Part shown: in pieces, positions 1 through 32,545 of the stretch | Layout of the letters: every line of letters starts with the position of its first letter | Position numbering within the stretch: position 1 is the stretch's first letter | Source: a virus | Strand: one strand, 5' to 3' | Length of the DNA stretch: 32,545 nt | Virus record (IMG/VR): IMGVR_UViG_3300045800_000016 | Span: 1 to 32,545 of that record | Translations under genes and position numbers: made by a program | The notes under the pieces: model-generated | The model's input: only the letters and a program-made list of their open reading frames with translations | Told to the model about the DNA's origin: nothing | Databases searched by the model: none

Positions 1-91
1 GATACCAGGTCTTCAAGTTCAAATAAAACTGCATCAACCGGTTGAAGAAGTTGTAGTGCGTTTACTAGTCTACATTTTCGTTTATGGCCAT
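1..91 (-). other. Possible 5' end of a gene running off the window, reading frame broken
   Basis: An ATG at 91 overlaps the stop of the upstream proline-rich gene (TAATG) and has an AGGAG-like ribosome site nine bases before it. It reads MAINENVD and then meets TAG at 65-67 and an adjacent TAA. One base back (-1 frame), the sequence is open to the window edge and reads LVNALQLLQPVDAVLFELED, which looks like real protein. Either a gene is broken by a frame change here, or the ATG belongs to a nine-codon leader, or the open frame starts elsewhere. The rest of the gene lies outside the window, so no function can be given. Confidence 0.25.
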
Positions 92-1110
92 TATTGTCTC
101 CTTCTACCTAAAACTGCATCTAGTGACGGGTACCTGTTTGTTGCTTCCAAGGCGGTAATTTGAGACATTGCGGTCATTTGCTCCCTTGTAGGGAACGGTA
201 GGCGTCCAGGAATATTATCGCTGTTTGCCAATGCCGCCCTCAGCACCTTGAAGATGGTTTCTCCGTCTTTCTTCACCTGTATGCCATTACTCAACATACA
301 AGTATCGCCGTTAGACATTCCTCGAATCTTACGACCATCCATAATACCAAATTCATCTACATTGGACATTTCTGTGTAGCGAATTTGGAATTTTTGACCG
401 TTTTCCTCTACGATAGCTTTATTTTCTGGGGCCGTTAGCTTGGTAAGGGCTGGTCTTTGGGGCTTTATTTGCTTGGCGACTGGCTTTGGAGCTGGTTTTG
501 TCGCAGCTATCTCTTCGGGAACTTTGCGGGTCTGTAGCTGTGGCTTCTTGGCTGGGACTACAGGGGGCTTCTTGGGGACCGGTTGGGGTGTAGGAGCTAC
601 AACCTTTGGAACGGGCTTAGGTTGCAGCTTAGGAGCCTTGGGGGCTTCCAGAATCTTAGGGGTTTTGAGGATCCTGTTGGCTAATTCCTTCAGGGCTGTA
701 ATTTCGTCGGGCAAGAAGTCCTTTTCGACAACTTGAGTTACTGTTGGTGGGGCCCCGGCACCAGACAAAATTAGATATTGGGCCTTGACAAACCCTTTTA
801 GCTCAGCTTCGACCTCAGCGATTAGGTCGCTATCCCCACCAAAGAAGCGTCCTCGAATTAGCTCACGGTACAAGATGGCTTTTGACATCCTGCGTTCTGC
901 TTCTTCGAATTCGTCCCCTAGCTCGGGCTCCGCTGTTTCTTCTTCATATAGAGCTGGTTCGTCAGCTGGATCCACTTCAACAGCTACACCCGCAGTGTGG
1001 ACCTCAACGGGTTCCGGAACAGGAGCCGTTTCGAACCCCAGCTCCTGCATAATCTCAGTCGCCGCGCCTTCTTCTGTAATAGGGGCGTCGCCATCAAGAA
1101 GTCCACTCAT
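91..1110 (-). CDS. Hypothetical protein with acidic N-terminus, Pro/Lys-rich linker and small C-terminal domain
   Basis: The protein has 339 residues and I do not recognise its family. It has three parts. Residues 1-75 are very acidic. Residues 76-150 look helical. Residues 155-225 form a low-complexity linker rich in Pro, Lys and Ala, of the PKPVPK type. The last 110 residues look folded, with clusters such as FQIRYTEMSN and GDTCMLSNGIQV. Such a linker usually joins two domains and suggests a scaffold or adaptor, but this is inference. The start is clear: it lies 7 bases after a near-consensus -10 box, so the mRNA is probably leaderless. The stop overlaps the next ATG at 91. Confidence 0.75.
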   Translation of the reverse strand: MSGLLDGDAPITEEGAATEIMQELGFETAPVPEPVEVHTAGVAVEVDPADEPALYEEETAEPELGDEFEEAERRMSKAILYRELIRGRFFGGDSDLIAEVEAELKGFVKAQYLILSGAGAPPTVTQVVEKDFLPDEITALKELANRILKTPKILEAPKAPKLQPKPVPKVVAPTPQPVPKKPPVVPAKKPQLQTRKVPEEIAATKPAPKPVAKQIKPQRPALTKLTAPENKAIVEENGQKFQIRYTEMSNVDEFGIMDGRKIRGMSNGDTCMLSNGIQVKKDGETIFKVLRAALANSDNIPGRLPFPTREQMTAMSQITALEATNRYPSLDAVLGRRRQ

Positions 1111-1117
1111 TTTAAGT

Positions 1118-1145
1118 ATTATACTCCATTATTGGAAAGTGTCAA
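1118..1145 (-). promoter_or_regulatory. Sigma-70-type promoter, predicted leaderless
   Basis: TTGACA (1140-1145), a 16-base spacer and a perfect TATAAT (1118-1123) read leftward. Only 7 bases separate the -10 box from the ATG at 1110. Transcription starts about 7 bases after the -10 box, so the mRNA should begin at or next to the start codon. No Shine-Dalgarno site fits in that space. This is the best consensus match among the promoters of this kind in the window. Confidence 0.75.
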
Positions 1146-1152
1146 CAACTAT

Positions 1153-1797
1153 TTAGCAATATCCTGTTTCAGCAAAGATAACGTGGTGGAATGTCCCAAA
1201 TGCCCCCGGAGCCACTCCTAAGGCGGTTAGGCACAAATGGCTTACTTCATGTTTAACCAATTGGAGAAATGCCGTCTCGTCAACTACAATTTTGCCATCA
1301 AAAACAACTCCAATGGTTTGGCCGTCCTGAACACCTAATAGCTTACCACTCCAGCTCTGGTTACCTACCGTAATAAGCTTGTCGACCACAATAATTGTAG
1401 CCCCGTAGAAGGCATTGGCCACTAAGGTCTTTGCGGCACTGGCAGTTAGGCCCTTGTTTTTTACCCCCCAGTCAGCCCAATAAAATGCCGCATCGTCACA
1501 AACCTCGTCAATCTTCCTGTACGGTACCTCCTCAACCTTTCCAGGAAACACAGCCGTGCCTAGCCTTGTCTGGAACGCCGAATTCCAAGCCTCAATGCCT
1601 ATAGCCCTCAAGATATACCTCAGGACGATTAGTGAGAAAAACACCGCAGCAACAATCCCAAAAACAGTAAACCCCTGACGGTCGTATCCGTGAATGTTAG
1701 CGTATAGAACTGCTTTAGTAGCCGCCCCACCAATAATTGCTACGATTAGAGTCCACGGCCATGAATCAACGAACGTAAAAACCGGCTTCTTTACCAT
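1153..1797 (-). CDS. Membrane-anchored protein with HExxH zinc-metallopeptidase motif
   Basis: The protein has 214 residues. Two hydrophobic segments (about 15-33 and 43-65) predict an N-terminal membrane anchor with a C-terminal soluble domain. HEVSH at residues 183-187 is a classic zincin motif. A following HH (204-205) and E210 could supply the third zinc ligand. This suggests a membrane-bound zinc protease, but the family is not one I can name and the motif can occur by chance. The context (hydrophobic before HE, LCL after H) fits an active-site helix. The start has a clear AAGGAG site 7 bases upstream. It lies just downstream of the ribonucleotide reductase gene, in the same direction. 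Confidence 0.72.
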   Translation of the reverse strand: MVKKPVFTFVDSWPWTLIVAIIGGAATKAVLYANIHGYDRQGFTVFGIVAAVFFSLIVLRYILRAIGIEAWNSAFQTRLGTAVFPGKVEEVPYRKIDEVCDDAAFYWADWGVKNKGLTASAAKTLVANAFYGATIIVVDKLITVGNQSWSGKLLGVQDGQTIGVVFDGKIVVDETAFLQLVKHEVSHLCLTALGVAPGAFGTFHHVIFAETGYC

Positions 1798-1806
1798 TTT
1801 GTCTCC

Positions 1807-3681
1807 TTATCGAATAGGACAGGCACCACCGTCACATTCGGTGCCCTCAATTGTTCCAGCTGCTTCTAGGTTGTCAAATTCAATCGGCTTTACCTTTGCC
1901 GACAGTTTTTCATACTGAGCTTCTGTGATAGCTTCCTTTGGGGCTTGAACGAACCCATGGCCAGTATGCTTTAGAAAACTGATCGTTTTTACTTGAGACA
2001 GATTGTTGGTTACCCATTCCTGAATGGCAGGAACGTCTCCGTCTTTGTAGTATGTAGTTACCGAGATGCTTTGGTCTGCCCAATACTTTTGGCCCATTTT
2101 GACGGCTTCTAATTGCTTCCAGGTGTCAAATCCTGAATCGGCACAAGGAACACCTTCAGGTGTTTTGACATAGAAGTCAACTACCGAAGTGTCTGGATCC
2201 AAAGAACCATCTAGCCTTTGTTGAGGTTCTACGTGGTGTCCAGCTGCTAGAATTTTTGGTACCAATGGGTCATTGGAAGCAATTCTAACGCGCTGGATGA
2301 AGTATTGGCTGTAGGCTGGATGAATGCCCTCGCATGGGCTATCAAAGGCCTTGCTTAGGCTTCCCGATGGCTTAATGACGGTCGTCCTAATGCTAGGCTC
2401 GATATTGAGTTCTTTGGAGTAGGCAACGTTTTCTTCCTGAATCTGCTTGTACACAAAATCAAGAACTTCAGGGTTAAACAGGTCTGGGCGTTGTAGGCAG
2501 CCAGTAATTCCAGTACCAATTCTACGGTTCCTGGTGATGACTTCCTGGATTTGAGGCCAGTGGTACTTCTCCATAGAGACACGCTTACCCCAACGGTGAA
2601 ACAGCCTGGCCGCTTCGGCAAACTCTTCTTTGGAGGCAATTGCTGTAAGGTTGATTTCCTGTAAGTTACATGGCTCGCCGCTTCCAGCCTCTAGACACGC
2701 CTCGGCACAAGGGTTCACTACCGTAGCCGTGTCTTTCTTCTCTTCCCCCATGCGGCCATACTTGCGAATATTGGCCAAGTTGACAATACCGAAGGGTTCG
2801 CCTTGCTTGTAGGTCTGCCAGAATAAAGGCCTAAGGTCGTGTTCTGGGTCTGAGGCTACTACACTAAAATTAGCATTGCTTCGCTGTGTAGGAATAGGTC
2901 CTAGATCCCAACGCTTAGCCTTGAGGAATTCACGGTCCCAAGCATCACCTTGAACTAGAATAGCACCTCTACGCACATTTCCCGACACTACCATCTCTCC
3001 AATACAGCAAATAATGTCGGCGCTGTCAATCGGTCGAATTTTCTTGCCCTGTCGGGGGATGAAGATAGCGTTTAGTTTTTCGATCATTCGTACCAATGGT
3101 CGTGGCCCTGAAGACACCCCGCCAAACCCCTTAATAGGTTCCCCGGCAGAGCGAAGACAAATGGTTGAATAGGTAAATCCCTTGCCAGTAACAAACCAAC
3201 TTTCTAGAAACCTGAACAGCAGCCGACACCAGCCCTCTCTACTATCGGGAACAATGAGATCGGCATCTTTGGTTAGCTTGTGGGTAATAACAACATCCTT
3301 CTTCACTGTGGGCAGTTTGTCTACATACTTTGATTCCACGGTGAACCCAACCCCACCCCCTAACATAAACAAATCCTGGGCAATGACAAAGTTCTGCCAA
3401 TCGTCTGAGGATAGCCCCCAACAATTGACCATGCCAGCACCACCGATTGTGTCCTGGACAGAAGTTCCAGAAATCCACAAACCTCGTCCAGCGGGAGAAG
3501 CCTTTCGCTCTTGCATAAAGTAACGAAGGCGTTGGATTTCCTTCTCTGACACCTTATGTCCCCGGACGTTGCCCCCAATTACACGTTCAACAATTTCAGG
3601 ATAGGTTTCAATCCTATTGCCGTGTGGCCTGGCGTAAGTCCTGGAAATTACTACTTGTGCTAGATTGCTGATTTGCGACAT
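1807..3681 (-). CDS. nrdJ: Adenosylcobalamin-dependent (class II) ribonucleoside-triphosphate reductase
   Basis: Reduces ribonucleotides to deoxyribonucleotides for phage DNA synthesis, using coenzyme B12 to make the active-site radical. Counting from the chosen Met, the 624-residue protein has the class II residues in order: Cys87 in MVNCWG (cf. Cys119 of the Lactobacillus enzyme), NPCAE at 323-327 (radical Cys325 and Glu327), Cys338 in EPCNL and a C-terminal redox pair Cys616/Cys621 in CDGGACPIR. It matches the monomeric RTPR type and is somewhat shorter than the usual 700-740 residues. The frame is open to 3813, but that extension lies inside the upstream membrane-protein gene and reads as unrelated sequence. 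The Met at 3681 gives a 22-base overlap instead. Needing no oxygen and no partner subunit, it would work in aerobic or anaerobic hosts that have B12. Confidence 0.93.
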   Translation of the reverse strand: MSQISNLAQVVISRTYARPHGNRIETYPEIVERVIGGNVRGHKVSEKEIQRLRYFMQERKASPAGRGLWISGTSVQDTIGGAGMVNCWGLSSDDWQNFVIAQDLFMLGGGVGFTVESKYVDKLPTVKKDVVITHKLTKDADLIVPDSREGWCRLLFRFLESWFVTGKGFTYSTICLRSAGEPIKGFGGVSSGPRPLVRMIEKLNAIFIPRQGKKIRPIDSADIICCIGEMVVSGNVRRGAILVQGDAWDREFLKAKRWDLGPIPTQRSNANFSVVASDPEHDLRPLFWQTYKQGEPFGIVNLANIRKYGRMGEEKKDTATVVNPCAEACLEAGSGEPCNLQEINLTAIASKEEFAEAARLFHRWGKRVSMEKYHWPQIQEVITRNRRIGTGITGCLQRPDLFNPEVLDFVYKQIQEENVAYSKELNIEPSIRTTVIKPSGSLSKAFDSPCEGIHPAYSQYFIQRVRIASNDPLVPKILAAGHHVEPQQRLDGSLDPDTSVVDFYVKTPEGVPCADSGFDTWKQLEAVKMGQKYWADQSISVTTYYKDGDVPAIQEWVTNNLSQVKTISFLKHTGHGFVQAPKEAITEAQYEKLSAKVKPIEFDNLEAAGTIEGTECDGGACPIR

Positions 3682-3932
3682 GTTTTCTTGAATGCTCCGT
3701 AGAATAGTAAGATTGCCCAACACACAAAACCGACCAGGTAATTTACGAACAAAACGGTGCTGAATCCATAAGATAACAGCAAGAATATCCATTGTCCCAC
3801 AGTACCAATACAAATTACAAGGGAAACATCCACAGGTATACTTGTTTGCTTGGTTCGGATTGCTCTTATTGCGGCTGGCAGCGGAGCAATGAGGAACAAA
3901 ATTCCTCCAATGATACCGAGGATGCTAAGCAT
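3660..3932 (-). CDS. SemiSWEET / PQ-loop-like three-helix membrane protein
   Basis: The protein has 90 residues and three hydrophobic segments (about 2-20, 37-54 and 58-80), the length and topology of a SemiSWEET, a half-transporter that dimerises to move sugars. After helix 1 comes PLPAAIRAIRTKQTSIPVD, closely resembling the PQ-loop region (P-Q-x-x-K-x-x-R-T-K-S) of that family, with the usual Gln replaced. Helix 3 carries VNYLVGF, with an Asn at about the place of the family's substrate-pocket Asn. The substrate is unknown. It overlaps the RuvC-like gene by one base upstream and the reductase start downstream, so it is cotranslated with DNA-metabolism genes, an odd place for a sugar porter. 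Confidence 0.75.
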   Translation of the reverse strand: MLSILGIIGGILFLIAPLPAAIRAIRTKQTSIPVDVSLVICIGTVGQWIFLLLSYGFSTVLFVNYLVGFVCWAILLFYGAFKKTCRKSAI

Positions 3933-4534
3933 TACTTACCGTCACATACAGAGCAGCCCTTGATGTAAGCACTCCCTAGACATATTGCATCAGCAATATC
4001 GTTATCCTTAATCCGAAAATCCAGCCCGTAGGTCTCGTTGACCCAGCGAACCGACAAGTGCTTCTTAGTTATCTTGCCCTTGATTCCTAGCTTTGCTTTG
4101 TCCATTTTACGACCAACAGTAGCGGCTAGACATTTTTCTACATGGAGCTTATGATTAGCCTTCTTGTCTTCCTTTGACATAGCCATACCGATTGTTTTGC
4201 GCCACTCCGAAGAGTTGACATAGAACACCCTCCCATTGAACCCATCTGCCAGCCTTACCAATAAATTGCAGTGCAAAAACTCTAATACTTTTTGGGTATA
4301 GCGCGAGCGACTCCCATTTGTTTCTTCTATGACAATTATGTCAGGCTGTTCCTTCTGGGCCAACACCAACAGCTGCTGCGCCATGGCCTCAGTCGCATTC
4401 AAGTAACACCAAGGATACTTGCCATACTCCTGAATTTTTTGAGGGTTCTTGATTAGGCCGTATTCACCTAGCTTACCGTCCGTGAATACAGCCCAACCGG
4501 TTTTAGTCGAAACGTCTAACGCCAGGACCTTCAT
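3932..4534 (-). CDS. RuvC-like Holliday junction resolvase / RNase H-fold nuclease
   Basis: The protein has 200 residues with a RuvC-type active site. Asp7 sits in the first strand (VLALDVSTKTGWAVF), Glu70/Glu71 end the IIVIEE strand, and the C-terminal acidic cluster is DNDIADAICLG (Asp177, Asp179, Asp182). It probably cuts branched DNA made during replication and recombination before packaging. A basic insert (about 119-160, many Lys) may bind DNA. A C-terminal CSVC pair could be incidental. It lies 6 bases downstream of a small helical protein gene and shares one base with the SemiSWEET-like gene. Confidence 0.85.
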   Translation of the reverse strand: MKVLALDVSTKTGWAVFTDGKLGEYGLIKNPQKIQEYGKYPWCYLNATEAMAQQLLVLAQKEQPDIIVIEETNGSRSRYTQKVLEFLHCNLLVRLADGFNGRVFYVNSSEWRKTIGMAMSKEDKKANHKLHVEKCLAATVGRKMDKAKLGIKGKITKKHLSVRWVNETYGLDFRIKDNDIADAICLGSAYIKGCSVCDGK

Positions 4535-4540
4535 AAGGGC

Positions 4541-4897
4541 CTAAGATTGCTTCTCTGACTCCAGAAGTCGCTTAGCTGCCGCACTTAAGAAGTCTTCAGC
4601 TGATGGAACATCAACTCCCCGGCTCTTTAAGTTATCTACCAGGAACTCAATCTTAGTCGTGTTCACTTTTTTACCTTCAGAGTAGGTATGATTAGCATCT
4701 TTTACCTGGGCCCTCAGTTTAGCTAAATCTGGGTCCATAGCCTTTGCAATGTCTTGTTGTACAGCAGCAATTGCAACAGCGGTAATCTCTTTATAAATCG
4801 CCTCTGTCGTAGCGGCTAACTGGTTTTCTCTCCACTCTTCTGGAAGAATTTTTGCATACTTTTTTAATTGTTTTTGTCGTGGATCGTCTGAAATCAT
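4541..4897 (-). CDS. Small helical hypothetical protein
   Basis: The protein has 118 residues, is charged and is predicted mostly helical, with a likely coiled coil across about residues 25-75 and no Cys or membrane segment. I do not recognise it. A strong AGGAGAG ribosome site lies 5 bases before the ATG, just past the end of endonuclease 1. It lies between recombination genes (SbcC-like, then endonuclease, upstream; RuvC-like downstream), which hints at an accessory role in DNA processing, but nothing in the sequence proves it. Confidence 0.7.
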   Translation of the reverse strand: MISDDPRQKQLKKYAKILPEEWRENQLAATTEAIYKEITAVAIAAVQQDIAKAMDPDLAKLRAQVKDANHTYSEGKKVNTTKIEFLVDNLKSRGVDVPSAEDFLSAAAKRLLESEKQS

Positions 4898-4905
4898 TAG
4901 CTCTC

Positions 4906-5946
4906 CTATGTTTTTGGGTTGTTGGTGATATCTGAAAACATCGTAGGAGGCGATAGAAGATACTTTATCGCCTTTTCAATGTTTTGTTCTGAATGTTTTA
5001 GTAAACCAAGAGAAGAATTACAGTTGTGACACAAATAGTCCCTAATCATGCCCGTATCATGGCAGTGATCTAATACCATTGTTCTGGAGTCTGAAAAACA
5101 TATTTTACAACAGTTTCCTTGACATTGCAACAAATTTCTCTTTTTATTTTTTGACAATTTCAGAGAACCCACAAAGTGATTGCCTCCACAATTAACTCCA
5201 TCTAGCGGTATCCTTCCAAACGAGTCCGTCTTGGTCATTTTCCAACGACCTATGTATTGGGCCATCCCTTTTAACGTTTGCAAATTCTCTGACACCATAC
5301 CTATTCCAAGATTACACTCTATACAAAGTACGCCTCTTACAATACGAGTTACGTGATCGTGATCTGTTACAAAATCTCTCCTATTTTTACCATTAAAAGA
5401 ACGATTGCATATAGGACACCCTCCCTGATTGTTAAGGGCTGCGTCAAACATCTTCGATGACACTCCATATTTTTTAATAAGATTTTTGTTTCTTGAGCAT
5501 TCAGAACACAACCAATCGAGTCCATCTTTAGCTGTGATGTTTTTGTGAAAACCACTGGCGTCTTTGTAAGTGTTACATCGTGGACACGTCTTACCAATAG
5601 TTACAGGTAGATACTTTCTGTTTCTTCTGCTCTCCTTTAGCTTTATCTGTCTGTTCTTATCGCAGAGCTTACATAGACCACTGATTCCATCTTTGTTCCC
5701 TGTGTCTACATGGAACATCTGTCGATTTTTGACAGACCCGCATCCACGACACCTCTTTGTAGTAGGACAATCTGTATAATTGTTCTTCTTGTTTTTTGCT
5801 CTGTATTCTCTTAAGGAGATACGTTTGCAGTCTTTGCAATAAGAACATAAACCTCCCGCCTGATTTACCGAAACAGAAAAGGCAGACTTCGGTTTCTCCA
5901 GCTTACACTTTGGGCAAAATTTAAACAATCTTAGACCTACCGTCAA
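4906..5946 (-). CDS. Zinc-ribbon-repeat endonuclease VII-type protein with two nuclease domains (endonuclease 1)
   Basis: The protein has 346 residues. Three zinc-ribbon repeats have CxxC pairs starting at 11, 66 and 121, a 55-residue period, each followed by a second Cys pair. A full endonuclease VII-type His-Me core follows: CPIC at 177-180, DHDH at 195-198 and CIEC at 208-211. A second core follows at about 279-330, with CKIC, DHCHD at 293-297 and CHNC at 306-309. It is probably a free-standing homing endonuclease, with the ribbons binding DNA. The start is TTG, inside the last codons of the SbcC-like gene (26-base overlap). Lys9, two residues before the first zinc Cys, is read from the second base of that gene's TAA. 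No other protein in the window has two such cores. Confidence 0.85.
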   Translation of the reverse strand: MTVGLRLFKFCPKCKLEKPKSAFSVSVNQAGGLCSYCKDCKRISLREYRAKNKKNNYTDCPTTKRCRGCGSVKNRQMFHVDTGNKDGISGLCKLCDKNRQIKLKESRRNRKYLPVTIGKTCPRCNTYKDASGFHKNITAKDGLDWLCSECSRNKNLIKKYGVSSKMFDAALNNQGGCPICNRSFNGKNRRDFVTDHDHVTRIVRGVLCIECNLGIGMVSENLQTLKGMAQYIGRWKMTKTDSFGRIPLDGVNCGGNHFVGSLKLSKNKKRNLLQCQGNCCKICFSDSRTMVLDHCHDTGMIRDYLCHNCNSSLGLLKHSEQNIEKAIKYLLSPPTMFSDITNNPKT

Positions 5947-8008
5947 CCATAAGGACCTCTATTACCTCGTCGAATAGCCCTTGAAACTCCGAATTATGAT
6001 CAATTACAATAACCAGGCGATTTTGACATTGGGTTTTTAGCATTTCCAAGGCTGACTCCTTATCAGACGATCCTAACCCCTCCAGAGACTCGTCAAAGAC
6101 AATCCACCCAGGCCAACTACCTTTCCGTCTCCCCACCACATCACCTACAGCCAGGTCAACGGCCAGCTCGACCGCGATTTGCATGCCCCCAGAGATACCA
6201 GAGGCAAAAGACACCTTTCTTCCCCTAGAAAAGACACACAGAGTAATTCTTGCCTTAGCATTGCCGGTAGTCTCGGCCACCTTTTCAGTCTCAAAATCAA
6301 CGGAAAGATGCCTAACGTTAGCAACCTGTGACAAAATGTCGTTCGCTGCCGCCGCAATCTCAACCAAGACCTCCTCAACAATCGACCCTAGGAACCCCTG
6401 ACGCCCAACCAGAGCCACAACGTCCTTTTCTAGACTCAACGATTGCTTGGTTAGGTCCCGTTTTTCAACAGCCGCCTTGTAGGACCTCTCTAGAGATGCC
6501 GCCAAGAGCTTCCTCTCGTTCACCACGGCCTTTTTGACCTCTGCCTGGGACTTGAGGCTCACTAAGGTCTGCTCTTCGCTTAAATCGCTTTGTAGTGCGC
6601 CCTGGATAGCTGTTTCAAATTGGGTTACAGCCTGTAGGTCGCGCGCCAGGTCGGCAGCGAATTGTGCTTTGGTCTTTTTGTCTTCCTGCTCCAGGTCGGT
6701 GATTCTTTGACGCCTTGCAGATTCGAATGCTTCGGTCTTTTTCTTGAGGTTGTCTGTGATAGCTGCCAGGTTGCCTTGGAGTGCCGCAATGTTCGGGTCC
6801 GCTTCGTGGGGTTTGATCTCCTGAAGCTTCAAAACCTGCCCCGCCAGCTCCTCTTCCTTCACCTGAATATCTAACAAGGCGTCTTGAAGGTCGGACACGG
6901 TCTTCTTGACTGTGGTTAGAGTGGCCTCTGCCTCAACCCCCACCCATTCCCGCTTACATTCGGAACATTTTTGGCTAGCCAGTGTTTTTGCCCGAGTATG
7001 GGCCGCGTCCAGGTCCCTTTGGACTCTGATTCTGTGACCTACCGCTGATTTCAGGGAATTGATGGATACCGTTAGCTCGTTGCGTTGCTTGCTAGTTTGA
7101 AGGGCCTTTGCGGTGTCCTTCTCCTTGGTTTCTTCCAGAGACTTACGCACCCCCTCAACGGTCATCTTCAGGGCGGTTATCTCGATCGGCTCGTTGGCCT
7201 CGTAGGCCTTCTTTATTTTTGCGCGGTTGACCGATAGAACCGCCTCAAGCTCGTTTGATGCCTTGAACCTTATCGCTTCCCCTGCTCTTTGGTTGTTGGC
7301 TAACTCTTTCCTCTTTGTCTCGATTTGGGTTTTGAGTTCCTGTAACGCAGCTTGGTCAAATGGCTGGATGGCTCCAAGAGCCAGTTCTGCCATGTGTAGG
7401 GACTCTTTGCCGTTTGCTAGCGCAGTGAAGCAAAATTCGGCCTGGGAGGATTGGGTCATTAGCTCTGCGTCAAACTTCTTTGCTTTATCTTGTGCTGCGT
7501 TAGCTACCTTTTCGTAGGCCCCCAGCTCTAGGAGGTTCCACAGGAAGGTCTTCTTGTTCTCGTCGCTTAAGGACAAGAACAGCCCAGGCTTCCTTTGACC
7601 TCGGTAGGTGCAAATGGCTCGGGCTTCCTCGGTCATACCAAAAATATTGTCTAGCTCTGATTCCCCAGCCTTACCCTTGATGGGCTCTTTGTACGCACCA
7701 CCGGAAATGGACAACCCTTTTTGACGCTTAACGGTAATGTCACCTTTAGAGGTCTCTAGAATAGCAGTCGCCCCAGGTGCCTCTTCCGTGAACCAACTTT
7801 GCAGCTCTGTAGCCGGATCCTTACACCCACCAAAAATATAAGAAATTGCCTTTAGGAGGTAACTCTTGCCAGCTCCAGAACCAGCGCCAGTCTCAACAAC
7901 CTTACCCCTCACAAGGTAGAACCCGGCCTTAGGAAGAGTTACCGTGTGGGTACCTTCGAAAGGGCCGAAGTCCTTGAGCATCAATTGTTTTAGGTATAGC
8001 CAGTTCAC
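5921..8008 (-). CDS. SbcC/Rad50-like recombination ATPase (T4 gp46-type)
   Basis: The protein has 695 residues. Walker A is GAGSGAGKS (41-49), the zinc hook CSEC (348-351) sits in the middle of a long coiled-coil region (about 170-530), the ABC signature is SGISGGMQ (603-610), Walker B is WIVFDES (635-641) and the switch His is in VIDH (668-671). This is a complete Rad50/SbcC ATPase. It is expected to pair with the SbcD-like nuclease encoded at 18898-19905 to resect DNA ends for recombination-dependent replication. The start codon is GTG, 8 bases after the preceding stop, with only a weak ribosome site. Its 3' end carries the start of endonuclease 1. Unlike in many phages, the two subunit genes lie far apart and on opposite strands. 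Confidence 0.92.
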   Translation of the reverse strand: MNWLYLKQLMLKDFGPFEGTHTVTLPKAGFYLVRGKVVETGAGSGAGKSYLLKAISYIFGGCKDPATELQSWFTEEAPGATAILETSKGDITVKRQKGLSISGGAYKEPIKGKAGESELDNIFGMTEEARAICTYRGQRKPGLFLSLSDENKKTFLWNLLELGAYEKVANAAQDKAKKFDAELMTQSSQAEFCFTALANGKESLHMAELALGAIQPFDQAALQELKTQIETKRKELANNQRAGEAIRFKASNELEAVLSVNRAKIKKAYEANEPIEITALKMTVEGVRKSLEETKEKDTAKALQTSKQRNELTVSINSLKSAVGHRIRVQRDLDAAHTRAKTLASQKCSECKREWVGVEAEATLTTVKKTVSDLQDALLDIQVKEEELAGQVLKLQEIKPHEADPNIAALQGNLAAITDNLKKKTEAFESARRQRITDLEQEDKKTKAQFAADLARDLQAVTQFETAIQGALQSDLSEEQTLVSLKSQAEVKKAVVNERKLLAASLERSYKAAVEKRDLTKQSLSLEKDVVALVGRQGFLGSIVEEVLVEIAAAANDILSQVANVRHLSVDFETEKVAETTGNAKARITLCVFSRGRKVSFASGISGGMQIAVELAVDLAVGDVVGRRKGSWPGWIVFDESLEGLGSSDKESALEMLKTQCQNRLVIVIDHNSEFQGLFDEVIEVLMVDGRSKIV

Positions 8009-8016
8009 TTGTTACT

Positions 8017-8400
8017 TTAGTTAACAGATTTAACGTGTTTAGCAATCAAGGCCTTGATGCGAGCATTAAACCTCTCGTCATTGTAATGGAAGTTCCTCAT
8101 AGCCAAAGTCTTCCAGGTGGTTTCGGTAGGCTCCCACTGGCCCTCAAGACCATAGCACGAACAATGCCCGCCATCAACCTCAAAAAGCTTTCCGTCACGC
8201 TTAAACAGCACGCAGGCGCTTCCTGAATAATCCTCGTATTCGTACACGGCCACCAGGACCTCGGCGTCCGTAGCCATACCGTCAACTTGAACCTCAGAAT
8301 AGCATCTAGTGTCATAGTTATATCGATCTGTAGACCACTCGTTAGCCATATCCTTGTGGTCGGACCAATCTCCAAAATACTTTTGTGCTTTCTTTGACAT
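8017..8400 (-). CDS. Hypothetical protein, conserved-phage-protein type
   Basis: The 127-residue protein starts at MSKKAQKYFGDW. The start is fixed by AGGAGAC seven bases upstream. An in-frame extension to 8490 would run into the inverted repeat beside the tRNA genes and looks non-coding. The protein is rich in Asp, Tyr and Trp. The middle reads as an acidic strand-rich domain (ACVLFKRDGKLFEVDGGHCS), then LEGQWEPTETTW, and it ends in a basic helix. Small phage proteins with this GHCSCYGLEGQWEPT-like stretch are common, but no role is known to me. It is the first protein gene downstream of the tRNA array and may be reached by read-through from the array promoter. Confidence 0.78.
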   Translation of the reverse strand: MSKKAQKYFGDWSDHKDMANEWSTDRYNYDTRCYSEVQVDGMATDAEVLVAVYEYEDYSGSACVLFKRDGKLFEVDGGHCSCYGLEGQWEPTETTWKTLAMRNFHYNDERFNARIKALIAKHVKSVN

Positions 8401-8480
8401 GCTGTCTCCTAAGTTTGTTCGCCAGAGCTGAATCAGATTACGCCGTGTATGCGCAACTCCGTGCGCCATGTGTACTAGGA

Positions 8481-8549
8481 CCTGCCGCACCCACCTCCCC
8501 TTGGAGGCCGCGTTTAATTACGCTATCCAGCGAATGTGGGTGCGGCAGG
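8481..8549. repeat. 14-bp inverted copy of the tRNA-Lys 3' end
   Basis: CCTGCCGCACCCAC at 8481-8494 is the exact reverse complement of 8536-8549, which is the T-arm and acceptor end of tRNA-Lys plus one flanking base. A leftward transcript could pair the tRNA 3' end with this downstream copy, in competition with the cloverleaf. It has no U-tract, so it is not a standard terminator. It may be a folding or processing switch, or the scar of a tRNA duplication. Confidence 0.7.
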
Positions 8550-8611
8550 AGTCGAACCTGCGACCTTGGGCTTAAGAGGCCCCTGCTCTAGTCCAGCTGA
8601 GCTACGCACCC
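8537..8611 (-). tRNA. tRNA-Lys (CUU)
   Basis: A full cloverleaf of 75 bases: acceptor GGGTGCG/CGCACCC, D stem GCTC/GAGC, anticodon loop CTCTTAA (U33, anticodon CUU, A37), variable AGGTC, T arm GCAGG-TTCGACT-CCTGC and discriminator A. It resembles bacterial tRNA-Lys, including the GGTCGCAGGTTCGA stretch. The outer anticodon-stem pair is a G-A mismatch. CCA is not encoded. It reads AAG codons and is the last and only canonical member of a six-element array. Confidence 0.88.
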
Positions 8612-8617
8612 GGTTGA

Positions 8618-8701
8618 CAGTGAAATAGGGCTTGCACCTATACCTTCAGGTTTCGTTCCAGTCTTTGACTGGCCTTGACGCACTCCTTGTGCTATTCACC
8701 G
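8618..8701 (-). ncRNA. tRNA-like element (84 nt) with abnormal anticodon arm
   Basis: A fully paired 7-bp acceptor (CGGTGAA with TTCACTG, one G-T pair), TA at positions 8-9, D stem GCAC/GTGC with a 5-base loop, and T arm ATAGG-TGCAAGC-CCTAT. Between them lie a 5-bp stem CCAGT/ACTGG with a 5-base loop (CAAAG) and a small hairpin ACC-TGAA-GGT like a long variable arm. No normal 7-base anticodon loop with U33 can be drawn. It is clearly tRNA-derived in outline, but no amino acid can be assigned. Confidence 0.5.
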
Positions 8702-8707
8702 TTAATT

Positions 8708-8782
8708 TGTTCAGGAACGATAAGGACCACAAGCTCAGTTTTCTATATCAGTTTCACTTGTGAGCCCAACCGGCCCTGAACA
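8708..8782 (-). ncRNA. Structured RNA element closed by an 8-bp end stem
   Basis: The ends TGTTCAGG and CCTGAACA pair perfectly over 8 bp. The 7-bp core spans 73 bases, tRNA length. A GCC-GGTTG-GGC hairpin sits where a D arm would be, and CACAAG/CTTGTG close a long central arm. No T arm is evident. It sits in step with the neighbouring tRNA-like units, about 6 bases from each, so it is probably another processed element of the array. Confidence 0.4.
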
Positions 8783-8787
8783 TTTTG

Positions 8788-8863
8788 TCGGTCGGGTAGG
8801 ATTTGAACCTACATCATCTGCCCGTTCTACAGGCCATTCGCTCTACCATTAAGCTACCAACCG
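8788..8863 (-). tRNA. tRNA-like gene, anticodon unclear
   Basis: A 76-base element with acceptor CGGTTGG/CCGACCG, D arm GCTT-AATGGTA-GAGC, T arm GTAGG-TTCAAAT-CCTAC and discriminator A, all normal. The anticodon region is not: the best stem is GCCTG/CGGGC with a 5-base loop (TAGAA), or four pairs with loop GTAGAAC. It also has about four extra bases before and after the stem. Reading GTA (Tyr) needs a mispaired stem. It may be a degenerate tRNA, or a tRNA-like RNA that does not decode. Confidence 0.6.
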
Positions 8864-8868
8864 AGGAC

Positions 8869-8936
8869 AGGGCCGTGGATATGAACCACATCTGCGGGAT
8901 TTGAATAGTCCGCCGCTTTACATAAGCTATAGCCCC
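8869..8936 (-). ncRNA. Degenerate tRNA-like element (68 nt)
   Basis: It starts GGGGCTA-TA-GCTT with a D stem GCTT/AAGC and a 5-base loop, a GCGG/CCGC central arm with a 12-base loop (which contains CTATTCA), and a T arm GTGG-TTCATAT-CCAC. The 3' end GGCCCT pairs with the 5' end with G-T wobbles. The order of arms is that of a tRNA, but the D loop is too short and the anticodon loop too long to assign an identity. Confidence 0.45.
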
Positions 8937-8942
8937 GTAACG

Positions 8943-9013
8943 TTGTTCAAGGAGACCTACCGTTTAAGGACTCTTCTAAAGTGCGCACCGTGGAAGACGA
9001 CCGCCCTGAACAA
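8943..9013 (-). ncRNA. Structured element at the 5' end of the tRNA array transcript
   Basis: The ends TTGTTCAGG and CCTTGAACAA pair (one bulged base). Inside are TCTTC/GAAGA and a self-complementary GTGCGCAC. Its 5' end falls at the predicted transcription start of the promoter at 9019-9046. It shares the 5' sequence TGTTCAGGGC with the element at 8708-8782, so the two may be related. No T arm is visible. Confidence 0.35.
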
Positions 9014-9018
9014 GAAAC

Positions 9019-9046
9019 ATACTACCACTTTCTAAAAAGGAGTCAA
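9019..9046 (-). promoter_or_regulatory. Sigma-70-type promoter of the tRNA array
   Basis: TTGACT (9041-9046), a 16-base spacer and TAGTAT (9019-9024) read leftward. The predicted start at about 9012 coincides with the first structured element. The upstream flank TAAAAACTTGTTGACTCC nearly repeats the flank of the chaperonin promoter. Confidence 0.6.
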
Positions 9047-9053
9047 CAAGTTT

Positions 9054-9326
9054 TTAACTTCGGTTCGCTTTTGTTCCCGCTAGGGGGTCTGCGTTGTCGT
9101 GGCGCTCCTTAAACAGACGCTCTGCATCAGAATAGCGCTCAACCGGCTTGACCATGATCCCGTTATCTAGGCGTTCCATAATGCTGGTAGAGGGGCCCTT
9201 GGTTAGCCTCTGGACTATATATCCGCATGGACACATTTTTTTCTCCAAGGGGATTGACTCGTAGCTGTCTCCAAAGACCCTACCTTGCTTATAGCATTTA
9301 GGACACTGTGTGTTAAACAGTGCCAT
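9054..9326 (-). CDS. Small zinc-ribbon protein
   Basis: The protein has 90 residues. The N-terminus is a short zinc ribbon: CPKC at 8-11 and CPC at 32-34. The layout is like small FmdB-type ribbons. The C-terminal half is charged and contains ERLDNGIMVKPVERYSDAE, probably a helix-turn that binds a partner. The role is unknown. It is the third gene of the chaperonin unit and its start overlaps the preceding gene by 14 bases. The tRNA-array promoter lies just past its stop, so protein and RNA genes are in separate but abutting units. Confidence 0.75.
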   Translation of the reverse strand: MALFNTQCPKCYKQGRVFGDSYESIPLEKKMCPCGYIVQRLTKGPSTSIMERLDNGIMVKPVERYSDAERLFKERHDNADPLAGTKANRS

Positions 9327-9600
9327 CGGGAGGTGCCTGGATAGAGCAATCTCGGCTGTCTTTGTTCGTTAGAGGACCTAACAATATCTTCAAAGGCCCA
9401 ACATGAAAGGTTTGTCCAAAAACGGCACGCTTACCTGGGATACACCCAAAGGACGTTTTGTCTACCGGTACGTCTTCACAAAAAACCTGCCACCCATGCC
9501 AGTTAAAGAACTTGGAGACAGGAATCTGGTTTCCCCACCTAAAGTTAATCGGCCACAGGCAATGACGACTCTTGTCTTTTTGAATACGTAAAGGTCGCAT
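9313..9600 (-). CDS. Hypothetical protein downstream of the chaperonin
   Basis: The 95-residue protein starts at MRPLRIQKDKSRH, one base after the chaperonin stop, with AAAGAG as ribosome site. A longer frame to 9627 would begin inside the chaperonin gene. It is rich in Trp, Phe and Cys (FFNWHGWQVFCEDV), predicted strand-rich and basic at the N-terminus. I do not recognise it. Its tight coupling to the chaperonin gene suggests equal expression, perhaps as a small partner or client, but no GroES motif is visible. Confidence 0.68.
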   Translation of the reverse strand: MRPLRIQKDKSRHCLWPINFRWGNQIPVSKFFNWHGWQVFCEDVPVDKTSFGCIPGKRAVFGQTFHVGPLKILLGPLTNKDSRDCSIQAPPDGTV

Positions 9601-9601
9601 G

Positions 9602-11443
9602 TTACACTCTTTCGTTTTCCATACCACTAGCTACTTGTCTCGCGAAATCGTTGGCATCCCTAGCCTCTGCCACATCTGCCATTTGGTCACGAGGAAACAC
9701 GATCACCCCACCTACGGTACCCAAAAGGGTCGCCCCGGCAATAGAATTCCTTAGGGCTTCCAGAAGGGCTGGTACAGAGTCGAGAATACCTTCCTCAAGA
9801 GCATTTACCGCCTGACCAGTAGCGATGTTGGTTACGATGGCTTTTTTTGGGTCGCCTTTGACGATTGACTTTCCAACTGCTGGATCTTGTTTCGAAGAAT
9901 CGAGTCCAGCGTTACTAAAAAGTACCCCGAGTGTATTAAGCAGGCTTGGATTAACAATTTCGTCCACAATTTTTTCAACCAGGGGGTCACTTTGTAATTC
10001 ACTTAGCTCCTTTGCAATTCGTACTAGGGTCCAACCACCACCAATCAATGCTCCATGCTTCAAAGCCCCTCTAATCGCGCACACCGAATCTTCAGCACGG
10101 TCACGACGTTCCTTTAGCTCTCCGTTCGAAGACCCGATTACCTTGAGCTTAGCAATGCCTCCAGAAAGCTTAGCTAGGCGTTCCTGGAAGTACCTGGTAT
10201 CGAGTTCCCCTTCGGTGTTAGGGATAGCCGCTTTAACTTTATCAATTTGCTCAAGGAGAATTTCTTCATCGCAATGGCCAATTACCGTACTGCGATAGCG
10301 ACCACACTCAAACGATTTGATTCCCATAGGAACGTAGACCTCAATCGGGGCCCCGTTAACGACCTGCTCTTCTTTTACCAAATTGCCCAGGTCTTCAAAC
10401 TCAGCCCCAGACAAAGGCTTAGTGACTGGATCAAAGATTACGCTACCTGTTATTGCGGCAATGTCTTCAAACAGGTGGCGTTCCGAATTCATGATAGGGC
10501 TATTTTTAGACACGACGACTGGCAGGACGTTGATGTTCGAAGGGGCAGTAAAAATCGAGGCCAGGTTGGCTAGAACGCCTTCGGAGAAGCCCGTGGCTAT
10601 AAAAACAACGTTGTGGCAGTCCATATACTTTCCAAGGAAGGCGTTCTGGATGCGGTCGATGATATCGAAACATGTTGCAAAGTCACTAACTCGACCGTAG
10701 TACAGCAGGAAAATTGGTTTTTCCATAATTACGCGCTGAGTAGCAGGGTCATTGATGAATGCGCTGTAAAACTTTCCAGCACTCTCTTCATATCCGCTAG
10801 TTAGCGGATACCCATCGACTTTTTCAACTTCGTAGGCGGTTTTACCTGTGGTTTCGACAATCGTCACATTGCCTTCGTCCCCGGTGATTTCAAAACACTT
10901 CATGACAGCATCGGCTAGTTCGGTATCGCCATTGCCGGAAATCTTCGCTACGCTCCAGAGGTTCTTTTTGCCCTTAGGGTCTTCAAAGTCGCATTTTACA
11001 GTCAGACGTTCGATAGCTGGGGACATGACGTCTCGGAACAAATTTTGGATGGTTTTGATTATGAAAATAGAAGGGACCGTAGGATTCTTCTTGCAAAAAT
11101 CTGTGGTGTACCTTACAAAGGCTTCACTCAAAATCGTAGCGGTTGTGGTACCGTCTCCGGCTTCTTGAGCAGTGCGAACCGAGACATCCCGGATAGATTC
11201 TAGGATGGAATGCTGGACGGCATCTTGAAAACCTAAAGAGCGAAAAACGGTAACTCCGTCTTTTGTGACTTGAGGCGGTAAGTTATATTCTTGCCGTTCA
11301 ATCAAGACAGGTCTACCTCCAGGGCCTAGGGTACCCCCTACGATTTGGGAAATAATTGCCATCGTGTCTAGGATTTTCTTTTCAAGGGCTGGAGATTTTG
11401 GTACAACTAATTTTGCGGCTGACTTTGTCTTCAGGGTTTCCAT
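9602..11443 (-). CDS. Phage GroEL-like chaperonin
   Basis: A 613-residue group I chaperonin that folds proteins by ATP-driven cycles. It has LGPGGRPV (39-46), TKDGVTV (60-66) and GDGTTTAT (96-103). The three aspartates GroEL needs for nucleotide binding and ATP hydrolysis (GroEL D52, D87, D398) correspond to D62, D97 and D452. The stretch AKLSGGIAKLKVIG and the HGALIGGG turn (463-470) mark the equatorial domain. It is about 65 residues longer than GroEL and lacks its Gly-Met tail. Phage chaperonins of this type are known in giant Pseudomonas and related phages and probably fold virion proteins. No certain GroES is present, but see the weak candidate at 18367-18753. It is led by its own promoter next to the control region. 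Confidence 0.93.
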   Translation of the reverse strand: METLKTKSAAKLVVPKSPALEKKILDTMAIISQIVGGTLGPGGRPVLIERQEYNLPPQVTKDGVTVFRSLGFQDAVQHSILESIRDVSVRTAQEAGDGTTTATILSEAFVRYTTDFCKKNPTVPSIFIIKTIQNLFRDVMSPAIERLTVKCDFEDPKGKKNLWSVAKISGNGDTELADAVMKCFEITGDEGNVTIVETTGKTAYEVEKVDGYPLTSGYEESAGKFYSAFINDPATQRVIMEKPIFLLYYGRVSDFATCFDIIDRIQNAFLGKYMDCHNVVFIATGFSEGVLANLASIFTAPSNINVLPVVVSKNSPIMNSERHLFEDIAAITGSVIFDPVTKPLSGAEFEDLGNLVKEEQVVNGAPIEVYVPMGIKSFECGRYRSTVIGHCDEEILLEQIDKVKAAIPNTEGELDTRYFQERLAKLSGGIAKLKVIGSSNGELKERRDRAEDSVCAIRGALKHGALIGGGWTLVRIAKELSELQSDPLVEKIVDEIVNPSLLNTLGVLFSNAGLDSSKQDPAVGKSIVKGDPKKAIVTNIATGQAVNALEEGILDSVPALLEALRNSIAGATLLGTVGGVIVFPRDQMADVAEARDANDFARQVASGMENERV

Positions 11444-11455
11444 GTGTGACTAACT

Positions 11456-11483
11456 AGTCTACTCCTTTTTGAAAAAGAGTCAA
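11456..11483 (-). promoter_or_regulatory. Sigma-70-type promoter of the chaperonin unit
   Basis: TTGACT (11478-11483), a 16-base spacer and TAGACT (11456-11461) read leftward. The ATG is 12 bases beyond the -10 box, so the 5' leader would be only about 6 bases. AGGAG in the spacer lies upstream of the start point and cannot act as a ribosome site. Confidence 0.55.
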
Positions 11484-11779
11484 GAAGTTTTTAGGGTTTC
11501 TTTAAGTAACATTCTCTTACATATGAATACATGTAGGTGTTGTCTGGCTTCTGGTTCAGGAGGTTTTAAAAATCTAAATCTGGAAAACCTATCTTGTTAT
11601 TCTTCTTCTTCTGATCCGGATACCTTATTATGTAGGAAATTTTTAGGTACAAATTCAGCACCTAAAAGACCAATTTTGTGCCAAAAAGGTACTTTGATAG
11701 GAGAGCGATTTTGGTCGTTTTAGGTATATTTTTGTTCCGTTTAGGTACTCTGGGGCGTAATAAAAGTGCACAATTTTGG
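11484..11779. promoter_or_regulatory. Divergent AT-rich control region with repeated AGGTAC motifs
   Basis: This is the only gap over 300 bases without a convincing gene besides the tRNA array. It separates the leftward chaperonin unit from the rightward replication unit. TTTTAGGTAC or close variants occur at 11641-11650, 11683-11692, 11718-11727 and 11739-11747, with an inverted copy at 11659-11669. ATTTTGG or ATTTTGTG-type motifs also recur in its right half. The layout fits operators for a repressor or iterons of a replication origin. An 84-codon open frame in it is rich in Ser and Cys and does not look coding. Confidence 0.45.
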
Positions 11780-11807
11780 TTGACTTTGGTACAAAATAGT
11801 GTAAAAT
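11780..11807 (+). promoter_or_regulatory. Sigma-70-type promoter of the rightward replication unit
   Basis: TTGACT (11780-11785), a 16-base spacer and TAAAAT (11802-11807). The ATG at 11831 is 23 bases downstream, leaving a leader of about 17 bases with a weak GAG ribosome site. Unlike most other promoters here, it is not leaderless. Confidence 0.6.
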
Positions 11808-11830
11808 AGTATGTTCAACTTGAGACATAG

Positions 11831-12187
11831 ATGAAAAATCCTTTGATAAAAATAACCGGTTTGCATGCTCAGCCCTGGATGAAAATTCCCTACGGTACCA
11901 TTTCTTTGTTGAAAAAATGTGGCTACTCCAGTAGCGAGTCCCTAGTGGTTCTGTACTTCTTCATGAAGTTGGATATTAACCCTATTGACGAGTCTACAGT
12001 AGTCTTCACAACAAGTCAAGAAGTAATGAATTTTTGTGGAATCACCAGGAGGGTTTTCTACAAGGCGATTGAGGTAATGACAGGTAAGGGCCTGGTAAAG
12101 ACAGCCCCTCACACCTACGAGATGAAGGGGTTCTTGGAGAAGATTGACAAGCGCGGGGATTATTATATTGTTCAAGGAAATACGTAA
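11831..12187 (+). CDS. Winged-helix-like DNA-binding protein
   Basis: The protein has 118 residues and is basic. From about residue 55 to 105 it reads as a winged helix: TTSQEVMNFCGITRRVFYKA (helix-turn-helix with a recognition helix), then AIEVMTGKGLVKTAPHTYEM (helix plus wing). This is the usual fold of phage replication initiators and repressors. As the first gene of the rightward unit, next to the AGGTAC repeats, it is a good candidate to bind them. The stop overlaps the next start (TAATG), so it is translationally coupled to the putative replication protein. Confidence 0.75.
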   Translation: MKNPLIKITGLHAQPWMKIPYGTISLLKKCGYSSSESLVVLYFFMKLDINPIDESTVVFTTSQEVMNFCGITRRVFYKAIEVMTGKGLVKTAPHTYEMKGFLEKIDKRGDYYIVQGNT

Positions 12188-13341
12188 TGTACGATACACT
12201 TCCTCTATACGAAGAAATAGACTCCCTTTGGCCTAACAAGAGGAGTCCCGCCCAAAAGGCGGAAGAAAAAGCTGCCTTGCAATCTTGCGTTGCTTCAGAT
12301 AGCGACGCACAATCCCTTAAGACCAAAATCGAAATCAAAATCGAAGACACAGATTCCAAGAAACTCCCCCCGCTAATCTCCTTGTTCGCTCTCCCCGCAC
12401 CCTGTAAGGCTCGCCCAGTTTATGCCGTTGTTGCCCCTGTAGAGCCCGAGGAAGAGCCCGTAGACGACGTGGTACAGGCCTTCGAAGAGATCTTAGCTGC
12501 CTGGCCAGAGAATGAAATTAAGCAAAACGAAAAATACGCTAGGATAGCCTTCGTTGCCTGCTGCCGGGTCAAGCCCTTTGAAGACGTCAAAAAGGCCTGC
12601 AAACGGTACATCGAAGAGATGAACAACCCCGTGAAGGCTTCGACCCACATGATGGGCATCAAAAAGTTCGTATCGGACGATGACATCTTGGACAATTGGC
12701 TGCAAAAGGCAAGCGTTGTTCCAAGCAATTATGACTCATCGTTCTTTGATGCAGCATACGAAATCTATCCGGAATTTGCAAACAAAAAAGACGAAAGGGC
12801 CAAGGAAGAGTCAAAATCTTTCTACAGGCGTTTCGTCAAGGAAGAAGAGGCTGTCGATTTTTATTGTGCCGTCCAGTCCTATTCCTCCAACCGCAAGGAC
12901 GACATCAAGACCTCTCAGCTCAGGGATGATTACGACGCCAGCAACGATAGTAAGTTCACCAAGAAATTCGTCACCTTCGTTCGCACCTGGAAGCAACAGC
13001 CTCGGGCCCAGGCTATGGTTACTTTGATTGAGCCGTTGTTAGGGAAGGCGTTTAAGGCAAAGGGGATTGACTACCAGTGCGTCTACCCCTTGGAAAACTT
13101 TGGGTCGGCTATTGGGTGGTATTGCCAGGTCGAGGGGGAAGACGGAGTTCCCAAGGGTATTGTGCATGCTGTCACTAAAATTGTGGAAGATGTGTGTTAT
13201 TGCTTGACTACGGGCAAGAACAATGATAATATAGTCAAAATCACAAATGTGGATTACAGCATTGTGTCAGAGGTTGTGTCGGCGTGTAAGTCACAAGCCA
13301 AAACCTTGCCTAAAACCTGGAAACGCATAGAGAATGAATAA
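12187..13341 (+). CDS. Putative replication-associated protein with a duplicated module
   Basis: The protein has 384 residues. After an acidic, low-complexity N-terminus come two copies of a module seen in many phage replication proteins, with an aromatic-Pro start, a helical middle and a final TW or NWL. Copy 1 is about 93-172 (from FEEILAAWPENEI to ILDNWL); copy 2 is about 182-272 (from FFDAAYEIYPEF to VTFVRTWK). The C-terminal 100 residues are a separate domain. The module is usual next to helicases or helicase loaders, and a helicase gene follows here with an 8-base overlap. The exact role (initiator, loader or adaptor) cannot be told. Confidence 0.65.
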   Translation: MYDTLPLYEEIDSLWPNKRSPAQKAEEKAALQSCVASDSDAQSLKTKIEIKIEDTDSKKLPPLISLFALPAPCKARPVYAVVAPVEPEEEPVDDVVQAFEEILAAWPENEIKQNEKYARIAFVACCRVKPFEDVKKACKRYIEEMNNPVKASTHMMGIKKFVSDDDILDNWLQKASVVPSNYDSSFFDAAYEIYPEFANKKDERAKEESKSFYRRFVKEEEAVDFYCAVQSYSSNRKDDIKTSQLRDDYDASNDSKFTKKFVTFVRTWKQQPRAQAMVTLIEPLLGKAFKAKGIDYQCVYPLENFGSAIGWYCQVEGEDGVPKGIVHAVTKIVEDVCYCLTTGKNNDNIVKITNVDYSIVSEVVSACKSQAKTLPKTWKRIENE

Positions 13342-14890
13342 TCTAGTCCTAGCCACGCCTACCAAGCTTCTTATGCCTATTGGCATTGAGAAGTCGCCTG
13401 CCTTTGAACAATTGCAGAAGGCGTTGGCTTATGAAGACAAACGGGTTACATACCAATACCTAACCTGGAAAAAGACTCAAAAGAACGATGACCGGTTCCT
13501 CCAGAGCGGAGGTAGGGGCTACAGGCATTGGTTTGTCCAGAAGCATGGTAGAGAGGCCCTGGACGACAAGGTAAAGCAACTGAATGCCGAAAGGTGGTGT
13601 AGCTGCCTACAGAAAGATGGAGACCGGTATTGGACTTACTCTGGCTTACAGAGATTAGTTGAACAGTCATTGGGCCTCAAGACTGAACCAAGACAATTCA
13701 TAACGCCCGAAGACTGGAAGCTAGTTCCTTGGGCAACTAAACCCCATGAACCCAGGTGGTACCAGTCCAAAGCAGTAGACCTATTATGTCCTCTAGATGG
13801 GTCTCGTACTCATGGAGCGACTGAAATCGGTACTGGGTTGGGCAAGACCCTTCTAATGGCCTTAATCGTCAAGCGGATAGGTCTACCAACGGTGATTTGC
13901 GTACCTACGCTCTCAATTGCTACCCAGGCCCTATTGGACTTTCAGAAGTGGTTTGGGGCAGGTAGGGTGGGGCAATTTTTCGACGGGAAGAAAAAGAGTG
14001 ACAAGTTCATCACGATTGCGGTATCCAAGTCGCTGTCGAATGTTGAGTTTGGCGACAAGCATTATGACAATTTGCGTAAGAAGAAGGTGTTGCTGGTCGA
14101 TGAAACCCACCTAGCGCCTCCAGAGTCTTTGTCAAGTGTCATGTTTGGTTTGTTGGCCGATGTTCCCTACAGGTATTTCTTGTCCGGTACCGTGCTCAGG
14201 AATGATGGCCTGGGGACATTATTAGATGCCATTACCGGTGAAATTGTCTTCAAGATGTCTGTAGAACAGGGAATTAAAGAAGGTTTCTTATCACCTCTGA
14301 AGTTCTTCCAGTACAACATCAAGTCAATGGATGGGTCGAAAATAGACGACCCATTGAAGTGCAATAAGTACCACCTACAGAACAACAAGAACGTCTACCG
14401 ACATGCAGCTGGGTTAATCAATCATGCGGTCAAGGAAAAGGGACGTAGGGTTTTAGTCCTAGTAGATACGGTCGATCAATTCAAGCGTTTGTTAGATGGG
14501 GGCCTTCGGGTAAGTTCAGCGTTTGCGCACGGGCCATTGGGGGAGAATAGGTCTACTGTTCCAGAAGATCAATGGAAGCTTCGTCCCATGGATTTAGTCA
14601 AGGGTTTTGATAACGGCGAATTTCCAGTGCTTGTCGCTACTAGTTGCGTTAGTATTGGGACGGATATCAAGTCTGCTGACCTGTTGGTAAATATTGTTGG
14701 ATTGACTAGTGAAATTGAGATCCGACAAGGCATCGGTCGAGGTACTCGCCTGTTTCCAGGTAAGACAGATACAGTGTACATCGACTACAACGTAATTGAT
14801 AATGAGACGATGGCTCGACATGCAGAAAAACGCCGAGCCATCTTCGATAGTGTCTATGGCAAATGCAAGGTGTTAAATGTTGCTGAGTAA
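13334..14890 (+). CDS. SF2 DNA helicase (UvsW-like)
   Basis: The 518-residue protein has superfamily 2 motifs in order: RWYQ (141-144), motif I GTGLGKT (166-172), Ia VCVPTLS-like (188-194), II VDETH (255-259), III SGT (284-286), V ATSCVSIGTDI (435-445) and VI QGIGRGTR (465-472). An N-terminal domain of about 135 residues precedes the core. This is the layout of phage UvsW and related branch-migration helicases, which unwind R-loops and stalled forks and drive the shift to recombination-dependent replication. It overlaps the preceding gene by 8 bases. Its last codons contain the ATG of endonuclease 2. Confidence 0.88.
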   Translation: MNNLVLATPTKLLMPIGIEKSPAFEQLQKALAYEDKRVTYQYLTWKKTQKNDDRFLQSGGRGYRHWFVQKHGREALDDKVKQLNAERWCSCLQKDGDRYWTYSGLQRLVEQSLGLKTEPRQFITPEDWKLVPWATKPHEPRWYQSKAVDLLCPLDGSRTHGATEIGTGLGKTLLMALIVKRIGLPTVICVPTLSIATQALLDFQKWFGAGRVGQFFDGKKKSDKFITIAVSKSLSNVEFGDKHYDNLRKKKVLLVDETHLAPPESLSSVMFGLLADVPYRYFLSGTVLRNDGLGTLLDAITGEIVFKMSVEQGIKEGFLSPLKFFQYNIKSMDGSKIDDPLKCNKYHLQNNKNVYRHAAGLINHAVKEKGRRVLVLVDTVDQFKRLLDGGLRVSSAFAHGPLGENRSTVPEDQWKLRPMDLVKGFDNGEFPVLVATSCVSIGTDIKSADLLVNIVGLTSEIEIRQGIGRGTRLFPGKTDTVYIDYNVIDNETMARHAEKRRAIFDSVYGKCKVLNVAE

Positions 14891-15584
14891 AAAGTGTTCA
14901 AGATGTAAGGTAGAGATGCCTATTTTGGAATTTTACAAGGATAGGAGCCAAAAAGATGGACGTACTCGTTCTTGTAAGTATTGTAACTTAAAGGTCACAA
15001 AGGTATCGAGAGACAAGAATAGCTCTAGGGAGTTTATTGTCATACCCGAGGTAAGGACCTGCCCCAGATGCAAAACGGAAAAACCTAGTTCGGAGTTTAG
15101 CAAGAACAAGACTAGATCAGATGGTCTGAATTCTTGCTGCAAGGTATGTGACGCTAAATCTAAGGCCTTATCTAGCGAGAAAAATAAAGCGAGGCAACAC
15201 GTCACAATTCCTGAGTTCAAGACCTGTCCAAAATGTGGGCTAGAAAAACCTAGCTTTGACTTTAGCTTTGCTAAAAGAGTGAAAGACGGGCTTAAGGGTA
15301 TTTGCAAAAAGTGTGATAGCGTTCGTCGAATGATGGCCGAATATGGCATCTCTAATGAGAGGTATAACGATTTACTTAATTCTCAAAATGGACAGTGTGC
15401 CATTTGTAAATGCACACCTGGAACTGACGAAAGACCTCTGTGTGTAGATCACAGCCACATAACCGGAGAGGTTCGTGGTCTTTTGTGTGTTGGTTGTAAT
15501 TTTTTGATAGGGCTAGCTAAAGATTCTATACATAATCTGTATAGTGCCATTGAGTACCTTAACAAGTATGAGAAATCAAAGTGA
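14877..15584 (+). CDS. Zinc-ribbon-repeat endonuclease VII-type protein (endonuclease 2)
   Basis: The protein has 235 residues. Three zinc-ribbon repeats have first Cys pairs at 7/10, 62/65 and 117/120 and second pairs at 33/36, 88/91 and 143/146, an exact 55-residue period. The nuclease core is CAIC (174-177), DHSH (191-194) and CVGC (204-207), followed by the usual GL-x-K-S helix. It is probably a free-standing homing endonuclease. The ATG lies in the helicase tail (14-base overlap, with AAGG upstream), and Lys5 starts at the second base of the helicase TAA. Its TGA overlaps the GTG of the next gene, so it sits seamlessly between two genes. Confidence 0.87.
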   Translation: MLLSKKCSRCKVEMPILEFYKDRSQKDGRTRSCKYCNLKVTKVSRDKNSSREFIVIPEVRTCPRCKTEKPSSEFSKNKTRSDGLNSCCKVCDAKSKALSSEKNKARQHVTIPEFKTCPKCGLEKPSFDFSFAKRVKDGLKGICKKCDSVRRMMAEYGISNERYNDLLNSQNGQCAICKCTPGTDERPLCVDHSHITGEVRGLLCVGCNFLIGLAKDSIHNLYSAIEYLNKYEKSK

Positions 15585-16249
15585 AAATATTCAATACGGA
15601 GGTTTTTGGATTCAGGGCAGCTCTCAGGGGATTGAGAAACCCCATGGACAGCTGGGAGAAGTCCGATACCGATTTTGAGTCTGTAGCGGGACTGTATGAT
15701 CCATTTAGTCATATTGACTGTACTGATGCCCCAGAAAAAATAGGGGACGGCGATTTGTGTCTTCTCAAGAACCTTACCAATGCGGGAACAGAACACCGGA
15801 AGGCCCTCAGGATGATTCAGATTTGGGCGACGTGGATATTGCCTAGATATGTTTGGACCGAGGCAGACACTTACAAGATTGGTATGACTAGGATGTCGTG
15901 TAGCACGATGCACAAGTTGGGGTGTAGGGACCTTACCGTAGATGATTTTCAGGATGGTGATGTTAGCCAAAATACCCTGGAAGAGTTAAATACCCTTGGG
16001 GAGGAGTATCGGGACTTGGTGGGTAACAAGAACCGAAAGAAGGTTCTTCGTGCAATGAAGAAAAAGCTCCCTGAGGGCTTTCTACAAAGGGCAGACGTTA
16101 ACTTCAATTATGAGACAGCTCTCAATATTTTTCGCCAGAGGAAGAACCATCAGCTACCAGAGTGGAGGTTTGGGGGCGAAGGACTTCCTGAGTCTATTTG
16201 TCACTGGTTGCATACCCTTCCACACCTAGATAAGTTGGTAGAAGTGTAA
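15581..16249 (+). CDS. Conserved phage protein resembling the ThyX-like family
   Basis: The 222-residue protein belongs to a family common in phages and prophages, recognised by FGFRAALRGLRNPMDSWEKS at the N-terminus, HRKALRMIQIW, DTYKIG-x5-SCSTMHKL and a final NYETALNIF-RQRKNHQLPEW. From memory, relatives are listed as hypothetical or as ThyX-like, and the pattern of a His/Arg-rich helix plus RKNHxLxEW recalls FAD-dependent thymidylate synthase. The canonical ThyX motif RHR-x7-S-x-R is absent, so enzyme activity is uncertain. A role in making thymine nucleotides would fit beside the reductase and deaminase. The start is GTG, overlapping the stop of endonuclease 2. Confidence 0.7.
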   Translation: MKIFNTEVFGFRAALRGLRNPMDSWEKSDTDFESVAGLYDPFSHIDCTDAPEKIGDGDLCLLKNLTNAGTEHRKALRMIQIWATWILPRYVWTEADTYKIGMTRMSCSTMHKLGCRDLTVDDFQDGDVSQNTLEELNTLGEEYRDLVGNKNRKKVLRAMKKKLPEGFLQRADVNFNYETALNIFRQRKNHQLPEWRFGGEGLPESICHWLHTLPHLDKLVEV

Positions 16250-16288
16250 TGGTAATGGTAATGGTAATGGTAATGGTAATGGTAATAG
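16247..16288 (+). repeat. TAATGG hexanucleotide repeat (six copies plus one variant)
   Basis: Six perfect TAATGG units run from 16247 to 16282, followed by TAATAG. The first unit is the stop codon of the ThyX-like gene overlapping an ATG. Each unit gives a further ATG in the same frame, so the downstream protein begins MVMVMV. Copy-number change would alter the number of start codons without shifting the frame. Confidence 0.95.
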
Positions 16289-16524
16289 ACTACCCTCTCT
16301 ACATTGAACCCAAAAAGCTGAAGGAGCTTGAAGAAGCCTTAGCTGAACAGGGCCGGATTCTGAAGAGTATTAAATGGTACGGTAAGAATAGGTTAACGGT
16401 AATGACGACTGTCGATCCTCTGGATTGGCGAGGGGAGGCAACAACACAAGCTTTTCTTTTGATGATATTTTGTATCGAATATATGCCGTTTTTGAGCAGG
16501 AGAGGGATTGGGAGGATGGACTGA
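16249..16524 (+). CDS. Small hypothetical protein, apparently frame-broken
   Basis: The frame opens at the first ATG of the TAATGG repeat and gives 91 residues, but any of six in-frame ATGs (16249-16279) could be the start. Up to about residue 60 the sequence looks like real protein (YIEPKKLKELEEALAEQGRI, then KWYGKNRLTV). After about 16430 the quality drops (AFLLMIFCIEYMPF), while the -1 frame becomes protein-like to a stop at 16580. Either the gene was shifted near the GGGG run at 16432-16435, or it is read with a frameshift, or the sequence has an error. Function unknown. Confidence 0.55.
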   Translation: MVMVMVMVMVMVIDYPLYIEPKKLKELEEALAEQGRILKSIKWYGKNRLTVMTTVDPLDWRGEATTQAFLLMIFCIEYMPFLSRRGIGRMD

Positions 16525-16580
16525 AGTATATGACCCATTACGAGAATATGAGATGGTGGGGATCAGCTGATTACAGATAA
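16392..16580 (+). other. Second-frame continuation of the frame-broken small gene
   Basis: In the frame -1 to the preceding entry the sequence is open from 16392 to TAA at 16578-16580. From about 16434 it reads GGNNTSFSFDDILYRIYAVF, then EQERDWEDGLKYMTHYENMR. This has normal amino-acid use, unlike the competing frame. No start codon with a ribosome site lies in this frame. Joined at about 16432 it would give a protein of about 109 residues ending 15 bases before the sigma factor gene, which matches the tight gene spacing here. Confidence 0.5.
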
Positions 16581-16595
16581 CCAACAGGGGAACAA

Positions 16596-17618
16596 ATGAT
16601 CGACGACTCAGGACATTTCCAAGGTTTTACAAAGGTGGTCGAAAGGGCTATTGCCAAGTATGGCCACCTGAAGACCGAAGATATGACTGCCCTCCAGTGT
16701 AAGCAGGTAGAACAGCTTGCTAGATTGGAGGTTGAGTTTAGGAAGGCCCTGATTAAGGACCCCAATGGGGAGGCTGCGTATTTAGCGTTCATTTCGTTTG
16801 TGTTGGATGACAAGAAAAATATTCTGTCCGCCAGGCCGTACTTTAGGTGTCGTAGGTCGTATTTTGCCAGTCATGTGTCCAAGGCTATCAGGAAGCGCAA
16901 TGTCCAGGTCCTCCAGCGGTATTGGGTGAATTATCACTTTATCAATTTTGTTACGAAGAAATTTCACTTTGGGGAAGACGTCCTTAGGACTGTCAGGAGG
17001 ATCAAGGAAGCCAGGCAGAAGCTGGTAATTATGAATATTCCTTTGGTCATTTCCAGGGCGAACATTTTTTGGTCTAGGACGCCCAAGTCGCATTTGAGTT
17101 TTATGGACATGGTTCAAGTCGGGGTAGAGGGCCTGATTGCGGCTATTGATAAGTACTGTGGGGAATACTCTAAGGTGTACCGAAGTGTAGTTATAGGTAG
17201 GTGTGTTGGAAATCTGATCGAGTCATATTCTAGCACTATGCTTCATTTCTACCCCGCCGACAAACGCAAGATCTACCGTGCCAATAAATTCAAATCACGA
17301 CACGTCCACGGTGATTACGATATAGACGATTTGGTCAACGAAGTTTCGAAGGCCGAAGGCAACGGTACCAACATAGAGGAAATCAGTAGCTTGATGGCAG
17401 CTGCCACAATGGTCAGTGCCGATTCGACTATTCAGAGTGACGCCGGGGAGTCTACGGTAACTGATTCAATTTCTAGGTATGCAGCTCCTGAGGAGAACAG
17501 GCCAGACCTACAGGTAGAAGCCAAAGAGACACATGATTTGATGCAAAGGGTTATAGAATCGTTGTCTTTGCTGGATAGGAAGCTTTTGAGGTTGAAGGGC
17601 CTTGACTTTGCGGTATAG
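16596..17618 (+). CDS. Sigma-70-like transcription factor lacking the region 4.2 helix-turn-helix
   Basis: The protein has 340 residues. Residues about 140-225 match sigma region 2: LVIMNIPLVISRANIFW (2.1), LSFMDMVQVGVEGLIAAIDK (2.2, the core-binding part) and SVVIGRCVGNLIES (2.3-2.4, DNA melting and -10 contact). Near the end, LDRKLLRLKGL is a region 4.1-like helix, and the protein stops there, without the helix-turn-helix that reads the -35 box. T4 gp55 is a known late sigma without region 4 that needs a coactivator, so this may direct late transcription. The N-terminal 130 residues are helical and basic. GGGGA lies just before the ATG. The last codons contain the -35 box of the next promoter. 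Confidence 0.78.
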   Translation: MIDDSGHFQGFTKVVERAIAKYGHLKTEDMTALQCKQVEQLARLEVEFRKALIKDPNGEAAYLAFISFVLDDKKNILSARPYFRCRRSYFASHVSKAIRKRNVQVLQRYWVNYHFINFVTKKFHFGEDVLRTVRRIKEARQKLVIMNIPLVISRANIFWSRTPKSHLSFMDMVQVGVEGLIAAIDKYCGEYSKVYRSVVIGRCVGNLIESYSSTMLHFYPADKRKIYRANKFKSRHVHGDYDIDDLVNEVSKAEGNGTNIEEISSLMAAATMVSADSTIQSDAGESTVTDSISRYAAPEENRPDLQVEAKETHDLMQRVIESLSLLDRKLLRLKGLDFAV

Positions 17619-17629
17619 TGGAGTATACT
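17602..17629 (+). promoter_or_regulatory. Sigma-70-type promoter inside the sigma gene tail, predicted leaderless
   Basis: TTGACT (17602-17607), a 16-base spacer and TATACT (17624-17629), then 6 bases to ATG 17636. The -35 box is built from the last codons of the sigma factor gene. The spacing predicts a transcript starting at the ATG. Confidence 0.65.
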
Positions 17630-17635
17630 TGTCGG

Positions 17636-17797
17636 ATGAGTCTAAATGAACTAATTAAGTTTTTGACAGAGATTAGTCAAACCCATCCAGGTAACGCGGA
17701 GGTCTATGTATCAACTGATGCTAGGTGTATCCGTTTGCGTCCTGAGGTTCAGTTTGGTGGCTTTGACATGGCCGTCATCCTACAGGGAGAAGACTAA
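17636..17797 (+). CDS. Small hypothetical protein (53 aa)
   Basis: A short gene reading MSLNELIKFLTEISQTHPGN, then a strand-rich acidic tail ending AVILQGED. It is supported by normal codon use, by a promoter ending 6 bases before the ATG and by the TAATG overlap with the next gene. It looks like a small alpha/beta protein of unknown role. It opens a run of small genes that ends with the SbcD-like nuclease. Confidence 0.72.
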   Translation: MSLNELIKFLTEISQTHPGNAEVYVSTDARCIRLRPEVQFGGFDMAVILQGED

Positions 17798-18024
17798 TGC
17801 TTGTAAGTAGCCACACTATTTCAATCTGGCATCAATGGAATTTTGCGTCAAAGGAAATCCAGGACGCCTTCCTTGTCCACGCAGAAGACGACCTTATTGT
17901 ATTTGTGCCGAAGGTTGTAGAGAACGGGGTACACATTCCGGAATTTTTAACTCTTTTACATGTAGGAGACGGTGTAAAATTGTCGCACGGCACCGCATAT
18001 GTAGGGAAGGGTAAGATTGTATGA
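17797..18024 (+). CDS. Hypothetical protein (75 aa)
   Basis: A 75-residue, strand-rich protein without membrane segment or Cys. The sequence LHVGDGVKLSHGTAYVGKGK looks like a small beta-barrel or SH3-like fold with a VGD turn. I do not recognise it. It starts on the stop of the 53-residue gene (TAATG) and its stop overlaps the next ATG (ATGA), so all three are coupled in translation. Confidence 0.72.
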   Translation: MLVSSHTISIWHQWNFASKEIQDAFLVHAEDDLIVFVPKVVENGVHIPEFLTLLHVGDGVKLSHGTAYVGKGKIV

Positions 18025-18389
18025 AGGTTACGGCCCAGCTTCTAATTTCTGGCACTGGTAGCATCAAGGAAATCCGCGCCACCCCAGGAAACGATAAAGA
18101 CCTGTTTATCGTCCTTGACACCTACAATAATGCCGCAGCTATTGACGCTGTAGTCGCGTATTTAGGCCTTGAGGCTTTAGCTAATACGCGCAACATTGGG
18201 TTTCAAGAGTATTTGATCGGGCTAGAGGGGATGGCGAAAGATATGCTTGGCCACCCATTGGAAGCTAAGAACGAACCACCAGCCCAACCCGTTGCACCTG
18301 TAACAGCCGACACCCAACATTACACAGAACAACTCCCCCTCTTCCCAGACAAGAAAGAAGACTCCAATGTCCCTAGTATTTCAAAATAA
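18021..18389 (+). CDS. Hypothetical protein (122 aa)
   Basis: The first 80 residues look like a compact alpha/beta domain (VTAQLLISGTG, LFIVLDTYNN, AAIDAVVAYLGLEALA). A Pro/Ala-rich tail follows (NEPPAQPVAPVTADT) and ends in EQLPLFPDKK. Short QLPLF-like tails resemble the clamp-binding peptides (QxxLF) used to dock on sliding clamps, so an interaction with a replication clamp is possible but speculative. The start overlaps the previous stop by 4 bases and the end overlaps the next gene by 23. Confidence 0.7.
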   Translation: MKVTAQLLISGTGSIKEIRATPGNDKDLFIVLDTYNNAAAIDAVVAYLGLEALANTRNIGFQEYLIGLEGMAKDMLGHPLEAKNEPPAQPVAPVTADTQHYTEQLPLFPDKKEDSNVPSISK

Positions 18390-18753
18390 TGTAGTTGCTT
18401 GTTTGCCGTTTACGGAAGAGCAACTGAACCCAAAGAAGACCAGCAGCCTTGCTACACTTGGCGGGGGGAAGGGGATCTCTCTGGAGCCCCTGTTGGTTTG
18501 GAAAGGTACTGAGGCTGGGGGCAAGACTATAATCGGTGATGATGACTTGGTCTTTGTGAAGTCGACAAGTATCACGACTCCTTGGGCAAAGGAAAGGGTT
18601 ACGATTGCTGGGTGCGTGTGGGAGGATGTGATTGATGAAAAGACGGGCAAGAACAAGCTCATTGAATTCATCCTTGTTCCAGTATCGGAAATTATAGCTA
18701 TTGACCGCGACTTTCAAGTAAACGAAGATAAGGAAGTATTGAAGGTGAACTAA
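18367..18753 (+). CDS. Hypothetical beta-rich protein, weak GroES-like candidate
   Basis: The protein has 128 residues and is strand-rich, with a flexible Gly-rich stretch near residue 35. The second half has the order seen in co-chaperonins: IGDDDLVFVKST (cf. the GD-x-V-x-F strand), ERVTIAG, then FILVPVSEIIAI (cf. the GroES ending LIM-x-E-x-DILAI). A GroEL-like gene lies in the same window, so a partner would make sense. The similarity is short and the N-terminal DRVLVK-type signature is missing, so I call this only a possibility. The overlap with the previous gene is 23 bases; the stop overlaps the next ATG (TAATG). Confidence 0.62.
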   Translation: MSLVFQNNVVACLPFTEEQLNPKKTSSLATLGGGKGISLEPLLVWKGTEAGGKTIIGDDDLVFVKSTSITTPWAKERVTIAGCVWEDVIDEKTGKNKLIEFILVPVSEIIAIDRDFQVNEDKEVLKVN

Positions 18754-18905
18754 TGAGTAAATGTACTTTGATGAAAATTGTGTCGGCTCCTATAGCCGGT
18801 CTTTTGTTCGTCATGTTTTTGCCGTTTGTCGGTTTCATCATCGCTGGGCAGTACCTGTGTTTGAAAGCTTGGTACATGCTAGGGTTTGGTAAGCGACGTG
18901 TCTAA
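18753..18905 (+). CDS. Small membrane protein (50 aa)
   Basis: The gene reads MSKCTLMKIVSAPIAGLLFV, continues with a hydrophobic stretch to about residue 33 and ends in GFGKRRV. One transmembrane helix, perhaps two short ones, with a basic C-terminus. It is supported by TAATG coupling to the preceding gene and by an 8-base overlap with the start of the SbcD-like gene. Possible roles include a holin-like or superinfection protein, but the sequence shows only membrane insertion. Confidence 0.68.
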   Translation: MSKCTLMKIVSAPIAGLLFVMFLPFVGFIIAGQYLCLKAWYMLGFGKRRV

Positions 18906-19905
18906 GATTCTGATTATAGGAGACGTTCATGCTGTTCCACAGGAGCTTGCTGATTGCGAGGCTCTGTGGCGGCTTGTCGTGGAGACTGTTGAGACTCACA
19001 AGGTAGAAACGGTCCTCTTACTGGGGGACCAGTTCAATACTCACGACATTGTTAACACTCGGGTAATCGACTTTTGGATGAATTCCTTCAAGCGATTGGT
19101 GGGTTCTCCAGAGACGATGGGGCTTGATGGGCCGGTTGTGGTTTGTTTGGTTGGAAATCACGACCAGCTGACCCCGACGATCAGACATCCTCATGCTATG
19201 GTGCCTTACCAGGATATTTGCAACGTGGTAGATAACCCTACTAGAATTGGCTCATCGTGTTATATGCCATACTACGCTAATCCGGTAGAGTTTATCGAGG
19301 ATGCGGTAAGGATGAAGAACAAATGCCCAGATGTTGACACGTTGTTCTGTCACCAAACGTTCTGCGGTGCTGATCAGGCCCTAGGCTTCTATTCTAAGGA
19401 CGCAGTCGAACCTAGTGCCGTACCCTTCAAGCGCATCCTTTCGGGTCACATTCACAAGCCTATGCGTTTTGGAAAGGTCTGGTATGTAGGGGCTCCAAGG
19501 TGGCGGACGCTGACTGATGCCGAGGTTGAGACCAGGAATATTTACATCCTGGAGACTGGCAAGCCACCGGTTGCAATCCCTACTAATACGCACTGTGCCA
19601 GAATCTATAAATTTGAGGATTCTGAAGCTGCACCGGTCCAGATTAACTTGACGCAGGACGAACTGACCAGAGCTGACCTAAGGATAACAGTCGCTGGCGA
19701 CCTTCCTTATATTACTAAGCGTATGTCGGAATTGAAAGGGAAATATAACGCAAAGTGTAGAGGAGTACCAACCAGGAGCAAACTGGCTAAGGCCTCCGAA
19801 AGTGAAGGAATAGACAAAGCGTTTAGTCGTTTCGCTCAAGACTTCAATCCGCCGAACGGAACCAACCCCAATCTCTTAATGAAGGAAGTTTGTGCAAGAT
19901 TTTAA
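18898..19905 (+). CDS. SbcD/Mre11-like nuclease (T4 gp47-type)
   Basis: A calcineurin-like phosphoesterase of 335 residues with all the usual motifs: GDVH (residues 8-11), GDQF (43-46), GNHD (86-89), then a CHQT His and GHIHKP. These residues bind two metal ions. It should form a complex with the SbcC-like ATPase (5921-8008) that trims DNA ends for recombination. I chose the GTG at 18898, in GTGTCTAAG, over a TTG at 18886 because motif I then lies at the usual distance from the N-terminus. The C-terminal 100 residues are a capping/partner region. Its last codons contain the ribosome site and GTG start of endonuclease 3. Confidence 0.9.
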   Translation: MSKILIIGDVHAVPQELADCEALWRLVVETVETHKVETVLLLGDQFNTHDIVNTRVIDFWMNSFKRLVGSPETMGLDGPVVVCLVGNHDQLTPTIRHPHAMVPYQDICNVVDNPTRIGSSCYMPYYANPVEFIEDAVRMKNKCPDVDTLFCHQTFCGADQALGFYSKDAVEPSAVPFKRILSGHIHKPMRFGKVWYVGAPRWRTLTDAEVETRNIYILETGKPPVAIPTNTHCARIYKFEDSEAAPVQINLTQDELTRADLRITVAGDLPYITKRMSELKGKYNAKCRGVPTRSKLAKASESEGIDKAFSRFAQDFNPPNGTNPNLLMKEVCARF

Positions 19906-20482
19906 GACATGTTCTAAATGTCACATGACAAAAAAGCTTGCGGAGTTTGGCAAGGACAAGAATCGCAAGGATGGGTTTAACTGTCATTGCAAGGAGTGTT
20001 GTAAAACGGCCAGGCTATTATATCTTGGGAAGAATAAAGCTAGGGTAACAGTTGCATATCCACTTTCTAAGGTCTGTTTTGCTTGCCAAGTAGAGAAACC
20101 TACAGAGAGGTTCGGCAAGAACAAAACGAACAAGGACGGCCTTCAAAGGTGCTGCAAGGATTGTTCTTATGTGATCTACAGAAGATCTCTGTACGGGGTT
20201 ACAAAAGAGTGGTACCAAGCGACTTTAAAATCTCAAGAACACGCTTGTGCTGTTTGTAAGACCGATACCCCTGGCGGGCGTGGAGAGTGGCACATAGACC
20301 ACGAGCACGTTAAGGGGTGGAAGGAAATGCAGCCAGCGGAACGTATGTTGTATGTTCGCGGGCTGTTGTGTTACAGTTGTAACCACGCCTTGGGGTTATT
20401 TAAAGAATCTGTAAAAAGCTTGGAGTCGGCGGTTGTTTATCTCAACAAACACAGTTTAAGAAAATTTGAGAAGGTGGAGTAA
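19892..20482 (+). CDS. Zinc-ribbon-repeat endonuclease VII-type protein (endonuclease 3)
   Basis: The protein has 196 residues and two zinc-ribbon repeats (Cys pairs at 7/10 and 33/36, then 62/65 and 88/91), one repeat fewer than the other two but with the same 55-residue period. The nuclease core has CAVC (119-122), DHEH (136-139) and CYSC (160-163), with a 12-residue insert between DHEH and the last pair. The start is GTG with a strong AAGGAAG site, 14 bases before the SbcD-like stop; Lys5 starts at the second base of that TAA. The stop overlaps the next ATG (TAATG). It is probably a free-standing homing endonuclease. Confidence 0.87.
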   Translation: MQDFKTCSKCHMTKKLAEFGKDKNRKDGFNCHCKECCKTARLLYLGKNKARVTVAYPLSKVCFACQVEKPTERFGKNKTNKDGLQRCCKDCSYVIYRRSLYGVTKEWYQATLKSQEHACAVCKTDTPGGRGEWHIDHEHVKGWKEMQPAERMLYVRGLLCYSCNHALGLFKESVKSLESAVVYLNKHSLRKFEKVE

Positions 20483-20763
20483 TGTCAAAGCTAGCACGTT
20501 GTAGGCCCTCATGGAAGAAGCGAACGAGTCGGAAGGCCAGGAAACGAAAGGAGCAGGTCTTTCGGCTAAAAATATTCGCTATGCTTAATAGTAAGGTCAA
20601 GTTACCTAGTTGTCTATTGGCAGGGGCAGCTCTTCAGATGGAAGATTTGGACTGGAGCAAAATGAAGTGTACTACTTATGATATTACGACAATCAAGCTA
20701 AAGAAGGGTGTGACTTTCGGGCCACACTCACAGGTCTACGGAAGCGGTACGTCCAATGAGTAA
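20482..20763 (+). CDS. Small basic hypothetical protein
   Basis: The 93-residue protein has a very basic N-terminus (WKKRTSRKARKRKEQVFRLK), so it probably binds nucleic acid. The rest is mixed, ending in a Gly/Ser-rich tail. I do not recognise it. It is coupled to endonuclease 3 by TAATG and overlaps the next gene by 8 bases. It is the first gene of the run leading into the terminase genes, so a role in packaging or nucleoid handling is possible but unproven. Confidence 0.65.
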   Translation: MSKLARCRPSWKKRTSRKARKRKEQVFRLKIFAMLNSKVKLPSCLLAGAALQMEDLDWSKMKCTTYDITTIKLKKGVTFGPHSQVYGSGTSNE

Positions 20764-21166
20764 GCTAGACTGGACAGCGCAGCTCGTTTTATTGAGAGGT
20801 ATGTTTCAAAAGCTAGGAATTCTACATGAAGCCCAGGCACTTCAGCTACGGTTGTGGCCATATACGGTCGATCCTAGCTTAGGAAAGTCCGAGGCAAAGG
20901 TTGATATGGAGACCCAGATTGTCACTTTCGTTTGGAGTGGTTCAACGCTGAGTGTCGACAAAAAATACCAAAAGAGGCTCCAATCCCTGTCAGACAACGT
21001 AAAGTTTCTTCTTGGTGAAGCGTGGCTAACCGAGGTTATTCTCGACGGAATCACAATCTTTGTATCTGGAACCAATGCAAAACCAAGTAGTCGAGGCCGA
21101 AATTGTAAATCCAAGCGAGTTAACAAAAAGCGAACCAAGCGTAAGCCTAGCAAAAAGAGAAAATGA
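20756..21166 (+). CDS. Hypothetical protein with a strongly basic C-terminus
   Basis: The protein has 136 residues. The first 105 look folded (helix, then strands such as TQIVTFVWSGSTL). The last 25 are nearly all Lys, Arg and Ser (NKKRTKRKPSKKRK), typical of non-specific nucleic-acid binding. That tail is encoded in the 92-base overlap with the putative small terminase gene, so its composition may be partly forced by the overlapping frame. Unknown function. Confidence 0.65.
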   Translation: MSKLDWTAQLVLLRGMFQKLGILHEAQALQLRLWPYTVDPSLGKSEAKVDMETQIVTFVWSGSTLSVDKKYQKRLQSLSDNVKFLLGEAWLTEVILDGITIFVSGTNAKPSSRGRNCKSKRVNKKRTKRKPSKKRK

Positions 21167-21770
21167 CCCTCAGGCCTGGCTTACTCCATCTGAAAAGTAC
21201 GCTTTAACATACTTCAAGGAGTCCTTCCAAAAAGGAGGGGCTTCTACGTATGCTATTGCTCCTAGTGTTCAAGCCCAACTGTTCACGCTGTATCTGAATG
21301 GCCGTAGTCTAAACGAAATCAGGCAGCTCAATCACCCGGCCTTTTCCTTGGGGCAGATTGTTCATGCTGCTGTGGAAGGTGACTGGTACAACCAAAAGGC
21401 CGAATATCAATCTGGCCTTATGCTGGCTGCTAGGGAGCGTTTACAGCAGGTTGGGTGTGAATCTGTCAAGTTCCTGGCTGATAGCATATCTGCGGCCCAC
21501 AAGCAGCACGGTGAGGCCTTACAAAAGTACCTCCAGTCTGGTAATCCTGCTGACCTGGGGGCTTTCGGCATTGGTTCCATCAGACAGTACAAAGAGGTCC
21601 TAGAGCTTCTCCTTAAGGCCACCGGGCAAGACAAGACATCGACCACCAACCTGAACGTACAAGGGGAGGTTCTGCATACGGCCACGGAAAGCACTACTAG
21701 TCCCGCTGGCACCAAGACAAGATCTTTAATTGAATTGGCGGCAGAGAAGAAATCTAGGGAAAAACAGTAA
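21075..21770 (+). CDS. Putative terminase small subunit
   Basis: The 231-residue protein begins at ATG 21075 (MQNQVVEAEI), with GGAA as ribosome site. A TTG at 21060 is possible but less likely. It directly precedes the large terminase (TAATG overlap), the usual place for the small subunit. Residues about 66-105 (VQAQLFTLYLNGRSLNEIRQ, then FSLGQIVHAAV) look like a helix-turn-helix that could bind the packaging site. A helical middle follows and a Thr/Ser-rich C-terminal tail could contact the large subunit. Small terminases are poorly conserved, so the call rests mainly on position and this motif. Confidence 0.6.
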   Translation: MQNQVVEAEIVNPSELTKSEPSVSLAKRENDPQAWLTPSEKYALTYFKESFQKGGASTYAIAPSVQAQLFTLYLNGRSLNEIRQLNHPAFSLGQIVHAAVEGDWYNQKAEYQSGLMLAARERLQQVGCESVKFLADSISAAHKQHGEALQKYLQSGNPADLGAFGIGSIRQYKEVLELLLKATGQDKTSTTNLNVQGEVLHTATESTTSPAGTKTRSLIELAAEKKSREKQ

Positions 21771-23788
21771 TGCCCTATTCATTTACTTCCGAAGAGGCAC
21801 ACAATAACCGACTTCTCTTGTTCGCCCCTTGTAGGACAAAAGAAGAAGTAAAGGGGTTTGTTCACTATTTTCTCGACCTTGAGTTGCCAGATACTTGCGT
21901 GGATCCAGAATCAAACAGCAATATGCTTGATATGGTGTATACGTGTTATTCCCACCTTATTCATGGTCCTGTAAACGAAGAGACTTCCAGGTATCTTTTC
22001 TTCTCTTCCAGGTTTGGTGGTAAGACTCTTTGCGAAAGCGTTATCGAGGTCTTGCTGCTGTTACATGGGCGACTGGACATTACCCACTTGGCGGCATTAA
22101 AGAGGCAGTCACAGGACTGTCAAAAGTACATTGCCAAGTTCTTCAATTTACCTCACCTTAAGGGTATCCTGGTAGGCGACTCCAAGACTGAGAAGGCGGC
22201 GGTGTTTTTTATCCCTGATGATGGTGGTCCAAACCTTACTGAAAAGGAATGGAAGACTCTTCCTGAGGTAGAGAGACAGGATTACGTAAAGGTTTCGAAT
22301 ACTGTTGAAGTCATTGTAGCTTCATTGGCGGCTACGAACGGCAAGCATACGGCGTTGTTGTGTCTAGACGAAATCGACGTCATGGCCAACAAGGAAGCTT
22401 TTGAGGAAGCCAAGAACATACCTACACCTACAAGTAGGGAAGACGGCTCCTTAGCAATGCCTTTAACGTTGTTGACTTCAACTAGGAAGTTTGCATTTGG
22501 TTTAGTATCTGCCGAAATAGCCAACGCAGAAAAAACGGGGTTAATTGTCAAGCACTGGAACATCTTAGATGTCTGCAAGGCTTGCCCCGCTTCTAGGCAC
22601 CTTCCTGACCTTCCCAAAAAGGACATGTTCATTTCTGAACAGTTGTTGGCCCAGGCAACCCCTGAGGTGTTCCAGACACTCCCGATAAAGGAAAAAGAAA
22701 AGTACACCAAAATTTCTTGTTTTGAGGGGTGTGTAAGTAATTGTAAGATACTGCCCGCATGTAAGACATATCTGGCAACCAGGCAGACCTCGACCTCGAA
22801 GTTCCTCAAGCCTATTACCTATGTCCAGAGCCAAATCCAAATAAATAACCTGGACAAGGCATTGGCCCAGCTGCTGTGCCGTAAGCCATCGACTGAAGGC
22901 TTGGTCTATCCAATGTTTTCGAAAGCCAGGCACGTTCTTACGCCAGCCCAAGCGTTTGCAAAGATATCTGGCGAAACGGTGTTCAACCCCAACATGTCAA
23001 AGGAAGAGCTGGTTAGGTGGCTTCGGACATTGGGAGGGGAATGGTACTGTGGCATTGACTGGGGGTTCACCCACTTGTATGCTTTGGTCCTTGGACTGAA
23101 GCTGGGAAACACAATGTACGTTACCCACGTTTTTGGATCCCCTGGATTGGACCCAGGACAAAAGATAGACCACTCTGAGCAATTCAAGGCGTACGAGCCT
23201 AAGGCCTTTGCCGATACCGAAGACCCCGCCATGATTAAGGCTTTCAAAAATGCTGGCTGGCGTATGGCTCCTTGGAAAAAGGGCAAGGTTGTAGAAGGAA
23301 CGTCTACCGTCAAGCTCAAGCTGGCCCCTACCTTAGGTGGGGAGCCGGAATTGTACTTCATTCGAGACATTGGCGAAGACGCCATGATGGACCTGTTTAC
23401 GCTGCATCTACAGGAGTACCACTACAAGCTAGGGCCGGATGGCAAGCCAACGGAAGTCCCTGATGATGAATGCAAGGACTTCCCTGACGCACTGAGATAT
23501 ATGATTCAGAACGTCTTCAACTTCAAGTCGGGGGTCACCCTTTCAAACGAAGTTGAAGACAAGCCGAAGTTGTTGTCACATGATGGCAAGCCAGTTTATA
23601 ACGCGCAGACCTGGATGACACAGCGAATATCGGAATTGACGGGGAACGAGATTAGGCCCGTGCAAACTACCCGGCCTCAGATGACAATAGAAGAGATTGG
23701 CCACAGCTACTACGGCAAGGCTAACGAAGAGGAAAAGAAGGACCGTAAGGGTAAGTCTCGTAGCGTTATTTGGGACTTCGGGGAGTAG
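21770..23788 (+). CDS. terL: Terminase large subunit
   Basis: The DNA-packaging motor, 672 residues. ATPase: Walker A variant SSRFGGKT (79-86), Walker B ALLCLDEID (195-203, catalytic Glu201) and a coupling TSTR (236-239). Nuclease: CGIDWGFTH (427-435, Asp430), a second acid in ADTEDP (481-486) and DFPDA (570-574). It pumps DNA into the prohead with the small subunit and cuts the concatemer. Between ATPase and nuclease (about 265-335) lies a Cys-rich stretch (C269, C272, C317, C321, C325, C331) that looks like a zinc-binding insert. The stop abuts the stop of the opposite-strand islet. Confidence 0.94.
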   Translation: MPYSFTSEEAHNNRLLLFAPCRTKEEVKGFVHYFLDLELPDTCVDPESNSNMLDMVYTCYSHLIHGPVNEETSRYLFFSSRFGGKTLCESVIEVLLLLHGRLDITHLAALKRQSQDCQKYIAKFFNLPHLKGILVGDSKTEKAAVFFIPDDGGPNLTEKEWKTLPEVERQDYVKVSNTVEVIVASLAATNGKHTALLCLDEIDVMANKEAFEEAKNIPTPTSREDGSLAMPLTLLTSTRKFAFGLVSAEIANAEKTGLIVKHWNILDVCKACPASRHLPDLPKKDMFISEQLLAQATPEVFQTLPIKEKEKYTKISCFEGCVSNCKILPACKTYLATRQTSTSKFLKPITYVQSQIQINNLDKALAQLLCRKPSTEGLVYPMFSKARHVLTPAQAFAKISGETVFNPNMSKEELVRWLRTLGGEWYCGIDWGFTHLYALVLGLKLGNTMYVTHVFGSPGLDPGQKIDHSEQFKAYEPKAFADTEDPAMIKAFKNAGWRMAPWKKGKVVEGTSTVKLKLAPTLGGEPELYFIRDIGEDAMMDLFTLHLQEYHYKLGPDGKPTEVPDDECKDFPDALRYMIQNVFNFKSGVTLSNEVEDKPKLLSHDGKPVYNAQTWMTQRISELTGNEIRPVQTTRPQMTIEEIGHSYYGKANEEEKKDRKGKSRSVIWDFGE

Positions 23789-23971
23789 CTACAGCTCCCT
23801 CTTTAGGTTGGTTATGGCGTCCATGACCATAGCCCTCAGATTTTTGAGGTAAGCCATTCGAAACACCTCTTGAACAGACTTTGCCGCTAGGATGGAAAGA
23901 ATTTCTGAGTCAATTTGCTTTATGACTCCATTTAACTCTCGAATAGCTTGCTGGACAGAAATCTTGTTCAT
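23789..23971 (-). CDS. Small helical protein (60 aa), leftward islet
   Basis: The whole 60-residue protein looks like two or three amphipathic helices (SVQQAIRELNGVIKQIDSEI, then YLKNLRAMVMDAITNLK), possibly a coiled-coil oligomer. It runs against the flanking virion genes and its stop touches the stop of the large terminase gene. Its ATG overlaps the TAA of the upstream 48-codon frame and AAGG lies just before it. Unknown function; perhaps a small regulator or an early accessory gene inserted among late genes. Confidence 0.65.
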   Translation of the reverse strand: MNKISVQQAIRELNGVIKQIDSEILSILAAKSVQEVFRMAYLKNLRAMVMDAITNLKREL

Positions 23972-24114
23972 TAGGCCTTCTCCGATGGTTCACGTTCTGC
24001 GTCTTCTTTTTCGATTCCGTCTAATACTTCATGAACGAGCCGGTGGGACTCGTCGTTTAGCTTTTGCAATTCTGTTCTTTGAGGAAGTTCCTATTTTGTT
24101 TGTTCTGTGCTCAT
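23971..24114 (-). CDS. Small gene with an in-frame amber codon at position 8
   Basis: ATG at 24114 overlaps the stop of the upstream gene (ATGA) and the final TAA overlaps the next ATG (TAATG), so both ends are joined as in a normal coupled gene. The frame reads MSTEQTK, then TAG at 24091-24093, then ELPQRTELQKLNDESHRLVH and a charged tail to EPSEKA. The part after the TAG has clean, protein-like, helical composition. Either the amber is read through or decoded, or it is a recent nonsense mutation, or translation restarts at the TTG of LQKLND. TAG ends several other genes in the window, so general recoding is unlikely. Confidence 0.5.
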
Positions 24115-24299
24115 CCTATATCCTTGTCTTTAACGAAGAGCGGCACAAGCCTAATTCCGTAGTTCGTAAGAACAGGGAACCGGACCATGTGTTTCTTATC
24201 TGTCTTGCTATATCCGTGATATCGGCCAACATATTCCGACTTGTGCCAGGTGACCGCGACCATGCTACCAATCTTGAATGTCTTGTGTGTATTGTTCAT
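24111..24299 (-). CDS. Small beta-rich protein (62 aa), first gene of the leftward islet
   Basis: The protein starts MNNTHKTFKIGSMVAVTW, chosen because a promoter ends 7 bases before this ATG; a longer frame to 24359 would cover the promoter. Residues 10-60 look like a small SH3-like or Tudor-like barrel (GSMVAVTWHKSEYVGRYHGY, then HMVRFPVL and RLVPLFVK). Such folds bind nucleic acid or peptides, but no function is known. Its stop overlaps the start of the amber-containing gene. Confidence 0.68.
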   Translation of the reverse strand: MNNTHKTFKIGSMVAVTWHKSEYVGRYHGYSKTDKKHMVRFPVLTNYGIRLVPLFVKDKDIG

Positions 24300-24306
24300 G
24301 GGTTTA

Positions 24307-24335
24307 CTAATACCACTGGTTTCTTGGGTCGTCAA
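24307..24335 (-). promoter_or_regulatory. Sigma-70-type promoter of the leftward islet, predicted leaderless
   Basis: TTGACG (24330-24335), a 17-base spacer and TATTAG (24307-24312), then TAAACCC and ATG 24299. The gap of 7 bases and the ACCC before the ATG match the promoters of the 28-32 kb region (TAACCC-ATG). Confidence 0.6.
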
Positions 24336-24352
24336 CAACAATCTTACAAATA

Positions 24353-25345
24353 ATGGCAACCCTCTCGATTACTAACAGGTACCTCGCCTATGAGGACGAG
24401 TCTTCAACTAATAACCCACAGCTGAAGTCTTTTGACCGTTCGCGGCAAATGCAAGGAATTCCCGTAGACAATCCCGCCTATGAACCGTTTAGGATTCAGC
24501 CGTTCGCCCAGGTGCAGATTTTTGATGGGACGAGGGAGCTTTCTTATGGTTCTTTGACGCAATATTCCATTCAACCACTTAACGCTGCGTCAAATCGCTA
24601 TAGAATCAAATGGACCGGTGTTGGTGATGCTCCAGAGTTTAGAACCGTTAGGGCCGTCAACTTTTTAACAGGGGCCACCCCTCATACCGTTACCGTTACC
24701 CCTCAGCTAAACCAGTCTGTGGCTATCACAGCTTCGGCAGGCGCAGTCTTTGGGACCGTTGTGGCTGGGGATGTTGTCTACATTGCTGGGCTTTCTACAG
24801 GCGATTCTGCTTCGATTTTTGACCCATTGAATGAAGGGGTTTGGTCGGTGCTTAGTGCGACCTCTACTTCTTTGGTGTTGACTAGGAATCCAGGGCAAGT
24901 TTACTCGTCTGTCAGCGAGACCGTGACGATTGCTTCTAATGCATCGTTCCAGGTATTTTCGAGTGACGGGGTGCAGCTTGACGACACGTTGAGTCTAATT
25001 GATGGATTTAGCCCAGTGCTTCTACAAACCTACGAAATCGTCAACGTCACTGCTGATTCCCTTGACTTTGTTTCAGGTGTCACACTTCCGCCTACATCTG
25101 CTGTCGTCCCAGGCCTCAATTCAATCGTCGTTTTCTCCAATGCGAAGTCCTGGATTGCCCTTGAGACCGATCAAAACCTGGACGTTTCAATCAACAGCAA
25201 CCTAAGCTCCTTTACCGTGGAACCCCTTCTGTCAGGAGATCCAAACAAGGTAGGTGTCTTCCAGCTGAACGGCACTGTCTACTACCTGACCATTACTAAC
25301 AAATCAACCCTGCCAGCTACGGTTAGGGTTATCTCGGTCGAGTAA
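24353..25345 (+). CDS. Putative virion structural protein, beta-rich
   Basis: The 330-residue protein is rich in Ser, Thr, Val and Asn with few Lys or Cys, the usual make-up of phage decoration, adaptor or fibre proteins. It is predicted almost all beta. The middle has repeated Val/Thr/Ser stretches (HTVTVTPQLNQSVAITASAG, SATSTSLVLTRNPG) like Ig-type or fibre domains. It stands between the large terminase and the portal gene, in the same direction. The exact virion role is unknown. The ATG lacks a clear Shine-Dalgarno site. Its promoter is not obvious and would overlap the leftward islet promoter. Confidence 0.65.
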   Translation: MATLSITNRYLAYEDESSTNNPQLKSFDRSRQMQGIPVDNPAYEPFRIQPFAQVQIFDGTRELSYGSLTQYSIQPLNAASNRYRIKWTGVGDAPEFRTVRAVNFLTGATPHTVTVTPQLNQSVAITASAGAVFGTVVAGDVVYIAGLSTGDSASIFDPLNEGVWSVLSATSTSLVLTRNPGQVYSSVSETVTIASNASFQVFSSDGVQLDDTLSLIDGFSPVLLQTYEIVNVTADSLDFVSGVTLPPTSAVVPGLNSIVVFSNAKSWIALETDQNLDVSINSNLSSFTVEPLLSGDPNKVGVFQLNGTVYYLTITNKSTLPATVRVISVE

Positions 25346-25346
25346 A

Positions 25347-27464
25347 ATGCGCAAAACTAAAACACCGTCAGTTGTCTATGGCATGGGGGATGGTGAAGCT
25401 GACTTTCAGGCGCAGCTGGCTAAGTCTATTGTCGACTTTAGAACAGGGAAGGACAACGATAAGCCCACTCTAACAAAGTCTATTCTAAATATCCTAAACG
25501 GCGAAGATAACACAATCTCCCGTTTGGCATTTGAGACTGACCCATCTCAGGTCAACAATTTTGCCGGTGTCTACCACGCCAAGTTACGTCTAGTCCCTGA
25601 TTCCGTCCTAAAGCGTATTGCTATCCAGGACTCTCTAGTTGCGTCTATTGTAAGAGCCAGGCAAAACCATCTAACCTCTTTTGGTCGTCCAAGGCCGGAC
25701 AGGTTTTCATCTGGTTTCGTTATTAAGCCAAACACAGGTACATTAGATAAACTAGATCAAGCAGCTAAGGATGCATTTGCTCAGCAAGTAGAACGAGCTA
25801 TTAAGCTGGTCTCTACTTGTGGCCATACAGAAGGTATCCAAACAGAGCACCAAAGAACGTTCGCTGAATACTTGGGGTTGTCTTGTAGGAGTGCTGTTGT
25901 TTGTGGTCGTATTGCCACAGAAATTGTCTATGCCCAAGATGAAGGTTCGGACGAAAGGCGGTTCTCCCACTTCGTTTGTACCGACGCTGGCACAATCTAT
26001 AGAGCTACTACCGATACGACCGGTCAGGAATCAATTCGTCAAGACGCCTACCATCTGTTGTGTAAGTTAACGGGCGAAAAACTTGTTAAGGAACGTTGGA
26101 ACACTAACGACAAATACTCTTGGGTCCAGGTAATTGACGGTACCCCTAAGCAGGTTTTCACTTCTGACGAAATGAAGGTCTACAGCTTCTACCCGGTGCC
26201 AGATGTCGAGTTGGACGGTTACCCAGTAACACCAATTGATACTGTAATTACAGCGATTACGACCCATATCAATATCACTACCCACAACAAGCTGTACTTC
26301 CAATCTGGAAGAGCTACTAGGGGTATGTTGATTCTGAAGTCTGATGATGCTACTCCTCAGATGATTCATCAGATTAAGCAGCAGTTCAATGCTTCAATCA
26401 ATAGTTCCGCTAACGCTTGGAGGATGCCTGTCTTTGGTGTTCCTACTGAAGGCGAAATCACCTGGCAGCCAATTGATTCGGGTGGTGGCAGGGATATGGA
26501 GTTTCAGTATCTGACCGACATGAACGCAAGGGAAATTTTAACTGCGTTTATGATGTCTCCAGATGAACTTCCTGGTTGGAGCTACTTATCACGCGGTACA
26601 GCAAGTCAAGCTCTTTCTGAAGGAAACAACGAGTACAAACTCACAGCCGCCAGGGACGTAGGTATTCGTCCACTTCTAGCTTCTTTCGAGGACTTCATCA
26701 ACGCAGAACTGTTACCGCTGATTGACGCAGATTTAGCTAAAAAGGCTCGCCTTTCCTTGATGGGCCTAGAAGCCAATACGCCTGAAAAAGAAGCAACCCA
26801 GTTACAAACCACAGCTGAAGTATACCGCTCTATTGATGACATTTTGCAGACGGTCGAAAAGAAACCCGTTGGCAAGGAGTGGGGCGGCGAATTCCTGATT
26901 AACCCAGCGTATCAAGCCATCCTGGACAAGTACTTTATGGTTGGGGATATCAAGGAGCACTTTTTCGGCCACAAAGGGGCTTCTCAAGACCCCCAATGGC
27001 AATTTTCGATGAACCCCGTTTGGCTCCAGATGAAGCAAATGCAGATGGAGGCCCAGGCGCAACAGCAACAGGCCCAGCAGCAAGCCCAGCAGCCTCCAGG
27101 CGACGGTGGAGGGGGTGGACAGCCAGGAGGGGGCGGCGGGGCTCCAGACGACGGCCAGGGCGGTGGGGAAGAGCCGACAAGGCAGAACCCACAAGACGAC
27201 CAAACAGAGAACCAAAGGACAGAAGGTTCCTCGCAAGCTCCTCAGACACCGGCCCCTAGTGCTAATGACCTAGGTAAGGCAGTTTCGCAAGCTTGGGAAC
27301 TGATGCAGAAGTCCGAGACGAACCTACCGCCCGAAAAGCGAAAGATTCTAGACCAACACAAGAAGACGGTGGAGTGGTTCACGCGAGGGTTCAACAGAGA
27401 CATCAAGGACGCAACTAGGGAAATCCTTGATACAGCTAGACAATTGAGCCCCAAGGTCAAGTAA
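25347..27464 (+). CDS. Portal protein
   Basis: A 705-residue portal, the dodecameric ring at the head vertex through which DNA passes. Evidence: position after the terminase and before a Mu F-like head protein, length, and portal-like stretches in the middle (MKVYSFYPVPDVELDGYPVT with a long helix, then MEFQYLTDMNAREILTAFMM and DELPGW, as in the crown-side region of related portals). Residues about 565-640 are low-complexity: Gln/Ala-rich, then Gly/Pro-rich, then polar. This flexible segment joins a C-terminal helical domain (KAVSQAWELMQKSETNLPPE). The long linker is unusual for a portal. The gap to the preceding gene is 1 base. Confidence 0.82.
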   Translation: MRKTKTPSVVYGMGDGEADFQAQLAKSIVDFRTGKDNDKPTLTKSILNILNGEDNTISRLAFETDPSQVNNFAGVYHAKLRLVPDSVLKRIAIQDSLVASIVRARQNHLTSFGRPRPDRFSSGFVIKPNTGTLDKLDQAAKDAFAQQVERAIKLVSTCGHTEGIQTEHQRTFAEYLGLSCRSAVVCGRIATEIVYAQDEGSDERRFSHFVCTDAGTIYRATTDTTGQESIRQDAYHLLCKLTGEKLVKERWNTNDKYSWVQVIDGTPKQVFTSDEMKVYSFYPVPDVELDGYPVTPIDTVITAITTHINITTHNKLYFQSGRATRGMLILKSDDATPQMIHQIKQQFNASINSSANAWRMPVFGVPTEGEITWQPIDSGGGRDMEFQYLTDMNAREILTAFMMSPDELPGWSYLSRGTASQALSEGNNEYKLTAARDVGIRPLLASFEDFINAELLPLIDADLAKKARLSLMGLEANTPEKEATQLQTTAEVYRSIDDILQTVEKKPVGKEWGGEFLINPAYQAILDKYFMVGDIKEHFFGHKGASQDPQWQFSMNPVWLQMKQMQMEAQAQQQQAQQQAQQPPGDGGGGGQPGGGGGAPDDGQGGGEEPTRQNPQDDQTENQRTEGSSQAPQTPAPSANDLGKAVSQAWELMQKSETNLPPEKRKILDQHKKTVEWFTRGFNRDIKDATREILDTARQLSPKVK

Positions 27465-28249
27465 TGCTCAAATTCATTTTGAGTAAGCCCGCCATTAAAG
27501 CAGTTGGGAGGGCAATAGACTCGCTGTTCAATCGTGCAAAGCGACGGTTTTTGGGTAGAGAGTTTGAAGGTAAGGCTATTCGATTTGGGGTGACAATGCC
27601 GGATAGGGCAGCGGATTACAGAACCGATCTGAGTCTTAAGGGAATGTTCGATAACGCTGCCAGGTCAGAGGGAATGTTCCCTAATCCAAAACTCTATGAG
27701 TCTGTAGAAAAGGGAGTTGAGTCTTACCTTGATGCACATAGAGAATTGGCCAAGGCGAGGGTCCTGCACGAGGTCCAAGCGTATCTTCATGAGGCCGAGC
27801 AAGGGTCTTCAAAGGCGGACCCTGAAAAGGTGTTAGGAAAGGCTTTGGAAGGTGCGTTTGAAAAAGTCGGCCAAGATGTAGAGAAGGTTATCGATACAGA
27901 GAGCACAAGGGGCAGAAATCTCTCAACCCTTGACGCAATAGGTAAAATAAATGCCGTGGTTGGAATTGGTGACCCAGTGATTGCGTTTTTGGGACCGAAT
28001 GACGCTCATACGTGTAAAGAGTGTAAACGGATGTTCTTTTTGACGGATGGGGTAACTCCCAGGGCATGGCTTAGCTCAGAGTTGCGTCACGTGTATTTTA
28101 AGCGAGGAGACGCTAGCCCTTGTGTTGCAGGGTGTCACCCTCATTGTAGGCACTCCCTCGTGTCAATTCTACCTGGGTATGGGTTCAAAAATGGCTCGCT
28201 GAGTTACATAGAGCCAGGGTACGATATTATTGCGGACCAGCGAAAATAG
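27464..28249 (+). CDS. Mu F-like minor head protein
   Basis: The protein has 261 residues. The C-terminal third carries the Mu gpF / SPP1 gp7-type pattern: IAFLGPNDAHTCKECKRM (Cys184, Cys187), a 30-residue loop, then PCVAGCHPHCRHSLVSI (Cys220, Cys224, His227, Cys228), which probably binds zinc. These proteins sit near the portal and help head assembly or DNA ejection. The N-terminus is basic, the middle is helical. It overlaps the portal stop by one base (TAATG), the standard portal / Mu F gene order. It is the last rightward gene before the opposite-strand cluster. Confidence 0.8.
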   Translation: MLKFILSKPAIKAVGRAIDSLFNRAKRRFLGREFEGKAIRFGVTMPDRAADYRTDLSLKGMFDNAARSEGMFPNPKLYESVEKGVESYLDAHRELAKARVLHEVQAYLHEAEQGSSKADPEKVLGKALEGAFEKVGQDVEKVIDTESTRGRNLSTLDAIGKINAVVGIGDPVIAFLGPNDAHTCKECKRMFFLTDGVTPRAWLSSELRHVYFKRGDASPCVAGCHPHCRHSLVSILPGYGFKNGSLSYIEPGYDIIADQRK

Positions 28250-28258
28250 TGATATAAT
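28230..28258 (+). promoter_or_regulatory. Candidate rightward promoter with extended -10 box, antisense to the next gene
   Basis: TTGCGG (28230-28235), a 17-base spacer and TGA-TATAAT (28253-28258) lie at the end of the Mu F-like gene and point into genes of the opposite strand. No protein-like rightward frame follows, so any transcript would be antisense to the gene at 28269-28580. Confidence 0.35.
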
Positions 28259-28268
28259 GCCGCACATT

Positions 28269-28580
28269 CTACCTCAAGTAGCAGGGGCCGTAAGCTGACA
28301 CGTTGTCCCAGGTAACGGGTTGGTAGATGTTGGCGCGGGCGTGCTTGGCAGGGGCAGCCCAAGAAGCCGCCTTGAGGATGTCACCGGTAGCAATGTCAAC
28401 GAAGGCCCAGGCAGAACGAGAAACAATCTCCTGGCGAACGATGCGGACGTACTTCTTGCCGGGCATGGTGATGAGGATTGGTGGGGGCAGGGGGCTGGTT
28501 CTGTATTCCAAATTGATCTTGTCCTGAGAGTTGGCGATGAAGGCGGCGAGGATTTCGTCAAAAGCGGTGTTGTTTTCCAT
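28269..28580 (-). CDS. Conserved small phage protein (103 aa)
   Basis: A family seen widely in phages, recognised by the C-terminal pattern KYVRIVRQEIVSRSAWAFVD, then GDILKAASWAAPAKHARANI and a final tyrosine-rich end. No molecular function is known for it. The N-terminus is a helix (FDEILAAFIANSQDKINLEY), the rest is strand-rich. It starts MENN after a promoter spaced 6 bases from the ATG. Three other genes of this region have the same promoter design. Confidence 0.78.
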   Translation of the reverse strand: MENNTAFDEILAAFIANSQDKINLEYRTSPLPPPILITMPGKKYVRIVRQEIVSRSAWAFVDIATGDILKAASWAAPAKHARANIYQPVTWDNVSAYGPCYLR

Positions 28581-28586
28581 GGGTTA

Positions 28587-28615
28587 GTTGTACATCGGGT
28601 AGGTTTGGATAGCAA
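28587..28615 (-). promoter_or_regulatory. TACAAC-type promoter, predicted leaderless
   Basis: TTGCTA (28610-28615), 17-base spacer, TACAAC (28587-28592), TAACCC, ATG 28580. The weakest -35 of the set, but the -10 and the spacing are identical to those at 30728-30756. Confidence 0.6.
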
Positions 28616-28628
28616 GAAAAATAGACGG

Positions 28629-29003
28629 CTAAATTTCAATACTCTTCCATCCGTCGTTGGTAGTGAAATGCACCACGTCAATAATACCTGAATCTCTAAG
28701 CATTTTCATACACTTAGAGCAAGGTCTAGAGAAGGCAATATTGTCTGTTTTATCTACTCTGGCAACGTACAGCTCGAAGCTATCGGTTTCCTTTTTGCGG
28801 GCCAGGACGGTTAGCATCCTTTTTAGGACTACGGCCTCAGCGTGGGTAGAACAGGAAATATTTGGGGACCGGGGCTTGGGGACGTTGACGCCTTTGGACA
28901 ATACCCGGCCACCGTTCTCTATTACTGCACCGTGTCTAAACCGGGGGAATAGGCTTGTCTTGGCGGTCCTTACGGCCAAAGCTTGAATCGAGGGCTTACA
29001 CAT
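28629..29003 (-). CDS. Cytidine/dCMP deaminase-like protein
   Basis: The protein has 124 residues with the zinc deaminase signature: HAE at 54-56 (His54 binds zinc, Glu56 shuttles the proton) and PCSKC at 94-98 (Cys95, Cys98 bind zinc). The length and RFRHGAVIENGGRVLSKGVN are typical of the CMP/dCMP deaminase family. It would convert a cytosine nucleotide to its uracil form, probably dCMP to dUMP for thymidylate synthesis, in line with the ribonucleotide reductase and ThyX-like genes. Substrate assignment is inference; other members act on free bases, nucleosides or RNA. It overlaps the start-proximal gene by 8 bases. Confidence 0.82.
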   Translation of the reverse strand: MCKPSIQALAVRTAKTSLFPRFRHGAVIENGGRVLSKGVNVPKPRSPNISCSTHAEAVVLKRMLTVLARKKETDSFELYVARVDKTDNIAFSRPCSKCMKMLRDSGIIDVVHFTTNDGWKSIEI

Positions 29004-29211
29004 TGAGAAGCCTTTTTAGGTCGTCCATGTACCACTTAAGAGAGCAGGTACATTCATTATTGGGAAAATCGAAAATCGTCTTACACGATGAGTCGTGTTT
29101 GATGAACCGATTTAGGTTTTCTAAGGTCGAGTTTTTACCAGGACATCCACAAGTGCCGCAATCTTTTCGTTGTGAACCTTGGTGACATTTACAGGTACAT
29201 TTCTTTTCCAT
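28996..29211 (-). CDS. Small Cys-rich, probably zinc-binding protein (71 aa)
   Basis: Nine Cys residues in 71, mostly at the N-terminus (CTCKCHQG, CGTCGCPG), then a helical stretch, CSL and a basic end. Probably one or two small zinc sites. No family recognised. It leads the deaminase gene (8-base overlap) and has its own promoter 6 bases before the ATG, so the two form a two-gene leaderless unit. A Cys-rich partner next to a zinc enzyme is suggestive only. Confidence 0.7.
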   Translation of the reverse strand: MEKKCTCKCHQGSQRKDCGTCGCPGKNSTLENLNRFIKHDSSCKTIFDFPNNECTCSLKWYMDDLKRLLNV

Positions 29212-29217
29212 GAGCTA

Positions 29218-29246
29218 GTTGTACCCTAGGACGAGGAAGGTGTCAA
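29218..29246 (-). promoter_or_regulatory. TACAAC-type promoter, predicted leaderless
   Basis: TTGACA (29241-29246), 17-base spacer, TACAAC (29218-29223), TAGCTC, ATG 29211. The TGA inside TTGACA is the stop codon of the 42-residue gene upstream. Confidence 0.72.
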
Positions 29247-29371
29247 CTGTTTTCTTGGTCTTCTTTAGCTTCTCTGATGGCGTGCTTAATTTCCCAATAA
29301 ATCCAGTAACATAAGAAGAGTGGCATGGCTGATGCCATGAGAAATAATAGCAAGTCTATGATGATGTTCAT
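29243..29371 (-). CDS. Small membrane protein (42 aa)
   Basis: The gene reads MNIIIDLLLFLMASAMPLFL, continues CYWIYWEIKHAIREAKEDQE and stops. One transmembrane helix with the N-terminus likely outside or in the membrane and a charged, helical C-terminal tail in the cytoplasm. GGAG lies 11 bases before the ATG and the gap to the upstream stop is 7 bases. Its stop codon is part of the -35 box of the next promoter. Unknown role; small proteins like this may act as holin, antiholin or host-takeover factors. Confidence 0.65.
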   Translation of the reverse strand: MNIIIDLLLFLMASAMPLFLCYWIYWEIKHAIREAKEDQENS

Positions 29372-29378
29372 CAATTGT

Positions 29379-29579
29379 TCAACTCCCCAAAAGGTCAGCC
29401 ACGATACAGCTTCCTTGAGGGGTAATCACGATGTCGCCTGGTTTAAAAAAAGGCGCCACTTCGGTTAACGCAATGTGTATGTGTTCAGCGGCCCCTAGTA
29501 GAAGGTCGGACCTGTCCCCTTCCTTTTTAGAGATTGTAACAGTGTCGTTGGGGCGTGTCGAAAATGTCCATTGCGTCAT
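29379..29579 (-). CDS. Hypothetical protein (66 aa)
   Basis: The start MTQWTFSTRPNDTVTI is set by a GGAG site 9 bases upstream; a longer frame to 29618 would run into a hairpin. The protein is strand-rich and small, with ISKKEGDR, a helical AAEHIHIALTEV and FKPGDIVITPQGSCIV at the end, which looks like a small beta-barrel. Unknown function. It is followed 7 bases later by the 42-residue membrane protein. Confidence 0.68.
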   Translation of the reverse strand: MTQWTFSTRPNDTVTISKKEGDRSDLLLGAAEHIHIALTEVAPFFKPGDIVITPQGSCIVADLLGS

Positions 29580-29612
29580 TTTAGATTCTCCGTTCTGTTG
29601 GTGGTAACAAAC

Positions 29613-29639
29613 CCACACTCAGGGTTTAGTTGAGTGTGG
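29613..29639 (-). terminator. Hairpin, possible terminator between small genes
   Basis: CCACACTCA (29613-29621) and TGAGTGTGG (29631-29639) form a perfect 9-bp stem with a 9-base loop, between the stop at 29654 and the next start at 29579. The leftward transcript continues GTTTGTTACC, only a weak U-tract. A second small hairpin, CTTCAA/TTGAAG at 29640-29653, abuts it. It may end or attenuate transcription or protect an RNA end. Confidence 0.45.
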
Positions 29640-29653
29640 CTTCAAGATTGAAG

Positions 29654-29962
29654 CTAGACCCTATTGAAGACCAAGAAGTGCTTCCGGTCGTTTGCGACCA
29701 TGATACCGGAGGTATTAGTAAACTCCTTGGCCCAGGCCTTGGTCTCTTCCGTCAACTGGTTGAAGTCGTCCACACAGACCTTCTTGTGCAGCTTCCATCC
29801 CTCAGGCGGAAAGTCGCTGTCGCAAGTTGGCAAATGTTCCAGTGCGGCAAATTTAGTAAACAGTTCCAGTTCGTATCCGTCGTAGGGGATAAAAGGTTCC
29901 CCCTTACGCTTGGATAGTTCAGAGGTTCGGAGGAGATTGAGATATCGATTATTGTCTTGCAT
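29654..29962 (-). CDS. Hypothetical protein (102 aa)
   Basis: A 102-residue, soluble protein without a motif I know. It begins with a helix (RYLNLLRTSELSKRKG), has an aromatic-rich middle (YDGYELELFTKFAALEHLPT) and ends in a strand (MVANDRKHFLVFNRV). Its ATG has AAAGGA 7 bases upstream, so unlike its neighbours it is translated from a normal leader. No clear promoter is visible in the 71 bases upstream. A hairpin follows its stop. Confidence 0.65.
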   Translation of the reverse strand: MQDNNRYLNLLRTSELSKRKGEPFIPYDGYELELFTKFAALEHLPTCDSDFPPEGWKLHKKVCVDDFNQLTEETKAWAKEFTNTSGIMVANDRKHFLVFNRV

Positions 29963-30033
29963 TATGATTTCCTTTGTGAGGGTTAGATTTTCGGTTCGAT
30001 GTTTAGATGTTGTGAATTCGGAAAGGTTACAAA

Positions 30034-30210
30034 CTATTCTTCCTCAGGCAATCCCAGAGCTGCCCTAAAAAGAGCAGCTTCGTCAGACTCTACCCGGCCA
30101 TTGCTTAGCAAGCGCTGGATGTAGCCAGGATCTTCGTCTGCTACGTCCCAGATGTTTTGGTCTTGCCATTCGCCCTTGGTGAAGTTCTCTAGGTCATTTA
30201 GGTGTTTCAT
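30034..30210 (-). CDS. Small acidic hypothetical protein (58 aa)
   Basis: The gene reads MKHLNDLENFTKGEWQDQNI, then a helical acidic tail ending ALGLPEEE. It is supported by clean codon use, by the promoter that ends 6 bases before the ATG and by the fit into otherwise empty sequence. No motif. Small acidic phage proteins often bind host enzymes, but that is speculation here. Confidence 0.65.
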   Translation of the reverse strand: MKHLNDLENFTKGEWQDQNIWDVADEDPGYIQRLLSNGRVESDEAALFRAALGLPEEE

Positions 30211-30216
30211 GGGGTC

Positions 30217-30245
30217 TTTCTACTTGGTTTCGGTTAGAGAGTCAA
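30217..30245 (-). promoter_or_regulatory. Sigma-70-type promoter, predicted leaderless
   Basis: TTGACT (30240-30245), 17-base spacer, TAGAAA (30217-30222), GACCCC, ATG 30210. The -10 box is the poorest of the group, but spacing and the CCC before the ATG match. It starts 3 bases after the upstream stop codon. Confidence 0.5.
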
Positions 30246-30248
30246 GGA

Positions 30249-30407
30249 TTATTTTGTTCTATCTTTTGGCTTAGGACCGTAGCACCTAGAGCACTTTTCC
30301 TTGTAGTTCACGCACCCGCAGGACATACAAGTCCAGGTAGGAATATCTCTTAGGGAGTTTACAAGCGCTTTTTCTAGAAGTTTTTGCTCAATTTCTGTCT
30401 TTGTCAT
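30249..30407 (-). CDS. Small zinc-ribbon protein (52 aa)
   Basis: A helical N-terminus (MTKTEIEQKLLEKALVNSLR) followed by a minimal zinc ribbon (CMSCGC and CSRC) and a basic tail (YGPKPKDRTK). It probably binds nucleic acid or a protein partner. It follows the 102-residue gene by 5 bases in the same leaderless unit, and a new promoter lies right after its stop. Confidence 0.65.
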   Translation of the reverse strand: MTKTEIEQKLLEKALVNSLRDIPTWTCMSCGCVNYKEKCSRCYGPKPKDRTK

Positions 30408-30412
30408 GGATT

Positions 30413-30721
30413 TTATTCTTTTTCGTTTAGGATATCAAGGAGATGTCTGGAATTTTTGCGCTGCATTTTTAGGATGATGCTTTCTTTGCCGCCATGCTCA
30501 ACAAACGCTTCCACGGCCTTAGTTAGCTTTTTGAGCTGGGTGAGGATTTCTTGAACATCAAGAACAGTGATTTCGCGGCGGTAGTCACCGGCTTCTTTGA
30601 CAAAATCTCCTTGACAGGTCGAGTCGCCCCATTCCGGTCTCTCGTCGCTTCCCCAGTTGAACTGGTCACTATTATTGATTTTCTCACCGGCACGAAGAAG
30701 TCTGTATTGTTTGTTTTCCAT
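30413..30721 (-). CDS. Conserved small phage protein (102 aa)
   Basis: It begins MENKQYRLLRAGEKINNSDQ, a pattern found in many phage proteins (YRLL-x2-GE-x-I-x3-D, then a Trp-containing stretch and YRR). The N-terminal half is thus a known small domain of unknown role. The C-terminal half is a helical, charged segment (VQEILTQLKKLTKAVEAFVE) with coiled-coil potential. The ATG follows a promoter by 6 bases. It heads a two-gene unit with the small zinc-ribbon gene. Confidence 0.72.
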   Translation of the reverse strand: MENKQYRLLRAGEKINNSDQFNWGSDERPEWGDSTCQGDFVKEAGDYRREITVLDVQEILTQLKKLTKAVEAFVEHGGKESIILKMQRKNSRHLLDILNEKE

Positions 30722-30727
30722 GGGTTA

Positions 30728-30756
30728 GTTGTATCCCAGGTCGAGTTTGGAGTCAA
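30728..30756 (-). promoter_or_regulatory. TACAAC-type promoter, predicted leaderless
   Basis: TTGACT (30751-30756), 17-base spacer, TACAAC (30728-30733), TAACCC, ATG 30721. The whole 36-base gap between the transglycosylase stop and the next ATG is promoter. Confidence 0.7.
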
Positions 30757-30757
30757 C

Positions 30758-31294
30758 CTATTTTTCGCAAGTAAGGTCGTTTTTGAGGAGTTTCTTTAGG
30801 AGGTGGCTTCGGTGGATAACGGTAAGGGCATAGCCAGAGATTTTCTTGCCATGCTCCACAAACTTTAACCACCCTCGGTTGTAGATCGTGAGAGCCAACC
30901 CCATGGCCCCGTTTTCCTCTAGTAACGCAGCCAGGTAAGCGACCCCTAGTTTGACGTTGGTTTTGAGGTCGAAAACGTCGAATTTTGACATACCAAGTCG
31001 TTTAGCCATAGTTTTGGCTGTACCAGGTGACAGCTGCATCAATCCTCGGCACCCCTTTTTAGACTTGCCCTTCTTGTCATACCTGCTTTCGATCTCAATC
31101 ACTGCGAGGACTATTGGGAGAGCGACAGAGCCGCTTTCTTCGATTGCAGCCTCTGCCAGTAGCTTAGCGTCTGGAGGGGCCATAGGATAGCCTAGCGTGA
31201 AGCTACGGCGAGAGATAAGCTCCTGTACCTGGGCGACTGAGGGCGCAGGTATGGGGGTGAGCAGGAATTGCAAAAGCAATAGGAAATTTAACAC
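30758..31294 (-). CDS. Lytic transglycosylase (SLT-type)
   Basis: The 178-residue protein has a hydrophobic N-terminus (LNFLLLLQFLLTPIPAPSVA) that looks like a signal peptide or anchor. The SLT domain follows: catalytic Glu69 in VIEIESRYD, GLMQLSPGTAK (84-94), NVKLGVAYLAALL and IYNRG (137-141). It would cut the glycan backbone of peptidoglycan, either for lysis or as an exported wall-remodelling enzyme. The start is GTG; a nine-codon frame (MKQNNSATC) with a better AAGG site ends across it and may couple translation. Three Lys/Gly-rich residues after the catalytic Ser form an unusual loop. Confidence 0.85.
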   Translation of the reverse strand: MLNFLLLLQFLLTPIPAPSVAQVQELISRRSFTLGYPMAPPDAKLLAEAAIEESGSVALPIVLAVIEIESRYDKKGKSKKGCRGLMQLSPGTAKTMAKRLGMSKFDVFDLKTNVKLGVAYLAALLEENGAMGLALTIYNRGWLKFVEHGKKISGYALTVIHRSHLLKKLLKNDLTCEK

Positions 31295-31361
31295 GTTGCA
31301 CTATTGTTTTGTTTCATCCTTAGAAGATTGGGCTTGGTGCCTAAGGTAAATTTCTCGTTCC

Positions 31362-31601
31362 TTACTTGCTCCTCAAATGTGGCGCGGCAATTCTGTTATG
31401 CTGCTCCACGTCATACGAAATCCAGTTGTCGTCACCAGGGGTAGACTCTTTCCAGTAGTAACAGTTACACTCGAAGTCATCATCGTTTGAGTGATATTTC
31501 CAGCAGTACGCTCGCAGGCTGCCTGTTTGCGCTTCAGTAAGCTCTTTATAGGGCCTGAATCCCATTCTCTTGGCTAGTGTCTCGTGGTAGATGTCGTTCA
31601 T
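31362..31601 (-). CDS. Hypothetical protein (79 aa)
   Basis: A 79-residue protein rich in Tyr, Trp, Asp and Asn (AYCWKYHSNDDDFECNCYYW). The N-terminus is helical (YHETLAKRMGFRPYKELTEA). Three Cys (YCW, ECNC) could bind metal. I do not recognise it. It starts within the stop of the membrane protein gene upstream (ATGA overlap), with AAAGG as ribosome site, and lies two genes downstream of a leaderless promoter. Confidence 0.68.
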   Translation of the reverse strand: MNDIYHETLAKRMGFRPYKELTEAQTGSLRAYCWKYHSNDDDFECNCYYWKESTPGDDNWISYDVEQHNRIAAPHLRSK

Positions 31602-31780
31602 GGGTGCCTTTCAATGCAGTGTTCAATTCGTGGATGGCCTTGTATTCCGCCCATCACTGTAAGGAGTCCATAAAATCCAAAGAACAACGCTGAGAACAGG
31701 GTCAGTAGCATGGCTAGACAGACAATTGTATTGAGGACGCCTGCAAGTAATCCTACGATAATGTCCCACAAAATTCTCAT
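31598..31780 (-). CDS. Small membrane protein (60 aa)
   Basis: The protein has one long or two short hydrophobic segments (residues about 4-42: ILWDIIVGLLAGVLNTIVCL and onward to LLTVMGG) and a polar His/Arg-rich C-terminus. It is likely an inner-membrane protein with two passes. Both ends overlap neighbouring genes by four bases, so it is coupled to them. Function unknown; a holin role is possible given the nearby transglycosylase, but the sequence does not prove it. Confidence 0.65.
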   Translation of the reverse strand: MRILWDIIVGLLAGVLNTIVCLAMLLTLFSALFFGFYGLLTVMGGIQGHPRIEHCIERHP

Positions 31781-32139
31781 GCTGCCTCGATTTGCTTGAG
31801 TGTGTCAATGCCTTCGATTTGGAGAGGGGAGGAAACGTAAAGGCGAATCCCCATGTCCTTACCGCAGAAGTAGGAGTGCTCCAGGATGCCTACATTAGGA
31901 GGAATATCGATACAGGTGTTGGAAATACTGTTGAAGGGGACGGTGGATTCGTGGGAAGGCTCCATGATAAGGCCGGTCTTTAGGTCGATGGCCTTCATGT
32001 AGTTCCTGGTTCCGCCATCCCAGTAATTCGAAACGTAGTACTTCGACTTGACCTCAGCCGTGAACTTGCGCCCTTTGTACTCAGGGTAAATGACCTTGGC
32101 AATCTTCTTGACCAGCTGCGCGATTTGTTTGTTTTCCAT
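31777..32139 (-). CDS. Hypothetical protein (120 aa)
   Basis: It starts MENKQIAQLVKKIAKVIYPE. An in-frame extension to 32193 would cross the promoter and the small gene upstream, so I chose 32139, which lies 6 bases after the -10 box. An N-terminal helical, basic part is followed by a strand-rich domain (YYVSNYWDGGTRNYMKAIDL, then VGILEHSYFCGKDMGIRLYV). The family is unknown to me. It heads a four-gene unit that includes the small membrane protein and possibly the transglycosylase. Confidence 0.7.
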   Translation of the reverse strand: MENKQIAQLVKKIAKVIYPEYKGRKFTAEVKSKYYVSNYWDGGTRNYMKAIDLKTGLIMEPSHESTVPFNSISNTCIDIPPNVGILEHSYFCGKDMGIRLYVSSPLQIEGIDTLKQIEAA

Positions 32140-32145
32140 GAATCG

Positions 32146-32174
32146 GTTGTACCTCAGGCCTAAGAAGATGTCAA
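32146..32174 (-). promoter_or_regulatory. TACAAC-type promoter, predicted leaderless
   Basis: TTGACA (32169-32174), 17-base spacer, TACAAC (32146-32151), CGATTC, ATG 32139. The TGA inside TTGACA is the stop of the 37-residue gene, the same arrangement as at 29241-29246. Confidence 0.72.
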
Positions 32175-32284
32175 TCGAAAAGATACTCGACAAAATAAAA
32201 GAATCCCAAGACCCCCAAAAAAGAACAGTCTAAAATGAGCGAAATGATTAGGGAAACCACTGCGTTGAATGGGAAGGTTTTCAT
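32171..32284 (-). CDS. Small membrane protein (37 aa)
   Basis: The gene reads MKTFPFNAVVSLIISLILDC and continues with SFLGVLGFFYFVEYLFD. It is nearly all hydrophobic, with one transmembrane helix. The ATG follows the upstream stop by one base and the stop is fused to the next -35 box. No strong ribosome site, so translation probably depends on the gene before it. Another of four tiny membrane proteins in the window. Function unknown. Confidence 0.55.
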   Translation of the reverse strand: MKTFPFNAVVSLIISLILDCSFLGVLGFFYFVEYLFD

Positions 32285-32285
32285 G

Positions 32286-32531
32286 TTAATCGCTCGAATC
32301 GATGTTGTAGACTTCTTGGCAGTGTTTGCACTTGTACTGGTTGTAGCACCGGCCAATGTTTTTTGAGGTGTATTCATGCTTACACGGTGTTCCGTCAGCC
32401 CTAAGAAAGACCTTGCCCGTAGGCTTCAGGTCTTGGTGCTGTCCACCACAGTTACCGCATTGGAAAGTGTCGGTTGCTTCGTCGTATCCGTAACAGTTTT
32501 TCTTGTATTTTCCGGTGGCCGGGACTCTCAT
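32286..32531 (-). CDS. Small zinc-binding protein (81 aa)
   Basis: The protein carries Cys and His in pairs typical of zinc sites: CGNCGGQH near residue 25, CKH near 50 and CKHCQEVY near 72. It is otherwise polar with many Gly, Lys and Tyr. This looks like one or two zinc ribbons. The start at 32531 is close to the window edge, so its promoter cannot be seen. Function unknown. Confidence 0.65.
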   Translation of the reverse strand: MRVPATGKYKKNCYGYDEATDTFQCGNCGGQHQDLKPTGKVFLRADGTPCKHEYTSKNIGRCYNQYKCKHCQEVYNIDSSD

Positions 32532-32545
32532 GGTACCGTTGCAGA

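Follow-up and report, generated by a model that had tools for sequence, protein, structure and literature searches.

Putative homing genes of the EndoVII type at stop/start junctions in a relative of Myxococcus phage Mx1, with probable capture of existing start codons

The virus record IMGVR_UViG_3300045800_000016, a stretch of 32,545 bases referred to below as the window, carries three endonuclease genes whose first codons lie inside the 3' ends of recombination genes. The locus raises the question of how these genes came to occupy such positions and, in particular, whether they land at stop codons in a fixed register, as a preliminary description of the same DNA had proposed. The features concerned are the following, with coordinates in the window and strand.

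4541..4897, minus strand: orf118, on the 3' side of the SbcC junction; conserved, with 54% identity in L044/L048
4906..5946, minus strand: endonuclease 1; three N-terminal zinc ribbons and two EndoVII HNH cores (PF02945 E=3.9e-28 in two stretches; two DHxH..CN cores)
5921..8008, minus strand: SbcC-like host gene, ending SKIV*; phrog_77
13334..14890, plus strand: UvsW-like helicase host gene, ending KVLNVAE*; PF04851 ResIII, phrog_16
14877..15584, plus strand: endonuclease 2; three zinc ribbons and one EndoVII HNH core (PF02945 E=3.2e-22)
15581..16249, plus strand: orf222 (phrog_6721), 3' of endonuclease 2, its start lying across the stop of that gene (4 nt shared)
18886..19905, plus strand: SbcD-like host gene; PF00149, phrog_100
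19882..19894, plus strand: 3' end of SbcD containing the AAGGA ribosome site and the GTG start; the AAGGA is kept in empty-site relatives
19892..20482, plus strand: endonuclease 3; two zinc ribbons and one EndoVII HNH core (PF02945 E=1.1e-18)
20482..20763, plus strand: orf93, 3' of endonuclease 3, its start lying across the stop of that gene (1 nt shared)

The endonuclease genes overlap their host genes by 26 nt (endonuclease 1 and SbcC), 14 nt (endonuclease 2 and the helicase) and 14 nt (endonuclease 3 and SbcD), and at all three junctions the second base of the host TAA is the first base of the Lys codon in the motif K-x-C-x-x-C. At SbcC, on the minus strand, the stop TAA lies at 5923-5921 and the Lys codon at 5922-5920; at the helicase the TAA is at 14888-14890, the Lys codon at 14889-14891 and the first Cys at 14895; and at SbcD the corresponding positions are 19903-19905, 19904-19906 and 19910. 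This arrangement is given below as offset -7, the distance in nt from the first zinc Cys codon back to the T of the host stop TAA. The start codons, all within the host genes, are TTG, ATG and GTG for endonucleases 1, 2 and 3, respectively, and endonuclease 1 has a second, equally plausible start, the TTG at 5928, which would give an 8-nt overlap with SbcC. Candidate ribosome sites (AAGGA, AAGGTG and GAGGT) lie 5' of the three starts. The coordinates, frames, start codons and TAA/Lys register reported in the preliminary description were confirmed from the sequence at every junction, as were the overlaps of endonucleases 2 and 3 with the next start, which consist of GTGA at 15581-15584 and TAATG at 20482. 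With an overlapped stop and a ribosome site inside the upstream gene, all three appear to have the geometry of translationally coupled genes. A further stop/start overlap, between orf222 and the next ORF, carries a perfect tandem repeat of GTAATG (6.8 copies, window 16246-16286; the ORF begins MVMVMV...), and since the repeat sits exactly on the TAATG overlap, the coupling signal itself appears to be repeated.

The best sequence family for all three proteins is PF02945 Endonuclease_7 / phrog_2633, and their PF02945 scores of 97.6, 78.7 and 67.4 bits all pass the cut-off of 23.6. In the alignment the zinc Cys pairs and active-site residues are intact, with C174/C177, D191 H192 H194 and C207 N208 invariant. 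The structure predicted for endonuclease 2 (mean pLDDT 86.6, pTM 0.54) consists of three similar N-terminal units and an HNH domain, and a fold search with it gave Hpy99I and T4 EndoVII as the best matches, in agreement with the sequence search. A recent duplication of the three genes within the window genome was considered and is not supported, as their mutual identities are 29-40% and they form no exclusive grouping.

A megablast search of the window against phage genomes gave no match, and a single-sequence search with SbcC found no relatives; relatives were retrieved through the helicase, SbcD, TerL and SbcC, with TerL and SbcC used as alignments. The closest is contig IMGVR_UViG_3300050025_000333 (record G001, with loci L043, L047 and L089), which shares 87% identity in TerL, 75% in the helicase, 69% in SbcC and 58% in SbcD, and the nearest named phage is Myxococcus phage Mx1, with the same gene order and without EndoVII. 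The SbcC site is empty in L089, Mx1 and L050, and the protein that ends SKIV* in the window ends SKIVV* or SNIVV* in the two nearest relatives (L089 and L090 end IVV*), the window form being one residue shorter. The helicase site is empty in Mx1, L050 and others, the L050 protein ending KVMEAK*, while in L047 the helicase ends RVMEASSWMT* and the site holds another EndoVII gene, in a different register and with its own GGAGG-ATG. SbcD ends at the same residue in L047 and L044, where it has no nuclease behind it, and no EndoVII gene was found after SbcD in any other relative examined; its stop is TAA in the window as against TGA or TAG in the relatives. Occupied and empty alleles between two conserved genes were thus found for the window nucleases and, as the host genes of relatives end at or near the same place without a nuclease, the nucleases are optional genes inserted at junctions, with the host protein left essentially whole. 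This bears out the earlier proposal of insertion at gene ends with the host protein kept: there are empty sites for all three genes, and the ends are the same or within a few residues. The loss of one codon from SbcC and the changed stop type of SbcD mean that the host end is not strictly untouched and, with relatives 58-75% identical in the host genes, the empty sites are not nucleotide-exact. Another feature of the comparison is window 13108-13819, where DNA identity to the sister contig (L043/L047) is 93%, most other aligned stretches showing about 72-79%; here the helicase is identical over its first ~160 residues, after which identity falls sharply, and what appears to be a recent recombination tract ends about 1 kb from endonuclease 2.

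The origin of the start codons can be judged where a relative with an empty site starts a different gene at the same position, a situation found at the SbcD and GroEL sites. In L047, the ATG of the native gene that follows SbcD overlaps the SbcD stop by 14 nt and has AAGGA before it; when aligned, the GTG of endonuclease 3 occupies the position of this ATG, behind the same AAGGA. The small gene native to the SbcD 3' side in L047 and L044 is absent from the window, and a search for its remnants 3' of endonuclease 3 found none. At GroEL, the ATG of a TAATG stop/start in Mx1, L062 and L057 begins a native small zinc-ribbon gene; in G001 (L084) the same TAATG begins an EndoVII gene, with the zinc-ribbon gene next in line and starting at an ATG of its own within the 3' end of the nuclease gene. 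Since native and nuclease genes use the same start at both sites, the overlap register apparently comes with the junction and is not dictated by the nuclease. The comparison favours start capture, which among the three window sites is seen at SbcD only. The suggestion that the start and ribosome site were borrowed can accordingly be retained for SbcD, where they are clearly pre-existing host DNA. Between GroEL and the small zinc-ribbon gene, the window has an uncharacterised ORF (9313-9627), at the place where G001 has its EndoVII gene. In a different phage (L131, 5816-8147) a same-clade EndoVII gene also lies directly 3' of GroEL, as in G001; GroEL as a common homing target of the two is unproven, the nucleases being only 38.5% identical.

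Most ORFs of the wider nuclease family were gathered by a zinc-ribbon DNA pattern that left out the Lys at -2, and this Lys stands two residues before the first Cys in 126 of the 134 family ORFs. Absent from the scan pattern yet near-invariant, the residue is to be ascribed to the zinc ribbon, not to the junction, and because it is family-wide the K-x-C motif is uninformative about junctions. A T precedes the Lys codon, giving TAA, in 20-22% of members, and the host stops of other members are found at -8 (ATGA or GTGA), -11, -14, -15 and many larger offsets. Offset -7 occurs in five of 17 near junctions, the window's three included; outside the window it is seen, in unrelated viruses, in L114 with a lambda-family portal gene as host and in L174 with an AAA-ATPase-like gene (called from a Walker A motif read by eye), L297 being a weaker case. 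Where TAA occurs at the first Lys, it closes an ORF of at least 80 codons in 6 of 18 cases, compared with none of 11 at the Lys of internal repeats (Fisher p 0.06, or 0.24 without the window). Against 14 outside junctions, a small sample, three of three at -7 has a p of about 0.003, and three-way agreement on any register one of about 0.02. The coincidence of all three host stops with the Lys codon is mildly non-random, not overwhelming, and is partly explained by the conservation of the Lys. Agreement in frame was rejected as evidence for a special register, because the other overlaps counted in the window (1, 4, 8, 8 and 23 nt) show the same frame wherever they exceed 4 nt (8, 23 and 8 nt, all 2 mod 3). 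Nucleases of the same clade in sister phages lie at offsets of -14, -11, -45 and -59, with none of the four at -7, and, given the many offsets in the wider family, a fixed stop-codon register does not hold as a rule. Members whose starts ignore the register, which the preliminary description had named as the observation that would tell against it, do exist, and they tell against a strict register only. We take the strict register for one of the common outcomes of insertion and not for a rule of targeting, and start capture alone does not account for the excess of -7, with three of three in the window genome against none of four in the sisters.

A tree of HNH cores, built from few columns and modestly supported, places the window nucleases together with those of G001 and G002 in a single group of eight, and same-group pairs lie at different sites: G001 orf261 with the G002 gene at TerL (97% support), and endonuclease 1 with the helicase-site gene of G001 (support 87). 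Elsewhere the host genes are GroEL, TerL and a head-region gene in sister phages and a portal gene in another phage, so recombination genes are no special target, and the idea that the insertion sites are recombination-specific has to be abandoned. Junctions are also used again by unrelated nucleases. The occupants of the SbcC 3' junction are EndoVII in the window, a TnpB-like gene in L044 (1724-3043) and a zinc-ribbon HNH gene of another type, with an ATGA overlap, in L091 (6142-6987); across L044, L090 and L091, the SbcC/orf118 junction looks to be an insertion hot spot. Two other loci show different states of such genes. In L048 (9796-10010), a 71-codon open frame between orf236 and TerL has the EndoVII core alone and is probably a decayed nuclease. 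In L114 (4376-5159), where an EndoVII gene stands after the lambda-type portal gene, the portal C-terminus occurs again beyond the nuclease as a 51%-identical copy, suggesting entry inside the portal gene with a replacement 3' end.

We consider it probable that the window carries three free-standing EndoVII-type genes (HNH, beta-beta-alpha-Me), most likely homing genes, that settle in stop/start junctions and capture existing starts. Their sites are the junctions of adjacent co-directional genes in phages related to Mx1, presumably reached by homing through double-strand break repair, and the mobile unit would effectively start at the first zinc ribbon (K-x-C-x-x-C). A copy would persist if the join keeps the stop of the upstream gene in, or close to, its former place, and if the junction already offers a start codon and ribosome site from which the nuclease is read in frame. 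The captured start would often be the translational-coupling start of the native next gene, so that the nuclease would itself be expressed by translational coupling. Offset -7 would arise when the host frame meets T/AAR at the conserved Lys codon, spelling TAA, the host stop then being completed by that codon.

A stricter account would give the mobile gene a defined 5' end at T/AAR and have it insert specifically at stops, perhaps with microhomology between donor and recipient TAA copying the register. It draws on the uniformity of the window junctions, on the recurrence of the register at the portal and AAA-ATPase-like genes of unrelated viruses, and on the two changes relative to empty relatives, the SbcD stop becoming TAA and SbcC losing a codon. 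Yet the same clade sits at four other offsets in the sisters and the wider family mostly at others again, and L174 appears to have a different HNH core, which leaves only the zinc ribbon in common; we regard this account as unlikely. Equally doubtful is the related notion that the K-x-C zinc-ribbon module is an insertion-ready 5' end, in which one join would end the host gene (T plus the Lys codon giving TAA) and start the parasite from a captured start in another frame, TAA microhomology copying the register from site to site. If instead the nucleases were long resident and their starts had crept into the upstream genes, neither recent insertion nor a special register would be needed, and the tightly packed window genome, with its other overlaps in the same frame, would be in keeping with this. 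Such drift is already disfavoured by the occupied/empty pattern: every site shows presence and absence among relatives, the same clade is at different sites, and the same junctions hold a remnant and alternative nucleases or TnpB. We give it a slim chance. That the proteins are recruited EndoVII-like resolvases, working with SbcCD and UvsW and kept in these operons for their function and not as selfish elements, would suit their intact active residues, the established role of T4 EndoVII as a resolvase, and the fact that two of the three host genes form a recombination nuclease. However, most relatives have no copy at these sites, and other copies sit beside GroEL, TerL, the head-region gene and the portal gene; we consider this reading very improbable.

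Free-standing homing genes need to be expressed without harm to their neighbours, and this locus and its relatives point to a simple way of doing so, by entering a stop/start junction and taking the coupled start that exists there. A phage group with occupied, empty, decayed and differently occupied versions of its junctions also offers a natural series well suited to studying the way in which such genes settle. The window genes appear to fit a known kind, the free-standing homing genes typified by those of T4, the T4 Seg and Mob families themselves not being of the EndoVII zinc-ribbon type. The family phrog_2633 / PF02945 is defined by sequence, and junction geometry is outside its definition. 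By both sequence and fold, the closest solved structures to the HNH domain are T4 endonuclease VII, a resolvase, and Hpy99I, a restriction enzyme, which are without the long zinc-ribbon array of the window proteins. No published description of the Lys-codon stop register came up in searches of an open-access library, and there may be one elsewhere. A homing endonuclease with the EndoVII motif has already been published, F-CphI of cyanophage S-PM2 (PMC6083498); like the window genes it is a free-standing phage gene with an EndoVII catalytic motif that adjoins a conserved gene, in its case the one that it targets, but it works with an intron in psbA, whereas the window genes have several zinc ribbons and different host genes. 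The free-standing homing genes of T4 are inserted between conserved genes, five of them overlapping the ORF before them, and UAAUGA is common to mobE and nrdA, an arrangement that has been read as translational coupling (PMC2988022). The window genes resemble these promoterless or coupled seg and mob genes, mobE especially, and differ in their overlaps of 14-26 nt and in a host stop placed at the zinc-ribbon Lys.
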